Below the pieces are notes generated by a model, which saw nothing but the letters and a program-made list of their open reading frames with translations, was not told the DNA's origin and did not search any database. The position numbers were made by a program, and so were the translations under genes. This document shows, in pieces, positions 1 through 64,000 of a DNA stretch of 64,000 nt. Source of the stretch: Demequina pelophila. GTDB taxonomy: Bacteria > Actinomycetota > Actinomycetes > Actinomycetales > Demequinaceae. Within the stretch, counting starts at the first letter, position 1, and every line of letters begins with the position of its first letter. The stretch spans positions 545,709 through 609,708 of the forward strand of contig NZ_BBLY01000001.1 in assembly GCF_000971175.1 (NCBI RefSeq), read 5' to 3'.

Positions 1-903
1 GTGCGGGGCGTCGCACGAGGTGGCGTGCCTGCCCAGCCAGCCCAGTGCATCGGCCGTCATCTGCTGGGCCGTCCGGGTGTCCGACTCCGGCCCGTTGTCC
101 CTGCGCGCACGGAAGGCGGCCTTCTTGAAGCCGTCGACCGCCGCGATGAGCGGCGCCGCGGTCAACGGGTCGAGCAGCGCCTCGAGCTTCACCATGCCGT
201 CCCGCTGCTCGTGGAGCACGGCGAAGCGGCGGCGGTAGAGGTCCTCCTGCTGCTCCTCGGCGTTCTCGACCGGCGTGAGGTCCGCGGTCGCCTTGGCGAC
301 CAGTTGCCGCACCGAGCGCAGCGGCAGCCCCGTCGCCTTCTTGACCAGCACCTGCTCCACCGCCGTCAGCGGCAGCGCGCCCAGCCGGGTCTTGCGGGCC
401 CGCGGGTCCACGCGAAGCCCGGTCGCCTCACGCGCCTCGGGGTGGAGCATGAGCACCTCCTCGACCAGCACGCCCGCGTCGGGGCTCAGCTCGCCGCGCT
501 CGAGCGCGGCGGCCAGGAACGGCAGGACCGGACCCTTCTTCTCCCCTGCCCCGCCACCGGGCGGGGTCTTGGACTGCGACCCGGCCCCCGCATCGTTCCT
601 TGCCTGCCTGATCCGCTCGCCGACGCGGCGCAGTCGCTCGGCCTCCGCCTTGGTGCCGCCGGACGCGGCGGCGTTGAGGTCGTCGGCGGTGCGGAAGCCG
701 TTGCGGCGCGCGAGGCCGGCAGCCCCGTTCTTGGACCGCTCCGAGACGTCCGCGTTCACCATCGCGAGGAGCACGTCGAGCTCGCGCCGGCTCGCGACGA
801 TGTCCCGCTGCAGCAGGAGCAGCTCCTTCTCCGGCAGCGCGCTCGCCTCCAGCACCCGCGCGCGGAGCTGCGCGATGGTGTCGGTGGCGGTCGGATCGGC
901 CAT
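1..903 (-). CDS. DUF222 (13E12 repeat) family protein, HNH part outside window (partial)
   Basis: The frame is open from ATG at 903 to the window edge, giving 301 codons without a stop, so the C-terminus lies outside. The visible protein starts MADPTATDTIAQLRARVLEA and is a charged helical domain with an N-terminal region rich in LPEKELLLLQRDIV, then a Gly/Lys-rich linker near residues 120-140, then a helical block containing the segment HEQRDGMVKLEALLDP near residue 250. This layout is that of the DUF222/13E12 proteins that in actinobacteria usually carry a C-terminal HNH nuclease motif. The HNH motif itself cannot be seen here. These genes are multicopy and often accessory; function is not established. 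No strong Shine-Dalgarno (SD) sequence precedes the ATG. Confidence 0.75.
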   Translation of the reverse strand, partial: MADPTATDTIAQLRARVLEASALPEKELLLLQRDIVASRRELDVLLAMVNADVSERSKNGAAGLARRNGFRTADDLNAAASGGTKAEAERLRRVGERIRQARNDAGAGSQSKTPPGGGAGEKKGPVLPFLAAALERGELSPDAGVLVEEVLMLHPEAREATGLRVDPRARKTRLGALPLTAVEQVLVKKATGLPLRSVRQLVAKATADLTPVENAEEQQEDLYRRRFAVLHEQRDGMVKLEALLDPLTAAPLIAAVDGFKKAAFRARRDNGPESDTRTAQQMTADALGWLGRHATSCDAPH

Positions 904-1138
904 GACTCAAGTCAACTACGAGGGTCTGACACTGAACCGGACATACCGGACACGCCTTGGGGAGAACTTTCCAAGGGACGATGCGCGGGTCGCCACAGCG
1001 CCCGGGTCACCCCAGCGCGCGGGCCACCCGGGCGCCCAAGCCCGCCCACGCATCGGCCCGGGCCAGGCCCCACCACGAAGCGAAACGCCCGGCCCCGCCC
1101 CCGAAGAACGGAGGCAGGCGCCGGGCGCCCACAAAGAG

Positions 1139-1561
1139 TCAGGAGTCCGACGGCAGCGCCGGCGCCTCCCGCACGATCGCCCCGAGCACGCCGTTCACAA
1201 AGGAAGGCGAGTCGTCGGTCGACAGCTCCTTGGCCAGCTCCACGGCCTCGGAGATGGCCACGTTCGCGGGCACGTCCGCGGCCTTCAGGATCTCCCAGGT
1301 CGCGATGCGCAGCAGCGCACGGTCCACCGCGGGCATGCGCGGCAGGGTCCAGTCGGGCGAGTGCTGCTGGACGAGCGCGTTGATCTCGACCCACCAGCGG
1401 GCGACGCCGCGGACGATCTCCTCGGAGTACGCGGGCAGCGGCGTCTCACGGCCGGAGTTCCGCAGGCGGTCCTCCAGGACGTCGACAGCGTTGACCCCGC
1501 GCTGGTCGGCCTCGAAGAGGACGTCGAGGGCGCGCTTGCGGGCCTTGGTCCGGGCTCCCAC
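1139..1561 (-). CDS. nusB: Transcription antitermination factor NusB
   Basis: 140 residues, the usual NusB length. The N-terminus GARTKARKRALDVLFEADQRG is the conserved Arg-rich RNA/NusE-binding helix, and the C-terminal half (NVAISEAVELAKELS, then SFVNGVLGAIVRE) is the family signature. With NusE (S10) it binds boxA RNA and supports antitermination of rRNA operons. The start is GTG at 1561; the efp stop codon overlaps it by one base (TAGTG), so the two are translationally coupled. It is the last gene of the aroC-aroK-aroB / aroQ-efp-nusB minus-strand block. Confidence 0.96.
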   Translation of the reverse strand: MGARTKARKRALDVLFEADQRGVNAVDVLEDRLRNSGRETPLPAYSEEIVRGVARWWVEINALVQQHSPDWTLPRMPAVDRALLRIATWEILKAADVPANVAISEAVELAKELSTDDSPSFVNGVLGAIVREAPALPSDS

Positions 1562-2124
1562 TAGTCGTTGACGCGACCCAGGTAGTCGCCGGACTCGGTG
1601 TTGACCTTGACCTTGGTGCCGGCCTCGAGGAACAGCGGCACCTGGATCTCCTTGCCGGTCTCGAGCGTGGCGGGCTTGGTGCCGCCCGAGGAGCGGTCGC
1701 CCTGCAGGCCGGGCTCCGTGTAGGTGACCTCGAGGACCACGGACGCGGGCAGCTCGAGGAAGATCGGGTTGCCGTTGTGCGAGCCGATGGTGGCGGACTC
1801 GTTCTCGAGCAGGAAGTCGGTCGCGTTGCCCATGACGGCGGGCGAGACGGGCACCTGGTCGAAGGTGTTCGGGTCCATGAACACGTACGAGGTGCCGTCG
1901 AAGTACAGGTACTGCATGTCGCGGCGGTCGACGGTCTCGAACTCGACCTTGGTGCCGGCGTTGAAGGTCTTGTCGACCACCTTGCCGGACAGGACGTTCT
2001 TGAGCTTGGTGCGGACGAACGCGCCGCCCTTGCCGGGCTTCACGTGCTGGAACTCGAGGACGGACCAGAGGTTGCCGTCGAGGTTGAGCACGGAGCCGTT
2101 CTTGATGTCGTTCGAGGTCGCCAC
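1561..2124 (-). CDS. efp: Translation elongation factor EF-P
   Basis: 187 residues, standard for EF-P. Domain I carries the tip loop KPGKGGAF with Lys32 at the position that enters the ribosomal peptidyl-transferase centre; the protein rescues ribosomes stalled on polyproline. The KOW-like domain I and two OB folds follow, ending [12 protein letters not shown]. The start is GTG at 2124, supported by an AAGGAA SD about 8 bases upstream and by the canonical N-terminus (V/M)ATSNDIKNG. No gene for a tip-lysine modification enzyme is visible in this window, so the modification state is unknown. The longer open frame upstream of the GTG overlaps aroQ and is not used. Confidence 0.97.
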
Positions 2125-2168
2125 GGTATGCAGTTCCTTAAGTTTCGGGTGGAAGTCCGCAGACGATT

Positions 2169-2612
2169 CTAGCCGACCCGCCGCGCCACGGCCTCGAGCG
2201 CCAGGCGGTAGCCGTCGACGCCCAGGCCGGCGATCGTGCCGGTCGCGACGCCCGAGATCACCGACACGTGCCGGAACTCCTCGCGCGCCATCGGATTGGA
2301 GATGTGCACCTCGATGAGGGTGAGCCCGGCGTCGGTCACCATGGTGCAGGCGTCCCTTAGCGCGATCGAGTAGTGCGTGAACGCGGCCGGGTTGAGGACC
2401 ACGTGCACCTGGTCGTCGACGGCGGTGTGCATCCACTCGACCAGGTCGGCCTCCTCGTTGGACTGGCCCACCTCGACCTCGAGACCGAGCCCCTCCGCCC
2501 AGGCGACCACCATGTCGACGAGTTCCGCATGCGTCGTGGTGCCGTACTTGTCCGGCTCGCGCGTGCCCAGCCGGTTGAGATTCGGGCCGTTGACCACCAT
2601 CACCTTTGCCAT
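2169..2612 (-). CDS. aroQ: Type II 3-dehydroquinate dehydratase
   Basis: 147 residues, the typical size of the dodecameric type II enzyme that converts 3-dehydroquinate to 3-dehydroshikimate. The N-terminal signature [17 protein letters not shown] contains the catalytic Arg18 and Tyr23; [16 protein letters not shown] and [15 protein letters not shown] supply the Asn, His and substrate-binding residues. The ATG at 2612 is preceded by TAGGGT with only six bases between, so transcription would begin at the A of the ATG and the mRNA may be leaderless. It is separated from aroB by the toxin-antitoxin pair, so it has its own promoter. Confidence 0.97.
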
Positions 2613-2618
2613 GCGATC

Positions 2619-2624
2619 ACCCTA
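2619..2624 (-). promoter_or_regulatory. -10 hexamer TAGGGT of aroQ, positioned for a leaderless mRNA
   Basis: On the minus strand TAGGGT (TANNNT type) ends seven bases before the A of the aroQ ATG. Actinobacterial transcripts usually start 6-8 bases after this hexamer, which puts the start at the initiation codon. No SD is present in the gap. This is a motif match, not mapped. Confidence 0.5.
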
Positions 2625-2726
2625 GCGGTGGGGCCTGACATTGGACGATGCCCGGGCCGGGTTGGGGATGGACCGGGGACGATGCGTCGGTCGGTTTGCG
2701 CCTCGCCCGCACCAATACCCTCGCGC

Positions 2727-2742
2727 TAGAATTATGTACATG
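2727..2742 (+). promoter_or_regulatory. -10 hexamer and TGTACA operator of the toxin-antitoxin pair
   Basis: TAGAAT (2727-2732) lies seven bases upstream of the ATG at 2740, a leaderless arrangement. Between them is the perfect palindrome ATGTACAT (2734-2741), whose core TGTACA is the hexamer I recall as bound by the YefM antitoxin in its own operator in E. coli. A repressor bound there would cover both the transcription start and the start codon. An alternative in-frame ATG lies at 2734. Confidence 0.55.
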
Positions 2743-3024
2743 ACAGTGCTATCCGTCGCAGACGCCCGCGCATCGCTGAGCAAGCACATCGACTCCGCCG
2801 AGCGCACCCACGAGCGGTTCGAGATCACCCGCAACGGCGCCCGGGTGGCCGTCCTCCTCAGCGCAGACGACTATGACTCTCTGATCGAGACCGTGGACGT
2901 TCTCAGCAACCCCGACGAGGTCGCTGCCGTGAACGCGGCCCTCGCGGATCTCAAAGCGGGCGACGTGTCTTCCGCGGATGAGGTGCGTGCCGCGCTGATC
3001 GCACGCGGGCGCCTCGCCGGATGA
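2740..3024 (+). CDS. Phd/YefM family antitoxin
   Basis: 94 residues. The N-terminus TVLSVADARASLSKHIDSAE and the following RNGARVAVLLSADDYDSLIETVDVL are the Phd/YefM DNA-binding fold; the C-terminal third is Ala/Glu-rich and would wrap the toxin. Its stop overlaps the toxin start by four bases (ATGA, 3021-3024), the normal coupling of type II pairs. The start at 2740 is chosen because the -10 hexamer and operator immediately upstream leave no room for a leader. The pair sits between aroQ and aroB on the opposite strand, an insertion in an otherwise conserved gene row. Confidence 0.88.
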   Translation: MTVLSVADARASLSKHIDSAERTHERFEITRNGARVAVLLSADDYDSLIETVDVLSNPDEVAAVNAALADLKAGDVSSADEVRAALIARGRLAG

Positions 3025-3296
3025 CCCAACCGTACGAAGTCGTCTTCACCCGCAGCGCCCGGCGCGCACTCGAGACGACCCTGCCCGAGTCCGTCGCGGC
3101 GGCAGCGTTCGAGTTCATCATCGGCCCGCTCGCCGGCAATCCGCGGCGCGTCGGCAAGCCTCTGCGCGAGCCGCTCGCACCCATGTACTCGGCGCGCCGA
3201 GGCGAGTACAGAGTGCTCTACCTGATCGAAGACGCCCGGCTCGTCATTGAGATCGTGACCGTCACGCACCGTCGTGACGCCTACAGAAGCCGCTAG
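3021..3296 (+). CDS. RelE/ParE family toxin
   Basis: 91 residues. The protein begins YEVVFTRSARRALE and ends RRGEYRVLYLIEDARLVIEIVTVTHRRDAYR, the RelE beta-sheet with the basic and Tyr residues that in RelE-type mRNA interferases contact A-site mRNA. PLREPLAPMYSARRGEYR is the usual central loop. It most resembles the RelE toxins that pair with YefM-like antitoxins in mycobacteria. Ribosome-dependent mRNA cleavage is expected from the family but not proven. Translation is coupled to the antitoxin by ATGA. Confidence 0.87.
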   Translation: MTQPYEVVFTRSARRALETTLPESVAAAAFEFIIGPLAGNPRRVGKPLREPLAPMYSARRGEYRVLYLIEDARLVIEIVTVTHRRDAYRSR

Positions 3297-3351
3297 GCGA
3301 CGCGACACCGCACTGGCTGCACGCGGCCGCCTTCAGAGCTGAAGCAGCGCC

Positions 3352-4449
3352 CTACGCACTCACGGCGTCGTACGCACCCAGCACCAGGGCCGGGTCCGGC
3401 CCCTCGAGCCGCACCGGGTTTCCGATCCCGGCGAGCACCACGAAGCGCAGCAGGTCGCCGCGGGTCTTCTTGTCGCGCCGCATCGCGGTCGACAGGGCAT
3501 CCCAGCGGCCGCCGGCATAGGTCACCGGCAGTCCCAGCGAGGACAGCACGGACCGATGCCGGGCCACCTCCTCCTCGGACAGTCGCCCGGCCAGGTGCGC
3601 GAGTTCGGCGGCGAACACCATGCCCACGGAGACGGCCGAGCCGTGCCGCCACTGGTAGCGCTCGGTGTACTCGATCGCGTGGCCGAAGGTGTGGCCGTAG
3701 TTGAGGATCTCGCGCAGGTGGGACTCCTTGAGGTCCTGCGAGACCACGTCGGCCTTCACTGCCACGGCCTTGGTGATGAGCTCGACCAACACGTCCCGAG
3801 CGTCAGGCGACAGCGCCCCGTCCTCCTGCACCCGCAGCAGCTCCACATTGGCCTCGACCAGGTCCAGAATCGACAGGTCCCGGATGAAGCCGCACTTGAC
3901 CACCTCGGCGAGGCCCGCGGCCAGGTCCAGGCGCGGCAGCGTGTCCAAAGTCAGAACGTCGCACCACACCGACAGCGGCTCGTGGAAGGCACCCACGAGG
4001 TTCTTACCCTCGGCGGTGTTGATGCCGGTCTTGCCGCCCACGGCGGCATCGACCATCGCCAGCAGCGTCGTCGGCACCTGGATCACCGACACCCCGCGCA
4101 GCCACGTCGCCGCCACGAACCCGGCGAGGTCCGTCACGGCTCCCCCGCCCAGGCCGATCACCACGTCCGAGCGCGTGAAGTCCGACTTGCCGAGCACCTG
4201 CCAGCAGAAGGAGAGCACCTCGGCGGTCTTGCCGGCCTCGGCGTCGGGCACCTCCGCGATGACGACGGTCAGCCCGCGCGCGTCGAGCAGCACACGCAGC
4301 TCCTCCACCCGCGCCCGCAACGGCGCCGAGCACACGATCAGGACCCGCGCGGCGCCCGAAGGCACCGACGCGGCCACGGACTCCAGCAGCCCCTCCCCCA
4401 CGGTCACCGTGTAGGGCGAGGCGGTGCGGACGTCGATGGTGCGGGTCAT
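3352..4449 (-). CDS. aroB: 3-dehydroquinate synthase
   Basis: 365 residues. It makes 3-dehydroquinate from DAHP using NAD+ and a divalent metal. The NAD-binding segment GLGGGAVTDLAGFVAATWLRG, the metal-binding Glu in AAGLAEVVKCGFI, and the His residues in LNYGHTFGHAIE and RHGSAVSVGM are all present. The start ATG at 4449 overlaps the aroK stop (ATGA), so aroC-aroK-aroB are translated as one coupled run. Confidence 0.97.
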   Translation of the reverse strand: MTRTIDVRTASPYTVTVGEGLLESVAASVPSGAARVLIVCSAPLRARVEELRVLLDARGLTVVIAEVPDAEAGKTAEVLSFCWQVLGKSDFTRSDVVIGLGGGAVTDLAGFVAATWLRGVSVIQVPTTLLAMVDAAVGGKTGINTAEGKNLVGAFHEPLSVWCDVLTLDTLPRLDLAAGLAEVVKCGFIRDLSILDLVEANVELLRVQEDGALSPDARDVLVELITKAVAVKADVVSQDLKESHLREILNYGHTFGHAIEYTERYQWRHGSAVSVGMVFAAELAHLAGRLSEEEVARHRSVLSSLGLPVTYAGGRWDALSTAMRRDKKTRGDLLRFVVLAGIGNPVRLEGPDPALVLGAYDAVSA

Positions 4450-5015
4450 GCGAGCTCCTCGGCGATGTGGCGGGCGATCTGCCCCGGCGTCATCTTGTCG
4501 GTCGACACGGTCAGGGTCGCGAGGCGCTCGTAGATGGGCCGGCGGGCCGCCATGAGGTCCAGCCACTGCTTGCGCGGGTTTCCCACCAGTAGCGGACGCG
4601 CCGCGTTGAGCCCCACCCGCGGCGCCGCCGCGGCCAGGGACACGTCGAGAAACACCACGCAGCCCCCGGAGGCCGCGTAGGAAGAAAGCAGATCCTGGGT
4701 CGCGGGAGAAAGAATCGCCCCACCACCCAACGAAACGACCCCAGACTCGGTCACCAGCGCATCGGCCACCGCCTCGCGCTCCATCTCCCGGAACACGGCC
4801 TCGCCGTCCTCGAGGAAGATGTCGGAGACGCGCTTGCCCGCGCGCAGCTCGATGTCCGCGTCCGTGTCCCGCCGCGACACGTTCCACGTGCGCGCGAGCG
4901 ACTTGGCGACGGTTGACTTGCCGGACCCGGGCGGGCCCATGAGCACGGCACGCGGCCGCACCGCGGCCGAAGCGCCGGACCCCGAGGCAGCCGAGGAGAG
5001 CACCCCCGCCGTCAC
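4446..5015 (-). CDS. aroK: Shikimate kinase
   Basis: About 189 residues. Walker A GPPGSGKS, the shikimate-binding DTDADIE, the glycine triplet SLGGGAI and the LID region [21 protein letters not shown] identify the enzyme that phosphorylates shikimate at O3. GTG at 5015 is chosen because it overlaps the aroC stop as GTGA, matching the coupling seen downstream; GTG at 5003 is an in-frame alternative, and neither has a strong SD. The first 20 residues are an Ala/Ser-rich extension before the P-loop strand. Confidence 0.93.
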
Positions 5016-6199
5016 CGCAGGTGCTCGGGGATCGCGGCCAGGTACGCCTCGATGTTCCGACGCACCTCGCCCACGGAGTCGCCGCCGAACTTCTCGAGCA
5101 CCGCATCGGCCACCGTGAGCGCGACCATCGCCTGCGCGACCACGGCCGCGGGCGCCACGGCGCACACGTCGGAGCGCTGGTGGATGGCCTTGGCGGGCTC
5201 GCCGGTCGCGGCGTCGATGGTGTCGAGCGCGCGGGGCACGGTGGAGATGGGCTTCATCGCGGCGCGCACGCGGAGGGGCTCGCCGTTGGTCATGCCGCCC
5301 TCGACGCCGCCGGCGCGGTTGGTCCTTCGGCGGACCCCACCCTCGGCCGCGTACTCGATCTCGTCGTGCGCCACGGAGCCACGGCGCGCGGCGGTCCGGA
5401 ACCCGTCGCCCACCTCGACGCCCTTGATGGCCTGGATGCCCATGAGCGCGGCCGCGAGGCGCGCGTCCAGCCGGCGGTCCCAGTGCACGTGCGAGCCGAG
5501 CCCCACGGGCAGGCCGTACGCGACCACCTCGACCACGCCGCCCAGCGTGTCGCCGTCCTGCTGGCACTGGTCGATCTCCGCAATCATCGCGGCGGAGGTC
5601 TCCGCGTGGAAGCAGCGGATGGGGTCCTCGTCCAGCGCAGCGGTAGCCGATGCAGGAGGCAGCGGCGCGTCCTCCGGCACAGCCACGGGCCCCACCTGGA
5701 CGGTGTGCGACACGAGCCGGACACCGGCGGCCTGCGCGAGGAAGGCCTCGGCCACCGTCCCCAGCGCCACGCGCGCGGCGGTCTCACGGGCGGACGCGCG
5801 CTCCAGCACCGGCCGGGCGTCCTCGAAGTCGTACTTGGCCATGCCCACCAGGTCGGCGTGGCCGGGGCGGGGCCGGGTGAGCGCGGCGGCGCGCGCGCCG
5901 GTCAGTTGCTCCGCGGGCACGGGGTCCGCGTTCATCACGGTCTCCCACTTGGGCCACTCGGTGTTCCCCACCATGACGGCGACGGGCCCGCCCTGCGACA
6001 CGCCGTGGCGCACGCCGCCCAGGATGGTGACCTGGTCCTGCTCGAACTTCATGCGGGCCCCGCGGCCATACCCCAGGCGACGGCGCGCGAGCGCGTCCTG
6101 GATCTCCTGCGTCGTGACCTCCACGCCGGAGGGCAGCCCCTCGAGCGTGCCGACCAGCGCCGGGCCGTGCGATTCCCCTGCGGTGAGCCATCTGAGCAT
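5012..6199 (-). CDS. aroC: Chorismate synthase
   Basis: 395 residues. It removes phosphate from EPSP to give chorismate and needs reduced FMN. The N-terminus [17 protein letters not shown], the [15 protein letters not shown] segment, [15 protein letters not shown] and the FMN-site [16 protein letters not shown] are diagnostic. ATG at 6199 fits the family N-terminus; a second ATG at 6208 would add three residues. This is the first gene of the aroC-aroK-aroB run; the pilus cluster lies immediately upstream, ended by its own terminator. Confidence 0.97.
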
Positions 6200-6252
6200 G
6201 ACCGCCATTGTTCCACGGGTGCCCGGGGACGATGCGCGGGCCGGGGACACGC

Positions 6253-6286
6253 CGAAAGGCGCCGCCCGGATGGGCGACGCCTTTCG
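6253..6286 (-). terminator. Terminator of the pilus cluster
   Basis: Arms 6253-6267 and 6272-6286 pair over 15 positions with one mismatch around a four-base loop. It lies just past the stop of the last pil gene (6310) and before the aroC start, separating the two units. There is no clear U-run on the minus strand. Confidence 0.6.
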
Positions 6287-6309
6287 ATTGGGGATCCGGA
6301 CTTGGCCTG

Positions 6310-7173
6310 CTACGCGCCGGGCTGCGCGGGCGAGTTCGGCACGCCGCGGAAGACCGACTCGGTCGGCACCGACGCAGGCTCACCGAGCGACTCATCGAGA
6401 ATCGAGGTATCCGCATCAAGCACATACATGAGTGCCCGGATGGTGGTCTGCACGTCGCCGTCCTGGGCATCCGAGACCCCAGCGATGGCGCCCGAAGACC
6501 CGGCGCGAGCGACCTGGAGCACGGAATAGACCTGGAACAACGGCTGGTTCGAGTCGGCGAGGTACTCGAGGAACCGATGCGTCTCCTCAGGCGTGCCCAC
6601 CACGTTGAGCTCGTATTCGACGGCCCGCAAGTCGCTGACCACGGGGCCGGTGGTGGACGTCGCCGCCACCACAGGTGTCCATCCGCTCGGCACCGCCGCA
6701 GCATTCTCGCCCTCGGCGGCCGCGTCACCGGCCGTGCTCGCGGTCTGGGTGGACGCGACCGGACCCAGCTGGAACAGCGCCGCAACCTCATCTGCGGCGA
6801 GCGTGCCGGATTCGGCCTCCCATCCGTCGATCTGGCTGCCCGTGGACTGGCCGTACGACACGAGCTCGACGCGGCTCTCCTCGAGGCCGGCCCACAGACG
6901 GTCGCGCAGCGCGGGCACGTTCAGTCGTGCCGGGGCGTGGAGCGACACAACCTGCGCCGTCTGGTCCGCGTCGGCAAGCTTCACCTCCCACTCGTCGAGA
7001 AGCGCGGATTTCGCGTTGACCTGCTCGGTGTTGGCCTCGATGGCCGCCGTTTGACGGTCAAACTCTCCCGCCTCGTCGAGTTGCGGCTTGACGCCAAAGA
7101 ACCAGCCGAGCAAGAGCACGGCGACAACTCCGAGTGCGGAGAGCGCCACGATGGGTGCATATCGAGAATTCAT
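6310..7173 (-). CDS. pilO: Type IV pilus inner-membrane protein, PilO-like
   Basis: 287 residues. A short N-terminus is followed by one membrane helix (about residues 7-27), a coiled-coil stretch ([22 protein letters not shown]) and a larger extracytoplasmic domain ending with a ferredoxin-like fold typical of PilO ([21 protein letters not shown]). An Ala/Thr/Glu-rich spacer sits near residues 140-165. PilO pairs with PilN to link the cytoplasmic PilM ring to the pilus. It follows pilN with a four-base gap and is the last gene of the cluster. Assignment rests on position and topology more than on sequence. Confidence 0.82.
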
Positions 7174-7177
7174 GGTC

Positions 7178-7918
7178 CTAGCCCTCCTCGCCCGAGTCCT
7201 GCTCGGCGTCCACTGCTTCGTCGGGCTCGGTGAGAGCGCCGATCCCAGAGATCGCGCTTGCCGGGATGAAGCGCTGCTGCAGCAACGTGTCGGTCAGGAC
7301 GCCCGTCGCGTCCACCGCGTAGTACGTGTCCGCACCATCGCCCGCGTAGGCCTCGACCGTGCCACGGACGTTCGCCAGGCCCGGAATCGCGTCGAGCCGG
7401 CTGATCAACGCGGTCGCCGTGTCGAAGGACGTGGCCCGAGCGGTGATGGTGACGGTACCCACACCGTTGCCGTAGACGTCCGACTCGTGCTCGCCCAGGA
7501 CGTCCCCGGAAGCGTTGGGGCCGACCACCTGGAACTGGTCCACACCCGTGTCCGCATCCATGGCGGACTGGATCGCGGCCGTCAACTGGGCGTAGTCGAT
7601 GTCGCCGTAATCGATCTGGGCGAGGGCGTACTCCTCGCGCTCCGCGGCCTTCACCTGCTCGTAGATGTCGATCTTGGCGTCGCGTGCGTTCACCGCGGCG
7701 AGCTCCGCCTGAGCGGCTTCGTTCCGGGCGTTCTCGGAAGAGTTCTTCTCGAACATCCCCCACGCATAGCCGGCGCCTGCGACACCGACGGCGGCCACCA
7801 CGGCGAGGGCCGACAGGGTTTGCACCCGTCGCAGCGTCTTCTGCTCCGCGATCTCGACGGGGATCAGGTTGACCGCGGCAAGCCCCGGGGCTCCGTACTT
7901 CTGGGCGATCGGATTCAC
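7178..7918 (-). CDS. pilN: Type IV pilus assembly protein PilN-like
   Basis: 246 residues. The cytoplasmic N-terminus carries AVNLIPVEI, the short conserved motif by which PilN binds PilM, followed by a membrane helix (about 35-55) and a coiled-coil plus ferredoxin-like external domain (GTVTITARATSFDTATALISRLDAIPG). The C-terminus is acidic (DEAVDAEQDSGEEG). The GTG start at 7918 overlaps the pilM stop as GTGA, so it is coupled to its partner. Confidence 0.86.
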   Translation of the reverse strand: MNPIAQKYGAPGLAAVNLIPVEIAEQKTLRRVQTLSALAVVAAVGVAGAGYAWGMFEKNSSENARNEAAQAELAAVNARDAKIDIYEQVKAAEREEYALAQIDYGDIDYAQLTAAIQSAMDADTGVDQFQVVGPNASGDVLGEHESDVYGNGVGTVTITARATSFDTATALISRLDAIPGLANVRGTVEAYAGDGADTYYAVDATGVLTDTLLQQRFIPASAISGIGALTEPDEAVDAEQDSGEEG

Positions 7919-8973
7919 TTCACACCTCCGGCCGCAAGGCCAATCGCTGTCGCAAACTCGATCTCGCGTCCCTGAATCGGGCCGGTGTCTGCCTTCTTGC
8001 CAATACGGATGCCCTGGAGCGGGTCTCCGATCATCACCGGCAGGCGGGTGGCGCTGGCGAGTGCCTGGCCGAAGCCCTGCAACTGGCTGCCTCCCCCAGT
8101 GAGCACGATCCGCGCCACAGCGGCTCCCGGGTTGCCGCTCGCGAAGTACACGAGCGTGTTGCGAACGGACTCGATGAGGGGGCCCGTCGCGTGTTCCACC
8201 GCGTCGGCGACCACCTTGCGGTCCGGGTCCTCGGACCGCACCATGCCAACGGCACGCTTGGCCAACTCGGGATCCGCATTCTCGCCCTTGAGCGCCTGCG
8301 CAACCGCCTTCGTCCCGTCGTGCCCGCCATGCGGCATCGCGCGTACGAGGCGCACGGCGCCCGCCTGCGAGATCACGACGGTCGTGGTCTGGGCACCCAC
8401 GTCGACAAACGCAACGTTGTCCCGTGCGATATCGCCTCGACAGCCGATGCGCCACAAACCGAACGCCGAGTGATCCACCGCGGCGACCTTGACGCCCGCG
8501 GCGTGGAGCACGTCGGTAACGTCTCGCACGAGCGAACGTGGCGCCGCGACCAGGAGGCCGCGCAACGTCGCGCCGCCCTGGGCCTCGAACTCGGCGGTCG
8601 GATAGAAGTCCATGATGACGTCTTCCGCGGCCATGGGCAGTTGATCCTGCACGTGGAACGCGAGCGAGGATCGCACCTTGTCCATGGGCTGCGCCGGAAT
8701 GTCGACCTCGCGGACAACGATGCTTGGGGATCCGAGCCCGAGCACCACGTTCTTGCTGGACGGCTTCGCGTGTGCCCACGCCTCGCGCACCACCTGCGCT
8801 AGAGCCGATGGCTCCTCCACGACGCCACCCCGGATCACGCCCGGCGGCACTTCCGCCTCCCCGAAGGCAAGCAGGGTGGCTCCGTCACGCGGGTCGGCGC
8901 CCGAGCCGAGCTCGACCTCCGCAACGCGGACCGCGGACGCCCCCACGTCTACTGCGACCGTTCTAGTTCCCAC
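7915..8973 (-). CDS. pilM: Type IV pilus assembly protein PilM (actin-like ATPase)
   Basis: 352 residues, typical PilM. Actin-fold phosphate motifs are visible: DVGASAVRVAEVE near the N-terminus, VDVGAQTTTVVI mid-protein and LTGGGSQL in the adenosine region. FHVQDQLPM is the usual SHS2/1C-type segment. It forms the cytoplasmic ring of the pilus platform and binds the PilN tail. GTG at 8973 is preceded by AAAGGA at about 10 bases. It lies 63 bases after the prepilin peptidase gene. Confidence 0.93.
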   Translation of the reverse strand: MGTRTVAVDVGASAVRVAEVELGSGADPRDGATLLAFGEAEVPPGVIRGGVVEEPSALAQVVREAWAHAKPSSKNVVLGLGSPSIVVREVDIPAQPMDKVRSSLAFHVQDQLPMAAEDVIMDFYPTAEFEAQGGATLRGLLVAAPRSLVRDVTDVLHAAGVKVAAVDHSAFGLWRIGCRGDIARDNVAFVDVGAQTTTVVISQAGAVRLVRAMPHGGHDGTKAVAQALKGENADPELAKRAVGMVRSEDPDRKVVADAVEHATGPLIESVRNTLVYFASGNPGAAVARIVLTGGGSQLQGFGQALASATRLPVMIGDPLQGIRIGKKADTGPIQGREIEFATAIGLAAGGVK

Positions 8974-9036
8974 AGCTTCGTCCTTTCCACTCCACCCTCA
9001 GACCTGTATCGGCATACTCGCTCGTGTGCTCAACCC

Positions 9037-9831
9037 TCATGCGAGCATCACCAACTCGAGGTACCACTGCGTCACGGGCGCCCCGATAAGCACCCCCGTG
9101 GCGGCGCCGACGAACATCCATGGACCGAACGGCACCGCCACGCCGCGGGTGCGCCGCGCGCGGCGCATCGCGATCACGCCGGCGACGGCACCCCACACAA
9201 AGGCGGCGAACACGCCCACGGCGAAGAGCGGCCACCCAAGGAAGGCAAGGCTCGCGCCGATGCTCGGGGCAAGCTTCACGTCACCGAAACCCATGCCCTT
9301 GGGATAGATCACGAAGGCGAGTCCATATAGCGCCCCCAGAGCGGCCGCACCGATGACCGCCCGAAGGAGCGCGTCCCACTGACCGGTGAGCGCACAGGTG
9401 GCGGGTGCGAGCACGGCCACGCAGACGGCGAACGCCCCGGTGAGTGGATCCGGGAGCCGACGAGTCTCGAGATCGACCGCGCTGAGCACAATGCCGAAGT
9501 ACACCAGGGCCAGCAGCATCGCCGTGCGCCAATCGGGGCCGGTCAGAGCGGTCACGCCGGCGAAGGCCAGGCCCGTCGCAAGCTCGACCGCCGGATAGCG
9601 CCCCGAGATGGGAGCGCCGCAGTCGGCGCACTTGCCCCGAAGCCATAGCCATCCGATCACGGGCACGTTGTGGCGCGCGCGGATCCGATGGCCGCAGGCC
9701 GGGCAGGCGCTCGCCGGGCTCACTACCGATACACCCTGCGGAACCCGATGGATAAGCACGTTGGCGAACGAGCCCAGTGCGAGTCCCAGGGCCCCGGCGA
9801 GCGCAGCCGCGACGAGAGAGATGCCAGTCAT
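9037..9831 (-). CDS. pilD: Prepilin peptidase / N-methyltransferase
   Basis: 264 residues with about eight membrane helices. The two CxxC pairs (CPACGHRIRARHN and KCADCGAPI) of the zinc-binding N-terminal domain are intact, which in this family accompanies the methyltransferase activity. The catalytic aspartates are in DLETRRLPD and GMGFGDVK. It cleaves the Gly-(Phe/Leu) bond of the pilins encoded just upstream. Start ATG at 9831, three bases after the stop of the preceding gene. Confidence 0.95.
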   Translation of the reverse strand: MTGISLVAAALAGALGLALGSFANVLIHRVPQGVSVVSPASACPACGHRIRARHNVPVIGWLWLRGKCADCGAPISGRYPAVELATGLAFAGVTALTGPDWRTAMLLALVYFGIVLSAVDLETRRLPDPLTGAFAVCVAVLAPATCALTGQWDALLRAVIGAAALGALYGLAFVIYPKGMGFGDVKLAPSIGASLAFLGWPLFAVGVFAAFVWGAVAGVIAMRRARRTRGVAVPFGPWMFVGAATGVLIGAPVTQWYLELVMLA

Positions 9832-9834
9832 CGT

Positions 9835-11697
9835 CTATCCGAACAAGTCGTAGCGTGACAGGAGCTTGAGCTCTGCGAGCTCCTCGGGCGTCGGGTCGCC
9901 CGCCACCGCAGACGGAACGTCGACCTTCGCCATGCGCATGTCGAAGGAGTTGTGAATGTCGACGCTTCCCCCGTAGACCTGGCCGGTGAAGTAGTCGTTG
10001 TTGGCGCCCATGTCCCAACCGGTGTTGAAGTCAACGGTGCAGGGCGTGTAGACGAAGATGTCCGCGCCGTCGTTCTTGACCTTGTCGAAGTAGATGTCCT
10101 GGGTGACCGGAGCGTTGGCACCGTTCGCGGTCTTGCGGTCGTCCTCCGCCGTGCACGTGGGGCTCTCCTGCACGGGGTTGGTGCCCGCGACCTCGGTCCA
10201 GGTGACATTGGGTGATTCCGCGGGCACGATGAAGTGCAGGTCGGGGCGATCGGTGCCCGACGCGAGGATGTTCAACTGGTTGCTGAAGCGGAACCCCGAC
10301 TCCGACACCAGTGCGAGATTGCCGCCCACGTTCATGTCCGACTTGCTGGAGAACATCACCGGCGTGTCGCAGCCTTGGAAGACGACCAGCAGGGAGCCGT
10401 CGCTCCAGTCCCAGCTGTTGATGTAGTCGAGCGGATCGGGATCGGCGCACAGGTTGACCTCGCGCACCGAGTAGCCGGCGACCTGCCAGAGGGTCAGGTC
10501 ATCCGGGCCGAACTCGAGCTTGGGCATCGGTTCGCGAACCGGACGCTGTACCTCAGTCGGGTATCCCAGGGCGGGCGGTAGCCCAGCGATCGCAGGACGC
10601 GCAGCCGTGCCGATCACGGTGCTGCCCGCTACGAGTTCGTCCGCGATCGTTGGCGCCGTGGCCGTGCCGCCCACCTCGCTGTCCTTGTTGCCGCTCACCA
10701 GGATCTCGAGGTTGCTCGCCGCGTTGCCCACGACGCGCACGGAGTCCTGGCTGCCGGACGTCGTGAGCGTCAATTCTTGATCGCTGTGCACGCTTCCATG
10801 CACCACCCCATCGCCGGTCAACTGGATCGCGCCGGCAAGGGAGACCAAGTTTCCGCCAACGTACGCCGTCGTCGTGATTCCCCCGTTGGAGATCAGGCTG
10901 CCATCCACGATCGTGCCGGACTTGTCGGCCGAGATCGCCGTCGCAGCCGTCGACGCCGAATAGATGTTGCCGGCCACGTGCGTGTCGGAGTCGAACGTCA
11001 CCGTGCCACGCGCCCACAGATCGGACGCGAGATTGCAGGCGCTCTTGAAGTACGCGTCGCCGTTGGCGGCGATCACCTCGCCCTCGATGCCCAGCTGGGT
11101 CTCGCAGACGATTCCACCATTCGTGTAGACGTTCGCGTCCGCGAGCCCGTCCGAAGACTCATCCACCTGGGTATTGCTCGTGATCTCCGTCGATCCCTCG
11201 GAGAAGATCGCCTTGTCCAGGCTCGCCTGCTCGGGTGCCGAGAAGAGCACGGCCTCGACCGTCCGGGTCAGGACCTCGTTCGCGACGGGCACGTTGGCCG
11301 AGGTCGCGGTCGAGCGGACCGTGAGGGCGCGGGTCACGTCGGTCGACGCCGGGCACGCCTTGGTCTCGGAGGCGCCCGAGGCAGTCACCACCGTGTACTC
11401 GGTCTCGACGACCACCGAGTCGTTGTTGATGGTGAACGTCGGCGAGCACACGGATCCGAGCTCCTCGTGCTTGAGCCCGTCGATCATGTTCATGACGAGG
11501 TCGATGCCCGCGTCGGCCGACGCGAGCACCCGCATCTCGGCGCGGGTCTTCGAGGTGACGCCGGAGTTGAACACCGCTACTGCGACGAGAGTGGCGACGA
11601 TGATCGACCCGATCAGCATCAGCATGAGCGTCATCACGAGCGCGAGCCCGGCGTCGCTGCCGCTACCCGCCCGCCGGCTCCTCATTGACTTCCACAT
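9835..11697 (-). CDS. PilX-like membrane-anchored, beta-rich pilus-associated protein
   Basis: 620 residues. The N-terminus has a hydrophobic helix at about 17-43 preceded by SDAG and followed by ASADAGIDLVM, like the PilX/PilX-N family of minor pilins. Residues about 180-370 form a run of short Gly/Asn-punctuated strands (NGGIVCETQLGIEGEVIAA, NIYSAS, GSLISNGG, GGNLVSLAGAIQLTGDGVVHGSVHS) resembling bactofilin or polymer-forming right-handed beta-helix proteins. A C-terminal domain (about 400-600) contains several Cys and Trp residues and repeats DMNVGGNLALVS and NSFDMRMAK. It is probably exposed on or near the pilus and is a candidate adhesin. SD GAGGGG precedes ATG 11697. No exact family is recognised for the C-terminal domain. 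Confidence 0.7.
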   Translation of the reverse strand: MWKSMRSRRAGSGSDAGLALVMTLMLMLIGSIIVATLVAVAVFNSGVTSKTRAEMRVLASADAGIDLVMNMIDGLKHEELGSVCSPTFTINNDSVVVETEYTVVTASGASETKACPASTDVTRALTVRSTATSANVPVANEVLTRTVEAVLFSAPEQASLDKAIFSEGSTEITSNTQVDESSDGLADANVYTNGGIVCETQLGIEGEVIAANGDAYFKSACNLASDLWARGTVTFDSDTHVAGNIYSASTAATAISADKSGTIVDGSLISNGGITTTAYVGGNLVSLAGAIQLTGDGVVHGSVHSDQELTLTTSGSQDSVRVVGNAASNLEILVSGNKDSEVGGTATAPTIADELVAGSTVIGTAARPAIAGLPPALGYPTEVQRPVREPMPKLEFGPDDLTLWQVAGYSVREVNLCADPDPLDYINSWDWSDGSLLVVFQGCDTPVMFSSKSDMNVGGNLALVSESGFRFSNQLNILASGTDRPDLHFIVPAESPNVTWTEVAGTNPVQESPTCTAEDDRKTANGANAPVTQDIYFDKVKNDGADIFVYTPCTVDFNTGWDMGANNDYFTGQVYGGSVDIHNSFDMRMAKVDVPSAVAGDPTPEELAELKLLSRYDLFG

Positions 11698-11722
11698 GAT
11701 TTCCCCTCAGCCCCCACACTTT

Positions 11723-12334
11723 CTAGTTGCAGGACAGTGTCAGATCCGCCTGCTTGCGCAGGGAGATGCTCTTGACGAAGTCGACCGGGTTGCGCCCTTC
11801 GAAGGTGTCCGCACGCAGCTGGATCGTGACCGCCTTGCCGGCGGCGTACTTGTCGTCAAGGCCGAACACGGCTTCGGATTCGATGCTGCGCATATCGGTA
11901 CGAACGAGAGGCCACGTGGCCGTGGCCGCCTGAAGGTCAGCGGCGGTCGAGGCGGCTATCGCCGGCGCCGTGTCGACGTTGGAGTCCTTGGTGGTGCGTC
12001 GAAGCTCGGAAGTCGTCTCGTCGTAGTAGTAGCCGACGCACCGCGCGCTGTTCTCGCCGCCGTCGACGGCCTTGCGCGTCAGAATGATGAGGAGGTCGCC
12101 CGATGAACTCACGTCCGCCCAGTCCGCGCTACGGAGGTCGTATTCCAGTTCCTTGAACACGATCTGGGCCTCATTGTTCGCCTCGGCCGTGGCCCGCGCA
12201 TATCGCTCATGCTGGATGACGCTGATGAAGACGGTGCCGACCATGAGCATCACGATGGCGAGTACGACCATGTACACGATGAGCTCGGCGAGTGTGAAGC
12301 CGGCGTCCTTTGACGGCTTGACTGGGCGGTTCAT
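11723..12334 (-). CDS. Minor pilin, PilW-like
   Basis: 203 residues. The class III prepilin motif is G12 followed by FTLAELIVYM, giving Glu at mature position 5, then a hydrophobic helix and KELEYDLRSADWADVSSSG, the start of a globular domain like PilW/PulJ. The single C-terminal Cys (LTLSCN) may pair with the Cys at RCVGYYY. The ATG at 12334 overlaps the stop of the upstream minor pilin as ATGA. Its likely role is in the pilus tip or initiation complex. Confidence 0.82.
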   Translation of the reverse strand: MNRPVKPSKDAGFTLAELIVYMVVLAIVMLMVGTVFISVIQHERYARATAEANNEAQIVFKELEYDLRSADWADVSSSGDLLIILTRKAVDGGENSARCVGYYYDETTSELRRTTKDSNVDTAPAIAASTAADLQAATATWPLVRTDMRSIESEAVFGLDDKYAAGKAVTIQLRADTFEGRNPVDFVKSISLRKQADLTLSCN

Positions 12335-12792
12335 GGCTGGAACTTCACAAGAATGTCGGTGGTCGTGGAGACCACGGGGTCCTGCGCGCCGGGCGCGTCC
12401 GACCGCGCGGTGACGGTCAGGCGCATGAGCTGCACGGGATCGCGCTCCTCCTCGGTGGCCGCGTGAGTGCACGAGTCTGCGGAAGTCCCGCCGATCGTGT
12501 ACGTGGCGGAACCCTCGATCGTGTACGTGATTCCACGACCGTCGGTGACCGTTCCGGTGGGAAAAGCTGCGCCTTCGACCACGTCGCAGTCGCCGGCGAC
12601 CGATGCGGCGCGCACGTCCTCGATACGCTGCTGGACGGCCTCGGCAGCCGTCGCAACAGTGAGGTTCGACGCTGTCGAATTGAGGGCGAGGACGACTGTC
12701 GTGATCATCGCCATCATGATGATTCCGAGAAGCACCATCGCGACCATGACCTCGGTGAGACCGAGCCCTTCGTCTGCCTTCGTCGACTGCAT
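12331..12792 (-). CDS. Minor pilin, PilV-like
   Basis: 153 residues. The leader ends at G9, followed by LGLTEVMVAMVLLGIIM, which keeps Glu at mature position 5 although residue 1 is Leu rather than Phe. A small beta domain with two cysteines (AGDCDVVEG and SADSCTHAA) follows. SD AAGGGAGGA sits before ATG 12792. It is coupled to the PilW-like gene. Type IV pilin minor subunits of this order (V then W then X) form the priming complex in other systems. Confidence 0.82.
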   Translation of the reverse strand: MQSTKADEGLGLTEVMVAMVLLGIIMMAMITTVVLALNSTASNLTVATAAEAVQQRIEDVRAASVAGDCDVVEGAAFPTGTVTDGRGITYTIEGSATYTIGGTSADSCTHAATEEERDPVQLMRLTVTARSDAPGAQDPVVSTTTDILVKFQP

Positions 12793-12826
12793 TCGTTCCT
12801 CCCTTCAAGTACCGAGCGCCGATCGA

Positions 12827-12875
12827 CCATGGGGTTCCCCTGAGACCACCCGTGGTCCCACGGGGAACCCCATGG
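12827..12875 (-). terminator. Long perfect hairpin after the major pilin gene
   Basis: Arms 12827-12840 and 12862-12875 (CCATGGGGTTCCCC and its complement) pair over 14 bases; inside the loop GACCAC (12844-12849) pairs with GTGGTC (12852-12857). It begins 11 bases after the pilin stop (12886). No U-run follows on the minus strand, so it may be a partial terminator or a 3' stabiliser that lets the pilin message exceed the downstream minor pilins. Confidence 0.65.
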
Positions 12876-12885
12876 CGTCACTGCA

Positions 12886-13332
12886 TCACTCCGATGCCGC
12901 GACCTCGACGCAGGTTGCCGACTTCGGGTACATCTGCCCGTTCTCGTCGGAGCTCACCGAGTAGTTCGTGCCGTTGGAGTAGTCATCGGTTCCACCTTCG
13001 TAGGTGGCGCCGATGCAGAAGCTGCCGTCACTCGTGGAGTACTCGGAGATAGTCATGGTGTTCGCCGGGCTACCGGTGAAGATCGTCGCCAGGTCGCCCT
13101 GGATCCCCGCAAGGTTGGTGGTCGGGTTCTCGACGACATACGCGGCGATCGCCGTGCGCATCGAAGCCAGGTCGGCCTCCGCGGCCGAGTCGCGGGCCTT
13201 CGCCTGCTGGTTGAGGTAGATCGGCACGGCGATCGCCGCGAGGATGCCGATGATGATGATCACGACGAGGAGCTCGACCAGGGTGAAGCCCTGGTCCTTC
13301 TCGTCGAGCTGCTTGCGGATGCGAGCGAGCAT
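12886..13332 (-). CDS. pilA: Major type IV pilin
   Basis: 148 residues. A charged leader ends at G15, then FTLVELLVVIIIIGILAAIA with Glu at mature position 5, the classic N-methylated pilin helix. The globular part has two cysteines (SFCIGATYEGG and KSATCVEVAASE) that would close a C-terminal D-region loop, and the conserved start QQAKARDSAAEADLASMRTAIAAYV. A good SD (AAAGGAGA) lies before ATG 13332. The gene is bracketed by hairpins at 13392-13409 and 12827-12875, consistent with separate, high expression of the main subunit. Confidence 0.94.
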   Translation of the reverse strand: MLARIRKQLDEKDQGFTLVELLVVIIIIGILAAIAVPIYLNQQAKARDSAAEADLASMRTAIAAYVVENPTTNLAGIQGDLATIFTGSPANTMTISEYSTSDGSFCIGATYEGGTDDYSNGTNYSVSSDENGQMYPKSATCVEVAASE

Positions 13333-13391
13333 TGCATTCTCCTTTGATGAGCTGCTGTATGTGGTTGACGAGCTGATCCCTCAGCTCCCTG

Positions 13392-13409
13392 CCGTCCGGG
13401 GCCGGACGG
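13392..13409 (-). terminator. Short hairpin between pilC and the major pilin gene
   Basis: CCGTCCGG and CCGGACGG flank a two-base centre, starting eight bases after the pilC stop. It lacks a U-run. It could be a weak terminator or an RNA processing site upstream of pilA. Confidence 0.45.
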
Positions 13410-13416
13410 AAGCCTG

Positions 13417-14664
13417 TTATTCGATGAGGTCGAAGATGTTGAACATGGGCAGGTAGAGCGCGATCACCATGCCGCCGATGATCGATCCGAGCACCGCGAT
13501 CATCAGAGGCTCGATCAGGCTGGTGAGCTGCTCGGTGGTCGACTCGACCTCTTCGTCGTAGAAGTCCGCAATCTTGTCCAACATGGTGTCGAGAGCTCCG
13601 GTGTCCTCGCCCACGGCGATCATCTGGACGACCATCGGGGGGAAGACCGGGTGTTCGGTGAGGGGCCCGGCGAGCGAATCTCCCCGTCGAACGGAGTCCT
13701 GCACGTCGCGAGCGGCGCGCTCGATCACCACGTTGCCCGAGGCCTGTCCGACGATGTCGAGAGCCTGCAGGATCGGCACGCCCGCTCGCACCATGGCGGA
13801 GAAGTTTCGAGTGAATCGAGCGACGCCGATCTTCTTGATCAGGTTGCCGAACACCGGAAGCTTGAGGTAGATCGGCTCGACCTTGTCGCGGATGCCCTGC
13901 CGGTGCTTGTTCTTCTTCCACCACCAGCCGAACGCGACGAGGCCGATGGCGATGGGGATGGCCGCCACCGTTATGAAGTCCGACAGACTCACGAGAAGTT
14001 GCGTCGCGAACGGGAGCTCGCCGCCCAGATTCGTGAACATCTCCGCGAATACCGGCACGATGAAGATCAGCATGGCCGCGGTCGCGAGAATGGCGAGCAC
14101 GAAGACCACGACCGGGTAGGTCATCGCCGACTTGATCTTCCCGCGCAGCGCGACTTCCTTCTCGAAGTTCTCGGCGATCGACACGAGCACCTGGTCGAGG
14201 AAGCCGCCGATCTCGCCGGCTCGCACCATGTTGATCATGATGGGAGGGAACACCTTCGGGTGCCGACCCAGCGCCACGGAGAACGCCTTGCCGGTCTCGA
14301 CGTCGCCGCGGACCTCCGCCAGGACCTTCTGCAACGCCTTGTTCTCGGTCTGCTCGGTGAGGATGGTCATGGCCCGCAGGAGCGACAGTCCCGCGGAGAT
14401 CATGGTCGCGAGCTGGCGCGACATGATGGCAATGTCCTTGAGACCGATCCTGTCGCCCAGGCCGGGGATGGTGATCTCGGTGTTGAGCCCCTTGGCGGTG
14501 GCGTCCTTGACGGACAGCACCGTGTAGCCGCGCTCGCGCAGGCGCGAGGCGACGGCGGCCTCCGAGACCGCCTCCATCTCGTCCTTGCGGATCTTGCCCG
14601 AGGCGTCGCGCGCCTCGTACGCGTACTTCTTGGTTGCCGGCTTCTTCGCCGTCGCGGTCGCCAT
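13417..14664 (-). CDS. pilC: Type IV pilus platform protein PilC
   Basis: 415 residues, normal PilC/GspF size. After a Lys/Ala-rich start come two T2SS-F domains with the signatures SRQLATMISAGLSLLRAM and ARFTRNFSAMVRAGVPILQALDIV, and three membrane segments (about 180-210, 230-255, 385-405). It is the inner-membrane platform acted on by PilB and PilT. ATG at 14664 lies five bases after the pilT stop. Confidence 0.95.
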   Translation of the reverse strand: MATATAKKPATKKYAYEARDASGKIRKDEMEAVSEAAVASRLRERGYTVLSVKDATAKGLNTEITIPGLGDRIGLKDIAIMSRQLATMISAGLSLLRAMTILTEQTENKALQKVLAEVRGDVETGKAFSVALGRHPKVFPPIMINMVRAGEIGGFLDQVLVSIAENFEKEVALRGKIKSAMTYPVVVFVLAILATAAMLIFIVPVFAEMFTNLGGELPFATQLLVSLSDFITVAAIPIAIGLVAFGWWWKKNKHRQGIRDKVEPIYLKLPVFGNLIKKIGVARFTRNFSAMVRAGVPILQALDIVGQASGNVVIERAARDVQDSVRRGDSLAGPLTEHPVFPPMVVQMIAVGEDTGALDTMLDKIADFYDEEVESTTEQLTSLIEPLMIAVLGSIIGGMVIALYLPMFNIFDLIE

Positions 14665-14669
14665 GGCCG

Positions 14670-15980
14670 TTACCGCCCGTGCCTGCCGCAGAGGCGGTTG
14701 AACTCCTCGTACGAGTGGCACATCTCCACCGCCACGTCGTACGCGACCTTGCCCTGCTTGACCAACTCTGCCAGGTGCGAGTCCATGGTCTGCATGCCCA
14801 TGGCCGCGCCGGCCTGCAGGGACGTGTAGATCTGGTGGGTCTTGCCCTCGCGGATGAGGTTGCGGATGCCGGGCGTCGCGAGCATGATCTCCACGGCCAC
14901 CGCGCGTCCGGGCTGGTCCGAGCGCTTGAGCAGCGTCTGGCACAGCACGCCCTGGATCGCCGCGGCCAGCTGCGTGCGCACCTGGCCCTGCTGCTCCGGC
15001 GGGAACACGTCGATGATGCGGTCGATGGTCTGCGGCGCGGACTGCGTGTGCAGCGTCGCGAACACCAGGTGGCCCGTCTCCGCGGCGGTCAGCGCCACGG
15101 AGATGGTCTCCAGGTCGCGCATCTCACCGATGAGGATGATGTCCGGGTCCTGGCGCAGCACGTGCTTGAGCGCCTTGCCGAAGGACCGGGTGTCCGCGCC
15201 CACCTCGCGCTGGTTGACCACGGATCGCTTGTGGCGGTGGAGGAACTCGATGGGGTCCTCGACCGTCATGATGTGCGCGCTGCGCGAGCGGTTCGCCATG
15301 TCGACCAGCGAAGCGAGCGTCGTCGACTTTCCGGAGCCCGTGGGGCCGGTGACCAGGACCAGGCCGCGCGGCAGTTGGGCGAACTGGCCCACCACCTCGG
15401 GGATGCCGAGCGACTCGAGGGGCTTGATCTCGAACGGGATCACGCGGAAGGCCGCGCCCACCGAGTCGCGCTGGCGATACAGGTTGACGCGGAAGCGCGC
15501 CTCCCCCACCACCGAGTGCGAGAAGTCGAGCTCGAGCTCCTCCTCGAAGCGCTCGCGCTGGGCCTGCGTGAGGATGCCGTACAGCGACCGCTGCAGCGAT
15601 TCCGGGGTGAGCCGCTCGTAGCCCTCAATGGGCTTGAGCGCGCCGTCGACGCGCAGCATGGGCGGCATGCCGGTGGTCAGGTGAAGGTCCGAGGCGCCGG
15701 CGCGCACCATGGTGCGCAGCGCGTCGTTGATGTCCAGGTCGCCCTCGCGGCGGTCGTCCTGCATGCCGATGCGCTGGGGCACCGCACGCTCCATGACCCG
15801 CTTGGGCTCGGGCGCCGGCCGCTTCGTGGGCGCCTCCTGCGGAGGCAGCTCCTGCGGAGTGAAGGAACGGGGAGGCAGCTGCGACTGGGCGGCGGCCGCG
15901 AAGGCCGTCCCCGCATCGGCCTGCGATGCGGTCGGTCCGTTGGACGGCTGCCACTCGCCGCCCGGCAAGAACTCGTTCAC
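14670..15980 (-). CDS. pilT: Pilus retraction ATPase PilT
   Basis: 436 residues. Walker A GPTGSGKST, Asp box TVEDPIEFLH, Walker B DPDIILIGEMRD and His box TGHLVFATLHT are intact, and the C-terminal region has the PilT-type arrangement without the PilB cysteine motif. It powers pilus retraction. Compared with usual PilT proteins (about 345-370 residues) it has an N-terminal Pro/Ala/Gln-rich extension of about 75 residues (PPRSFTPQELPPQEAPTKRP). Start is GTG at 15980. Retraction implies twitching or DNA uptake is possible. Confidence 0.94.
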   Translation of the reverse strand: MNEFLPGGEWQPSNGPTASQADAGTAFAAAAQSQLPPRSFTPQELPPQEAPTKRPAPEPKRVMERAVPQRIGMQDDRREGDLDINDALRTMVRAGASDLHLTTGMPPMLRVDGALKPIEGYERLTPESLQRSLYGILTQAQRERFEEELELDFSHSVVGEARFRVNLYRQRDSVGAAFRVIPFEIKPLESLGIPEVVGQFAQLPRGLVLVTGPTGSGKSTTLASLVDMANRSRSAHIMTVEDPIEFLHRHKRSVVNQREVGADTRSFGKALKHVLRQDPDIILIGEMRDLETISVALTAAETGHLVFATLHTQSAPQTIDRIIDVFPPEQQGQVRTQLAAAIQGVLCQTLLKRSDQPGRAVAVEIMLATPGIRNLIREGKTHQIYTSLQAGAAMGMQTMDSHLAELVKQGKVAYDVAVEMCHSYEEFNRLCGRHGR

Positions 15981-16072
15981 GTTGCCTCCCTCAGCCCCTC
16001 AGCCGATGCCCCCGGATTCGGGACCTTCGCACCTTCTATCGGCGCATTTCCCAAATCTTTAAGGCCTGTGAC

Positions 16073-17737
16073 CTACTTCACTACGCGCAACAACTCCTCC
16101 AGCGAGGTGACGCCGTCGAGCACCTTCGCCCAACCGTCCTGCAGCAGCGTCTCCATGCCGTGACCCACGGCGGTGCGCGCGATCTCCGCAGAGCTCTCGC
16201 GTGCGACCGTCAGCCTCTCGATGTCCTCCGTGATGGTCATCACCTCATGGAGGGCAAGCCTTCCCCGGTACCCGGTGTTCGAGCACCGCGAGCATCCCTG
16301 CGGCCGGTAGATGGGCGGCACCGGAGTGTCCGGGTCCCACCCGATCGCGGCCGGCACGTCGTGCGGCTCGATGGTGTACTGCACCGCGCAGCGGTCGCAC
16401 AGCCGTCGAGCGAGTCGCTGGGCGACCACGCAGTCCACCGCGGAGCCCACCAGGAACGGCTCGATGCCCATCTCCACCAGTCGCGTCATCGCGGACGGCG
16501 CGTCGTTGGTGTGGAGCGTCGACAGCACCAGGTGACCGGTGAGCGCCGCCTCGATGGCGATCTGCGCCGTCTCGTGGTCGCGGATCTCACCCACGAGCAC
16601 CACGTCCGGGTCGGAGCGCAGGATGGACCGCAGCGCCGACGCGAACGTCAGTCCCGCCTTGGGGTTCACCTGCACCTGGTTGATGCCCGGGATGCGGTAC
16701 TCGACCGGGTCCTCGACCGTGATGGTGTTGATCTCCGGCTTGGACACCTGGTTGAGCGTCGCGTAGAGCGTGGTCGACTTTCCCGAACCGGTCGGGCCGG
16801 TCACCAGGATCATGCCGTACGGCTTCTTGTACGACGAGGCGTAGGCCTCGAGGTTCTTCTCGCGGATGCCCAGGTCCTCGAGGTCGAGCCGCGCCGTCGA
16901 GTTGTCGAGGATGCGCATGACGATCTTCTCGCCCCACACCGTGGGAAGCGTCGCGACGCGCAGGTCGATCTTGCGGCCCTGGTGGTTGACGGAGAGTCGA
17001 CCGTCCTGGGGCTTGCGGCGCTCGGCGATGTCGATGTCCGCCATGATCTTCAGGCGCGAGATGACGCCGCCCGTGATCGCGCGGGACGCGCGCTGCATCT
17101 CGTGGAGCACGCCGTCGATGCGGTACCGGATGCGCAGGTCCGTCTCGGTCGGCTCGATGTGGATGTCCGACGCGCGGTCCTGGATCGCCTGCGAGATGAG
17201 CAGGTTGACGAAGCGCACGATGGGCGCGTCGTCCTCGCCCGTAGCGCCCGCGAGGTCGTCGTCCGCGAGTTCCACCTCGCCCTCGATGGACTCCTGCAGG
17301 TCCTCGAGCTCCGCGTCGGAGCGGCAGTACCGGTCGATCGCGAGCAGCACGTCCTCGTGGGCCGCGACCACGGCGACCACGGGCATGCGCGCGATGGTCC
17401 GGATGTCGTCCACCGCGACCACGTTGCCGGGGTTGGACATGGCGACCTTGATGACGCCGTCCTCGATCGCGATCGGCAGCGCCGTGTGGCGGCGGCACAC
17501 CGGGCCCGGCACCAGCGACACCGCGGCCCGGTCGACCGGATATTCGGCCAGTTCGACGAACTCCATGCCCACCTGCGTGGCGAGCGCCCGCACCAGCTGC
17601 GGCTCGGAGATGTACCCCATCTCGACGAGCGTGCGGCCCAGCGTCTGGCCCCTCAGCCGCTGCTCGTCGATCGCCTCGTCGAGCTGCTCCTCCGTGAGGG
17701 CGCCGTCGTCGAGCAGGATTGCACCCAACTGTTGCAT
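16073..17737 (-). CDS. pilB: Pilus extension ATPase PilB
   Basis: 554 residues. An N-terminal MshEN-type domain (LLDDGALTEEQLDEAIDEQ, GRTLVEMGYI) is followed by the ATPase core: Walker A GPTGSGKST, Asp box TVEDPVEYRI, Walker B DPDVVLVGEIRD, His box TGHLVLSTLHT, and the tetracysteine zinc motif CDRC ... CSRC. It drives pilin polymerisation. It is the first gene of the cluster, 109 bases after aroE. MshEN domains in other bacteria bind c-di-GMP; whether this one does is not visible. Confidence 0.95.
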   Translation of the reverse strand: MQQLGAILLDDGALTEEQLDEAIDEQRLRGQTLGRTLVEMGYISEPQLVRALATQVGMEFVELAEYPVDRAAVSLVPGPVCRRHTALPIAIEDGVIKVAMSNPGNVVAVDDIRTIARMPVVAVVAAHEDVLLAIDRYCRSDAELEDLQESIEGEVELADDDLAGATGEDDAPIVRFVNLLISQAIQDRASDIHIEPTETDLRIRYRIDGVLHEMQRASRAITGGVISRLKIMADIDIAERRKPQDGRLSVNHQGRKIDLRVATLPTVWGEKIVMRILDNSTARLDLEDLGIREKNLEAYASSYKKPYGMILVTGPTGSGKSTTLYATLNQVSKPEINTITVEDPVEYRIPGINQVQVNPKAGLTFASALRSILRSDPDVVLVGEIRDHETAQIAIEAALTGHLVLSTLHTNDAPSAMTRLVEMGIEPFLVGSAVDCVVAQRLARRLCDRCAVQYTIEPHDVPAAIGWDPDTPVPPIYRPQGCSRCSNTGYRGRLALHEVMTITEDIERLTVARESSAEIARTAVGHGMETLLQDGWAKVLDGVTSLEELLRVVK

Positions 17738-17846
17738 AGCGCCCCCTCAGACGTTCGGCCCCGGGGTGGGCCGATGCCGAGCAAGGTAGCAGGGTCCTAG
17801 GTCCCTTGCATAACGTCGTGTGACAAGTTCCACACGGAATACTCGC

Positions 17847-18692
17847 CTAGTTAGCAGGCAAAACGGATTCCAGGGTACAAGCCCCTACAGAACGCCCCGT
17901 CATCAGCCGGACCTGCTCCGCGGCCTGGTGCGCCAGCATTCGCTCGCCGCCGATGCGCGTGCCACCCAGGTCCGCCCACCTCGCCCCCAGCGGGGTCACC
18001 AGCGGGTCGTAGATGGCGTCGAGCAGCGCGGCGCCCGGGCGAACGGACGCGAGGGTGCCGGCCACGCGCTCCCCGGCCGCGGCCGGAATGGTGGAGACCA
18101 CCGCATCGGCCCCGGCCAGCGCATCGGCCGCGTCCTCGAATGTGACGAACCTGGGCGCGAGGCCCATCTTGGTGGCCGTCCGCATCAGCCCGCCGGCGCG
18201 GCCGCGCGAGCGCACCACCACGACCGGCGCGGTGACGCCCAGCGATCCCAGCGCGGCCAGCGCGGAGGTGGCCGTCGCTCCCCCGCCCAGGATGACGCCG
18301 GACAGGGAACGGCCGCCCTCGGACGACGCGCGCGTCACCCCGGCCTCGCGGAACGCCTCCTGGATGCCCCACACGTCGGTGTTGGCGCCCACGAGCGTGC
18401 GGACGCCGCCCACGTGCTGCACCAGCACGGTGTTGACGCCGCCCACCAGCTTGGCCATGCCCTCGACGTGATCCATCAGCGGGACGGCCTCGACCTTGAG
18501 CGGCATGGTCAGGGACAGGCCCGCCCACGACTCGTCGACGCCCTCGAGGAACGCGGGCAGTCCGCCGGAGTCGACGTCGTAGGCCTGGTAGTCCCAGTCG
18601 AGCCCGAGCTCCGCGTAGGCGGCACGGTGGAGCGCCGGCGAGAGCGAGTGACCGATCGGGTGTCCCAGGACTCCCGCCCGGCGACTAGCCAT
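17847..18692 (-). CDS. aroE: Shikimate dehydrogenase
   Basis: 281 residues. Signatures are LGHPIGHSLSPALHRAAYAE, the substrate lysine in TMPLKVEAVPLMD, VNTVLV, the NADP-loop GGGATATSALAAL, and C-terminal HQAAEQVRLMTG. It reduces 3-dehydroshikimate to shikimate. The ATG at 18692 lies eight bases inside the mltG stop, so it is coupled to mltG. Separated from the remaining aro genes by the pilus cluster. Confidence 0.95.
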   Translation of the reverse strand: MASRRAGVLGHPIGHSLSPALHRAAYAELGLDWDYQAYDVDSGGLPAFLEGVDESWAGLSLTMPLKVEAVPLMDHVEGMAKLVGGVNTVLVQHVGGVRTLVGANTDVWGIQEAFREAGVTRASSEGGRSLSGVILGGGATATSALAALGSLGVTAPVVVVRSRGRAGGLMRTATKMGLAPRFVTFEDAADALAGADAVVSTIPAAAGERVAGTLASVRPGAALLDAIYDPLVTPLGARWADLGGTRIGGERMLAHQAAEQVRLMTGRSVGACTLESVLPAN

Positions 18693-19827
18693 CGGTCGAG
18701 TCAGTCGACTCGCTCGAGTTCTCCCGGGTCCAGGCGCGCAGCTCCTCCACGTTGTTGAGGTGGTCGGAGTACTCGACCGCGTACTTGGTCTCGCCGGTGG
18801 TGAGGTTCACCGTGACGAAGAACAGGTAGTCGGTCTGCGCGGGCTGCACCGCGGCCTTGATCGAGTCCTCGCCCGGGCCGGCGATGGGGCCGGGGGGCAG
18901 ACCCTCGTACATGTAGGTGTTGTACGGGGAGTCGATCGCGCGCTCCTCGTCGGACGTCCACACGCCCTCGGAGGGCGACAGGTACTTGACCGTCGAGTCG
19001 AACTCGAGCTTCATGCCGATGTCCACGCGGTTGTAGATCACGGACGCGATGAGCGGGCGGTCCTCGGACAGCTTCGCCTCACGCTCGACGAGCGACGCGA
19101 CGGTGAGCACCTGGTTGCGGTCCTCCGCGGCCACGCCGTACTGGTCGAGCACCTTGACGGTCTGCTGCACCATCCGCTGGAGGACCTCCTGCGGGGTGAC
19201 GCCGGGGTTGAAGTCGTACTTCGCGGGGAACAGCCAACCCTCGAGGTTGCCGTCCGCCTCCGCGGGCAGGCCCAGCGCCTCGGTGTTCTCCATGGCGTCC
19301 TCGACGTCCGCCTTGGACGCGCCGGTGAGGTTGGCGATCGACTGGGCGTAGTAGTCCAGCGTCTTGCCCTCGGGGACGGTGATGGAGCGCACGTCGCGGT
19401 TGGCGGGGTCGAGCAGCGCCTGCAGCGCGTACTCGGCCTTCATCTCGCGGTGCATGAAGTAGTAGCCGGGCACGATCGAGCTCGAGTCGGGGTTCGCGTT
19501 CGCCTCGAGGATGAACGCCTCGGTGGAGGCGACCACGCCCGCGTCGTAGAGCGCGGCCGCAATGTCCGCGCCCGTGTCGTTGGGCTCGACGATCACCTGG
19601 ATGGTGCCCTGTCCGGGCCCCTCGAAGTCCGCGATGGTGGTCTCCTCGGGCGCCAGCGTGCCCAGGAAGTTCCACGCGATGGACGCGCCCAGGCCGAACA
19701 GCACGATGGCCATCGCGCTCACCAGCAGCGTCATGCGACGGCGCGCGGCGCGGCGCTTCGAGCGCTGCAGCCGGCGCATGTCGAGCGACGTGGTGGTGGT
19801 CGCCTCGGCCTCGAAAAGGTCAGTCAT
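18685..19827 (-). CDS. mltG: Endolytic murein transglycosylase MltG
   Basis: 380 residues. A cytoplasmic basic tail precedes one membrane helix (about 33-55), a LysM-like region, and the YceG catalytic domain with EGWLFPAKYDF and VASLVEREAK, which holds the catalytic Glu, followed by VIYNRVDIGMKLEFDSTVKY. It cuts nascent glycan strands and sets their length. The start overlaps the ruvX stop by eight bases. The Ser/Thr-rich C-terminal tail (NSSESTDSTDG) is of no known role. Confidence 0.94.
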   Translation of the reverse strand: MTDLFEAEATTTTSLDMRRLQRSKRRAARRRMTLLVSAMAIVLFGLGASIAWNFLGTLAPEETTIADFEGPGQGTIQVIVEPNDTGADIAAALYDAGVVASTEAFILEANANPDSSSIVPGYYFMHREMKAEYALQALLDPANRDVRSITVPEGKTLDYYAQSIANLTGASKADVEDAMENTEALGLPAEADGNLEGWLFPAKYDFNPGVTPQEVLQRMVQQTVKVLDQYGVAAEDRNQVLTVASLVEREAKLSEDRPLIASVIYNRVDIGMKLEFDSTVKYLSPSEGVWTSDEERAIDSPYNTYMYEGLPPGPIAGPGEDSIKAAVQPAQTDYLFFVTVNLTTGETKYAVEYSDHLNNVEELRAWTRENSSESTDSTDG

Positions 19828-20287
19828 CGCTCCCCTTGCGCGGAACCTCGCTGGTCACATTCGCGAGGTTGCCGTTCCTGTCAATGTCCAGCGCGTTCTC
19901 GAGGATCACCACGGCCGCGGCCTGGTCGATCACCTGGCGCTGCTTCTTGGAGCTGCGCCCCGCGCTGCGCATCGCCTGGGATGCCGTCGCGGTCGAGAAA
20001 CGCTCGTCGATCAAACGAACAGTCGAAGGCACCAGTTCCGCCAACGCACCCGCAAAGGCGCGCGCGTCCTCGGCACTGCTGCCTTCCAACCCCGACAGTT
20101 TACGCGGAAGTCCCACGAACACTGTCATCGCGTTGCGCTCGGCGACGATCGCGGCCACCCGGGCCACGTCGCCGTCGCCCCGCTGGACCGTCTCCACCGG
20201 GAACGCCATGAGCCCGCCGGGGTCGGAGGCGGCCACGCCCACGCGGACCGTGCCCACGTCGACGGCGAGCCGCACTCCCCTGTCCAT
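19820..20287 (-). CDS. ruvX: Putative pre-16S rRNA nuclease YqgF / Holliday junction resolvase-like
   Basis: 155 residues of RNase H-fold: VRLAVDVGTVRVGVAASD has the first catalytic Asp, FVGLPRKLSG the conserved GLP, and RLIDERFSTATA plus QVIDQAAAVVILENAL the remaining acidic residues. In E. coli YqgF matures the 5' end of 16S rRNA. It lies 11 bases after alaS and overlaps mltG, the usual alaS-ruvX-mltG-aroE order. ATG 20287 gives the normal N-terminus. Confidence 0.93.
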   Translation of the reverse strand: MDRGVRLAVDVGTVRVGVAASDPGGLMAFPVETVQRGDGDVARVAAIVAERNAMTVFVGLPRKLSGLEGSSAEDARAFAGALAELVPSTVRLIDERFSTATASQAMRSAGRSSKKQRQVIDQAAAVVILENALDIDRNGNLANVTSEVPRKGSDD

Positions 20288-20298
20288 GCCGGCCCCGA

Positions 20299-22965
20299 TC
20301 AGCGGTTCGCCACGGCCGCGGTGACGGCCTCGAGCGCCTCGCCGATGCGGGTGGCGTCCTGGCCGCCGCCCTGCGCGAGGTCCGGCTTGCCGCCGCCGCC
20401 ACCGCCCAGGATGGACGATGCGGTCTTCACCAGGGCGCCCGCCTTCAGTCCCGCGTCGCGCGCCGCCTGGTTCGTGGCGATGACGATCTGCGGGCGGCCG
20501 AAGTCGGCCGCGATGGCGACCACCGCGGGGCTCGACTCGCCCAGGCGGGCGCGCACGTCGGTGACGAGCGTGCGGAGGTCGTCGCCATCGGCCGCGTTCT
20601 CCGACTGGTGGGTGACCACCCGGACGCCCGACGCATCGTGCACCGCGTCGACCAGCTTGGCCGCGACCTGCTGCATCGCCTGCTGGCGGTACGACGCCAA
20701 CTGGCGCTCCGCATCGGCCACCCGCTCGAGCAGCTTCTCGACCCGGCCGCGCAGCTCGCCCGGCTGGACCTTGAGGGCGGTGGTGAGCTCGGAGACCAGG
20801 GCGCGCTCGGCGGCGAGCTTCTGGAACGCCTCGATGCCCACGAAGGCCTCGATGCGGCGCGAGCCCGAGCCTACGGAGGACTCGCCGCTCAGCGCGACCA
20901 TGCCCACCTGGCTCGAGTGCTCGACGTGCGTGCCGCCGCACAGCTCGCGCGACCAGGGGCCGCCGATCTGGATGACGCGCACCGTCTCGTCGTACGTCTC
21001 GCCGAACAGCGCGACCGCGCCCCAGTCCTTGGCCTCGGGCAGGGACATGTAGTGGTCGGAGACGTCGAGGTCGCGCCGGATGGCCCGGTTGGTGACCTCT
21101 TCGATCTCCGAGCGGGTCTCCGCGGACAGCGCCGAGGGCCACGAGAAGTCCAGGCGCAGGTAGCCGGGCTTGTTGTACGAGCCGGACTGCAGCGCGTCCG
21201 GGCCCAGCACCTCGCGCAGCGCGGCGTGGAGGATGTGCGTGCCGGAGTGCGCCTGGCGGGCGCCCAGGCGCCACTCGGGGTCGACCTCGGCGGACACCTG
21301 GTCGCCCTGCGCGAGCTCGCCCTCGATCACCTGGACCGTGTGGACGATGAGCCCCTTGACCGGGCGCTGCACGTCGATGACCTCGCCGGTGCCGTGCGCG
21401 GAGCGGATGACTCCCGCATCGGCCTCCTGGCCGCCCGACTCGGCGTAGAACGGGGTCTGCGGGAGGATCACCTCGACCGTGTCGCCCTGCTGGGCCACGG
21501 GGACGGTGACGCCGTCCTTGACGATCGCCGTGATCTCCGTCGCGGAGGTGAGCTCCTTGTAGGCGCGGAACTCGGTAAGGCCCGAGGCCTCCTTGATCCC
21601 GTTGTAGACGCCCACGTCCGCGTGGCCGCCCTTCTTGGCCTTCGCATCGGCCCGGGCGCGGTCCTTCTGCTCCTTCATGAGCTCGCGGAAGCGCGCCTCG
21701 TCCACCTGGATGCCCTGCTCGGCGGCCATCTCGAGGGTGATGTCGATGGGGAAGCCGTAGGTGTCGTGAAGCGTGAACGCGTCCGAGCCCGACAGCGCCG
21801 CGTCGCCCGCCTTCTTGGCCTTGGTGACGGCCGTGTCGAAGATGGTGGTGCCCTGGGCGAGCGTGCGGCGGAAGGCGTCCTCCTCCGTGTACGCGACCTG
21901 CTCGATGCGGGCGCGGTTGGCCTCGAGCTCGGGGTAGGTCGCGCTCATCGCGGTGAGCGACAGCGGGAGCAGCTCCGGCATGGTGCGGTCCTCGACGCCC
22001 ATGAGGCGCATCGCGCGCACCGAGCGGCGGATCAGGCGGCGCAGCACGTAGCCGCGGCCCTCGTTGCCCGGGGTGACGCCGTCGCCGATGAGCATGAGCG
22101 CGGAACGCACGTGGTCCGCCACGACGCGCATGCGGACGTCGTCCTGGCCGCCCTGGCCGTAGGACTTGCCCGTGAGCTCCTGGGCACGCTGGATGACCGG
22201 GAAGACCTCGTCGGTCTCGTACATGTTGCCCACGCCCTGCTTGAGGAACGCGATGCGCTCCAGGCCGGCGCCCGTATCGATGGCCTTCTGGTCCAGCTCG
22301 CGCAGCAGGGGGTAGTCCTTGCCGGCGCCCTCGCCGCGCAGGAACTGGTCGAACACCAGGTTCCAGATCTCCAGGTAGCGGTCGCCGCCCGGGTCCACGG
22401 TGCCGCCCACGGCCTCGGGGCCGAACTCGGGGCCGCGGTCGTAGTGCCACTCCGCGCAGGGTCCGGCAGGACCGGGCTGGCCGGTGTCCCAGAAGTTCTC
22501 CTCGCGGGTGAGGCGGACGATGCGCGACTCGTCGACGCCCACGTTCTTGAGGTGGGAGAGCGCCTCGACGTCCTCGTTCCAGATGGTGACCCAGAAGCGC
22601 TCGGGATCGAAGCCCAGGTTGCCCTCCGCCTCGGGTCCCGTGAGGAACTCGTAGGCGAAGTTGATGGCGCCTTCCTTGAAGTAGTCGCCGAACGAGAAGT
22701 TTCCGAGCATCTGGAAGAACGTGCCGTGGCGGGTGGTCTTGCCCACCTCCTCGATGTCCTTGGTGCGGATGCACTTCTGGACCGAGGCGATGCGCGGGTG
22801 CGGCGAGGTGTCCGTCCCGATGATGTACGGGATGAACGGCACCATGCCGGCCACGGTGAACAGCAGGGAGGGGTCGGGCGACACGAGCGAGGCGCTCGGC
22901 TGGATGTGGTGATCCTGCTTGGCGAAGTAGTCGACCCAGCGCTTGGCGATCTCGGAGGTCTGCAT
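20299..22965 (-). CDS. alaS: Alanyl-tRNA synthetase
   Basis: 888 residues. The class II catalytic core starts EIAKRWVDYFAKQDHHIQPSAS with motif 2/3 regions (RHGTFFQMLGNFSFGDYFK). The editing domain has its zinc ligands in SGTHILHAALREVLG and ELCGGTHVEHS. The C-Ala domain contains a glycine-rich GGGGGGKPDLAQGGG. It charges tRNA-Ala and clears Ser-/Gly-tRNA-Ala. ATG 22965. Confidence 0.97.
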   Translation of the reverse strand: MQTSEIAKRWVDYFAKQDHHIQPSASLVSPDPSLLFTVAGMVPFIPYIIGTDTSPHPRIASVQKCIRTKDIEEVGKTTRHGTFFQMLGNFSFGDYFKEGAINFAYEFLTGPEAEGNLGFDPERFWVTIWNEDVEALSHLKNVGVDESRIVRLTREENFWDTGQPGPAGPCAEWHYDRGPEFGPEAVGGTVDPGGDRYLEIWNLVFDQFLRGEGAGKDYPLLRELDQKAIDTGAGLERIAFLKQGVGNMYETDEVFPVIQRAQELTGKSYGQGGQDDVRMRVVADHVRSALMLIGDGVTPGNEGRGYVLRRLIRRSVRAMRLMGVEDRTMPELLPLSLTAMSATYPELEANRARIEQVAYTEEDAFRRTLAQGTTIFDTAVTKAKKAGDAALSGSDAFTLHDTYGFPIDITLEMAAEQGIQVDEARFRELMKEQKDRARADAKAKKGGHADVGVYNGIKEASGLTEFRAYKELTSATEITAIVKDGVTVPVAQQGDTVEVILPQTPFYAESGGQEADAGVIRSAHGTGEVIDVQRPVKGLIVHTVQVIEGELAQGDQVSAEVDPEWRLGARQAHSGTHILHAALREVLGPDALQSGSYNKPGYLRLDFSWPSALSAETRSEIEEVTNRAIRRDLDVSDHYMSLPEAKDWGAVALFGETYDETVRVIQIGGPWSRELCGGTHVEHSSQVGMVALSGESSVGSGSRRIEAFVGIEAFQKLAAERALVSELTTALKVQPGELRGRVEKLLERVADAERQLASYRQQAMQQVAAKLVDAVHDASGVRVVTHQSENAADGDDLRTLVTDVRARLGESSPAVVAIAADFGRPQIVIATNQAARDAGLKAGALVKTASSILGGGGGGKPDLAQGGGQDATRIGEALEAVTAAVANR

Positions 22966-23021
22966 GACCGGGATTATCTCCCTTGCTCGGGGCGCAGCCG
23001 CGCCTGGACACGGTTGCGCAG

Positions 23022-23067
23022 AAAAACGCCGCGGCGCACCACCCCCGTGAGGGCAGTGCGCCGCGGC
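23022..23067 (-). terminator. Intrinsic terminator of rpsD
   Basis: Arms 23028-23039 and 23056-23067 (GCCGCGGCGCAC and complement) form a perfect 12-bp stem. In the minus direction it is followed by five U residues (A-run 23022-23026 on the plus strand). It lies 37 bases past the rpsD stop, so alaS, whose start is at 22965, must have its own promoter or rely on read-through. Confidence 0.85.
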
Positions 23068-23103
23068 AACTGCTATGGGCTCCCTAGAGCCTACTCGGTG
23101 CTC

Positions 23104-23730
23104 TTAGCGGGCGTAGTACTCGACGACCAGCTGGACCTCGCAGATCACGGGGATCTCGGCGCGCTTGGGGCGACGAACGAGGCGAGCGGAGAGCTTCTCG
23201 AGCGTGACGTCGAGGTACTCGGGCACCTCGGGCAGCACGTCGGCGTGGGCGCCGGCCGCGGCGGCCATGTAGGGCTCGAGGGTGACGGCCTTGGGCTTGA
23301 CCTGGATGGTCTGGCCCGGCTTCACGCGGAACGACGGGCGGTCCACGATCTTGCCGTCCACGAGGATGTGGCGGTGCAGAACCGACTGGCGGGCCTGCAG
23401 GATGGTGCGGGCGAAGCCGGCGCGGAGCACGAGCGCGTCGAGACGCATCTCGAGCAGCTCGACGAAGGCCTCACCGGTCAGACCGGACTCCTTCTTCGCC
23501 TCGGCGTACACCGCGGTCATCTGCTTCTCGCGGAGGCCGTACTGGGCGCGAAGACGCTGCTTCTCGCGCAGACGAACCGCGTAGTCGCTTTCCTTGCGAC
23601 GCGCGGTGCGGCCGTGCTCGCCCGGAGCGTAGGGGCGCTTCTCGAAGTGCTTGACGGCCTTCGGGGTGAGCGCGATGCCAAGAGCGCGCGACAGGCGGAC
23701 CTGGCGACGTGCCTTCTGAACAGAGGTCAT
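23104..23730 (-). CDS. rpsD: 30S ribosomal protein S4
   Basis: 208 residues. The core motif HFEKRPYAPGEHGRTARRKESDYAVRLREKQ and the S4 RNA-binding domain (RLDALVLRAGFARTILQARQSVLHRHILVDGKIV) are clear. It has no N-terminal cysteines, so it is the zinc-free C-minus form. S4 nucleates 30S assembly. ATG 23730 is preceded by AAGGAA; an in-frame GTG 12 bases upstream is less likely. It is a single-gene unit with its own terminator and a leader of about 95 bases. Confidence 0.97.
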   Translation of the reverse strand: MTSVQKARRQVRLSRALGIALTPKAVKHFEKRPYAPGEHGRTARRKESDYAVRLREKQRLRAQYGLREKQMTAVYAEAKKESGLTGEAFVELLEMRLDALVLRAGFARTILQARQSVLHRHILVDGKIVDRPSFRVKPGQTIQVKPKAVTLEPYMAAAAGAHADVLPEVPEYLDVTLEKLSARLVRRPKRAEIPVICEVQLVVEYYAR

Positions 23731-23832
23731 GATTTCCTTCACAGCTCCCCGGGCGCGCGGATGCGCACGGAGAAATGATCGATCTTTGCGAGTTCGCGGC
23801 GACAGCAGCCAACCGTCCGCGAGGGCTTAAAA

Positions 23833-23838
23833 AGTGTA
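23833..23838 (-). promoter_or_regulatory. -10 hexamer TACACT upstream of rpsD
   Basis: TACACT on the minus strand lies about 103 bases upstream of the rpsD ATG, followed by a TTTTTAAG stretch. It implies a leader of about 95 bases, long enough for S4 feedback control as known for S4 in other bacteria. No clear -35 is visible. Confidence 0.4.
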
Positions 23839-24379
23839 GCAGAGCCGCCCCCTCCCCGCCCGGTGCTCCGCCCCCTATCCGTCCCCCATCCGAAATGGGT
23901 AGATCACCGTCGCATCTGGGCGTTTCCTGCGTCCCACGGGTAGATGGTTGTCGGTCTGCACCGCTTCGCCAGTCCGGCGCCCGAGGTCTACGCAAGTTTG
24001 CCGCCGGGGTTCGCGCAGGACATCGGCCGGGATCGGCGCAGGGCATCGACCAAGGTCTATACGCAGCGCCGGGTTTCCGACTCCCGACGCTAGCCGAATT
24101 TACGCGATGTGGGCGCGTCCGGGCCTACCTGCCCACCTTCCGCAAACATGGCTAGCGTGCCGCAGTGACACCGCCCTCGCGGCGCGGCACGGTAGGAGCC
24201 ACCCTCTGCGGACCAGCCATGAGCGCCCCGCCGCACGCCACGGATGACGATGGGGCCGCGCTGGGTCCACGCCACCCGACGCCGAGCGGATCGACAACCA
24301 GCTACCCGCCAGGCGCGGTAACCTCGCGAAACCGACAATCACCTACCAATTCGGGACGGGGAGCGGCGGGCGAGCTGGC
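23839..24379. other. 541-base stretch without a recognisable gene
   Basis: Open frames on both strands (up to about 100 codons) show no family resemblance, no SD and no codon pattern like the neighbours. Local structures are weak: GTGCCGC/GCGGCAC arms at 24157-24163 and 24184-24190, imperfect direct repeats of GGTCTA(C/TA)ACGCA type near 23984 and 24055, and GGGTAGAT at about 23898 and 23939. Base composition is less uniform than the flanks. It could be a decayed gene, a long intergenic spacer or an unknown RNA. Confidence 0.5.
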
Positions 24380-25726
24380 TCAGCGACCCAGCATCTCGCG
24401 GATGGCGCGCAGGCGCTCGCTCAGGGTGCGCTCGAAGCCGTGCTCCGTGGGCTCGTAGTAGCGGGCGCCCTCGAGCGCCTCGGGCAGGTACTCCTGGCGG
24501 GCGACGCCATGCGGGGCGTCGTGCGAGTACTGGTAGCCCTGGCCGTGGCCGATCCGCTCGGCGCCGGCATAGTGAGCGTCCCGCAGGTGCGACGGCACCA
24601 CCCCGGCGCGGCCCACGCGCACGTCCGCGATCGCCTTGTCGATCGCGACGTAGGCCCGGTTCGACTTGGGTGCGCTGGCCAGATAGGCGGTGGCCTGCGC
24701 GAGGGGGATCCGTCCCTCGGGCATCCCGATGAAGCTCACAGCCTCCGCGGCCGCCTGGGCGATGACCAGACCCTGCGGATCCGCGAGGCCGATGTCCTCG
24801 GAAGCGAGGATCACGAGGCGCCGGGCGATGAAGCGGGGGTCCTCCCCCGCCACCACCATGCGCGCCAGGTAGTGCAGCGCGGCATCCACGTCCGAGCCTC
24901 GCACGGACTTGATGAAGGCGCTGATGACGTCGTAGTGCTGGTCCCCCGACTTGTCGTAGGCGACGAGCGCGGCGTCCATGGTGGACTCGGTGAGCTCGGC
25001 GGTGATCACCCCGGTGCGCTCGCCCGACGACGAGGCGGACTGCTCCGCCGACTGCGCCACCGCCTCCAGGAGGGTGAGGGCCTTGCGCGCATCGGCGCCG
25101 GCGACGCGCACGATGTGGTCGCGGGCCTCGTCCTCGAGGACCACCGCGCAACCAAGGCCCCGGGAGTCCTCGACCGCCCGGGCCAACAGCGCCGCGATGT
25201 CGGCGCTCGCGAGCGGCTGCAGCACCAGCAGCAGCGACCTCGACAGCAGCGGACCCACCACCGAGAAGGACGGGTTCTCCGTGGTCGCCCCGATGAGCGT
25301 GACCCACCGGTTCTCCACCGCTGGCAGGAGTGCGTCCTGCTGGGACCGGGTGAAGCGGTGGATCTCGTCGATGAAGAGGACGGTCTCCCGCTCCCCCGTC
25401 GCGATGCGTCGCTTCGAGTCCTCGACCACCGCCCGGACGTCCTTCACTCCCGCGGTGACCGCGGAGAGCTCCACGAAGCGCCGGTTGCCCGCCACCAGGT
25501 AGGCGAGCGTCGTCTTCCCGGTCCCAGGGGGACCCCAGAGAACGACGGAGGTGGCCGGTGCATCGTCCCCGATCAATCTCCGCAGGGGCGAGCCGTCGGC
25601 GAGGAGGTGGGCCTGGCCCACGACCTCGTCGAGGGTGCGCGGGCGCATGCGCACGGCGAGGGGTGCGGTGGGGCCGGGCTCCGGCACGCCCGAGCCGGCG
25701 CGCTGGGTCGACTCGAACAGGTCCAT
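24380..25726 (-). CDS. rarA: Replication-associated recombination protein A (MgsA/RarA AAA+ ATPase)
   Basis: 448 residues. Walker [11 protein letters not shown], Walker [11 protein letters not shown], sensor 1 [11 protein letters not shown] and the C-terminal tetramerisation part ([26 protein letters not shown]) mark RarA, which acts at stalled replication forks. The start ATG 25726 is preceded by TACCCT with a six-base gap, a leaderless arrangement. Confidence 0.95.
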
Positions 25727-25732
25727 GCGCCA

Positions 25733-25738
25733 AGGGTA
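25733..25738 (-). promoter_or_regulatory. -10 hexamer TACCCT of rarA, leaderless spacing
   Basis: TACCCT (TANNNT) on the minus strand is followed by TGGCGC and then the rarA ATG, so the predicted transcription start is at the initiation codon. No SD is present. Confidence 0.45.
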
Positions 25739-25743
25739 GGTGG

Positions 25744-25822
25744 GTCGCAGTCCCCCGGTGGTAGATCCGCGCACGGAACCGTCGCGGTTCGTGCCCAGAT
25801 CTACCACCACCGGGGGGGCGAC
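25744..25822 (-). terminator. Large imperfect hairpin between aspS and rarA
   Basis: GTCGC (25744-25748) and CCCCCGGTGGTAGATC (from 25752) on the left pair with GATCTACCACCACCGGGGG (25798-25816) and GCGAC (25818-25822); the right arm has one extra ACC. Inside, GCACGGAACC and GGTTCGTGC form a second stem. It lies 30 bases past the aspS stop and probably terminates or stabilises the aspS message. Confidence 0.6.
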
Positions 25823-25851
25823 TACGGGTGGTGGCGGCGTGGCGCGAAGAA

Positions 25852-27657
25852 CTACGCCTCGGCGCCCGCCGCACCCGCCTCGCCCGAAGCAGACTCCCCC
25901 GCCGAAGCCTCCTCGGCAACAAAGTCGACACCGGCCTCGGCGCGCTGCTCCGGCGTGATGGGCGCCGGCGCCGCGGTCAGCGGGTCGTAGCCACCGCCGG
26001 ACTTGGGGAAGGCGATGACGTCGCGGATCGAGTCCGCCTTGGCCAGCAGCGCGGTGACGCGGTCCCAGCCGAGCGCGATGCCGCCGTGCGGCGGGGCGCC
26101 GAACTGGAAGGCGTCCAGCAGGAAGCCGAACTTCTCCTGCGCCTCCTCCTCGCCGATGCCCATGACCTTGAACACGCGCTCCTGCACGTCCTGGCGGTGG
26201 ATACGGATCGAGCCGCCGCCGATCTCGTTGCCGTTGCACACGATGTCGTACGCGTAGGCGAGCGCCGGGCCGGGGTCGGTGTCGAAGGTCTCCATGAACT
26301 CCGGCTTGGGGCTCGTGAACGCGTGGTGCACGGCGGTCCAGGCCGAGGAGCCCAGGGCCACGTCGTCGTCGTCCGCGTCGACGGCCTTGAACAGCGGCGC
26401 GTCGACGACCCACACGAACTCGAAGCGGTCGGGGTCGATGAGGCCCACGCGCGAGGCGATCTCGTTGCGCGCGGCGCCCAGCAGGGCGCGCGACGGGCCG
26501 GGCTTGCCGGCGGCGAAGAACACGCAGTCGCCCGGGTTGGCGCCGGTGGCCTCGGCGAGGCCCGCGAGCTCGGACTCGGACAGGTTCTTGGCGACCGGGC
26601 CGGTGAGCGTGCCGTCCTCCTGGACCAGCACGTACGCGAGGCCCTTGGCGCCGCGCTGCTTGGCCCACTCCTGCCAGGCGTCGAGCACCTTGCGCGGCTG
26701 CGAGGCGCCGCCGGGCATGACGACCGCGCCCACGTAGTCGTTCTGGAACACGCGGAAGGGCGTCTCGGAGAAGTACGAGGTGAGCTCGGTGAGCTCGAGC
26801 CCGAAGCGCAGGTCGGGCTTGTCCGTGCCGAAGCGCGCCATCGCGTCGTGGTACGTGATGCGCGGGATGGGCAGCGAGACCTCGTAGCCGATGAGCGACC
26901 ACAGCTCCTTGATGAGCTCCTCTCCCACCGCGATGACGTCGTCCTGGTCCACGAAGCTCATCTCGACGTCGAGCTGGGTGAACTCGGGCTGGCGGTCGGC
27001 GCGGAAGTCCTCGTCGCGGTAGCAGCGCGCGATCTGGTAGTAGCGCTCCATGCCGGCCACCATGAGCAGCTGCTTGAACAGCTGCGGCGACTGCGGCAGG
27101 GCGTACCAGGAGCCGGGCGACAGGCGCGCGGGCACCAGGAAGTCGCGGGCGCCCTCGGGGGTCGAGCGCGTCAGCGTCGGGGTCTCGATCTCGAGGAAGT
27201 CGTGACGCTCGAGCACGCGGCGGGCGGCCTTGTTGACCTCCGAGCGCAGCACCATGTTGGCGCGCGGCTGCGGGCGGCGCAGGTCCAGGTAGCGGTGCTT
27301 GAGACGCGCCTCCTCGCCCACGTTGACGTGCTCGTCGATGGGGAACGGCGTGGGCGCGGACTCGTTGAGGATCGCCACGTCCTGGACGACGACCTCGATC
27401 TCGCCCGAGGGCATGTTCGGGTTCGCCGAGCCGGCGGGGCGCTCGCGCACCTCGCCCGTCACCTGGATGACGTACTCAGTGCGCAGCGCGTGGGCGATCT
27501 CCTCGCGAATGACCACCTGGGCGAGGCCCGAGGCGTCGCGCAGGTCGATGAACGCGACACCGCCGTGATCGCGGCGGCGGCCCACCCAGCCGGCCAGGGT
27601 GACGGTGGCGCCGGCGTCGGCGGCGCGCAGGTTTCCAGCAAGGTGCGTGCGAAGCAA
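25852..27657 (-). CDS. aspS: Aspartyl-tRNA synthetase (probably non-discriminating)
   Basis: 601 residues, bacterial type with anticodon OB domain, class II core and GAD insertion ([17 protein letters not shown]). TTG at 27657 is chosen: an AAAGG SD lies seven bases upstream and the product begins (M)[15 protein letters not shown], the usual N-terminus. The OB-domain segment [16 protein letters not shown] has His where discriminating E. coli AspRS has Leu; His here is what I recall from non-discriminating enzymes that also charge tRNA-Asn for GatCAB. The Ala/Glu/Ser-rich tail (residues about 575-601) is extra. Confidence 0.95.
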
Positions 27658-27713
27658 GTGAGGGCCTTTCGTGCGCGCGGAGGCCGCGCGGTGTCGGTTG
27701 AGCGGGGTCCAGT

Positions 27714-29072
27714 CTAGCCGCGGACGATGCGCGGGTGGAGGTCCTCGGCGGGCGGCACCCAGGCGTCGGCGTCGGCGGGCGCCTGGTCTCCCGAGCGGAT
27801 GTCCTTCACCTCGCCGTCCCCGGCCACCGCATCGGCCCCCGGGAACCAGACGAAGGGGATGCCGCGGCGGTCCGCGTACTGGATCTGCTTGCCGAACTTC
27901 GCCGCGTTGGGCGAGACCTCCGCGGGGATGCCGCGGGCGCGCAGGCGGTCCGCGATGGCGGCCGATGCGGGGCGCGAGTCCTCGTCCGTGACCGCCACGA
28001 GGACGGCCTGGGGGACGGAGCGCGACGGCGTCACGAGCTGCGCGCCGATCATGCGCGAGACCAGGCGGCTCACGCCGATGGACATGCCCACGCCGGGAAA
28101 GCCGCCGCCGGCGACGAGCGAGTCGTAGCGGCCGCCCGAGCAGATCGAGCCCAGGTCCTCGTGTCCCTCGAGCACCGTCTCGTAGACGGCGGCCGTGTAG
28201 TAGTCGAGGCCGCGCGCGATGCGCAGGTCCGCGATGGCGGTGCCCGGCACGGCGGCGTTGACGGCGTCGACGAGCACGGCGAGGGCGCGGGTGCCGCGCT
28301 CGAACTCGGCGCGGGCCTCGTCGGCCTCGTCCACGATGGGCGAGTGGTCCCACAGGGCCTCGACCAGGTCCGCGAAGGTGTCGTCGGTGGTCTGGATGGC
28401 GGCGAGCTCGAGGATCGCGTGGATGGCCTCGGGGCGGATGCCCTTCTCGCGCAGCTCCGCGGTCACGCCCTCGGGGCCGATCTTGTCGAGCTTGTCGACG
28501 CTGCGCAGCGCGCCCGCGACGTCGCCGATGCCCACGCCGCGGTAGAAGCCCTCCACGAGAGCGCGGTTGTTGAGGTGCATGCGCGCCGGCGGCAGCGGCA
28601 GGGCGGCGAGGGCGCGGGCCATGACGATGGCGACCTCGGCCTCGAGGTGCTCGGGCAGCCTGTCGCGGCCCACCACGTCGATGTCCGCCTGGTAGAACTC
28701 GCGGAAGCGACCCTCCTGGGGGCGCTCGCCGCGCCACACCTTCTGGATCTGGCTGCGGCGGAACGGGAACTGCAGCCTGCCCTGGTTCTCCTCGACGTAC
28801 CGCGCGAACGGCACGGTGAGGTCGAAGTGCAGCCCCAGCTTGGCCTCGCGGCCGGCCTGCTCGTCCGCGTTGAGGCGGCCGATCGCGTAGATCTCCTTCG
28901 ACGCATCCGAGTCGCCCGCGAGGCGCTCGACGGGCTCGACGGCCCGGGTCTCGATCTCGCCGAAGCCATGGAGGGCGAACACCTCGCGCAGGGTGGCGAG
29001 CACATGGGCCTCGACCATCCGCTCGGCGGGGGACCATTCGGGGAATCCGGACAGGGGTTGCACGCGAGCCAT
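27714..29072 (-). CDS. hisS: Histidyl-tRNA synthetase
   Basis: 452 residues. Class II motifs [20 protein letters not shown] (motif 2 region) and the histidine-binding [14 protein letters not shown] are present, with the anticodon domain ([29 protein letters not shown]). ATG at 29072 or 29081 could serve; the shorter product begins [13 protein letters not shown]. It is divergent from the cyclophilin gene and lies 56 bases upstream of aspS in the same direction. Confidence 0.96.
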
Positions 29073-29100
29073 GCCCGCCATTGTCCCGCATCGCACCCAC

Positions 29101-29106
29101 TAGACT
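29101..29106 (+). promoter_or_regulatory. -10 hexamer TAGACT upstream of the cyclophilin gene
   Basis: TAGACT lies 30 bases before the ATG at 29137 and is followed by a GAGGAG SD. The 64-base gap to divergent hisS must hold both promoters. Confidence 0.4.
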
Positions 29107-29136
29107 GACCGCGCACATTTCCGAGGAGCGGATTCG

Positions 29137-29904
29137 ATGACGACCAAGAAGCAGGCGAAGGCCCAGGCCCAGCGCCGCGCCGCGCAGTACGAGCGCCGCG
29201 CCGCCGAGCGCGAGGAGCACCGTCGCCACATCATGCGCATCGTCTCGATCCTCGTCATCGCCGGCCTGCTCCTGGGTGGCGGACTCGCGGTGCTGCTGGT
29301 CGCCCTCCACCAGAACGGGCAGGATTCCGCAGCCTCGACCGACGCATCGTCCCAGGTCGACGGCGACGTGACCGACCAGCTAGTCCCGGACCCCGCGCTG
29401 GCCGAGGGCCGCACCTGGACCGCCGTGGTCGCGACCTCCGAGGGCGACATCACGCTCGAGCTCGACGGCGCGGCGGCGCCGCAGGCCGTCGCGAGCTTCG
29501 TCAACCTCGCGCGCCAGTCGTACTTCGACCAGACCGACTGCCACCGCCTCACCACCGACGGCATCTTCGTGATCCAGTGCGGCGACCCGACCGGCACCGG
29601 CGCCGGCGGTCCCGGCTATTCCTTCGGCCCCATCGAGAACGCCCCGGAGGACGACGTCTACCCGGCCGGCACCCTCGCCATGGCCCGTCGCGGCGGAGAC
29701 GCCCAGTCGATGGGCTCCCAGTTCTTCCTCGTGTACGAGGATTCCACGATCCCCTCCGACGCCGCCGGCGGCTACACGGTGTTTGGCCGCGTAGTTGACG
29801 GAATGGATATTGTGGACCGTGTTGCCCGCGCGGGCACGATCACCGGAGGCCCCGATGGTCAGCCCGCCCTCTCCCTCATCCTGAACGAGGTATCCGTCTC
29901 ATGA
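29137..29904 (+). CDS. Membrane-anchored cyclophilin-type peptidyl-prolyl isomerase
   Basis: 255 residues. A basic cytoplasmic tail ([23 protein letters not shown]) leads into one membrane helix (about 33-57), a Ser/Asp-rich linker, then a cyclophilin domain with [60 protein letters not shown] and [17 protein letters not shown]. It should fold exported proteins on the outer face of the membrane. Actinobacterial homologues of this architecture lie between rel and hisS, as here. SD GAGGAG precedes ATG. It overlaps the DUF349 gene by ATGA. Confidence 0.92.
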
Positions 29905-31583
29905 CCGAGTCGCCCGACGCCACCACGGCGCAGTCCACCCCCGCCACCCCTGAGGAGGTCGAGCAGCAGCCGACCGACGCCCCTGCCGAGCCCCAGGCCG
30001 CGCAGGAGCCTCAGCCCGTCGCCACCGGCGACGTGGTCGAGACGGAGGCGACGGTCGAGCCCGCGCCCTCCCCGGAGGTCGTCGCAGCGGACGATGCGCC
30101 GGTTGCGGAGGAGGCGCCCGTCGCCGAGGCTGCTCCCGCCGAGGCTGCTCCCACCGAGGCTGTTCCCACCGCGGAGGCGCCGGCCGAGGCGACCCCCGCA
30201 TCGGCCCCCGCGAAGGCCAAGGGCCCCAAGCCGCGCGCGCCGAAGCCGGGCGCCCCGAAGCCCGGCTCGTTCGCGGTGCCCTCCCCCGTCGCCGTCGCGA
30301 AGCAGACCACCCACACCGTGGTGCCCGTGCCGGTCGCCGCGGAGGTGTCCGCGGAGCGCATCGCCCAGGCCGAGTCGTTCGGCTCGATCGAGGACGGCAA
30401 GGCGTTCGTCACGATCGGCGAGGACAAGGTCGAGGTGGGCGAGGCCGCCGACGAGGACGCGCTGAAGACCTACGTGCACGCGTACTTCGAGCTCGAGGCC
30501 GGGATCGAGCGCTTCCACGCCCGCCTCGCGACCGCCGAGGTCTCCCCCAAGGACATCGACGAGGCCCTGGGCCAGCTGGGCGGGGCGCTCGACACCCCCG
30601 TGAGCGTGGGCGACATCGCCGCGCTGCGCGCCCGCTTCGCGACCGTCAAGGACGAGGCGACCGCCATCCGCGACCGCATCCAGGCCGAGCGCAAGGCCGC
30701 CCGCGAGGCCGCCGTCGCCGCGCGCGAGGAGATCGTCGCGACGGCCGAGGCGCTCGCCGCCAAGCCGGTCGAGCAGGTCCACTGGAAGAACGACACCGCC
30801 ACGCTGCGCAGCCTGCTCGACACCTGGAAGGAGGCGCAGCGCGAGGGCGCCCGCATCCCCAAGGACGTCGAGCGCGAGCTGTGGAAGCGCTTCACGCACG
30901 CCCGCTCGGCGTTCGAGAAGGCGCGCAAGCACCACTTCGCGGAGATGGACCGCACCAACGCGGACGTCGCCTCGCGCAAGGAGGAGCTGGTCGCCAAGGC
31001 CGAGGCCCTGTCGAAGACCACCGACTGGGACCACGGCGCCCGCGGCTTCCGCGACCTCATGAACGACTGGCGCAACTCGGGCCGCGGCCGCCGCTCGGTC
31101 GACGACGCGCTGTGGAAGCGGTTCCAGGCCGCGCAGGACGCGTTCTTCGACGCGCGTCGCGGTGCCGCCGACGCCGAGGACGAGGCCCTTGCCGGCAACG
31201 TCGAGGGCAAGGAGGCCGCGGTCGTCGAGGCCGAGGCGCTGCTGCCCATCAAGGACCTCCGCGCCGCCAAGCGCGCCCTGCGTCCCATCCAGGACCGCTT
31301 CGAGGCCGCCGGCCGCGTGCCGCGCGCCGACGTCACCCGCCTCTCCAAGCGCATGGCCGCCGTCGAGCAGGCCGTCCGCGACGCGGAGGACAAGGAGTGG
31401 AACTCGCGCAACCCGGAGCTCGAGGCGCGCGTCTCGGGCGCCTCGGCGCAGCTCCACCAGGCGATCAAGCAGCTCGAGGACGAGATCGAGGCCGCGAAGG
31501 CCAAGGGCAAGTCCACCAAGAAGCTCGAGGAGTCGCTCGCCGCGCGTCAGGCGTGGCTCAAGCAGATCGAGGGCGTCCGCTAA
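29901..31583 (+). CDS. DUF349 domain protein
   Basis: 560 residues. Residues 1-110 are a disordered Glu/Ala/Pro segment with repeats AEAAPAEAAPTEAVPTAEAP and KPRAPKPGAPKPG. From about 140 on it is almost entirely helical, with at least three DUF349 repeats (for example DTWKEAQREGARIPKDVERELWKRFTHARSAFEKAR and LMNDWRNSGRGRRSVDDALWKRFQAAQDAFFDARR). The tail is a coiled coil. The biochemical role of DUF349 is not settled. It is coupled to the cyclophilin gene and ended by the terminator at 31620. Confidence 0.88.
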   Translation: MTESPDATTAQSTPATPEEVEQQPTDAPAEPQAAQEPQPVATGDVVETEATVEPAPSPEVVAADDAPVAEEAPVAEAAPAEAAPTEAVPTAEAPAEATPASAPAKAKGPKPRAPKPGAPKPGSFAVPSPVAVAKQTTHTVVPVPVAAEVSAERIAQAESFGSIEDGKAFVTIGEDKVEVGEAADEDALKTYVHAYFELEAGIERFHARLATAEVSPKDIDEALGQLGGALDTPVSVGDIAALRARFATVKDEATAIRDRIQAERKAAREAAVAAREEIVATAEALAAKPVEQVHWKNDTATLRSLLDTWKEAQREGARIPKDVERELWKRFTHARSAFEKARKHHFAEMDRTNADVASRKEELVAKAEALSKTTDWDHGARGFRDLMNDWRNSGRGRRSVDDALWKRFQAAQDAFFDARRGAADAEDEALAGNVEGKEAAVVEAEALLPIKDLRAAKRALRPIQDRFEAAGRVPRADVTRLSKRMAAVEQAVRDAEDKEWNSRNPELEARVSGASAQLHQAIKQLEDEIEAAKAKGKSTKKLEESLAARQAWLKQIEGVR

Positions 31584-31591
31584 CCACTCGT

Positions 31592-31692
31592 CCGGACACT
31601 CCGCACGGATTCATCCACGACACGCCGTCCGCCGGCCCCCAAACGGGGCTCGCGGGCGGCGTGTTGCTTTCCCTTCCGTGCGGAGTGTCCGG
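31592..31692 (+). terminator. Nested terminator flanked by a 17-bp perfect inverted repeat
   Basis: Inner stem: ACACGCCG (31620-31627) with CGGCGTGT (31657-31664), continued by CCGC/GCGG and GCCCC/GGGGC, followed by TGCTTTCC, is an intrinsic terminator for the DUF349 gene. Around it, CCGGACACTCCGCACGG (31592-31608) and its exact complement (31676-31692) form a further 17-bp stem. The outer arms could compete with or extend the terminator; their role is unknown. Confidence 0.75.
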
Positions 31693-31886
31693 GTCTCCGC
31701 CGCGCCGCGTCACCTCTCCACACAGGCCGGCCCCCAACGCCCGCGATTTTGCTGATATCCACGCGACACGCCGACGACACGCCGGGGCGCGTGTGGACCA
31801 GCGCATTTTCTGTGTGGACAGGTGATCTGGCCACGGCCGTCCACAGGGGCTCGCGCCCGGGTCGGGTGCCGGGGGACGATGCTCGG
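31693..31886. other. Spacer without a recognisable gene
   Basis: From the outer hairpin arm to the GTG at 31887 no gene is seen. An open frame continues upstream of the GTG but its extra residues (ISTRHADDTPGRVWTSAF) look non-coding. The stretch ends with a copy of GGGGACGATGC (31872-31882). Confidence 0.5.
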
Positions 31887-32420
31887 GTGATCCTGGTGAC
31901 GCGCGCCGACGTGGGCGCGGCGGCCTGGGCGCGCCAGGTGCGGGACGGTGTCCTCGTGCCGCTCGCGAGCGGCGTCGGCAGGCCGGTCGACATCCCCGAC
32001 TCCCCCGGCCTCCGGGCGCTCGCGATCGCGCCCCTGGTGCCGGCTCACACCGCGCTCACCGGAACCGCGGCGCTGTGGGTGCGCGGCATGGCAGTCGAGC
32101 TCCCGCCGATGCCGTGGCACGTGGTGGGCGAACGGGGACTGCACCGCACGGTGGGTGCGCACCTCGCCTTCCACTCCGGCGTCACCGCCGCTCTCGCTCC
32201 CACGATGCAGGGACGCCGGATCGCGACCGTGCCCCGCGCCTGCCTCGACGCGCTGCGCTGGGAGGACCTGGCCGGCGCCCTGGTGCAGGTGCGCGCGCTG
32301 ATCCGGGACGGCTCCGTCACGACGCGCGACCTGCGGGCCGCTCTGGCCTACGACCCGGCGAACGGGGCGGGCTTTCGCAAGGTGGAGAGCTCCGTGGCCG
32401 CGTTGGCCGCGGTGACGTGA
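31887..32420 (+). CDS. Small AbiEi-like protein, orphan
   Basis: 177 residues from GTG 31887. The pattern (V)ILVTRADVGAAAWARQVRDGVLVPLASGV (helical, wHTH-like), LTGTAALWVRG, and RIATVPRACLDALRWEDLAGALVQVRALIRDGSVTTRDLRAAL matches the general layout of actinobacterial AbiEi-type antitoxin or regulator proteins, which often also carry a C-terminal DUF559 nuclease-like domain that is absent here. No toxin gene is adjacent. The start is uncertain since no SD is seen; a leaderless or weak start is possible. Function unknown. Confidence 0.55.
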   Translation: MILVTRADVGAAAWARQVRDGVLVPLASGVGRPVDIPDSPGLRALAIAPLVPAHTALTGTAALWVRGMAVELPPMPWHVVGERGLHRTVGAHLAFHSGVTAALAPTMQGRRIATVPRACLDALRWEDLAGALVQVRALIRDGSVTTRDLRAALAYDPANGAGFRKVESSVAALAAVT

Positions 32421-32451
32421 GCCGCCACAGAGCCGGGCGCGCCGTCCCGCG

Positions 32452-33642
32452 TCAGACGGCGGCGTAGGTGGTGCGCGACAACACCGCAGGCAGGCCCGCG
32501 GGCGACAGCAGGTGATCCACCGCGGAGTACGCGAGGCCGGTGACGCCGGCGAGGTCGCCGAGCTCGCTGACCTCGATGGACAGTTCCCCGGTGGAGATGG
32601 GGCCGTTCTGCGCGTGCACCTTCTCCGTGATGCCGCTGAGCAGCACGGGTCCGCAGTCGGCGAGCTGGCCGCTCAGGACCACGACGCTCGGGTTGAGGAT
32701 GCCCACGAGGTCCGCGACGGCGTCCCCGATGCGCCGGCCGGCGGCCCGCACGAGCCGCAGCGCCTCGCGGTCGCCCGCCTGCACCAGCCCGACGACGTCG
32801 TGGCTCGAGACCGCCTCGCGCCCGCGGGCCCGGAGGTCCCGCTGCAGCGCCCAGCCGCCCGCGAGGGCCTCGACGCAGCCCTCGTTGCCGCAGCGACAGA
32901 TCACGCCGGCGGCGTCCGCGTCCGCGGCGCGGGTGTGGCCGATGTCCCCGGCGTTGCCCCGGGCCCCGCGCACGATCGCCCCGTTGAAGAACAGTCCGGC
33001 CCCCAGGCCCGTGCCCAGCTTGAGCGCGATGAGGTTGTCCAGTCCGCGCAGCCGGGCCTCCGCGATGGCTCGCGCGTTGACGTCGTTCTCGACGATGCAG
33101 GGCAGTCCGGGTAGGCGAGCCTCGAACCAGCCGACGATGTCGAAGCCGTCCCAGCCGGTCATGATGGGCGGCTGCATCACGCGCCGCGCGGCCACCTCGA
33201 CGGGGCCGGGCACGCCGATCGACACCGCCCACAGCTCGGGGTGCGGGGCCTCCAGCAGCGGCAGGGCCGCGTCCCAGATGACAGACAGCACCGCGTCCGG
33301 CCCTCGCCACACGTCGATGCGGATGGCGGACCGCGACAGGATCGCGCCGTCGAGGTCGCACACCGCGAGCTCCACGCCCGTGGCACCCACGTCCACCGTG
33401 AGCACCGCGGCGCGCCGAGGCTGGAACGCGTAGCGGCTCGAGGGCCTGCCGCCGGTGGACTCCGCCGGCGTGGACTCACGGATCAGCCCCGCCTCGGCGA
33501 GTGCGGCGAGGTGCTGGTTCACCGTCGAGCGCGAGAGGCCCGTGCCGTCGATCACGTCGGCACGGGTCAGCGGTCCGTCCTGACGCAGGAGGTGCAGCAC
33601 GTTTCCGATGTGCCGCCACCGGATGTCGGGCATCGCGTTCAC
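32452..33642 (-). CDS. ROK family transcriptional repressor
   Basis: 396 residues. An N-terminal winged helix (RHIGNVLHLLRQDGPLTRADVIDGTGLSRSTVNQHLAALAEAGLI) precedes a ROK sugar-kinase fold with DVGATGVELAVCDLDG and the zinc motif GHTRAADADAAGVICRCGNEGCVEA. ROK repressors of this type (NagC, XylR, FrcR) bind an intracellular sugar or phosphate. It is divergent from the sugar operon and is very likely its regulator. GTG 33642 is supported by a GGAGG SD eight bases upstream; an ATG three codons in is possible. Confidence 0.92.
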   Translation of the reverse strand: MNAMPDIRWRHIGNVLHLLRQDGPLTRADVIDGTGLSRSTVNQHLAALAEAGLIRESTPAESTGGRPSSRYAFQPRRAAVLTVDVGATGVELAVCDLDGAILSRSAIRIDVWRGPDAVLSVIWDAALPLLEAPHPELWAVSIGVPGPVEVAARRVMQPPIMTGWDGFDIVGWFEARLPGLPCIVENDVNARAIAEARLRGLDNLIALKLGTGLGAGLFFNGAIVRGARGNAGDIGHTRAADADAAGVICRCGNEGCVEALAGGWALQRDLRARGREAVSSHDVVGLVQAGDREALRLVRAAGRRIGDAVADLVGILNPSVVVLSGQLADCGPVLLSGITEKVHAQNGPISTGELSIEVSELGDLAGVTGLAYSAVDHLLSPAGLPAVLSRTTYAAV

Positions 33643-33699
33643 GCCACACTCCTCCCTCGTGGATGTCTCTGTTCAGTATCTTTGCACAACTCGCCAGAC

Positions 33700-33742
33700 T
33701 TTCGGCTTGACGCTAGACATAAGTGGGGTTAGTTTCGGCTTG
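33700..33742 (+). promoter_or_regulatory. Promoter and paired operator of the sugar ABC operon
   Basis: TTGACG (33707-33712), a 17-base spacer and TAGTTT (33730-33735) make a good promoter. The direct repeat TTTCGGCTTG occurs at 33700-33709 over the -35 and at 33733-33742 over the -10 edge and transcription start, 33 bases apart or about three helical turns. A repressor on both would block RNA polymerase. The adjacent ROK protein is the likely ligand. Confidence 0.65.
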
Positions 33743-33782
33743 TCGGCACATCGCGGTGCCGCAAGGACAGAAAAGGAAAGCC

Positions 33783-34820
33783 ATGATCCACTCGTCCCCC
33801 CGGAGTCGATTCGGTCTCATCGCCCTCCCCGCCGCCCTGGCCCTCACGCTCGCCGCCTGCTCGAGCGGCGACAGCGAGGAGTCGGGCGCCACCGCCGCGG
33901 CAGGCGGATCCGAGACCTCTTCCATCGCGGCCGTCATCAAGGGCCTCGACAACCCGTTCTTCCAGGCCATGGAGCAGGGCATCGAGGACGCCGCCGCCGA
34001 CGCGGGCGGTGAGGTCAACATCCAGGCCGCCGCGGACATCGGCGACACCACCGGTCAGGCGGACAAGCTCACCGCCCTCGCCGGTCAGGACTACGGCTGT
34101 TTCATCGTCAACCCGATCTCGGGCAACAACCTGGTGCAGGCGCTCGCCCCGATCGCCCAGGAGGGCACGCCGGTCGTCAACATCGACAACCCGATCGACG
34201 CCGAGGCCGCCGAGGCCGCGGGCCTCGACATCGCCACCTACATCGGTACCGACAACGTGGCCGCGGGCGGCAAGGCCGGCGACTTCGTCGTCGAGCAGGT
34301 CGAGGCCGGGGCCAAGGTCGCGGTCATCGGAGGCATCGCCGGTGACGTCACCTCCGCCGCCCGCGTGGACGGGTTCCGCGGCGCCGTCGAGGGCACCCTC
34401 GACATCATCCAGGAGGAGGCCGGCGACTGGCAGCGTGAGATCGCGCTGACCAAGGCGACCGACATCATCGCCGCCAACCCGGACATCGCGGCCTTCTTCG
34501 CCGCGAACGACGACATGGGCCTCGGCATCGTCAAGGCCGTCGAGAACGCCGGCCTCACCGGCCAGATCGTCGTCGTCTCGGTCGACGGCAACGTGGACGC
34601 GCTCGAGTCGGTCCAGGAGGGCGGCCTCTCCGCCACGGTCGCGCAGTACCCCTTCGCGATCGGCACGCTCGGCTACCAGGCCTGCGCCATGGCCGCGACC
34701 GGGGAGGCCATCCCGGAGAACATCGAGTCGCCCACCGCGCTGGTGACGGCGGACGTGGCGGCGGACGCCATCGCCGCCTTCCCGGAGCCCTTCGAGGCCT
34801 TCGAGAACCCGCTCGGCTGA
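33783..34820 (+). CDS. frcB: Sugar ABC transporter substrate-binding lipoprotein (FrcB/RbsB type)
   Basis: 345 residues. A signal peptide with lipobox LTLAACSSG (lipidated Cys near residue 23) is followed by a Peripla_BP_4 fold: IAAVIKGLDNPFFQAMEQGIEDAAADAGGE, PVVNIDNPID and VSVDGNVDALESVQEGGLSATVAQYPF. It captures a monosaccharide outside the cell. ATG 33783 has SD AAGGAAAG. First gene of the operon. The symbol follows similarity in gene order to Sinorhizobium frcBCAK; the substrate is not proven. Confidence 0.9.
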   Translation: MIHSSPRSRFGLIALPAALALTLAACSSGDSEESGATAAAGGSETSSIAAVIKGLDNPFFQAMEQGIEDAAADAGGEVNIQAAADIGDTTGQADKLTALAGQDYGCFIVNPISGNNLVQALAPIAQEGTPVVNIDNPIDAEAAEAAGLDIATYIGTDNVAAGGKAGDFVVEQVEAGAKVAVIGGIAGDVTSAARVDGFRGAVEGTLDIIQEEAGDWQREIALTKATDIIAANPDIAAFFAANDDMGLGIVKAVENAGLTGQIVVVSVDGNVDALESVQEGGLSATVAQYPFAIGTLGYQACAMAATGEAIPENIESPTALVTADVAADAIAAFPEPFEAFENPLG

Positions 34821-34829
34821 TTCGGACCA

Positions 34830-34868
34830 GGCGGGGGCGCGTCCGGCCCCCTGGCACGCGCCCCCGCC
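34830..34868 (+). other. Intercistronic hairpin between binding-protein and permease genes
   Basis: GGCGGGGGCGCGT (34830-34842) and its exact complement (34856-34868) make a 13-bp stem with a 13-base loop and no U-run. Such structures in ABC operons protect the upstream message and lower downstream expression, giving excess binding protein. Confidence 0.65.
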
Positions 34869-34903
34869 GCTCCCCCTCCATGAACACTCCCAAGGAGAAC
34901 CCT

Positions 34904-35920
34904 GTGAGCACCACCGCCGCCGCTCCCTCGGGTGCACCGTCCAAGAAGGACGCACCCTCGTCGGGCTCCCGCCTGACCGAGCACCTCGGAGACTTCAAGC
35001 GCCTCAGCTTCTGGGCTGAGAACGCGGCCCCCATCGGCCTGCTGCTGCTGGTCATCGTCTTCTCGTTCCTGTCCCCCATCTTCTTCACCACCGGCAACAT
35101 CTCCGCCATCCTCATGGCGTCGTCGATCCTGGTGGTCCTCGCCATCGGCCAGTCCTTCGTCATCACCACCGGCGGCATCGACCTGTCGATCGCCGCGACG
35201 ATGACCCTGGGCGCCGTGGTCTTCGGCCTCAGCTGGGACGCCGGCCACAACTTCTGGCTCGCCGTGCTCCTCGGCATCGGCGCCAGCACCCTCATGGGCG
35301 CCGCGAGCGGCTTCCTCATCTCCAAGGGCAAGGTGACGGACTTCATCGCGACCCTCGGAACCATGGGTGTCGCCACCGGTCTCGCGCTGATCCTGTCGAA
35401 CGGCCGCCCGATCACCATCCGCTCCGACGAGCTGCTCTCCCTCACCACCGGCAAGGTGTGGATCGTGGGACTGCCCTTCGTCATCGCCGCGACGGTGGCG
35501 GTGCTCGCCTGGTTCGTCATGTTCCGCACCCCGTTCGGCATGCACATCCAGGCGGTGGGCGGCAGCGAGGAGGCCGCAGTCGCGAACGGCGTCAAGGCCG
35601 GTCGCATCCGCCTCGCGGTCTATGTCATCTCCGGCGCGCTCGCCGGCCTCGCCGCGATCCTCCTCATCGCCCGCGTGGGCGCCGCGGAGCCCGCCGTCAA
35701 CCAGGCTTACCTGCTCAACTCGATCGCCGCGGTGGTCCTGGGCGGCGTCGCCCTCGCCGGTGGCCGCGCGAAGATCGCGGGCCCCGTGCTCGGTGCCATC
35801 CTGCTGATGGCGCTCACCAACGGCCTCACGCTCATGGGCGTGTCGCAGTTCTACCAGCCGCTCGCGGTGGGCCTCGTCGTGGTCCTGGCCGCCCTGCTCA
35901 CGAGGTTCCAGTCGCGATGA
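34904..35920 (+). CDS. frcC: Sugar ABC transporter permease (FrcC/RbsC type)
   Basis: 338 residues with about nine or ten membrane helices of the BPD_transp_2 family; the sequence VITTGGIDLSIAATMTLGAVV and GKVTDFIATLGTMGVATGLAL are typical. GTG 34904 is chosen because AAGGAG lies six bases upstream; ATG 34880 in the same frame sits between the hairpin and that SD and has no SD. The stop overlaps the ATPase start (ATGA). Confidence 0.92.
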   Translation: MSTTAAAPSGAPSKKDAPSSGSRLTEHLGDFKRLSFWAENAAPIGLLLLVIVFSFLSPIFFTTGNISAILMASSILVVLAIGQSFVITTGGIDLSIAATMTLGAVVFGLSWDAGHNFWLAVLLGIGASTLMGAASGFLISKGKVTDFIATLGTMGVATGLALILSNGRPITIRSDELLSLTTGKVWIVGLPFVIAATVAVLAWFVMFRTPFGMHIQAVGGSEEAAVANGVKAGRIRLAVYVISGALAGLAAILLIARVGAAEPAVNQAYLLNSIAAVVLGGVALAGGRAKIAGPVLGAILLMALTNGLTLMGVSQFYQPLAVGLVVVLAALLTRFQSR

Positions 35921-36693
35921 CCACCACCCCTGCACCCGCCCCCGCCGACACCGACGTCCTGCTCTCCGCCACGGGCATCACCAAGTCCTTCGGCGGCGTC
36001 CACGCCCTCCGCGGCGCGCACCTCACGATGCGTCGCGGCGAGGTGACCGCGCTCATCGGCGACAACGGCGCCGGCAAGTCCACCCTCGTGCGGTGCCTCT
36101 CGGGCATCCACCAGCCCGACGGAGGCGAGATCCTCCTCGACGGCAAGAAGGTGCACTTCGCCTCGCCGCTCAAGGCCCGGGAGCACGGCATCGAGACCGT
36201 GCAGCAGAACCTGGCGCTGGTCGAGGACCTCACGGTCTGGCAGAACTTCTTCATCGGCCGCGAGCTCACCAAGGGCGTCGGCCCGTTCTCGATGCTCGAC
36301 CGCAAGAAGATGAAGGCGCAGTCGCTCGACATGCTGGGCGACCTCGCGGTCAACATCCCGCCGGTCACCAGCCGGGTGCGCCGCCTCTCGGGCGGTCAGC
36401 GCCAGGCCGTGTCGATCGCCCGGGCCGCCGGCTGGTCCACCTCGATCGTCATCATGGACGAGCCGACGGCGGCGCTGGGCGTCCAGGAGACCGCGCGCGT
36501 CGAGAACGTCATCAAGACGCTCAGGGACAAGGGCGTCACGCTCCTGCTCATCTCCCACAACTTCGACCAGGTGCTGCGCCTGTCCGACCACGTGGCGGTC
36601 ATGCGCCGCGGCCTCACCGTGGCCGAGCGACGCGCGACGGACACCTCGGGCGACGAGCTCGTCGCACTGATCACGGGAGCCAAGGAGTCGTGA
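35917..36693 (+). CDS. frcA: Sugar ABC transporter ATP-binding protein (FrcA type, single domain)
   Basis: 258 residues: Walker A GDNGAGKST, Q-loop VQQNLALVEDLTVWQNFFIG, signature LSGGQRQAVSIAR, Walker B VIMDEPTAAL and H-loop ISHNFDQVLRLSD. Unlike RbsA/XylG, which are tandem two-domain ATPases of about 500 residues, it is a single domain, as in FrcA of the rhizobial fructose system. It must act as a homodimer. Coupled at both ends (ATGA and TGATG). Confidence 0.92.
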   Translation: MTTTPAPAPADTDVLLSATGITKSFGGVHALRGAHLTMRRGEVTALIGDNGAGKSTLVRCLSGIHQPDGGEILLDGKKVHFASPLKAREHGIETVQQNLALVEDLTVWQNFFIGRELTKGVGPFSMLDRKKMKAQSLDMLGDLAVNIPPVTSRVRRLSGGQRQAVSIARAAGWSTSIVIMDEPTAALGVQETARVENVIKTLRDKGVTLLLISHNFDQVLRLSDHVAVMRRGLTVAERRATDTSGDELVALITGAKES

Positions 36694-37622
36694 TGGACCC
36701 GACGATGGGCCTTCCGCGCACCGGAGGGGTCCCCCTGGGGATCCACGCCGGCGTGTGGGGCTTCTCGTGGGGCGCCCCGGATGCCGCACGCGCCATCCGG
36801 GGCGCCGCCGAGGCGGGCTTCGACTTCATCGAGATCCCCGCCTCGCCCGAGGCCCTGGCCGACCCCGAGACCACCCTGGCGTTGCTCGTCGAGCACGGCA
36901 TGGGGGCGACCGTCTCGCTCGCACTGGACGAGGCGACGGACATCACGTCCGCCTCCGAGAAGGTGCGGGCGGCGGGCGAGGATCGCCTCCGCGCCGCGGT
37001 GAAGTTCGCCGCCGCGATCGGCGCCCCGTTCGTGGGCGGCGTCATCCACTCGGCCATGACGCGCTACCGCAGGATCCCCAGCCAGGCGAACCGCGACCGC
37101 GCGGTGGACATCCTGGCACGCGTCGCCGACCACGCCGCCCCGCGGGGCGTCACGCTCGGCGTCGAGTACGTCAATCGCTACGAGTCGAACCTGCTCACCA
37201 CGGCGGCGGACACCGCGGCCTTCGTGCGCGACATCGGCCGTGCCAACGTCCGGGTCCACCTCGACACCTTCCACGCCCACGTCGAGGAGACGTCCGTTCC
37301 CGCCGCCATCGCGGCGTCCGACGGGCTCCTGGGCTATGTCCACGCGAGCGAGAGCCACCGGGGCGCCCTGGGCACCGGCGCGCTCGACTGGAACGCGATC
37401 GCCGATGCACTGGTCGCCTCGGACTTCCACGGCCCCGTCACGGTGGAGACCTTCTCCCCCGCGGTGGTGTCCCCGGAGCAGACCATCGAGATCGCGCTCT
37501 GGCGCACCCTCTGGCAGGACCCCGACCGCATCGCCCGGGACTCCGCCGCCTTCCTCCGCACCCACCTGGCCGGCGTCGGCGCCGGCACCCCCGTTTCCGC
37601 CACTTCGAAGGAGAAGTCATGA
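36693..37622 (+). CDS. Sugar phosphate isomerase/epimerase (ketose 3-epimerase-like), copy 1
   Basis: 309 residues, AP-endonuclease-2 TIM barrel. Metal-site motifs: GVEYVNRYESNLLTTAADT, HLDTFHAHVEETSVPAA, HASESHRGALGTGALDW and VTVETFSPAVVSP, the pattern of D-tagatose/D-psicose 3-epimerases. It probably interconverts ketohexose epimers at C3. SD AAGGAG overlaps the end of the ATPase gene. It is clearly related to the next gene in the same motifs, a local duplication. Confidence 0.82.
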   Translation: MDPTMGLPRTGGVPLGIHAGVWGFSWGAPDAARAIRGAAEAGFDFIEIPASPEALADPETTLALLVEHGMGATVSLALDEATDITSASEKVRAAGEDRLRAAVKFAAAIGAPFVGGVIHSAMTRYRRIPSQANRDRAVDILARVADHAAPRGVTLGVEYVNRYESNLLTTAADTAAFVRDIGRANVRVHLDTFHAHVEETSVPAAIAASDGLLGYVHASESHRGALGTGALDWNAIADALVASDFHGPVTVETFSPAVVSPEQTIEIALWRTLWQDPDRIARDSAAFLRTHLAGVGAGTPVSATSKEKS

Positions 37623-38488
37623 CCACCACCAAGCTCGGCGTCCACGCTCTCGTCTTCCGCGGCGGCACCACGCCCGACGAGATCAGCGGGATCCTCGCCG
37701 AGACGAAGGCCGCGGGCTACGACATCATCGAGCTGTCGCTGCACGACGCGGACAACCTCGACGTCGCCCGCACCCGGGACGAGATCGCCGCCGCCGGCCT
37801 CGAGGTGGTCTGCAGCCGGGGCCTCGCGTTCGACAAGGACGTCTCGAGCGACGACCCCGCGGTGGTCGCCCGGGGCGCGGCGCTCCTGCAGGAGTCGCTG
37901 GTCACCACCCACGAGCTGGGCGGACGCTTCTTCACCGGCGCCCTCTACAGCGCGCTGGGCAAGTACGGCCACGCGCTCACCGCGGCGGGCCGTGCCAACG
38001 TGGTCGCGACGCTCAAGGACCTGGCTGCGGAGGCGAAGACCCGCGACATGCGCCTGGGCCTCGAGATCTGCAACCGCTACGAGACCAACGTCATCAACAC
38101 GGCCGCGGACGCCCTGCGGCTCGCGGACGACGTGGGTGCGGACAACGTCGACATCCACCTCGACACCTATCACATGAACATCGAGGAGAACGACATGGCG
38201 GGCCCCGTCCGCCTCGTGGGCGACCGCCTGGGCTACGTGCACATCGGCGAGAACCACCGCGGCTACCTGGGCTCCGGTCACATCGACTTCCCCACCTTCG
38301 TGCACGCGCTCGCGGACATCGGCTACTCCGGCCCGATGACCTTCGAGTCGTTCTCGTCGGCCGTGGTCTCCCCCACGCTGTCGAACGACCTGGCCGTGTG
38401 GCGCAACCTGTGGTCGGACGGCCCGGCGCTCGCCCGCCACGCCCGCGCCACCATGAGCTCGTGGATCGAGGCCGCCCATGCGAGCTGA
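37619..38488 (+). CDS. Sugar phosphate isomerase/epimerase (ketose 3-epimerase-like), copy 2
   Basis: 289 residues. Motifs GLEICNRYETNVINTAADA, HLDTYHMNIEENDMAG, HIGENHRGYLGSGHIDF and MTFESFSSAVVSP give the full Glu/Asp/His/Glu metal site of D-tagatose/psicose 3-epimerases, closer to the consensus than copy 1 (HMNIEE is kept). SD AAGGAG and ATGA coupling with copy 1. The pair may epimerise different substrates or form a two-step route. Confidence 0.84.
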   Translation: MTTTKLGVHALVFRGGTTPDEISGILAETKAAGYDIIELSLHDADNLDVARTRDEIAAAGLEVVCSRGLAFDKDVSSDDPAVVARGAALLQESLVTTHELGGRFFTGALYSALGKYGHALTAAGRANVVATLKDLAAEAKTRDMRLGLEICNRYETNVINTAADALRLADDVGADNVDIHLDTYHMNIEENDMAGPVRLVGDRLGYVHIGENHRGYLGSGHIDFPTFVHALADIGYSGPMTFESFSSAVVSPTLSNDLAVWRNLWSDGPALARHARATMSSWIEAAHAS

Positions 38489-39155
38489 CGGGCCCCCGGT
38501 CGCGGCGGTCGGCGCCCTGGCCGACCGGGTCCTGGCGACGCTGCGCCGCTCGGGCCGCCACCGCATCGTCATCGGGATCACCGGCAGCCCCGGTGCCGGC
38601 AAGTCGACCCTCGCGCACGCCCTGGCCGACGTGCTCAACCGGGACCGGCCCGGCATCGCCGCGAACGTGCCCATGGACGGGTTCCACCTGGCCAACGGGA
38701 CGCTCGACCGGCTGGGCATCCACGACCGCAAGGGCGCGATCGACACGTTCGACGGGTGGGGCTTCCTGTCCCTGGTCCGTCGCATCGTCGCCGAGACCGA
38801 CCACGTGGTCTACGCCCCCAGCTTCGACCGCACGGTCGACGAGGGGGTGACCGGCGCGATCCCGGTCGAGCCCGGAGCCCGCATCGTCATCGTCGAGGGC
38901 AACTACCTGCTCGCGGACACCGAGCCGTGGAACCTGGTCAAGGACTCGCTCGACGAGGCCTGGTTCTGCGCCACGGACGACGACGAGCGGCTCGCCCGCC
39001 TGGTGCCCCGCCACGTCGAGGGCGGCCGCTCCCACGAGGCCGCACACGCGTGGGCCGTGGGGGTTGACGGCGCGAACGCGATCGTCATCGAGGCCTCCCG
39101 CCCGCGCGCGGACCTGATCCTGTCAGGGGTGACGGCCGAGCCGGTCGAGGCCTGA
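38478..39155 (+). CDS. frcK: P-loop sugar/nucleoside kinase-like protein (FrcK type)
   Basis: 225 residues: Walker A GITGSPGAGKST, PMDGFHLANGTLDRLGI, KGAIDTFDGWGF, YAPSFDRTVDEGVTGAI and VIVEGNYLL, the phosphoribulokinase/uridine kinase/pantothenate kinase-like fold. Homologues beside frcBCA in Sinorhizobium are called FrcK. It likely phosphorylates the imported or epimerised sugar. It starts 11 bases inside the preceding gene and is the last gene of the operon, ended by the hairpin at 39175. Confidence 0.85.
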   Translation: MRADGPPVAAVGALADRVLATLRRSGRHRIVIGITGSPGAGKSTLAHALADVLNRDRPGIAANVPMDGFHLANGTLDRLGIHDRKGAIDTFDGWGFLSLVRRIVAETDHVVYAPSFDRTVDEGVTGAIPVEPGARIVIVEGNYLLADTEPWNLVKDSLDEAWFCATDDDERLARLVPRHVEGGRSHEAAHAWAVGVDGANAIVIEASRPRADLILSGVTAEPVEA

Positions 39156-39174
39156 GCCGACACCCGCCACGACG

Positions 39175-39206
39175 AGGCCGGCGCAGCGCACCCGCTGCGC
39201 CGGCCT
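39175..39206. terminator. Bidirectional terminator between the sugar operon and rel
   Basis: AGGCCGGCGCAGCG (39175-39188) and its exact complement (39193-39206) make a 14-bp stem with a four-base loop in the gap between convergent genes. Confidence 0.8.
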
Positions 39207-39214
39207 GCTCGCGT

Positions 39215-41473
39215 CTAGTGAGGGCGCTTCGCTCCGGTCACGCGCCGAGCGTCATAGACGCCGTCGATGCGGCGCACGGCGGACAGGATCGCGCCCAGGT
39301 GGGACGGGTCCGCCATCTCGAACACGAAGCTCGACAGCGCGACCCGCTCGCGGTTGGTGGACACGTTGGCGGACAGGATGTTGACGTGGTGGTCGGACAG
39401 CACGTGCGTGACGTCCGAGAGCAGGCGGTTGCGGTCGAGAGCCTCGACCTCGATCTGCACCAGGAAGGTGCCCGCGGAGGCGCCGGTCCACTCGACGTCG
39501 ATGAGCCGCTCGGCCTGGTCGCCCAGCTGCTTGATGTTGTCGCAGTCGGCGCGGTGCACGGAGACGCCCTGGCCGCGCGTGACGAAGCCGCGGATGGGGT
39601 CGCCCGGCACCGGGGTGCAGCAGCGCGCCAGCTTGACCTGCACGTCGGTGAGGCCGTGCACGGACACGCCGGGGTCGCCGGGGCGGGCGGTGCGCGGCGA
39701 CGGGATGCCGGGGCGGGTGATCTCGGTGAGGTCCTCATCGGCGCCCTCCTGGCCGCCCACGGACTCGACCATGCGGGTCACCACGTCCGCGGCCTGCTCC
39801 TTGTGCTCGCCGATGGCGGCATAGAGCCCGTCCACGTCCTCGTAGTGCATCTCGCGGGCCAGCGCGAGCAGCGTGGGGCGGCTCATGAGGCGCTGCATGG
39901 GCAGCTGCTGGCGCCGGATCGCGCGGGCGAGCATGTCCCGGCCGGACTCGATGGACTCCTCGCGGCGCTCGCGGGTGAACCACTGCTTGATCTTGTTGCG
40001 GGCGCGGGTGGACTGCGCGAAGTCGAGCCAGTCGCGCTTGGGGTGCGCGTTCTCGTCCGAGGTGGTGAGCACCTCGACGGTGTCGCCGTTCTCGAGGGTC
40101 GAGTCGAGCGGCACCAGGCGCCCGTTGACCTTCGCGCCGATGGTCTTGTGGCCCACCTCCGTGTGCACGGCGTAGGCGAAGTCGATGGGCGTGGCGCCCT
40201 GCGGCAGCGACAGCAGCTTCCCGCGCGGCGTGAACACGTAGACCTCGGCCTTGGAGATCTCCCCGCGCAGGCTGTCGAGGAACTCCGAGGGGTCCGCGGT
40301 CTCCTGCTGCCAGTCCGCGATCTGGCGCAGCCAGCCCATGTCGCGGCCGGAGCCCGAGGACTGCTCCCCCGTCTTGGCGTTCTCCTTGTACCGCCAGTGC
40401 GCCGCGAGGCCGTACTCGGCGCGGCGGTGCATGTCGTGCGTGCGGATCTGGAGCTCGACGGGCTTGCCCGTGGGCCCGATCACCGTGGTGTGCAGCGACT
40501 GGTAGAGGTTGAACTTGGGCATCGCGATGTAGTCCTTGAACCGGCCGGGAACCGGCTGGTAGCGCGCGTGCATCGCGCCCAGGACCGCGTAGCAGTCGCG
40601 CACCGTCTCCACCAGGATGCGCACGCCCACCAGGTCGTAGATGTCGTTGAGGTCGCGGCCCCGCACGATCATCTTCTGGTAGACGGAGTAGTAGTGCTTG
40701 GGCCGGCCGGTCACCTCGGCCTTGATCCGCATGGCACGGAGGTCCTTCTCGATCTCCGCGCGCACCTGCGCCAGGTACTTCTCGCGCTCGGGCGCCCGCT
40801 CCGCGACCACCTGGACGATCTCCTGGTAGATCTTGGGATAGAGGGTCTTGAAGGACAGGTCCTCGAGCTCCCACTTGATCGCGTTGAGGCCCATGCGGTG
40901 CGCCAGCGGCGCGTAGATCTCGATGGTCTCCTGCGCCTTGCGCCGCGCGGACGCGACCGGCACGTGCTCCCACGTGCGCGCGTTGTGCAGGCGGTCGCAC
41001 AGCTTGAGCAGCAGCACGCGGATGTCCTTGGCCATCGCCACGACCATCTTGCGCACGGTCTCCGCCTGCGCCGCGTCGCCGTACTTGACCTTGTCGAGCT
41101 TGGTGACGCCGTCGACGATCATCGCGACCTCGGGCCCGAACTCCTCCTCGATGCGCGACAGCGGGAAGTCCGTGTCCTCGACCACGTCGTGCAGCAGCGC
41201 CGCGGCGATGGTCGAGTCGGGCATGCCCAGGTCCGCGATGATCTGGGCGACGGCGATGGGGTGCGTGATGTACGGCTCGCCGCTCTTGCGCAGCTGGCCC
41301 CGGTGGGCGCGCTCGGCGACCTGGTAGGCCTGCTCGATGAGCGCGGTGCGCCCGCGCGGATACATCCGACGGTACGTGTCCAGCACGCCGTCGATCGCGC
41401 TCGTCTCGCGAGGCCCGCGCCGCAGGAACCCGAGCGGCCCGAGCGAGCCAGACGTGGGACGGGTCTCCGTCAC
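39215..41473 (-). CDS. rel: Bifunctional (p)ppGpp synthetase/hydrolase (Rel)
   Basis: About 752 residues. HD hydrolase domain with ALLHDVVEDTD and LLLKLCDRLHNARTW, synthetase with RPKHYYSVYQKM and DIYDLVGVRILV, TGS domain (VYVFTPRGKLLSLPQGATPIDFAYAVHT) and C-terminal ACT domain. Both active sites look intact, so this is the long bifunctional stringent-response enzyme. GTG 41473 is preferred: GGAGG lies five bases upstream, and the TAGAAT -10 overlaps the upstream ATG at 41503, which would then lie before the transcription start. ATG 41503 or GTG 41479 are alternatives. Confidence 0.93.
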   Translation of the reverse strand: MTETRPTSGSLGPLGFLRRGPRETSAIDGVLDTYRRMYPRGRTALIEQAYQVAERAHRGQLRKSGEPYITHPIAVAQIIADLGMPDSTIAAALLHDVVEDTDFPLSRIEEEFGPEVAMIVDGVTKLDKVKYGDAAQAETVRKMVVAMAKDIRVLLLKLCDRLHNARTWEHVPVASARRKAQETIEIYAPLAHRMGLNAIKWELEDLSFKTLYPKIYQEIVQVVAERAPEREKYLAQVRAEIEKDLRAMRIKAEVTGRPKHYYSVYQKMIVRGRDLNDIYDLVGVRILVETVRDCYAVLGAMHARYQPVPGRFKDYIAMPKFNLYQSLHTTVIGPTGKPVELQIRTHDMHRRAEYGLAAHWRYKENAKTGEQSSGSGRDMGWLRQIADWQQETADPSEFLDSLRGEISKAEVYVFTPRGKLLSLPQGATPIDFAYAVHTEVGHKTIGAKVNGRLVPLDSTLENGDTVEVLTTSDENAHPKRDWLDFAQSTRARNKIKQWFTRERREESIESGRDMLARAIRRQQLPMQRLMSRPTLLALAREMHYEDVDGLYAAIGEHKEQAADVVTRMVESVGGQEGADEDLTEITRPGIPSPRTARPGDPGVSVHGLTDVQVKLARCCTPVPGDPIRGFVTRGQGVSVHRADCDNIKQLGDQAERLIDVEWTGASAGTFLVQIEVEALDRNRLLSDVTHVLSDHHVNILSANVSTNRERVALSSFVFEMADPSHLGAILSAVRRIDGVYDARRVTGAKRPH

Positions 41474-41501
41474 GCGCACCTCCGCTTCCCGGTAGAGCGT
41501 C

Positions 41502-41507
41502 ATTCTA
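41502..41507 (-). promoter_or_regulatory. -10 hexamer TAGAAT of rel
   Basis: TAGAAT on the minus strand overlaps the most upstream ATG of the rel frame. Predicted transcription would start near 41495, leaving a short leader with GGAGG and GTG 41473. It decides against the longer product. Confidence 0.5.
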
Positions 41508-41538
41508 ACCGGCGGGCCGGACACCCCAGGTGACCATC

Positions 41539-41560
41539 GCATCGTTCCCAGGGACGATGC
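41539..41560. repeat. Inverted pair of the GGACGATGC word
   Basis: GCATCGTTCCC (41539-41549) faces AGGGACGATGC (41550-41560), a near-perfect palindrome with one extra T, followed by GCGGG. It lies between the secF terminator and the rel promoter. Confidence 0.7.
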
Positions 41561-41584
41561 GCGGGAGACCGGGCGTGGAAAGCA

Positions 41585-41622
41585 CCGAGGCGCCGCCTTC
41601 CCCAGGGAAGGCGGCGCCTCGG
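41585..41622 (-). terminator. Intrinsic terminator of secDF
   Basis: Arms 41585-41602 and 41605-41622 pair perfectly over 18 bases around a two-base centre; on the minus strand TGCTTTCC follows. It lies 30 bases past the secF stop. Confidence 0.85.
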
Positions 41623-41651
41623 ATCGCGAGTCCGCCGGGAGGCGGCCGGAC

Positions 41652-42752
41652 TCAGCCCTTGTGGTGGCGGTTCTTGCGGCGCGGCTGCGCGCCGGTGCCC
41701 TGGTGGGCGCCCTTGTTGACGGCGCCGACGCGGGCCACGCCCTCCTCGTTGATGGAGACGTCCGAGTCGCCGGCCTCGCGCATCGCGAGGACCTTGGCGG
41801 TGTGCTCCTTGATCTTCGGCTCGGTGGCGCGCAGGGCCACCTCGACGGGCGTCGCGACGAAGATCGACGAGTACGTTCCCACGGCCATGCCCACGAACAG
41901 CGCGAGCGCGATGTCCGACAGCGTGCCCGCGCCCAGCAGGAACGAGCCGATGAAGAGGATCGCGCTGACGGGCAGCAGCGCCACGACGGAGGTGTTGATC
42001 GAGCGCACGAGCGTCTGGTTGATGGCCAGGTTGGCCAGTTCCGCATACGTGTAGCGGTGCTGCGAGGTGAGGTTCGCGGTGTTCTCGCGGACCTTGTCGA
42101 AGACCACCACCGTGTCGTAGAGCGAGTAGCCCAGGATGGTGAGGAAGCCGATGACCGACGCGGGGGTCACCTCGAAGCCGACCAGCGCGTACACGCCCAC
42201 CGTGAAGATGAGGTCGTGGGCCAGCGCGACGAGCGCCGCGGCGGCCATGCGCCAGGCGCGGAAGTACAGCGCCATCACCGCGGCCACGAGGAGAACGAAG
42301 AGAAGCAGACCCTGGAGCGCCTTGGCGCCCACCTCGGAGCCCCAGGTGGGGCCGATCTGCGTGAAGCTCACGGCCTCCTCGCCCGACACCTCGTAGGCGT
42401 CGGCGAGCTCGGTCGTCAGCGTGCGCGCCTGCTCGGTCTCGATGACGCCGATCTGGACGCGGATGTCGTCGTCACCGAGCACGGAGACGCGAGGGTTCTC
42501 CTGGTCGGGTGCGACCTCGGCGATGACCTGCTCGGCGATCGTGATGTCCGGGTTGGCCACGTCGTTGACGCGGAACTCGGTGCCGCCGGTGAAGTCGATA
42601 CCGGGGTTGAGTCCGCGCACGAGCAGCACGATCACGGAGAACGCGATGAGCGCGGCGGAGATCAGGAACCACCGGCTGCGCTGCTGGACGATGGGGTAGG
42701 TCTTCTCCCCCGAGTGCAGCTTGTTGCCCCACTGGGCCAGGTTGAGCTTCAT
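41652..42752 (-). CDS. secF: Protein translocase subunit SecF
   Basis: 366 residues. Six membrane helices, GIDFTGGTEFRV in the first periplasmic part, and GYSLYDTVVVFDKVRENTANL in the RND-type core are diagnostic. It works with SecD to pull exported proteins across using the proton gradient. ATG 42752 overlaps the secD stop by one base (TGATG); GTG 42755 would add one residue with a GTGA overlap. The basic C-terminus (QPRRKNRHHKG) is cytoplasmic. Confidence 0.95.
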   Translation of the reverse strand: MKLNLAQWGNKLHSGEKTYPIVQQRSRWFLISAALIAFSVIVLLVRGLNPGIDFTGGTEFRVNDVANPDITIAEQVIAEVAPDQENPRVSVLGDDDIRVQIGVIETEQARTLTTELADAYEVSGEEAVSFTQIGPTWGSEVGAKALQGLLLFVLLVAAVMALYFRAWRMAAAALVALAHDLIFTVGVYALVGFEVTPASVIGFLTILGYSLYDTVVVFDKVRENTANLTSQHRYTYAELANLAINQTLVRSINTSVVALLPVSAILFIGSFLLGAGTLSDIALALFVGMAVGTYSSIFVATPVEVALRATEPKIKEHTAKVLAMREAGDSDVSINEEGVARVGAVNKGAHQGTGAQPRRKNRHHKG

Positions 42753-44686
42753 CACTTCTCCTCACCGTCGGCGCGGGCGGCGTCGACGGACTCGGCGGGC
42801 TCGGTGGACTCGGCGTCGGAACCCGGGGCGGCGTCGGCCGCCTCGGCGGCCGCCTTGCGCTCGGCTGCCTTGCGCTCCGCGAGCGTGGGCTCGTTGCCGA
42901 TCACCACGCGGCCGCGGCCCTTGTACGCGGCCGAGCGGCCCAGCTGGCGCGGGTCCAGACCCGACCACTTGTGGCCGCCGCCGAAGAACTGGGTCTTGGC
43001 GAGCAGCATGAGGATCGGGTGCGTGAACAGGAACACGACCAGGATGTCGACCAGCGTCGTGAGACCCAGGGTGAACGCGAAGCCTCGCACGCCGCCCACG
43101 GCGAGCATGTAGAGGACGACGGCCGCGAGCAGCGACACGGCGTCGGACGCGAGGATGGTGCGGCGGGCGCGGCGCCATCCGTGGTCGATCGCGGCGTTGA
43201 GGGATCGGCCCTCGCGCAGCTCGTCGCGGACGCGCTCGAAGTACACGATGAACGAGTCCGCCGTGATACCGATCGCGACGATCAGACCCGCGACACCGGC
43301 CAGCGACAGGCGGTAGCCCATGAGCCACGACAGCAGGGTGATCACGCCGTACGTGGTGATACCGGCGATCGCGAGCGAGCCGACGGTCACCAGGCCGAGC
43401 GCGCGGTACTGGATGAGCGAGTAGATGACCACCAGAAGGAGGCCGATCGCGCCGGCGATGAGGCCCTTCTGGAGCTGGTCGGCGCCGAGCGTCGCGGAGA
43501 TCTGCTCCTCCGACTGCACCTCGAGGGTGAGCGGCAGGGCGCCGAACTTCAGCTGGTTGGCCAGCTGCTGCGCGGACTCCTGGGTGTAGGTGCCGGTGAT
43601 GGACGCCTCGCCGTTGGTGATGCGGGCGTTCATCGAGGGCGCGGCGATGACGACGCCGTCGAGGACCATCGCGAACTGGTTGCGGGGCGACTCGAGGTCG
43701 ACCAGGCGCTCCGAGATCGCGGCGAAGTCCGTGGTGCCCTCCGCATTCATCTTGAGGCGGACCTCGTAGCGGCCGGTGAGCGTGCCCTGCTGGGACAGCT
43801 CGGGGCCGGAGGTCGCGGTGTCGATGCCGGAGCCGTCCATCTCGACCGGGCCCAGGATGTACTTGGCGGTGCCGTACTGGTCGCAGACCACGTCCGCGGC
43901 CTCGGGGTCGCCGGGCGTGACGCCCTGGAGGTTCTCGGGGTCGGTGCAGTCGAGCGCGGCGGCCTTCTCCTCGACCTCGGCCGTGATCCAGGCCGGGTCG
44001 GAGGCGTCGGTGGGCTCGGTGGTGGCGGCCTCGTCGGTCGCGGCGGCCTCGGTGGCGTCGGCGGTCGCCTCGTCCGTGGCCTCCTCGGCGGCGGCCGATG
44101 CGGTGGCCTCGGGCTCGGTGGCGTCGGCGGCGTCTGCGGTCGCCTCGGCGGTGGCGTCGGCGTCAGCGGCCTCGTCCGCCTCGGGGGCCGTGGTGACCTC
44201 GGCCTCGGGCTCGGCGGATGCCTCGGCCGACGGGTCGGCGGAGGGCTCCGCGGTCGCCTCGTCGGTGGCGTCCTCGTCCGTGGTGGACGCGAGCGGGCTC
44301 AGGATGTCGAGCACGGGGCGGAACTGGAGCTGGGCGCTCTGGCGCACCAGGTCCACGGTGGCGGCGTCGGGGTTGCCCGGCAGCGCCACGACGATGTTCG
44401 TGCCCTGGGTGCTGATCTCCGCCTCGGCGACGCCGGAGGCGTCCACGCGACGGCGGATGATCTCCACCGCCTGGGCGAGGTCCGCCTGATCGATCTCCTG
44501 GCTCGCGCCCTCGGCGAGGGTGGGGGTCAGGATGATCTGGCGTCCACCCGCGAGGTCAAGGGCGAGCGACGGCGTCAGCGCCGCCCCGCCCGTGACCACG
44601 CCGACGGCCAGCAGTCCGTACAGGGCGACCACGACGGCGCCCAGCCAGATGAGCGCGCGCCGCGCTCCGTTCTTCACTCGTGCCAC
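42752..44686 (-). CDS. secD: Protein translocase subunit SecD with a long acidic insertion
   Basis: 644 residues. One N-terminal membrane helix, LALDLAGGRQIIL, periplasmic P1 parts and five C-terminal helices with AGLIVAIGITADSFIVYFERVRDELREG. Residues about 134-229 are an insertion made almost only of Ala, Thr, Glu, Asp, Pro and Ser inside the first periplasmic domain, outside the fold known from other SecD proteins. GTG 44686 has AAGGA upstream and begins the short basic tail. No yajC gene lies between ruvB and secD, where it is usual. The C-terminus is also Ala/Glu-rich. Confidence 0.93.
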   Translation of the reverse strand: MARVKNGARRALIWLGAVVVALYGLLAVGVVTGGAALTPSLALDLAGGRQIILTPTLAEGASQEIDQADLAQAVEIIRRRVDASGVAEAEISTQGTNIVVALPGNPDAATVDLVRQSAQLQFRPVLDILSPLASTTDEDATDEATAEPSADPSAEASAEPEAEVTTAPEADEAADADATAEATADAADATEPEATASAAAEEATDEATADATEAAATDEAATTEPTDASDPAWITAEVEEKAAALDCTDPENLQGVTPGDPEAADVVCDQYGTAKYILGPVEMDGSGIDTATSGPELSQQGTLTGRYEVRLKMNAEGTTDFAAISERLVDLESPRNQFAMVLDGVVIAAPSMNARITNGEASITGTYTQESAQQLANQLKFGALPLTLEVQSEEQISATLGADQLQKGLIAGAIGLLLVVIYSLIQYRALGLVTVGSLAIAGITTYGVITLLSWLMGYRLSLAGVAGLIVAIGITADSFIVYFERVRDELREGRSLNAAIDHGWRRARRTILASDAVSLLAAVVLYMLAVGGVRGFAFTLGLTTLVDILVVFLFTHPILMLLAKTQFFGGGHKWSGLDPRQLGRSAAYKGRGRVVIGNEPTLAERKAAERKAAAEAADAAPGSDAESTEPAESVDAARADGEEK

Positions 44687-44726
44687 AGGAATCCTTACGT
44701 CTCGGCTCCGATAAGAGCCCCGGGGG

Positions 44727-44732
44727 ATTCTA
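44727..44732 (-). promoter_or_regulatory. -10 hexamer TAGAAT of secDF
   Basis: TAGAAT on the minus strand lies 40 bases upstream of the secD GTG. The leader includes a small GGCTC/GAGCC hairpin (about 44704-44719). A 7-bp ATTTCCC/GGGAAAT hairpin at 44782-44803 may end ruvB transcription. No other gene is seen in this 160-base gap. Confidence 0.5.
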
Positions 44733-44846
44733 GGCGCGAAAGGTCCCGACCGCCTAACTCTGGACACGCCGGACAAGACCGATTTCCCGAACGTGTGGGA
44801 AATGCGACACGCGGGGACGCAACCCCGGAGACGCGGGTACCGAACC

Positions 44847-45899
44847 TCAATCGAAGAGGCGCGCGCCCACGGATCCCGCCTGGGCCTCGGCCGGCGGCGT
44901 GAGCCCCAGGTGGAGCCACCCATCCGCCGTGGCGACGCGCCCTCGGGGGGTGCGGCTCATGAGGCCCTCGCGGACCAGGAACGGCTCGGCGACCGTCTCG
45001 ACGGTCTCGGTCTCCTCGCCCACGCTCACCGCGAGAGTCGACAGCCCCACCGGCCCGCCGGCGAAGCGGGTGCACAGCGCGCGCAGCACGGCGCGGTCGA
45101 GGCGGTCGAGGCCGCGCTCGTCGACCTCGTACACCTCGAGCGCTCCGCGGGCGGCGCCCATGTCGCCGTGCCCGCGGCCGTGCACCTGCGCCCAGTCGCG
45201 CACGCGGCGCAGCAGGCGGTTGGCGATGCGGGGCGTGCCGCGCGAGCGGCCCGCGATCTCGAGCGCCGCGTCGGGCTCGAGCGTGAAGCCCAACTTGGAT
45301 GCGGACCGCTCCACGATCGCGCGAAGGTCGTCCGTCTCGTAGAAGTCCAGGTGACCGGTGAAGCCGAAGCGGTCGCGCAACGGCGCGGGCAGCAGCCCCG
45401 CCCGCGTGGTGGCGCCCACGACGGTGAAGGGCGGGAGGCTCAGCGGAATCGAGGTGGCACCGGGGCCCTTGCCCACGACGACGTCGACGCGGAAGTCCTC
45501 CATCGCGAGATAGAGCATCTCCTCGGCCGGGCGCGCGAGGCGGTGGATCTCGTCCAGGAACAGCACGTCGCCCTCGTCGAGCGAGGACAGGATGGCCGCG
45601 AGGTCGCCGGCGTGCTGGATGGCGGGACCCGAGGTGACCCGCAGCGTGGTGCCCAGCTCGGTGGCGACGATCATGGCGAGCGTCGTCTTGCCCAGCCCGG
45701 GCGGCCCGGAGAGCAGCACGTGGTCCGGGGGCGTGCCGCGCCCGAGCGCGGCGGACAGCACGAGGCCCAGCTGGTCGCAGACGGTGCGCTGACCGACGAA
45801 CTCCCCCAGCGAGCCCGGGCGGAGCGCGACCTCATTGGAGCGCTCGACGGCGTCCGCGTCGGCGTCGGTCACGCGGACCTCCGCGTCGTGCTCATGCAC
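44847..45899 (-). CDS. ruvB: Holliday junction branch migration ATPase RuvB
   Basis: 350 residues. Walker [14 protein letters not shown], Walker [11 protein letters not shown], sensor 1 [12 protein letters not shown], arginine finger APLRDRFGF and the C-terminal winged helix. GTG 45899 starts eight bases inside ruvA. It forms hexameric motors on RuvA-bound junctions. Confidence 0.97.
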
Positions 45900-46476
45900 G
45901 GGTTCCTCCCAGGTGCTTCAGCGCCGCCCGGAGCACCGTCGCGGTGTCTCCCGGCGCCACGGGGCCGTCCGCGACGGCCTCGACCGCCGCATCGGCCTGC
46001 TTCGCGGCGTAGCCCAGGCCCTGCAGGGCCTCGATGACCTCGCCGCGCGCGTCGGCGGGCGCCGCGGCGGCCTCCGGCAGCGCGAGCTTCCCGCCCAGCT
46101 CGAGCAGGAGCCGCGCGGCCACCTTCGCGCCGATGCCGGGCACCTTCTGGAGCGCCTTCTGGTCCCCCGCCTGCACGGCGGCGGACAGCGCCTCCGGCGA
46201 GTGCACCGCGAGCATGGCGAGCGCGAGTTTGGGTCCCACCCCCTGGACGCTCTGCAGCGAGGCGAACGTGTCACGCTCCCCCGCCGTCAGGAACCCGAAC
46301 AGGGTCATCGAGTCCTCGCGCACCACCATCTGGGTGTGGACGGTCACGTCCTGGCGCACGCGCAGCTCGCCGAGCGCGGCGGGCGTCGCGAGCACGCGGT
46401 ACCCGACGCCCGCGACGTCGACGATCATGGCGGCGGCGCCCACATGGGCCACCGTCCCCGTCAGCTGCGCGATCAC
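45892..46476 (-). CDS. ruvA: Holliday junction DNA-binding protein RuvA
   Basis: 194 residues: OB domain ([26 protein letters not shown]), tandem HhH motifs ([16 protein letters not shown] and [22 protein letters not shown]) and the RuvB-contacting C-terminal domain ([20 protein letters not shown]). GTG start at 46476. It overlaps ruvB. Confidence 0.97.
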
Positions 46477-46551
46477 GCGATCCCCTTTCGAACACCTGTA
46501 CGAACACGGTACGCGATGGGTGGGACGGCGGCCGCCATGGCGCGCCGGGCG

Positions 46552-47106
46552 TCAGCCTCGCCGCCGCGCCGCCTTCTCGGCCTCCGCCCAGCGGCGCTGC
46601 GCCGCCGTGGTCGCGCCGGACCCCGCCGGGGCCGCTCCCCCGCGCCACGCGTGGGCGATGGCGATGGCGAGGGCGTCCGCCGCATCGGCCGGGCGCGGGG
46701 CCTCCTGGAGACCCAGGAGGCGCTGCACCATGAAGCCCACCTGCGCCTTGCCGGCGCGGCCGTCGCCGGTGACGGCGGACTTCACCTCGGACGGCGTGTA
46801 CAGCGACAGCGGCAGCCCGCGGCGCTCGGCCGCGAGCATGACGACGCCGGAGATCTGCGCCGTGCCCATGATCGTGGAGACGTCGGAGCGCGCGAAGATG
46901 CGCTCCATCGCCACCGCGTCGGGCCGGTGCCGGTCGAGCATCGCCTCGAGGGTGTCCGCGATGAGGGCCAGCCGCGCCGGCGTCTCCTGGGACGACGGGG
47001 ACGTGGCCACCTGGACGTCGACCAGGCTCACCCGGCGGGCCGAGCTGGAGTCGACCACCCCGAGCCCGCACCTGGTGAGGCCGGGGTCGACCCCCAGGAT
47101 GCGCAT
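46552..47106 (-). CDS. ruvC: Holliday junction resolvase RuvC
   Basis: 184 residues. Catalytic acidic residues sit in MRILGVDPGLTRCG, AMERIF and PADAADALAIAIAHAWRG. The start codon ATG (47106) is inside a copy of the word GGACGATGC. A C-terminal Ala/Arg tail of about 25 residues is extra. It lies 11 bases after yebC. Confidence 0.96.
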   Translation of the reverse strand: MRILGVDPGLTRCGLGVVDSSSARRVSLVDVQVATSPSSQETPARLALIADTLEAMLDRHRPDAVAMERIFARSDVSTIMGTAQISGVVMLAAERRGLPLSLYTPSEVKSAVTGDGRAGKAQVGFMVQRLLGLQEAPRPADAADALAIAIAHAWRGGAAPAGSGATTAAQRRWAEAEKAARRRG

Positions 47107-47117
47107 CGTCCCTGGTC

Positions 47118-47873
47118 TCAGGCCTGCGCGGCCTCGAGAACCTCGTCGCTCGCGTCGAAGTTGGCCCACACGTTCTGGACGTCGTCCGAGTCCTCGAGCG
47201 CGTCGATGAGGCGCAGCATCTTCTTGGCGCCCTCGACGTCCATCTCGATCTTCATGGACGGCATGAAGGTCGCCTCGGCGCTCTCGTAGTCGATGCCCGC
47301 GGCCTGCAGGGCCGTGCGGACCCCCACGAAGTCGGTGGCCTCGGAGATGATCTCGAAGACGTCGCCCAGGTCGTTGATCTCCTCGGCGCCGGCCTCGAGC
47401 GTGGCCTCCATGAGCTGGTCCTCGGTGACGCCGCCCTCCTTGGAGACGATCACCTGGCCCTTGCGGGAGAACAGGTAGGACACCGAACCCGGGTCCGCGA
47501 GCGTGCCGTTGTTGCGGGTGAGGCCCACGCGCACCTCGGTGGCCGCGCGGTTGCGGTTGTCGGTGAGGCACTCGATGAGGACCGCGACGCCGCCGGGGCC
47601 GTAGCCCTCGTACATGATGGTCTCGTAGTCGACGCCGTCGGCGTCCTCGCCGGAGCCGCGCTTGACGGCGCGGTCGATGTTGTCGTTGGGGACCGAGGAC
47701 TTCTTGGCTTTCTGGATCGCGTCGAAGAGCGTTGGGTTGCCCGCCGGGTCGCCGCCGCCCACGCGCGCCGCGACCTCGATGTTCTTGATGAGCTTGGCGA
47801 ACAGCTTGCCGCGCTTCGCGTCGATGGCGGCCTTCTTGTGCTTGGTCGTCGCCCACTTGGAATGCCCGGACAT
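47118..47873 (-). CDS. yebC: YebC/PmpR family transcriptional regulator or translation factor
   Basis: 251 residues, the conserved TACO1/YebC family: [59 protein letters not shown]. Family members have been reported as DNA-binding regulators and, more recently, as helpers of proline-stretch translation. ATG 47873 with SD GAGGAG. It heads the yebC-ruvC-ruvA-ruvB row. Confidence 0.95.
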
Positions 47874-47909
47874 GATGCTCCTCGGTGTGCCTGGTCTGGA
47901 ATCCCGCCC

Positions 47910-47915
47910 ATTCTA
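47910..47915 (-). promoter_or_regulatory. -10 hexamer TAGAAT of yebC
   Basis: TAGAAT on the minus strand, 37 bases upstream of ATG 47873, leaving a leader of about 30 bases with GAGGAG. Confidence 0.5.
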
Positions 47916-47931
47916 GTGGGCGGCGGCCGCC

Positions 47932-48795
47932 CTACCCCGCACTCACCAGCGCGATTCCCCCGAGCACCACGAGCGAGCCGAGCACCCGGCGCCGCAGGTG
48001 CGCCTCCTTGTACAGCAGGCCCGCGGCGAGGGCCCCGATGACGATCGAGCACTCCCGCACCGGCGCGACGATCGACACGTCCGTGGTGCGCAGGCACCAC
48101 AGCACGAGCCCGTACGACAACGGCATGAGCAGCCATACCGCGGCGAAGGTCGAGGGGCGGGCGCGCACCAGGTCGCGGGCGTGGCGACGCCCGGGCCACC
48201 ACGCGGGCGCGAGTATCACCACGGAGGCCGCCTCGGCGAGCATGAGGAACGTGAGCGGCGGCACGTGCTCCGTGCCCACCGCCCAGCCGTCGAGCACCGT
48301 GTATCCGGCGATGCCCAGGCCGGACAGGGCGCCGAACATGAGGCCCGTGGCGACGGCGGGCCGCCGCAGCACCGCGAGGCCGCCCGTGACCACCGCGATG
48401 CCCAGGATCACCACGGCGCCGCCCGCGAGGGCCAGGAGGGGCGGGCGTTCGCCCAGCACGACCACGGCCAGCACCATCGCCACCGACGGCCCGACCCCAC
48501 GGGCCGTCGGGTAGACCACCCCCAGGTCCGCGCGGGCATAGCCGGCCTGCAGTGCGAGCGCGTACAGGTTGCGCAGCGCGCCCGACGCGAGCGGCGCGAG
48601 CAGGAGCACCGGGCTCACGGCCCACCCGTGGTGCGCCCACTGCCACACCCCGAAGGGCGCGATCACGACGAGGCTGCCGGCCGCGTACAGGCTGACGATC
48701 ACCCGCGGGTCGCCGGCGAGGCGCTTCGCGGTGAGATTCCACGCCGCGTGCGCCACCGCGGCGGCGAGGAGCAGCCCCAGGACGCCGGCGCTCAT
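47932..48795 (-). CDS. EamA/DMT family transporter
   Basis: 287 residues with ten predicted membrane helices in two five-helix halves; AAAVAHAAWNLTAKRLAGD and GVVYPTARGVGPSVAMVLAVVVLGERPP in the first half and LMPLSYGLVLWCLRTTDVSIVAPVRECSIVIGALAAGLLYKE in the second are EamA hallmarks. The substrate is unknown. It is not part of the usual yebC-pdxT order, so it and the RpiR gene next to it form a small insertion. Confidence 0.85.
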   Translation of the reverse strand: MSAGVLGLLLAAAVAHAAWNLTAKRLAGDPRVIVSLYAAGSLVVIAPFGVWQWAHHGWAVSPVLLLAPLASGALRNLYALALQAGYARADLGVVYPTARGVGPSVAMVLAVVVLGERPPLLALAGGAVVILGIAVVTGGLAVLRRPAVATGLMFGALSGLGIAGYTVLDGWAVGTEHVPPLTFLMLAEAASVVILAPAWWPGRRHARDLVRARPSTFAAVWLLMPLSYGLVLWCLRTTDVSIVAPVRECSIVIGALAAGLLYKEAHLRRRVLGSLVVLGGIALVSAG

Positions 48796-48884
48796 GAGGC
48801 CCGCGTCAGCATGACCTGAAGAGGTGTTTGCACATTCGCAAGTTTATGAACGCGTCGAAACGACGTTCCCCGCGAAGGTCCCGG

Positions 48885-49751
48885 TCAGTACCCGAGCACC
48901 TCGGCCGTGATGGCGCTGGCCTTGCGGGTGCGCTCCATGTCCGCCAGCGCGACGCCGGCGTGCAGCATGTCGACGATCGTGAGGTGCGCGATGCGGCTGG
49001 ACGAGGGCGTCATCTCGAGGCCGGGGTCCGCGCCGCCGGCGACAAGCGAGATGGTCGCGAGCTCCGTGAGCGGCGACTCGACGTAGCTGGTGATCGCGAT
49101 GACGTGAGCGCCCACCTCGCGGGCCGCCCTCGCGACCTGGAGGCTCGTGGCGGTACGGCCGGAGTGGGAGATCACCAGGGCGACGTCCTTGGTGCCCAGC
49201 AGCCGGGCCTGGATCTGCTGCGAGACGTCGTCGCGGGACATGCCGACGACGAGGCCCACCGACCGGAAGCGGAAGACCGCGTCCACGGCGGTGGCGTGGG
49301 AGGTCGAGGTGCCGGCGAGCAGCACCTTGTCCGCGTCGGAGATCGCCTGGATCGCCCGCTCGAGGGCGTCGATGTCGAGGGTGCCGCGGATGGCCGCGAC
49401 GGACTCGGCGTGCGAGCCCAGGATCGCGTTCTGGATGTCGGCGGTCGTGCGGGAATCGGTCACCGCCAGGGGCGTGTGGTCGTCGGGGCGCAGCGCCGTC
49501 GCGCGGTGCAGGGCGAGGCGGAGCTCGGCGAATCCCTCGAACCCGGCGGCCCGGGAGGCGCGCACCACCGTGGCGGGCGACACCTGGGCGCGATCGGCCA
49601 CCTCGGCCGTGCGCGCGTCGCGCACGAACTCGGGGTCGTCGAGGACCAGCTGGATCACGCGCGCATCGGAGGCGCGCAGGGCGGGCAGGCGTGCCTGCAG
49701 CGAGGCGCGCAGGGAGCCGAGGTCGTGAGGGCGGCGAGCGTCATTGTTCAC
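48885..49751 (-). CDS. RpiR family transcriptional regulator
   Basis: 288 residues. N-terminal HTH (RVIQLVLDDPEFVRDARTAEVADRAQVSPATVVRASRAAGFEGFAELRLAL) and a SIS sugar-phosphate-binding domain (KVLLAGTSTSHATAVDAVFRFRSVGLVVG, VALVISHSGRTATSLQVARAAREVGA). It should respond to a phosphosugar. The likely target is the EamA transporter downstream, 89 bases away, whose upstream region has TAAACT (48839-48844, minus). GTG 49751 follows GATACT by seven bases, possibly leaderless. Confidence 0.88.
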   Translation of the reverse strand: MNNDARRPHDLGSLRASLQARLPALRASDARVIQLVLDDPEFVRDARTAEVADRAQVSPATVVRASRAAGFEGFAELRLALHRATALRPDDHTPLAVTDSRTTADIQNAILGSHAESVAAIRGTLDIDALERAIQAISDADKVLLAGTSTSHATAVDAVFRFRSVGLVVGMSRDDVSQQIQARLLGTKDVALVISHSGRTATSLQVARAAREVGAHVIAITSYVESPLTELATISLVAGGADPGLEMTPSSSRIAHLTIVDMLHAGVALADMERTRKASAITAEVLGY

Positions 49752-49782
49752 GTGTACAAGTATCCGATAGCGCGTCTGGGAC

Positions 49783-49798
49783 CCCCCACAAATGGGGG
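49783..49798 (-). terminator. Hairpin after pdxT
   Basis: CCCCCA and TGGGGG around a four-base loop, 30 bases past the pdxT stop and upstream of the RpiR gene. No U-run follows on the minus strand. A short stem; a weak terminator at best. Confidence 0.4.
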
Positions 49799-49827
49799 AA
49801 AACGGCGCGTCGCGGTGGGGATGAGCG

Positions 49828-50427
49828 CTACGCGAGGTCGCGCAGCAGCGCGTGGACGCGGTCGTCGGGGGTCGCGCCGGGCGCGACCATCTCGGGGTGG
49901 AACGAGGTCGCGATGGCGTTCCCGTGGCGCACGGCGACCGGGTGGCGTGCGCCGTCCGGGCCCTCGACGGTCGCGAGAACCTCGACCTCCGGCGAGTGGG
50001 ACTCGACCCACGGCGCCCGGATGAAGGTCGCGTGCATGGCCGAGCCGTCGGGCGCCCAGGCGAGCTCCACCTCGGACGAGTCGACCTGGCGACCGAAGGC
50101 GTTGCGGCGCACCGTCATGGGGATCGCGCCGAGCGACCGTTGGCCCGCGATGCCGCCCACGATGTCCGTGGCGAGCATGATCATGCCGGCGCACGAGCCC
50201 AGCACGGGCATGCCGCCTGCCAGGCGCTCGCGCAGCGGCTCGAACAGGCCGAAGGCGCGCAGCAGCTTGTCGATGGTCGTCGACTCGCCGCCGGGGATCA
50301 CGAGCGCCTCCACCGCCTCGAGCTCGGACAGCCGCCGCACGCGCACCGCCTGCGCGCCCACGCGCTCCAGCGCGGCGGCATGCTCGCGCACGTCGCCCTG
50401 CAGGGCCAGCACGCCGATCGTCGTCAC
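49828..50427 (-). CDS. pdxT: Pyridoxal 5'-phosphate synthase glutaminase subunit PdxT
   Basis: 199 residues, class I glutamine amidotransferase: [27 protein letters not shown], nucleophile in [11 protein letters not shown] and the His/Glu of SFHPEM. It feeds ammonia to PdxS. GTG 50427 overlaps the NUDIX stop (GTGA). Confidence 0.96.
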
Positions 50428-50948
50428 TCGTCCACCTCTCCCAGGTCCCGGGTCTCCCCGTCCCACTCCATCAACCATCCCCACGGCTCGCGCAGCGTCG
50501 CCGGGAACACCTCGATGGGCGCGTCCCGCACGTCGGACTCGCTCATCCACGCGAGCTCGTCGATGGTCTCCTGCTCGATCTCGGTCCACTCGGACGCGGT
50601 GCGCGACCGCCGCTCCGCATCGGCCACCCGCCCGACGAAGATCTCCTCCGCCTGTGTGTACGGCCGGGACTTGAAGTCGAAGAGTGCGACGCGCCGCCAC
50701 ACCGGTCCGACCAGCTCGTCCTCCTCGAGGACGTAACCCGTCTCCTCGGCGAGCTCGCGCACGGCCGCGGCGCGCATCGTCTCCCCCGGCTCGAGACCGC
50801 CGCCGGGCGTGAACCAGAAGGTGCGGTCCGCATCGTGCGGGTCGTGCCCGCGCACCATGAGCATCTCCGGCCCGGAGGTTCCGGGCCGCAGCAGCAGGAC
50901 GCGGGCGCCCCGGCGATGAATGCGCCGGTCGCCCGCGTCACCCGCCAC
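50424..50948 (-). CDS. NUDIX hydrolase
   Basis: About 174 residues. The Nudix box is complete: [24 protein letters not shown]. Substrate is not predictable. It lies between pdxS and pdxT, eleven bases after the pdxS stop and overlapping pdxT, so the three are co-translated. GTG 50948 is the most likely start though the SD is weak. Confidence 0.85.
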
Positions 50949-50959
50949 CAGCAGGCCGC

Positions 50960-51868
50960 TTACCAGCCGCGCTCGGCGAGGCGGTGCGGCTCGGGCTCCT
51001 CCTCGACGTTGATGCCCACCATCGCCTCGCCCAGCCCGCGCGAGACCTCGGCGATGACCGACGGGTCGTCGTAGAACGTGGTGGCCTTGACGATCGCGGC
51101 GGCGCGCTTGGCCGGGTCGCCCGACTTGAAGATGCCGGAGCCGACGAACACGCCCTCCGCACCCAGCTGCATCATCATCGCGGCGTCCGCCGGGGTGGCG
51201 ATGCCGCCCGCGGTGAACAGCACGACGGGGAGCTTGCCGGTCTTCGCGATCTCCTGGACCAGCGGCAGCGGCGCCTGGAGCTCCTTGGCGGCCACGTACA
51301 GCTCGTCCTCGGGGAGCGCGGTGAGCGCCTTGATCTCCGCACGGATCTGGCGCATGTGCGTGGTCGCGTTGGAGACGTCGCCGGTGCCGGCCTCGCCCTT
51401 GGAGCGGATCATGGCCGCGCCCTCGGAGATGCGGCGCAGCGCCTCGCCCAGGTTGGTCGCGCCGCACACGAACGGCACGGTGAAGTTCCACTTGTCGATG
51501 TGGTGGGTGTAGTCCGCGGGGGTGAGCACCTCGGATTCGTCGATGTAGTCCACGCCCAGCGACTCGAGCACCTGCGCCTCGACGAAGTGGCCGATGCGGG
51601 CCTTCGCCATGACGGGGATGGAGACCGTGTCGATGATGCCCTGGATCATGTCCGGGTCGCTCATGCGCGACACGCCGCCCTGCGCACGGATGTCCGCCGG
51701 CACGCGCTCGAGCGCCATGACCGCGACCGCGCCCGCGTCCTCGGCGATGCGCGCCTGCTCGGGCGTGACCACGTCCATGATCACGCCGCCCTTGAGCATC
51801 TCGGCCATGCCTCGCTTGACGAGGTCGGTGCCGACCTGGGGCGTCGCGTTGTCGACGGTAGTGCTCAT
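50960..51868 (-). CDS. pdxS: Pyridoxal 5'-phosphate synthase subunit PdxS
   Basis: 302 residues. TIM barrel with the catalytic lysines in [14 protein letters not shown] and [43 protein letters not shown] is the family signature. With PdxT it makes PLP from ribose 5-phosphate, glyceraldehyde 3-phosphate and glutamine. ATG 51868 overlaps the pimA stop. Confidence 0.98.
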
Positions 51869-53016
51869 TGAGGTGTCACGTCCTTCGTGGGATGGGGATG
51901 GAACTCGGCGTCCATCCTAATGGCGTCGCGATACGTCTCCTCGATGCGGGGCGCGACGTTGGACCAGTCGAAACTCATGGCGCATTCGCGGCCGCGGGCG
52001 GCCAGGTCGCGGCGCGCCTCGGGGTCGTCGAGCAGCTCGACGATGCGCGCGGCCAGGTCCTCCGGGTCGCCCACCCGGTGGTGGGCGGCGGCGTGCCCGT
52101 CCCCGAAGGACGACACGTCCTGGAAGGCCACCAGGTCCGAGGCGACCACGGCGGCGCCGGCGGCCATCGCCTCGACCAGGACGATGCCGAAGCTCTCCCC
52201 GCCCAGGTTGGGGGCGCAGTAGATGTCGACCGAGGACATGAAGCGCGCCTTGGCGGGCTCGTCGAGCTCCCCGATCACCTCGGCGCCGGCCTGCGCCGCC
52301 TTCGCGGCGACCCGCTCGTTGAACCGGCCCGCGACCAGGAAGCGCGCGTGCGGATGACGGGCGCGCACGTGAGGGATGGCGGCGAGGTAGTCGTCGAGCC
52401 CCTTGCGTGGCTCGTCGAGGCGGCCCAGGATCCCGATCGTGGGGGACGATGCGGTGCCCTGCCACCGCGGCTCCGGCACCGCGTCGACGTAGTTGGAGGT
52501 GTCGACGCCGTTGGGGATGATGTGCGTCGCCTGGACCCGGAGGTGGTGCTTGATGGTCTCCGCGGCCGAGGGCGACACGGCGATGCGCGCGTCCAGCTCC
52601 TCGTAGCCGGGCTTGATCCACGGCTTGGCCAGCCGCATGGCGATCGACTCGGACTGCGACGAGTGGAAGGTCGCGACCGTGGGGCCCAGCCGCGCCCACA
52701 TCGCGATGACCGACAGGGACGGGGCGCCCGGCTCGTGCAGGTGCACCACGTCGAAGTGGCCCAAAGTGAGCCACTCGCGCACCCGCGCGGCCGCCATCAT
52801 CCCGAACGTGAGCCGCGCGGTGGAGCCGTTGTAGCGGATGGGGATGGACCGGCCGGCGCTGGCCACGAAGGGCGGCACGGGGGTGTCGTCGGCCGCCGGC
52901 GCGAGCACCGAGACGTCGTGGCCCCGGTCCATGAGCGCCTTGGCCAGGTCGAGGACGTGGAGCTGGACGCCGCCGGGACGGTCGAGCGAGTACGGGCAGA
53001 CGATCCCGATCCTCAT
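51865..53016 (-). CDS. pimA: Phosphatidylinositol mannosyltransferase PimA (GT4)
   Basis: 383 residues. GT-B fold beginning [28 protein letters not shown] with the acceptor-site region [16 protein letters not shown], and donor-site [18 protein letters not shown] and [24 protein letters not shown]. It transfers the first mannose from GDP-mannose to phosphatidylinositol on the inner membrane leaflet. Located between patA and pdxS, as in mycobacteria. Confidence 0.94.
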
Positions 53017-53017
53017 C

Positions 53018-53905
53018 TCAATCCGTCCATCCGAAGCGCTGCAGCATGTGCCAGTCCTCCGGCGTCTCCTGGATCGACCGGCCCATGAACTCTACCCACG
53101 CCCGCGTGAGGTGCCCCACCGCATCGTCCCCCGGCGCGTCGCCGGGCTCGAGCGGCTCCCCGAACGTCATCACCACGCCCCACCTGGAGCGCGCGCGCAG
53201 GCGCGCCCGGCCGCGCAGACGCTCGTAGGTGACCATGACGGGCACCAGGGTGGAGTCGGTGGCGACGGCGAGGGCCGCGGGACCGGGCGCCACCTTGGCC
53301 TCGTGGCCGGCGAACTCGACTGGGATGCCGGAGCCGGACAGGTCGCGGTCGGCGAGCAGGCACAGGACGCCGCCGTCGGTGCTGCCGATGCGCACCAGCT
53401 CCTTGAACGTCGACGACCCCTCGTGGCCCAGGATGCGCATGCCCACCTTCTCGCGCAGCGCGACGAACTCGTCGAACACCTCGCGGGGCTTGAGCACCTC
53501 GGCGACCGTGACCACCTGGCCCCAGTGGCGGCAGGCGTACGCGCCCACGATGTCCCAGTTGCCGGAGTGCGACAGGGCGACGACGGCGCGGCCGTCACGC
53601 GCGAGCGCGTCGGTGAGCGCCGGGCCGTTGACCACACGCACGCGGGCGTCGATGACGCTTCCGGGCAGCCGGCCCAGGGTGAACGTCTCCGCGTAGTAGC
53701 GCGCCGTCGAGGCGAGGCCCTTTCGCGACAGCGTGCGCAGCGCCCGCCCCTCGAGGCCGGTGACGCGATGGAGGTTGTCCTCGAGGCGCCGGGCGGGCTT
53801 GAGGCGCCGCGCCCACACCGTCATGGTGCCGGTCCACGCGATCGCGCGGATCACGGGCTCGGGCACGTAGCGGGACGCGCGGAAGGCGAGCAGAAAGGCA
53901 TTCAT
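53018..53905 (-). CDS. patA: Phosphatidylinositol mannoside acyltransferase (PatA type)
   Basis: 295 residues, LPLAT/HtrB-like fold. The acyltransferase motif is ALSHSGNWDIVGAY (HX4D), with LADRDLSGSGIPVEFAGHEAKVAPGPAALA as the second block. An N-terminal hydrophobic stretch attaches it to the membrane. It acylates the mannose added by PimA. One base separates its stop from the pimA ATG. Confidence 0.9.
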   Translation of the reverse strand: MNAFLLAFRASRYVPEPVIRAIAWTGTMTVWARRLKPARRLEDNLHRVTGLEGRALRTLSRKGLASTARYYAETFTLGRLPGSVIDARVRVVNGPALTDALARDGRAVVALSHSGNWDIVGAYACRHWGQVVTVAEVLKPREVFDEFVALREKVGMRILGHEGSSTFKELVRIGSTDGGVLCLLADRDLSGSGIPVEFAGHEAKVAPGPAALAVATDSTLVPVMVTYERLRGRARLRARSRWGVVMTFGEPLEPGDAPGDDAVGHLTRAWVEFMGRSIQETPEDWHMLQRFGWTD

Positions 53906-53924
53906 GCGGGGACGCGCCGCCTGC

Positions 53925-54584
53925 TCACTCGTGGGGGTACAGCTGCGGTCCGCCCTCGAGCCGCGCGTTCCACTCGGGGTGCAGGCGGGCGTGGCGCACC
54001 ACGGCCCAGATGCGCTGGACCACCGTGATGGCGGCGAGGACGGTGAGGATCCACAGCGCCCAGGTCAGGACGACGAGCGGGAAGATCCCGATCCCGTAGA
54101 AGCCCACCGCGACCAGTCCGACCACCAGCCGGTCCGAGCGCTCCGCGAGCCCGCCCTTGGCCTCGACGCCGATCGCCTCCGCCTTGGCGCGGGCGTACGG
54201 CACGAGCGAGCCGACGGCCAGGGTGCACAGCGCGCCCAGCGCGGTGAGGCGGTCGATGTCGACGAACACCCACGCGATGGTGCCGAAGATCGCGGCGTCC
54301 GCGACGCGGTCCAGCGTCGAGTCGAGGAACGCGCCCAGGCGCGAGCTCTTGTCGCCCAGGCGCGCCATGGTGCCGTCGAGCATGTCCGTGATGACGAAGA
54401 AGGTGATGAACAGCGCGCCGTAGAACAGCCAGTGCCCGCCGCGCGGGAAGAACAGCAGCGCGCCGGCGACCACGCCGACGGTGCCGATCACGGTCATGAC
54501 GTTGGGGTGGACACCCAGGGCGAGCAGCGCGCGGGCGGGCCTCTGCCACAGGGCGGCCATGTAGGGCCGGAGCCTGCCGAACAT
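53925..54584 (-). CDS. pgsA: Phosphatidylinositol phosphate synthase (CDP-alcohol phosphatidyltransferase)
   Basis: 219 residues with six membrane helices. The CDP-alcohol motif DMLDGTMARLG...RLGAFLDSTLDRVAD carries all the acidic residues. In this gene context (HIT, patA, pimA) the family makes phosphatidylinositol phosphate from CDP-diacylglycerol and inositol phosphate. Its ATG follows the HIT stop directly (TGAATG). Confidence 0.92.
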   Translation of the reverse strand: MFGRLRPYMAALWQRPARALLALGVHPNVMTVIGTVGVVAGALLFFPRGGHWLFYGALFITFFVITDMLDGTMARLGDKSSRLGAFLDSTLDRVADAAIFGTIAWVFVDIDRLTALGALCTLAVGSLVPYARAKAEAIGVEAKGGLAERSDRLVVGLVAVGFYGIGIFPLVVLTWALWILTVLAAITVVQRIWAVVRHARLHPEWNARLEGGPQLYPHE

Positions 54585-55127
54585 TCAGCGGTCCTCTCTG
54601 AAGGCGGCGCTGAGGCGCTGCCACGTGTCGTCGAGCAGCTCGGGCAGCGCCTTGGTGCGCCCGATGATGGGCAGGAAGTTCGCGTCGCCCTCCCAGCGGG
54701 GGACGATGTGCTGGTGCAGGTGGGCGGAGATGCCCGCTCCCCCGACGCGGCCCTGGTTCATGCCGATGTTGAAGCCCTGCGGTCCGCTCGAACGCTCCAG
54801 GAGGGTCATGGAGCGCTGGGTGAGCACCGACATCTCGTCGCGCTCGGCGTCCGTGATCTCCGTGTACATCGCCACGTGCCGGTACGGGCACACCATGAGG
54901 TGGCCGGGGTTGTACGGGTAGAGGTTGAGCACCACGTAGCAGTGCTCGCCGCGGTGGACCACCAGCGCGGCGCGGTCGTCCTCTTCCGCCTTGCGGCACA
55001 GGGGGCAGCCGCGGGACTCCCCCGCCGGCTTGTCGGACTTGACGTACGCGAGGCGATGAGGGGTCCACAGCCGCTCGAAGCCGTCGGGGTCTCCCCCGAA
55101 CTCGTGCGCGTCGACCTCGTCGGTCAC
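54585..55127 (-). CDS. HIT family nucleotide-binding protein
   Basis: 180 residues. HIT motif AHLHQHIVPRW (HxHxHxx) and a CPLCRK zinc pair; LNLYPYNPGHLMVCPYRHVA is the nucleotide-site strand. Family members hydrolyse or phosphorolyse dinucleotide polyphosphates. GTG 55127 lies two bases after the thrS stop. Position between thrS and pgsA is conserved in actinobacteria. Confidence 0.92.
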   Translation of the reverse strand: MTDEVDAHEFGGDPDGFERLWTPHRLAYVKSDKPAGESRGCPLCRKAEEDDRAALVVHRGEHCYVVLNLYPYNPGHLMVCPYRHVAMYTEITDAERDEMSVLTQRSMTLLERSSGPQGFNIGMNQGRVGGAGISAHLHQHIVPRWEGDANFLPIIGRTKALPELLDDTWQRLSAAFREDR

Positions 55128-55129
55128 GC

Positions 55130-57121
55130 TCAGACCTGGGCCTTCGAGGCGACCGCGGCGACGATGCGCTCCACCGCATCGTCCACCGGGACCTGGTTGT
55201 CCTGGCTGCCGTCGCGCAGGCGGAAGGACACCGCGTTGGCGTCCGCGTCCTCGCCGCCGGCGATGAGCACGAACGGGATCTTCTCCTTGGACGCGGTGCG
55301 GATCTTCTTGGGGAAGCGCTCGTCCGAGGCGTCGAGCTCCGCGCGGATGCCGCGGGCCTTGAGGCGCGCGACGATCTCGCCCAGGTAGTCGTTGAAGGGC
55401 TCCGCGACCGGGATCGCGCGCACCTGCACCGGCGCCAGCCACACGGGGAACTGGCCCGCGTAGTGCTCGGTGAGGATCGCGAAGAAGCGCTCGATCGAGC
55501 CGAACAGCGCGCGGTGGATCATCACCGGGCGCTGGCGGGTGCCGTCGGAGGCCTGGTACTCGAGCTCGAAGCGCTCGGGCAGGTTGAAGTCCAGCTGGAT
55601 GGTGGACATCTGCCACGTGCGGCCGATCGCGTCGCGCGCCTGCACGGAGATCTTGGGGCCGTAGAAGGCGGCGCCGCCCGGGTCCGGGACCAGCTCGAGG
55701 CCCGAGGCCTCGGCGACCTCGGCGAGCGTCTTCGTGGCCTCCTCCCAGATCTCATCCGAGCCCACCGACTTCTCGGGGTTGCGGGTCGACAGCTCGAGGA
55801 AGAAGTCCTCCAGGCCGTAGTCCTTGAGCAGGCCCAGCACGAACTCGAGCGTGGTGGTGAGCTCGTCCTTCATCTGCTCGCGCGTGCAGTAGATGTGCGC
55901 GTCGTCCTGGGTGAAGCCGCGCGCGCGGGTGAGGCCGTGGACCACGCCGGACTTCTCGTTGCGGTACACCGTGCCGAACTCGAACAGGCGCAGCGGCAGC
56001 TCGCGGTAGGAGCGCCCGCGCGAGCCGAAGATGAGGTTGTGCATGGGGCAGTTCATGGGCTTGAGGTAGTAGTCCTGGCCCTGCTTGGTGACGTTGCCCT
56101 GGGAGTCGCGCTCCTCGTCCATGTGCATGGCCGGGTACATGCCGTCCTTGTACCACTGGAGGTGGCCGGAGGTCTCGAACAGCTGCGCCTTGGTCGCGTG
56201 CGGGGTGTAGACGAACTCGTACCCCTCCTCGACGTGGCGGCGGCGCGAGTACTCCTCCATCTCCATGCGGACCACGCCGCCCTTGGGGTGGAACACCGCG
56301 AGGCCCGAGCCGATCTCGTCCGGGAAGCTGAACAGGTCCATCTCCGCGCCCAGCTTGCGGTGGTCGCGGCGCTCGGCCTCGGCAAGCCGCTCCTTGTACG
56401 CGACCAGCTCCTCCTTGGTGGGCCAGGCGGTGCCGTAGACGCGCTGGAGCTGCGGGTTCTTCTCCGAGCCCTTCCAGTACGCGGCCGCCGAGCGCATGAG
56501 CGACCAACCGTTCGCGAGCACCTTGGTGCTGGGCACGTGCGGGCCGCGGCACAGGTCGCCCCACGCGCGGTCACCGTTGCGGCGCACGTTGTCGTAGATG
56601 GTGATCTCGCCCTCGCCAATCTCCACCGAGGCGCCCTCGGCACCCTCCGTGTCGTGCGTGAGCAGCTCGCACTTGAAGGGCTCGTGGGAGAGCTCCGCGA
56701 GGGCCTCCTCGCGGGTGACCTCGCGGCGCACGAAGGCCTGGCCCTCCTTGACGATGCGCTGCATCGTCTTCTCGAGCTTCTTCAGGTCCTCCGGGGTGAA
56801 GGGCGTCGCGACGTCGAAGTCGTAGTAGAAGCCGTTCTCGATGGGCGGGCCCACGCCCAGCTTGGCGTCGGGGTTGACCTGCTGCACCGCCTGCGCGAGC
56901 ACGTGCGCGGTCGAGTGGCGCAGCACCATGAGTCCGTCCGGGTCCGCCGTGGTGACGGCCTCGACCGCGGCGCCGGCGGGCACCTCGCGGGCGAGGTCCC
57001 ACAGGGCGCCGTCGACGCGCATGACGACCACGTCGCGCCGGTCGGCGAACAGGTCCGTGCCCGTGGTGCCCGGCTCGAGCTCTCGCTCGATGCCGTCGAT
57101 GGTCGCGGTCAGGCTGGGCAC
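55130..57121 (-). CDS. thrS: Threonyl-tRNA synthetase
   Basis: 663 residues: N-terminal TGS domain, editing domain ([13 protein letters not shown]), class II core ([40 protein letters not shown]) and anticodon domain. GTG 57121 with GAGGAG about ten bases upstream. It heads the thrS-HIT-pgsA-patA-pimA-pdxS-NUDIX-pdxT row. Confidence 0.97.
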
Positions 57122-57266
57122 GGTGGTACTCCTCGGGTGGGCGGGCGTTCTACGGGACGATGCTACCGAGCCTGGGTCCCGCGCCGTCGCCTTGGGCGCG
57201 GGTTCGGTGTGGCGGGGGCTCGGTCACGCGGTCACGCCGTGGCGCGGCGGCGGCGCCGCGCGCCGG

Positions 57267-57272
57267 TACCTT
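57267..57272 (+). promoter_or_regulatory. -10 hexamer TACCTT of the two-component operon
   Basis: TACCTT lies 30 bases before the kinase ATG, followed by GAGGAGG. The gap to divergent thrS also holds a GGACGATGC word (57155-57163). Confidence 0.4.
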
Positions 57273-57296
57273 GGGATCCGACCCGAGGAGGAGCGC

Positions 57297-58772
57297 ATGG
57301 CCGACGCATCGCCGCGCCGCGGCGTCAGCGTGCGCACGCGGATCCTGGCCGCGGTGCTCGCCCTCACCGCGCTCGCCCTCGCGGTGTCCGGGTTCGTCGC
57401 CGCCAGCATCCAGGACGCCCAGGTGATCGACCGCATCGGCCGCGATCTCGCCTCGGACGTGAGCGAGTTCGAGCAGCTCCTCTCCGTGGGGGTGGACCCG
57501 TCGACCGGGCAGCCGTTCGCCGCCCCGAGCGACGCGCTGCGCACCTCGATGCAGCGCGTCATCCCCAAGCCCAACGAGGGCGTGATCGGTTTCATCGACG
57601 GCGAGCTCGCCTACCTCTCCCGCGAGGCCGTCATGCCGCTCGAGGACGATCCCGAGTTCATCGACGAGGTCACGCCCCTCACCACCGCGGACGACGTCTC
57701 GTACGCGCGCGTGTCCACGACGTATGGGAACTACCAGGTGGCCGTGGTGCCGGTCCGGGCCACGGTGGACGGCGAGCTCGTGGTGGGCACCGCGGGGAAT
57801 GTCGACGCCGACGTCCCGGTCGCCGCCGAGGTGCTCGCCTACGACGAGGACGCGGAGCTCGCGGAGTTCCGCAGGGCCTTCGCCATCTACGCGTGGGTGG
57901 CGCTCGCCGCGTTCGTCGTGGTCGCCGTGGTCGCGTGGCTGTTCGCCGGCCGCCTGCTGCGCCCCATCCGCGTCCTCGCGGCCGCCGCACGGAGCATCGG
58001 CCGGGAGGACATCTCCGAGCGCATCCCGGTCACCGGCACCGACGACCTCGCGGACATGACCGACTCCGTCAACCAGATGCTGGGCCGCATGGAGACCGCG
58101 TTTGCCTCGCAGATGGCGCTGCTCGACGACGTGAGCCACGAGCTGCGCACCCCCATCACGGTGCTGCGCGGCCACCTCGAGCTCATGGACCCGGCCGACC
58201 CGGCGGATGCCCGGGAGGTGCGCGACCTGAGCCTCGACGAGCTCGAGCGCATGAGCCGCCTGGTCGAGGACCTCATGACGCTCGCCAAGTCCGAGCGCCC
58301 CGACTTCATCCAGGCCCGCCCCACCGACCTGGGCCCCCTCACCGAGGCAGTGCTCGCCAAGGCCCGCGGCCTGGGTGAGCGCGAATGGATGCTCGACGCG
58401 ACGGCCGATGCGGTGGTCGCCGTGGACCCGCAGCGCGTCACCCAGGCCTGGCTCCAGTTGGCGGCGAACGCGGTGCGCTTCTCCACGGCCGGCTCGCAGA
58501 TCGGGCTCGGGGCGTCGATCGACGGCGACCGCGTCCGCCTGTGGGTGCGCGACCAGGGCGAGGGCGTGCCCGCCGAGCATCAGCAGCGCATCTTCGACCG
58601 TTTCCAGCAGGCCACCTCGAGCAGCGGGTCGGGGCTGGGCCTCACCATCGTGTCCGCGATCGCGGCCGGCCACGGCGGCACGGTCGAGCTCGAGTCCGCG
58701 GTCGGCATCGGCTCCCGCTTCACCATCGTCCTTCCCGTCACCGCCACGAGCCACCAGGAGGCCCGCGCATGA
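57297..58772 (+). CDS. Membrane sensor histidine kinase
   Basis: 491 residues. Two membrane helices (about 14-36 and 196-222) enclose an extracytoplasmic sensor of about 160 residues (VIDRIGRDLASDVSEFEQLL ... VVPVRATVDGELVVGTAGNV). HAMP follows, then HisKA with DDVSHELRTPITVLRGHLEL (His281) and HATPase with NAVRFSTAGS, VRDQGEGVP and SSGSGLGLTIVSAIAAGHGG. ATG 57297 with SD GAGGAGG. Unusually the kinase precedes its regulator. The sensor does not match a family I can name. Confidence 0.9.
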   Translation: MADASPRRGVSVRTRILAAVLALTALALAVSGFVAASIQDAQVIDRIGRDLASDVSEFEQLLSVGVDPSTGQPFAAPSDALRTSMQRVIPKPNEGVIGFIDGELAYLSREAVMPLEDDPEFIDEVTPLTTADDVSYARVSTTYGNYQVAVVPVRATVDGELVVGTAGNVDADVPVAAEVLAYDEDAELAEFRRAFAIYAWVALAAFVVVAVVAWLFAGRLLRPIRVLAAAARSIGREDISERIPVTGTDDLADMTDSVNQMLGRMETAFASQMALLDDVSHELRTPITVLRGHLELMDPADPADAREVRDLSLDELERMSRLVEDLMTLAKSERPDFIQARPTDLGPLTEAVLAKARGLGEREWMLDATADAVVAVDPQRVTQAWLQLAANAVRFSTAGSQIGLGASIDGDRVRLWVRDQGEGVPAEHQQRIFDRFQQATSSSGSGLGLTIVSAIAAGHGGTVELESAVGIGSRFTIVLPVTATSHQEARA

Positions 58773-59446
58773 GCCAGATTCTGATCGTCGAGGACGAGGA
58801 CCGCATCGCATCGTTCATCGAGAAGGGGCTGCGCTCGGCGGGCTTCACCAGCGAGCGCGCCGCGACCGGGCGGGACGGCTACCACCTGGCCATGACCGGC
58901 GACTTCGACCTGGTCATCCTCGACCTGGGCCTGCCCGACGAGGACGGTCTCGACGTGCTCGAGCGGCTGCGCGGCTCCGGCAACGACCTCCCCGTCATCA
59001 TCCTCACCGCGCGCACCTCGATCGACGACACGGTGCGCAGCCTCGAGGGCGGCGCCGACGACTACCTGGGCAAGCCGTTCCGCTTCGAGGAGCTGATCGC
59101 GCGGGTGCGGCTGCGCCTGCGCCGGGAGGCGCCCACCGCGGACTCCATGGTGCTGAGCCAGGGCGGCGTCGAGCTGGACCTGCGCTCCCGTCAGGCCTCG
59201 GTCGACGGCGTCGAGGTGGACCTGTCCGCGCGCGAGTTCGCGCTGGCCGAGGCGTTCCTGTCCAACCCGGGCCGCGCCCTGAGCCGCGAGCAGCTCCTGT
59301 CCCGGGTCTGGGGCTACGACTTCGACCCCGGGTCCAACGTGGTCGACGTCTACGTGCGCTACCTGCGCGGCAAGCTGGGCGCCGAGCGCATCGAGACCGT
59401 CCGCGGCGTGGGCTACCGGTTCGTCGCGAACCGGCGCCAGGCCTGA
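58769..59446 (+). CDS. OmpR family response regulator
   Basis: 225 residues. Receiver with acidic pair VEDEDR, phospho-acceptor Asp52 in VILDLGLPDEDG, Thr in ILTARTS and Lys in LGKPF, then a winged helix ending GVGYRFVANRRQA. Coupled to the kinase by ATGA. The nearest genes downstream are the two repeat proteins that share an upstream palindrome, so they are candidate targets. Confidence 0.93.
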   Translation: MSQILIVEDEDRIASFIEKGLRSAGFTSERAATGRDGYHLAMTGDFDLVILDLGLPDEDGLDVLERLRGSGNDLPVIILTARTSIDDTVRSLEGGADDYLGKPFRFEELIARVRLRLRREAPTADSMVLSQGGVELDLRSRQASVDGVEVDLSAREFALAEAFLSNPGRALSREQLLSRVWGYDFDPGSNVVDVYVRYLRGKLGAERIETVRGVGYRFVANRRQA

Positions 59447-59472
59447 GGCGACGCCCGACGGTCACCCGGACG

Positions 59473-59511
59473 CGCATCGGCCCCCGGCTGGTGATGCCGG
59501 GGGCCGATGCG
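59473..59511. terminator. Terminator built from an inverted pair of GGCCGATGC
   Basis: CGCATCGGCCCCCGGC (59473-59488) and its exact complement (59496-59511) form a 16-bp stem with a seven-base loop, between the convergent response-regulator and repeat-protein genes. Both outer ends are copies of the over-represented word. Confidence 0.85.
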
Positions 59512-59526
59512 GGGTGGGCCCGCCGT

Positions 59527-60045
59527 CTACGCGGACGCCGCGCTGGGGGCCGAGTCCGGGGAGTCGATGCTCGCGGGCGAGTCGACCGAGGCGACCGAGG
59601 CGATGGACGCGACCGAGACGATCGAGGCCGGCGAGATCACCGAGTACACCGAGTAGGTGGACTTCGCCGAGATGGTCGAGAGGTTGAGCGGCACCTGGGT
59701 CGAGGCGGGGCGCGAGGTCGTCGACGGCGTCGCCCCCTCCGTGGCGCCCGCGGTCGAGGAGTCCGGCGACGCCTCGGAACCCGGTGCGGCGGCATCCTCG
59801 CCGGCGGCCGTGCCCTCCTGGCCCTCCGTCGACCCCGCGCCCTCCCCCGCGACCGAGGTCGACGCCTCGTCGGCGTCACGCACGTCGCGCTCGATGCCGT
59901 CGACGTACATGCCCTCCTTGTCGACGTCCGAGCCGCCCAGGGTGGCGCGGTCATTGCCCAGGCCCTGCGCCACGGCGACGCCGCCCAGCGACGCGAGGCC
60001 AAGCGCGCCGGCGGTGATCCAGATGGTCTTCCGAGTGAACTGCAT
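59527..60045 (-). CDS. Exported Ser/Ala/Val-rich repeat protein, paralogue 1
   Basis: 172 residues. Signal peptide MQFTRKTIWITAGALGLASL with a likely cut after AVA, then a variable acidic region (GSDVDKEGMYVDGIERDVRDADEAS and a Thr/Glu/Ala stretch), then VPLNLSTISAKSTYSVYSVISPASI and a short repetitive tail of SVAS/SVDSPAS units ending SAPSAASA. The signal peptide and the YSVISPxS entry to the repeats match the protein at 61462. No LPXTG, lipobox or membrane anchor. SD AAGGAG before ATG 60045. Function unknown; likely secreted or wall-associated. Confidence 0.75.
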   Translation of the reverse strand: MQFTRKTIWITAGALGLASLGGVAVAQGLGNDRATLGGSDVDKEGMYVDGIERDVRDADEASTSVAGEGAGSTEGQEGTAAGEDAAAPGSEASPDSSTAGATEGATPSTTSRPASTQVPLNLSTISAKSTYSVYSVISPASIVSVASIASVASVDSPASIDSPDSAPSAASA

Positions 60046-60151
60046 GATGCTCTCCTTCGCGAGGGGCGCCGATGCGCCTGCCGATGGCACCACTGTGCCG
60101 CTCGCTCATGTGCCGTCGAGGAGGCCTACGTGAACGCGCGGGGAGAGTTCG

Positions 60152-60167
60152 ATGAGAGAACTCTCAT
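60152..60167 (-). promoter_or_regulatory. Palindrome ATGAGAG-AA-CTCTCAT upstream of paralogue 1
   Basis: Seven-base arms around two bases, preceded by TTCG, about 115 bases before the ATG at 60045; it overlaps the stop codon of the phosphotransferase gene. The same element in the same flank (TTCGATGAGAG) lies upstream of paralogue 2. Confidence 0.55.
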
Positions 60168-61357
60168 GCGAGCAGGCGGCGGTCGAGCACCCCTTCGGCG
60201 AGGCCCAGCCACTCCCCGCGGAACGACGCGTCCGCGGCGCCCGCGGCCAGCGCGATGAGGTTCGCGGCGGTGCGGGCCCGCAGGTCGTCGGCGTCGCAGC
60301 GCGCGGCGAAGGCCGCGAAGTGGTCCTCCGCCGCGGATGCGGCGGTCGGATAGCCCGCCGCGTCGAAGGTGGGCAGGACGAGCAGGTGCGCGAGCATCGT
60401 CGCCAGGTCGTCGGCGCGCCGCCCCGGGCCCAGCGTGTCGATGTCGATGAGGGCGGTCACCGCCGTGGGTGCCGTGCCATCGTCGACGAAGACGTTCGCG
60501 GGGTGGAGGTCGCCGTGCGTGACGCCCACCTCCGGCGCGAGGTCGCGTTCCAGGACGCTGGTGATCGCGCCGACCGCCGCGTCGACGCGGGCCCGGTCGA
60601 GCCCCTGGGCGACCGCCGTGGCGGCGTAGTGGTGGAGCCGGTCCGGGACGGACGGTCGCGCCCTCAGCGCGGCGGCCTCGGACGGGAGCGAGTCGATGGC
60701 CTTGAGGACGAGGTCGGGGTCGAGGGCGGCCGGGGCGTCTCCCCGGGGACGATGCAGGGCGTGCGTCATGGGCACGCCGCGGGCCTGGGCGACGGCGACG
60801 ACGCCGTGGCCCAGGTCGTACGCCGCGGGCGCGAGGGCGCACATCGCATGGCGCTCGAGCAGCGCGTCGGCGCGGGAGGGCCGCACCACCTTGACGAACC
60901 AGGTGGACCGCTCCCCTGCGGCCTCGACCTGCGCGCGCAGCACGGCGCGCCGCAGGGGTCGGAGCACGAGCATCTGCAGCTCGGCGACCGCGACGTCACC
61001 GTGCCCGGCGCGTCCGAAGGCCTCGGCCAGGGTGGCCGGCGTGGAGGCCGTGGCCAGCCCCGGGAGCGCGGGGTCGGCCGGGTGACGCCAGACGTGGATG
61101 ACGGCATCGCCGGCCTCGAGCCTCACGGCGCCGCACGCGGCGCGTTCGGACTCGGTGAGCCGGGCGTCGCTCGCGACCAGGTACAGCTCGCCCGCTCCCG
61201 TGCTCGCGGCGTAGCCGACGGAGGTCTCGGCGCCCGGCCGGGCGTGCACGGCGTCGATGCGCCAGTCGCCCAGCTCGAGGCCGGCGGTTCCCAGGGCGGC
61301 GGCGAGCACGTCGCCCGCCTCGCTCGACGCGAGCAGGTCCAGCGTGGTGGCGGTCAT
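60164..61357 (-). CDS. Phosphotransferase (APH/maltokinase-like) family protein
   Basis: About 397 residues. The kinase-like catalytic loop GVTHGDLHPANVFVDD and the metal-binding LIDIDTLGPGRRADDLATML are present. The N-terminal half (DWRIDAVHARPGAETSVGYAAS, LRPLRRAVLRAQVEAAGERSTWFVKVVRPSRAD) is the usual beta-lobe with lysine. Substrate cannot be told; sugar, choline or antibiotic are all possible in the family. ATG 61357 is used; ATGs at 61366 and 61369 are in frame and none has a clear SD. It lies between the two repeat proteins. Confidence 0.8.
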   Translation of the reverse strand: MTATTLDLLASSEAGDVLAAALGTAGLELGDWRIDAVHARPGAETSVGYAASTGAGELYLVASDARLTESERAACGAVRLEAGDAVIHVWRHPADPALPGLATASTPATLAEAFGRAGHGDVAVAELQMLVLRPLRRAVLRAQVEAAGERSTWFVKVVRPSRADALLERHAMCALAPAAYDLGHGVVAVAQARGVPMTHALHRPRGDAPAALDPDLVLKAIDSLPSEAAALRARPSVPDRLHHYAATAVAQGLDRARVDAAVGAITSVLERDLAPEVGVTHGDLHPANVFVDDGTAPTAVTALIDIDTLGPGRRADDLATMLAHLLVLPTFDAAGYPTAASAAEDHFAAFAARCDADDLRARTAANLIALAAGAADASFRGEWLGLAEGVLDRRLLA

Positions 61358-61382
61358 GGCATCCATCATGGCGGCAGAAGGG

Positions 61383-61426
61383 CCCCGTCCTCGTCGGCGC
61401 TGAGGGGTTTGCCGACGAGGACGGGG
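61383..61426 (-). terminator. Strong hairpin after repeat-protein paralogue 2
   Basis: CCCCGTCCTCGTCGGC (61383-61398) and its exact complement (61411-61426) form a 16-bp stem with a 12-base loop, 35 bases past the stop at 61462 and just before the phosphotransferase start. No U-run. Confidence 0.7.
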
Positions 61427-61461
61427 ACGGTTGGTGCGGGCGGACGATGCGCTTCCGGGCC

Positions 61462-61986
61462 TCAGGCGGACGGCGCGCTGGGGGCGCTGGGCGCCGACGC
61501 GGGCGAGGCGGGCGAGGCCGGGGAGTCCACCGACGCGGGCGACGCGACGGAGGCCGGCGAGTCCACGGAGAGGGGCGACGCGACCGAGAGGGGCGAGTCC
61601 ACGGACAGGGGGGACGCGACCGAGGCCGGCGAGGCCACGGAGAGGGGCGAATCGACGGACGCGGGGGACGCCACCGAGAGGGGCGAATCGACGGACAGGG
61701 GCGACGCGACCGAGAGGGGCGAGTCGACGGACACCGGCGACGCCACCGAGACGACGGACACCGCGGACACGGGCGAGATCACGCTGTAGGCCGAGCGCAC
61801 CGACTGGGTCGACAGGGCCAGCGGCGCGATCGACGAGGTGGGCTTGACGGTGGCGTCGTTCGCGGTGGTCTCCGGCTCGAGCGGGGTCTCGGTCATGCCG
61901 GTGGCGGCGACGGCGCCCCCGCCGATGGTCGCGAGGCCGAGCGCGCCGGCCGTGATCCACATCGCCTTGCGGTTGAACTTCATCAT
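61462..61986 (-). CDS. Exported SV(A/D)SP(L/A) hexapeptide-repeat protein, paralogue 2
   Basis: 174 residues. Signal peptide MMKFNRKAMWITAGALGLATI, cleavage likely after AVA, a short Thr-rich region, then SIAPLALSTQSVRSAYSVISPVSAV leading into about 13 tandem hexapeptides of the form Ser-Val-(Ala/Asp)-Ser-Pro-(Leu/Ala), ending SAPSAPSAPSA. Ala and Asp alternate over part of the array. The Val/small-residue spacing partly fits the hexapeptide rule of left-handed beta helices, but Pro/Ala/Ser-rich repeats can also be extended disordered stalks. SD GGGAG before ATG 61986. No anchor motif. No described family is recognised. Confidence 0.78.
   Translation of the reverse strand: MMKFNRKAMWITAGALGLATIGGGAVAATGMTETPLEPETTANDATVKPTSSIAPLALSTQSVRSAYSVISPVSAVSVVSVASPVSVDSPLSVASPLSVDSPLSVASPASVDSPLSVASPASVASPLSVDSPLSVASPLSVDSPASVASPASVDSPASPASPASAPSAPSAPSA
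61523..61756 (-). repeat. Tandem 18-bp coding repeats
   Basis: About 13 units such as GACGCGACCGAGAGGGGC and GAGTCGACGGACAGGGGC (plus-strand reading) with variation mainly at a few positions; alternate units are most alike, giving a 36-bp super-period. The array encodes the hexapeptides of paralogue 2 and is open on the other strand too, which is a reading artefact. Confidence 0.8.
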
Positions 61987-62102
61987 GATGGTCTCCCTTG
62001 TCTGCGGTCCGGCGGTGGTGCCGGTCCCTTGCGGTGAGACCACTCTGTCGAGCCCGCATAAGGGGCTCAGGAGCGTTGCATGAGCGCGACCATGAGATTC
62101 GA

Positions 62103-62116
62103 TGAGAGTCCTCTCA
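62103..62116 (-). promoter_or_regulatory. Palindrome TGAGAG-TC-CTCTCA upstream of paralogue 2
   Basis: Six-base arms around two bases, with the same 5' flank TTCGA as the copy near 60152. It is about 123 bases before ATG 61986. A further half-site-like CCCTCTCAG lies at 62129-62137. Candidate site for the adjacent response regulator. Confidence 0.55.
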
Positions 62117-62147
62117 CGTGGGTGAGTCCCCTCTCAGAAGTGCGGCG

Positions 62148-63767
62148 TCAGAGCCCCTGCCCGCCGTCCCAGAGGCGCTCGGAGGCGCCGGAGATGAGGT
62201 TGGCGAGGCTCATGGCCTGGGCGTCCGTGAGCGAGGCGACGTAGTCGATGATGCCGCGGCCGGTGGCGAGCCGGTCGAGCACCGCGCCGTCGGTGCTGGG
62301 GAGCAGCTCGGGTCGGCGGGCGCGGACGCGCCGGTAGTCCGCGTGGGCCACCTCGACCATGTCGAGCAGGCGCCGGGGCGCGCGCTTGACGTCGACCTCG
62401 TCCTCGAGCCACGCGTCGAGGGACTCCACCAGCCGCTCGATGACGCTCGCCTGTCCGCGCTGATATACGGCCAGGTCGGGACGGTGGAGCACGAAGCGCT
62501 CCTGGAGGAACTTGAGGATCTGGACGTCGTGCCACGCGGCGGTCTCGAGGCTGATGTGGCCCGAGCGGATGTGCGGGTGCCGCACCACCTGGACCGAGTG
62601 CTGCAGCCGCGCGATCCACCGCGCCATGAAGACCGTGAGCGACCTGTCGGCGGCCAGGGAGCCGTCGTAGGGGATGGCCAGGAGCCCTTCGACCACCTCG
62701 TCGGCGACCCGCGCGACGGACTCGCCGAACGCATCGTCGTTGGCGATCCACGCGTCCTTGCCCACCAGCTTGCGCTGCAGGATCTCCAGGCCGTGGCCGG
62801 GCGTGCGGCGATTCCGGCGGAGCTCGTCGGTGTCCATGGCCGCCAGGCGCGCGCGGTCGTACGCGAAGGTGCGGAACTCGGACGACACCGCGGCCTGGTT
62901 GAGCAGGTCCGCGCGGTAGAAGTCGTCGAGGTCGTGCATCGAATACGCCACGTCGTCCGCGACGTCCATGATCGAGCACTCCACCGTCTGCTGGAGGTCC
63001 TCGATCGCGGGGTAGGCCGCACGGGCCTCGGCGAAGTCGGCGGCGTCGAGCACGTACGCCGAGAACTTGCGGGCGCCCTCCCCCGGCCGCCGCGGGGACA
63101 GCCCGCGCGGGGTCTCCGGTCCCGCCGCCCAGCGGTCACCCTCGGCGCGCAGCCACGGGTACTTGAGCACCGCGGCGCGCACCGCCGCGGTGAGGTTGAG
63201 TCCGCTGCCGGCTCGGTCGTACTCGTCCAGGCGCGTGAGGATGCGGAAGGTCTGGGCGTTGCCCTCGAAGCCCTCGAGGAGACCGAAACGCGACCGGGCG
63301 AGTCGGTCGAGCGTCGTCTCGCCCAGGTGGCCGAACGGCGGGTGGCCCAGGTCGTGGGCGCTCGCGGCCGCCTGCACCACCACCGGGTCGCAGCCGCCCA
63401 GCTCCTGGACCAGCCGGCCGCGCTCCCCCGCATCGGCCGCGAAGGAGACCGCGATGGCGCGCGCCACGGCCGTCACCTTGACCGAGTGGGTAAGGCGGTT
63501 GTGGACCGCGAGTCCCGCGCCGGACTGCGAGATCACCTGGGTGACGGCGGACAAGCGCGAGAAGTACGGCGAGAAGCGGATGCGCTCCAGGTCGACGCGG
63601 TACTCGGGGCGGTACTCGACGCGCTGGTACTCGTCGAGCGGCTCGGGGATGCGGCGCAGGACGCGCGGGTCGAACGCGGGCGCCACCTCGGTGGCGTCGG
63701 GCAGGTCCGTCCCGGGTGCCGTCGACTCGGGCGCCGCCGGCTCGGAGAGGTCGGCCACGTCCGTCAC
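62148..63767 (-). CDS. dgt: Deoxyguanosinetriphosphate triphosphohydrolase-like protein
   Basis: 539 residues. HD-domain metal site: NRLTHSVKVTAVARAIA, SAHDLGHPPFGHLGE and DVADDVAYSMHDLDDFYR. The family removes triphosphate from dNTPs. N-terminal 35 residues are a Pro/Ala/Glu-rich extension. GTG 63767 overlaps the stop of the upstream CYTH gene (GTGA). Confidence 0.92.
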   Translation of the reverse strand: MTDVADLSEPAAPESTAPGTDLPDATEVAPAFDPRVLRRIPEPLDEYQRVEYRPEYRVDLERIRFSPYFSRLSAVTQVISQSGAGLAVHNRLTHSVKVTAVARAIAVSFAADAGERGRLVQELGGCDPVVVQAAASAHDLGHPPFGHLGETTLDRLARSRFGLLEGFEGNAQTFRILTRLDEYDRAGSGLNLTAAVRAAVLKYPWLRAEGDRWAAGPETPRGLSPRRPGEGARKFSAYVLDAADFAEARAAYPAIEDLQQTVECSIMDVADDVAYSMHDLDDFYRADLLNQAAVSSEFRTFAYDRARLAAMDTDELRRNRRTPGHGLEILQRKLVGKDAWIANDDAFGESVARVADEVVEGLLAIPYDGSLAADRSLTVFMARWIARLQHSVQVVRHPHIRSGHISLETAAWHDVQILKFLQERFVLHRPDLAVYQRGQASVIERLVESLDAWLEDEVDVKRAPRRLLDMVEVAHADYRRVRARRPELLPSTDGAVLDRLATGRGIIDYVASLTDAQAMSLANLISGASERLWDGGQGL

Positions 63768-64000
63768 CGGGGAAGGCCGTTCGCGGCGAGCGACGAGTTG
63801 AGGTACTCGGGCCGTCCGGTGACGTCGTCGCCCACCCACGGGGGCAGCGGGAAGTCCTCGTCCTCGGACTCGAGCTCGAGCTCGGCCGTGACCAGCCCGG
63901 CGAGGTCGCCGTGGAACTCGTCGACCTCCCAGGTGTGACCCTCGAAGGGGACGTACCAGCGGGTCTTGTCGATGACGGTTCCCTCGGCGTGCGCGAGCAG
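63764..64000 (-). CDS. CYTH domain protein (triphosphate tunnel enzyme), C-terminal part
   Basis: The last 78 residues are visible; the start is outside the window. KTRWYVPFEGHTWEVDEFHGDLAGLVTAELELESEDEDF followed by PLPPWVGDDVTGRPEYLN is the C-terminal half of a CYTH domain, with the Glu-x-Glu pair and conserved W/D residues. Such proteins hydrolyse inorganic or nucleoside triphosphates. Coupled to dgt by GTGA. Confidence 0.85.
   Translation of the reverse strand: MLAHAEGTVIDKTRWYVPFEGHTWEVDEFHGDLAGLVTAELELESEDEDFPLPPWVGDDVTGRPEYLNSSLAANGLPR

Follow-up and report, generated by a model that had tools for sequence, protein, structure and literature searches.

A dispersed nine-base word with dialects across Demequina, a probable DNA-uptake-type sequence

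The 2.68 Mb genome of a Demequina species (Actinomycetota) carries 1294 copies (641 + 653) of the nine-base word GGACGATGC, one per 2.1 kb. This word is probably a DNA-uptake-type self-recognition sequence of Demequina. An uptake word had been one candidate in a preliminary description of this DNA, and it is now the best-supported reading, given dialects in related species, an intergenic excess, no strand bias, a word-free mobile island and co-occurring pilus and ComEC genes; from these we infer preferential binding and uptake, recombination, a receptor and the direction of dialect change.

Results

Abundance of the word

The window, a 64 kb stretch of this genome that was analysed in full, holds the following copies of GGACGATGC:

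976..984, + strand, outside called genes, in the uncalled first 1.1 kb
2643..2651, +, intergenic
2677..2685, +, intergenic
6227..6235, +, intergenic, immediately upstream of aroC
20413..20421, +, within alaS
22515..22523, +, within alaS
25560..25568, -, intragenic
27722..27730, +, intragenic
29344..29352, -, intragenic
30089..30097, +, intragenic
31874..31882, +, intergenic
41552..41560, +, intergenic
47103..47111, -, straddles a gene end
52179..52187, +, intragenic
52444..52452, +, intragenic
53121..53129, -, intragenic
55176..55184, -, intragenic
57155..57163, +, intergenic
60747..60755, +, intragenic
61442..61450, +, intergenic

A second word, GGCCGATGC, has 25 copies:

47..63438, first copy 47-55 (-), last copy 63430-63438 (-), 5 of 25 outside called genes

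The 20 copies of GGACGATGC (about 19 by the preliminary count) compare with 1.67 expected from dinucleotide shuffles and the 25 of GGCCGATGC, the number given earlier for the two strands, with 2.40; an order-3 Markov model predicts 2.2 and 3.2. Over the whole genome the reversed pattern of GGACGATGC occurs 13 times (4 + 9), and GGCCGATGC occurs 664 times (330 + 334) against 52 + 59 for its reversed pattern. This control is weak because it is exceeded to about 17 fold by relatives in the order outside Demequina and the uncultured family f20 (100 vs 6 in G044, 140 vs 10 in G070, 151 vs 14 in G082), and weight was therefore put on Markov models and codon shuffles. In a 464 kb genome sample, GGACGATGC was the top over-represented 9-mer (213 vs 25.6 under an order-4 Markov model). 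When synonymous codons were shuffled within the genes of this sample (30 shuffles), 23.6 intragenic copies of GGACGATGC were expected (sd 3.8, maximum 31) and 151 were observed; for GGCCGATGC the values were 27.5 and 110. The sister words GGTCGATGC (33 vs 24.9, maximum 31) and GGGCGATGC (15 vs 19.4) stayed near the null in the same shuffles. The excess in this sample thus holds against a codon-aware model, so the outcome named earlier as refuting the signal, a count within the range of such a model, was not obtained, and codon use does not account for the abundance of the word. Composition, codon use or a mobile repeat as its source is effectively refuted here: the other genera that exceed the reversed control would suit a compositional origin, but synonymous shuffles and Markov models fall 4-8 fold too low, and the copies have only the core in common while their flanks differ, which disposes of the short mobile repeat suggested earlier.

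Placement in and between genes

Roughly half of the GGACGATGC copies had been placed between genes, and the count agrees, with 9 of 20 outside called genes (including the copy that straddles a gene end and the one in the first 1.1 kb, where no genes were called) though 91% of the window is called coding. Two of the five GGCCGATGC copies outside called genes also lie in that uncalled stretch. In the 464 kb sample, where 151 of 213 GGACGATGC copies are within genes, density was 0.94/kb between genes and 0.38/kb inside, a 2.5 times difference. Of nine sampled genomes that use GGCCGATGC, eight also had it at higher density between genes (1.37 vs 0.46 in G016, 1.09 vs 0.55 in G015), and so did G009 for a third word, CCCGACGCT (0.87 vs 0.30); the G014 sample had no intergenic excess of GGCCGATGC (2 of 19 intergenic); the gene caller behind these densities is simple, with one shared codon model, and its calls are poor in some of the genomes compared, leaving too low a coding fraction in G010 (0.42) and G003 (0.48).

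Inside genes several reading frames are used, as had been described, but three of the six frame/orientation classes hold 139 of the 151 intragenic copies. The codon count GAC:GAT was 3933:374, so the earlier claim that the Asp codon GAT is avoided was right. The longer form reported for intergenic copies is real, with a consensus near C..GGGGACGATGCGCGGG, but soft, its flank positions being 54-79% conserved.

Intergenic copies with an adjoining gene 3' end lie at a median distance of 28 bases from it. This and the intergenic enrichment would fit a family of transcription terminators or regulatory elements, as would the stems of at least 6 pairs around about 29% of intergenic GGCCGATGC copies, against 9% with shuffled flanks (a small sample, n = 21). 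Most sample copies of GGACGATGC are within genes, however, and its inverted-pair hairpins show no excess (stems 0.08 vs 0.06 shuffled), which gives no support, for GGACGATGC, to the terminator pairs raised in the preliminary description and leaves such a family very unlikely as the main cause. Inverted pairs at terminators are typical of Neisseriaceae and are not required of an uptake sequence.

Strand, spacing and word-free stretches

The word is dispersed on both strands without replication-strand bias. In the complete genome G026 it was counted 57 times on the + and 63 times on the - strand over 17 stretches, and by GC skew 52 copies fell on the G-rich strand and 68 on the C-rich one; the summed blocks of G000 gave 102 + and 111 -. 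Chi- and KOPS-type sites are strongly biased to one replication strand, and with the bias absent a site of this or another segregation type, including the segregation motif considered earlier, is not supported. More broadly, a site for an intracellular chromosome protein that depends on dispersed sites, such as a nucleoid, segregation or recombination factor, would be compatible with the dispersed placement in several frames and with the spacing in G026, which was more even than random once one word-free stretch was left out (variance/mean 0.25, P 0.0014) and not significantly even with that stretch kept (0.72, P 0.22). Spacing in G000 was Poisson (variance/mean 1.00), so that evenness was found in one of the two genomes tested. 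The missing strand bias speaks against such a protein site, and scarcity of the word in the pilus operon (below) has no obvious reason here either; we consider it quite unlikely.

The word-free stretch of G026, one transposon island, bears integrase-core and DDE transposase genes and an RHS-repeat gene. In the window, two stretches are without either word, the first being the longest such gap in a 424 kb contiguous sample:

6236..15912, 9.7 kb, pilO to most of pilT
31883..41551, 9.7 kb, kinase and RelA/SpoT genes (names over the cut-off); ROK-type gene, sugar ABC transporter genes and two epimerase-like genes (names below it)

Dialects across Demequina and relatives

Among 119 genomes compared, 44 belong to Demequina, and in these the main word was GGACGATGC in 16 (929-1864 copies), GGCCGATGC in 18 (584-2018 copies) and CCCGACGCT in one (988 copies). 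Dialects of one core, differing by a base or two, are thus found in 35 of 44 genomes. The preliminary description had written a single word, GG(A/C)CGATGC; both variants are enriched, but each is the chief word of its own set of species, and they do not stand as equal forms of one degenerate word. In 9 of 44 genomes no clear word was found, nor was one in pooled samples of these species, a search that took in homologous pilus loci (which inflates common words) and left out G005. Individually, G012 has 335 copies of CCCGACGCT against 73 for the control, and GGCCGATGC reaches 409 copies in G018 and 472 in G007.

A second family of the order, f20, bears a longer form, GGACGATGCCG (383 of 399 copies in G098). 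Outside Demequina and f20, counts reached at most 184 for GGACGATGC and 434 for GGCCGATGC, the highest in genomes much larger than those of Demequina. Equal enrichment in relatives lacking the pilus, named earlier as evidence that would speak against uptake, was not seen among the 119 genomes; the f20 genome G083, which has no pilC match, holds only 33 copies of GGACGATGC.

Orthologous positions were common for 24% among GGACGATGC species, 18% among GGCCGATGC species and 3% between the two (pairs not independent). Orthologous copies are therefore mostly differently placed, which again argues against a mobile repeat, and the 3% leads us to reject conversion of one word into the other in place. 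In the window's genome GGCCGATGC looks to be mostly the leftover of an older dialect. The core tree suggests two origins of GGACGATGC, in the main clade and in G004 with G038; a single origin followed by losses is an alternative.

Strand symmetry would also fit a methylation-linked iterated word, retained because it carries an orphan methyltransferase mark used in repair, replication or expression. The precedent is HIP1 of cyanobacteria, which in the excerpts of PMC4390886 is a palindrome linked to orphan methyltransferases that fills genomes with no known uptake role, and which resembles the Demequina word in being short and very frequent across a clade. GGACGATGC, however, has nine bases, a soft flank and no palindromic symmetry (its reverse complement is a different word), and it alters by one or two bases between relatives, which makes a methylation mark unlikely.

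Pilus operon, ComEC and a candidate receptor

The first gap in the window covers most of a predicted type IV pilus operon:

16073..17737, -, pilB, T2SSE and MshEN
14670..15980, -, pilT-like, T2SSE
13417..14664, -, pilC, T2SSF
12886..13332, -, pilA-like pilin, N_methyl
12331..12792, -, pilV-position minor pilin, prepilin motif by script, no Pfam match
11723..12334, -, pilW-position minor pilin, N_methyl
9835..11697, -, pilX-position gene, PilX_N below the Pfam cut-off
9037..9555, -, pilD, prepilin peptidase, Peptidase_A24
7915..8946, -, pilM, PilM_2
7178..7918, -, pilN, by position only, no Pfam match
6310..7119, -, pilO, by position only, no Pfam match

Of 44 Demequina genomes, 43 have a relative of pilC and 43 have comEC; of the 4 f20 genomes in which pilC was sought, 3 have it. 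The Demequina host thus has, by gene content, a pilus and ComEC, and the former is a putative DNA-uptake pilus. Some results count against the uptake reading. The density of the word inside the operon is 6.5 times below that of the adjoining DNA, with a deficit in 31 of 32 genomes, which the uptake model does not predict. Of the 9 species that have no clear word, 8 carry pilC and ComEC; the ninth, G005 (85% complete), has neither.

A stand-alone type IV pilin with a prepilin leader is a candidate receptor. Its tree required 4 dialect changes (19 taxa; shuffled mean 5.8, P 0.08), whereas core genes needed 1 (17 taxa) and PilA 3 (18 taxa), and the pilin follows the dialects no more closely than the species tree does. 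Among the matches listed, seven dialect-bearing species (G011, G020, G037, G019, G036, G042 and G031) had no close stand-alone pilin (none, or 31-36%). An I/V position and a VEN/VEQ site near the last cysteine agree with dialect in many rows of the alignment. Because these sites run along the species tree, and G008, G010 and others break the agreement, we do not claim a receptor role for this pilin, and it was rejected as a proven receptor. The operon pilins were rejected as the specificity determinant, with 9 (PilA), 8 (PilV) and 10 (PilW) dialect changes on trees of 41-42 genomes. Foldseek searches against the PDB gave matches at chance level only, and ComP was absent among the structure matches listed.

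Discussion

If the word serves uptake, the type IV pilus would use a pilin to bind, in preference, extracellular DNA bearing the word of the species; PilT-type retraction would draw this DNA in, it would pass through ComEC, and recombination would place it in the chromosome. Since DNA with the word would enter more often, words born by mutation would then spread and accumulate, building up to about one per 2 kb in the window's genome wherever coding constraint permits, chiefly between genes. A shift in binding specificity by a base or two, followed by slow rewriting of the genome, could give the dialects GGACGATGC, GGCCGATGC, CCCGACGCT and, in f20, GGACGATGCCG; in the window's genome GGACGATGC would be the current word and much of GGCCGATGC an older remnant. 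A literature search found no transformation or uptake data for Demequina and no previous description of a word of this kind in Actinomycetota.

Uptake signal sequences of Pasteurellaceae have a dispersed 9-base core with softer flanks, a copy about every 2 kb and AT-rich flanking tracts. The Demequina word resembles them in core length, flanks and spacing, whereas its core differs, its flank is GC-rich and its phylum is another. With the DNA uptake sequences of Neisseriaceae, associated with the minor pilin ComP, the Demequina word shares a short, non-palindromic form, dispersal, a copy number on the order of a thousand, higher density between genes, dialects a base or two apart, and hosts that have a type IV pilus and ComEC and, for many species, a pilin encoded outside the pilus operon. 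In contrast, the word described here has another sequence, lies in Actinomycetota, has a receptor and an uptake role that are putative, shows as GGACGATGC no inverted-pair excess and is scarce in the pilus operon. Dialects, high counts and intergenic permissiveness of uptake words in Neisseriaceae appear in the excerpts of a 2013 paper, which also describe Neisseria and Pasteurellaceae as unique in needing them (PMC3630211); those of a 2025 paper call Neisseria ComP an outlier and nearly all other competent species except Haemophilus indifferent to sequence (PMC12040237). Micrococcus luteus, of the same phylum as Demequina, is naturally transformable but uses Flp-type pili (PMC4322843, PMC6370729), and the portions of this literature found mention no uptake word for it.

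On balance, we favour the view that monoderm Actinomycetota have a form of sequence-specific DNA self-recognition separate from those of Neisseriaceae and Pasteurellaceae. Demequina, together with an uncultured family in its order, would use pilin-read dialects of the GGACGATGC type, with a nearly word-free pilus operon, as if exempt from, or exchanged outside, word-driven recombination. If true, this would be a third case of uptake words, in a distant single-membrane phylum and with several dialects within one genus. The origin, rewriting and readers of uptake words would become testable, and adding the word to DNA could provide a practical handle for transforming Demequina-type bacteria.

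Abundance and placement of the word

The over-represented word singled out in the preliminary description proved to be real and genome-wide. The window holds 20 copies of GGACGATGC and 25 of GGCCGATGC, 10-12 times the shuffled expectation. Across the whole D. pelophila genome (G000; 2.68 Mb in 11 contigs, with the window at C11:545709-609708), GGACGATGC occurs 1294 times against 13 for the reversed pattern and GGCCGATGC 664 times against 111, with copies of both split near-equally between the two strands. Only A and C are clearly preferred at the third position. In a 464 kb sample of this genome that includes the window, GGACGATGC was the top-ranked 9-mer, and its 151 intragenic copies compare with 23.6 under synonymous-codon shuffling.

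Word counts per bin were Poisson-like in G000, and the intergenic density of GGACGATGC in the sample was ~2.5 times the intragenic one. Similarly, the complete genome of a relative (G026) carries 0.67 copies per kb between genes and 0.28 inside, with a strand split of 57+/63- over 17 stretches. Sixteen of these contained 6-10 copies each; the seventeenth contained none and has transposase genes:

G026:C1:2560001-2580000, stretch devoid of the word and flanked by housekeeping genes; carries integrase-core and DDE transposase genes as well as an RHS-repeat gene

In 8 of 9 samples from GGCCGATGC species, and in that of G009 (CCCGACGCT), the species' own word likewise had its higher density in intergenic DNA; the sample of the GGCCGATGC species G014 gave no such increase.

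Dialects across Demequina

Counts of each word come from one set of 119 genomes, of which 44 are Demequina. Using cut-offs chosen post hoc, once counts were known (>900 for GGACGATGC, >580 for GGCCGATGC), 16 of the 44 genomes belong to the GGACGATGC dialect (929-1864 copies) and 18 to the GGCCGATGC dialect (584-2018 copies); D. sediminis is an example of the first and D. aestuarii of the second. G009 follows neither; its CCCGACGCT, first spotted in sequence samples and then counted, reached 988 copies against 46 for the control. The remaining 9 of the 44 had no clear word; among them, G018 and G007 (409 and 472 GGCCGATGC) and G012 (335 CCCGACGCT) gave counts in between. Samples of GGCCGATGC species also differed in the base preferred after the word, which was G in G014, G016, G029, G033 and G034, C in G036 and G015, and T in G010.

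In G000, GGCCGATGC is hardly enriched between genes (0.32 per kb, compared with 0.28 inside). Same-place comparisons, in which pairs are non-independent, matched GGCCGATGC copies of GGACGATGC species to a GGCCGATGC in GGCCGATGC species in 22 of 158 cases, versus 10 of 610 for GGACGATGC copies. Given these proportions, and as G000 is the first branch of its clade in the core tree, we infer that much of the GGCCGATGC in G000 may be an older layer, the remnant of a dialect switch.

The word outside Demequina

A second, uncultured family of the same order (f20), whose closest named SecY entries are MAGs labelled Bifidobacteriaceae bacterium, carries GGACGATGCCGYC, as seen in its genome G098. All 18 f20 genomes contained GGACGATGC (33-399 per genome; control 1-21), mostly in the form GGACGATGCCG (383 of 399 in G098), of which G083, G130, G131 and G132 have only 20-51 copies. 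The 8 copies present in a 40 kb sample from G098 all had GGACGATGCCGYC, and T preceded 7 of them. The CGTC form of the f20 word shares ATGCCGTC with the 12-mer word of Neisseria, an overlap that is probably coincidental. Among four f20 genomes searched, pilC was found in three and not in G083.

Outside Demequina and f20, the maxima among the 119 genomes were 184 GGACGATGC and 434 GGCCGATGC, the genomes concerned being 7.2 and 7.8 Mb in size. A survey for any frequent word in samples of seven pilC-bearing genomes outside Demequina, G098 included, returned strong GCGAAGAAGGC-like words in G050 and a weaker word, TACGCCGAG, in G115 (11 versus 0.5), both perhaps coding repeats; four of the seven had no word above z 11.

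Word-poor stretches and the pilus operon

Within 424 kb of contiguous G000 sequence, the longest word-free stretch covers the pilus operon from pilO to most of pilT, and a second is nearly as long:

Window 6310-17737, minus strand, type IV pilus operon (pilN and pilO within it named by position only)
Window 31883-41551, second stretch of this kind, containing a ROK-type gene, sugar ABC transporter genes, two epimerase-like genes, a kinase and a RelA/SpoT gene

The second stretch could represent a sugar cluster acquired recently, although it includes the RelA/SpoT gene too. ComEC is encoded elsewhere on the contig that carries the window, and relatives of PilC identify the genus as Demequina.

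Operons were compared with their flanks in 32 of the 34 genomes of the two main dialects (all except G029 and G041). With approximate operon bounds and a flank of just 0.6 kb in G028, 31 matching words were counted in 388 kb of operon and 137 in 263 kb of flanks, so that density inside the operon is about one sixth of that outside across the window and 31 relatives. Density was lower in the operon in 31 of 32 genomes, G017 being the exception. This is expected in part because operons hold little intergenic DNA, but 0.08 per kb is also below the 0.38 per kb of G000 genes. The pilB/pilC tree conflicts with the core-gene tree, pointing to possible block transfer of the operon between species, which may be one cause of its low density; selection against conversion is another possible cause.

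Two operon layouts alternate across Demequina, one with a short PilV and long PilX, the other with a 600 aa PilV-like protein and a 520 aa gene. pilC is in at least two pieces in G009 and G041, as is the ComEC domain in G009, G026 and G041, possibly through sequencing frameshifts.

The stand-alone pilin and overall interpretation

One pilin gene lies away from the operon:

G000:C6:64562-64984 (L253:1563-1988), stand-alone type IV pilin, 141 aa, adjoining a metE-like gene

Thirty of the 44 Demequina genomes have a relative with at least 40% identity, and the protein has two invariant cysteines. Published work links ComP to uptake words (PMC6370729), provides a precedent for dialects of such words (PMC3630211) and describes sequence-specific DNA uptake as an outlier (PMC12040237). 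The matches listed for open-licence literature on uptake sequences and on natural transformation in Demequina included none that described such a word for Actinomycetota.

Overall, the word is real, genome-wide and clade-specific, with dialects. Because uptake itself is a prediction, we use the label 'uptake-type' rather than that of a proven member for this word, which is best explained as a putative DNA-uptake sequence.
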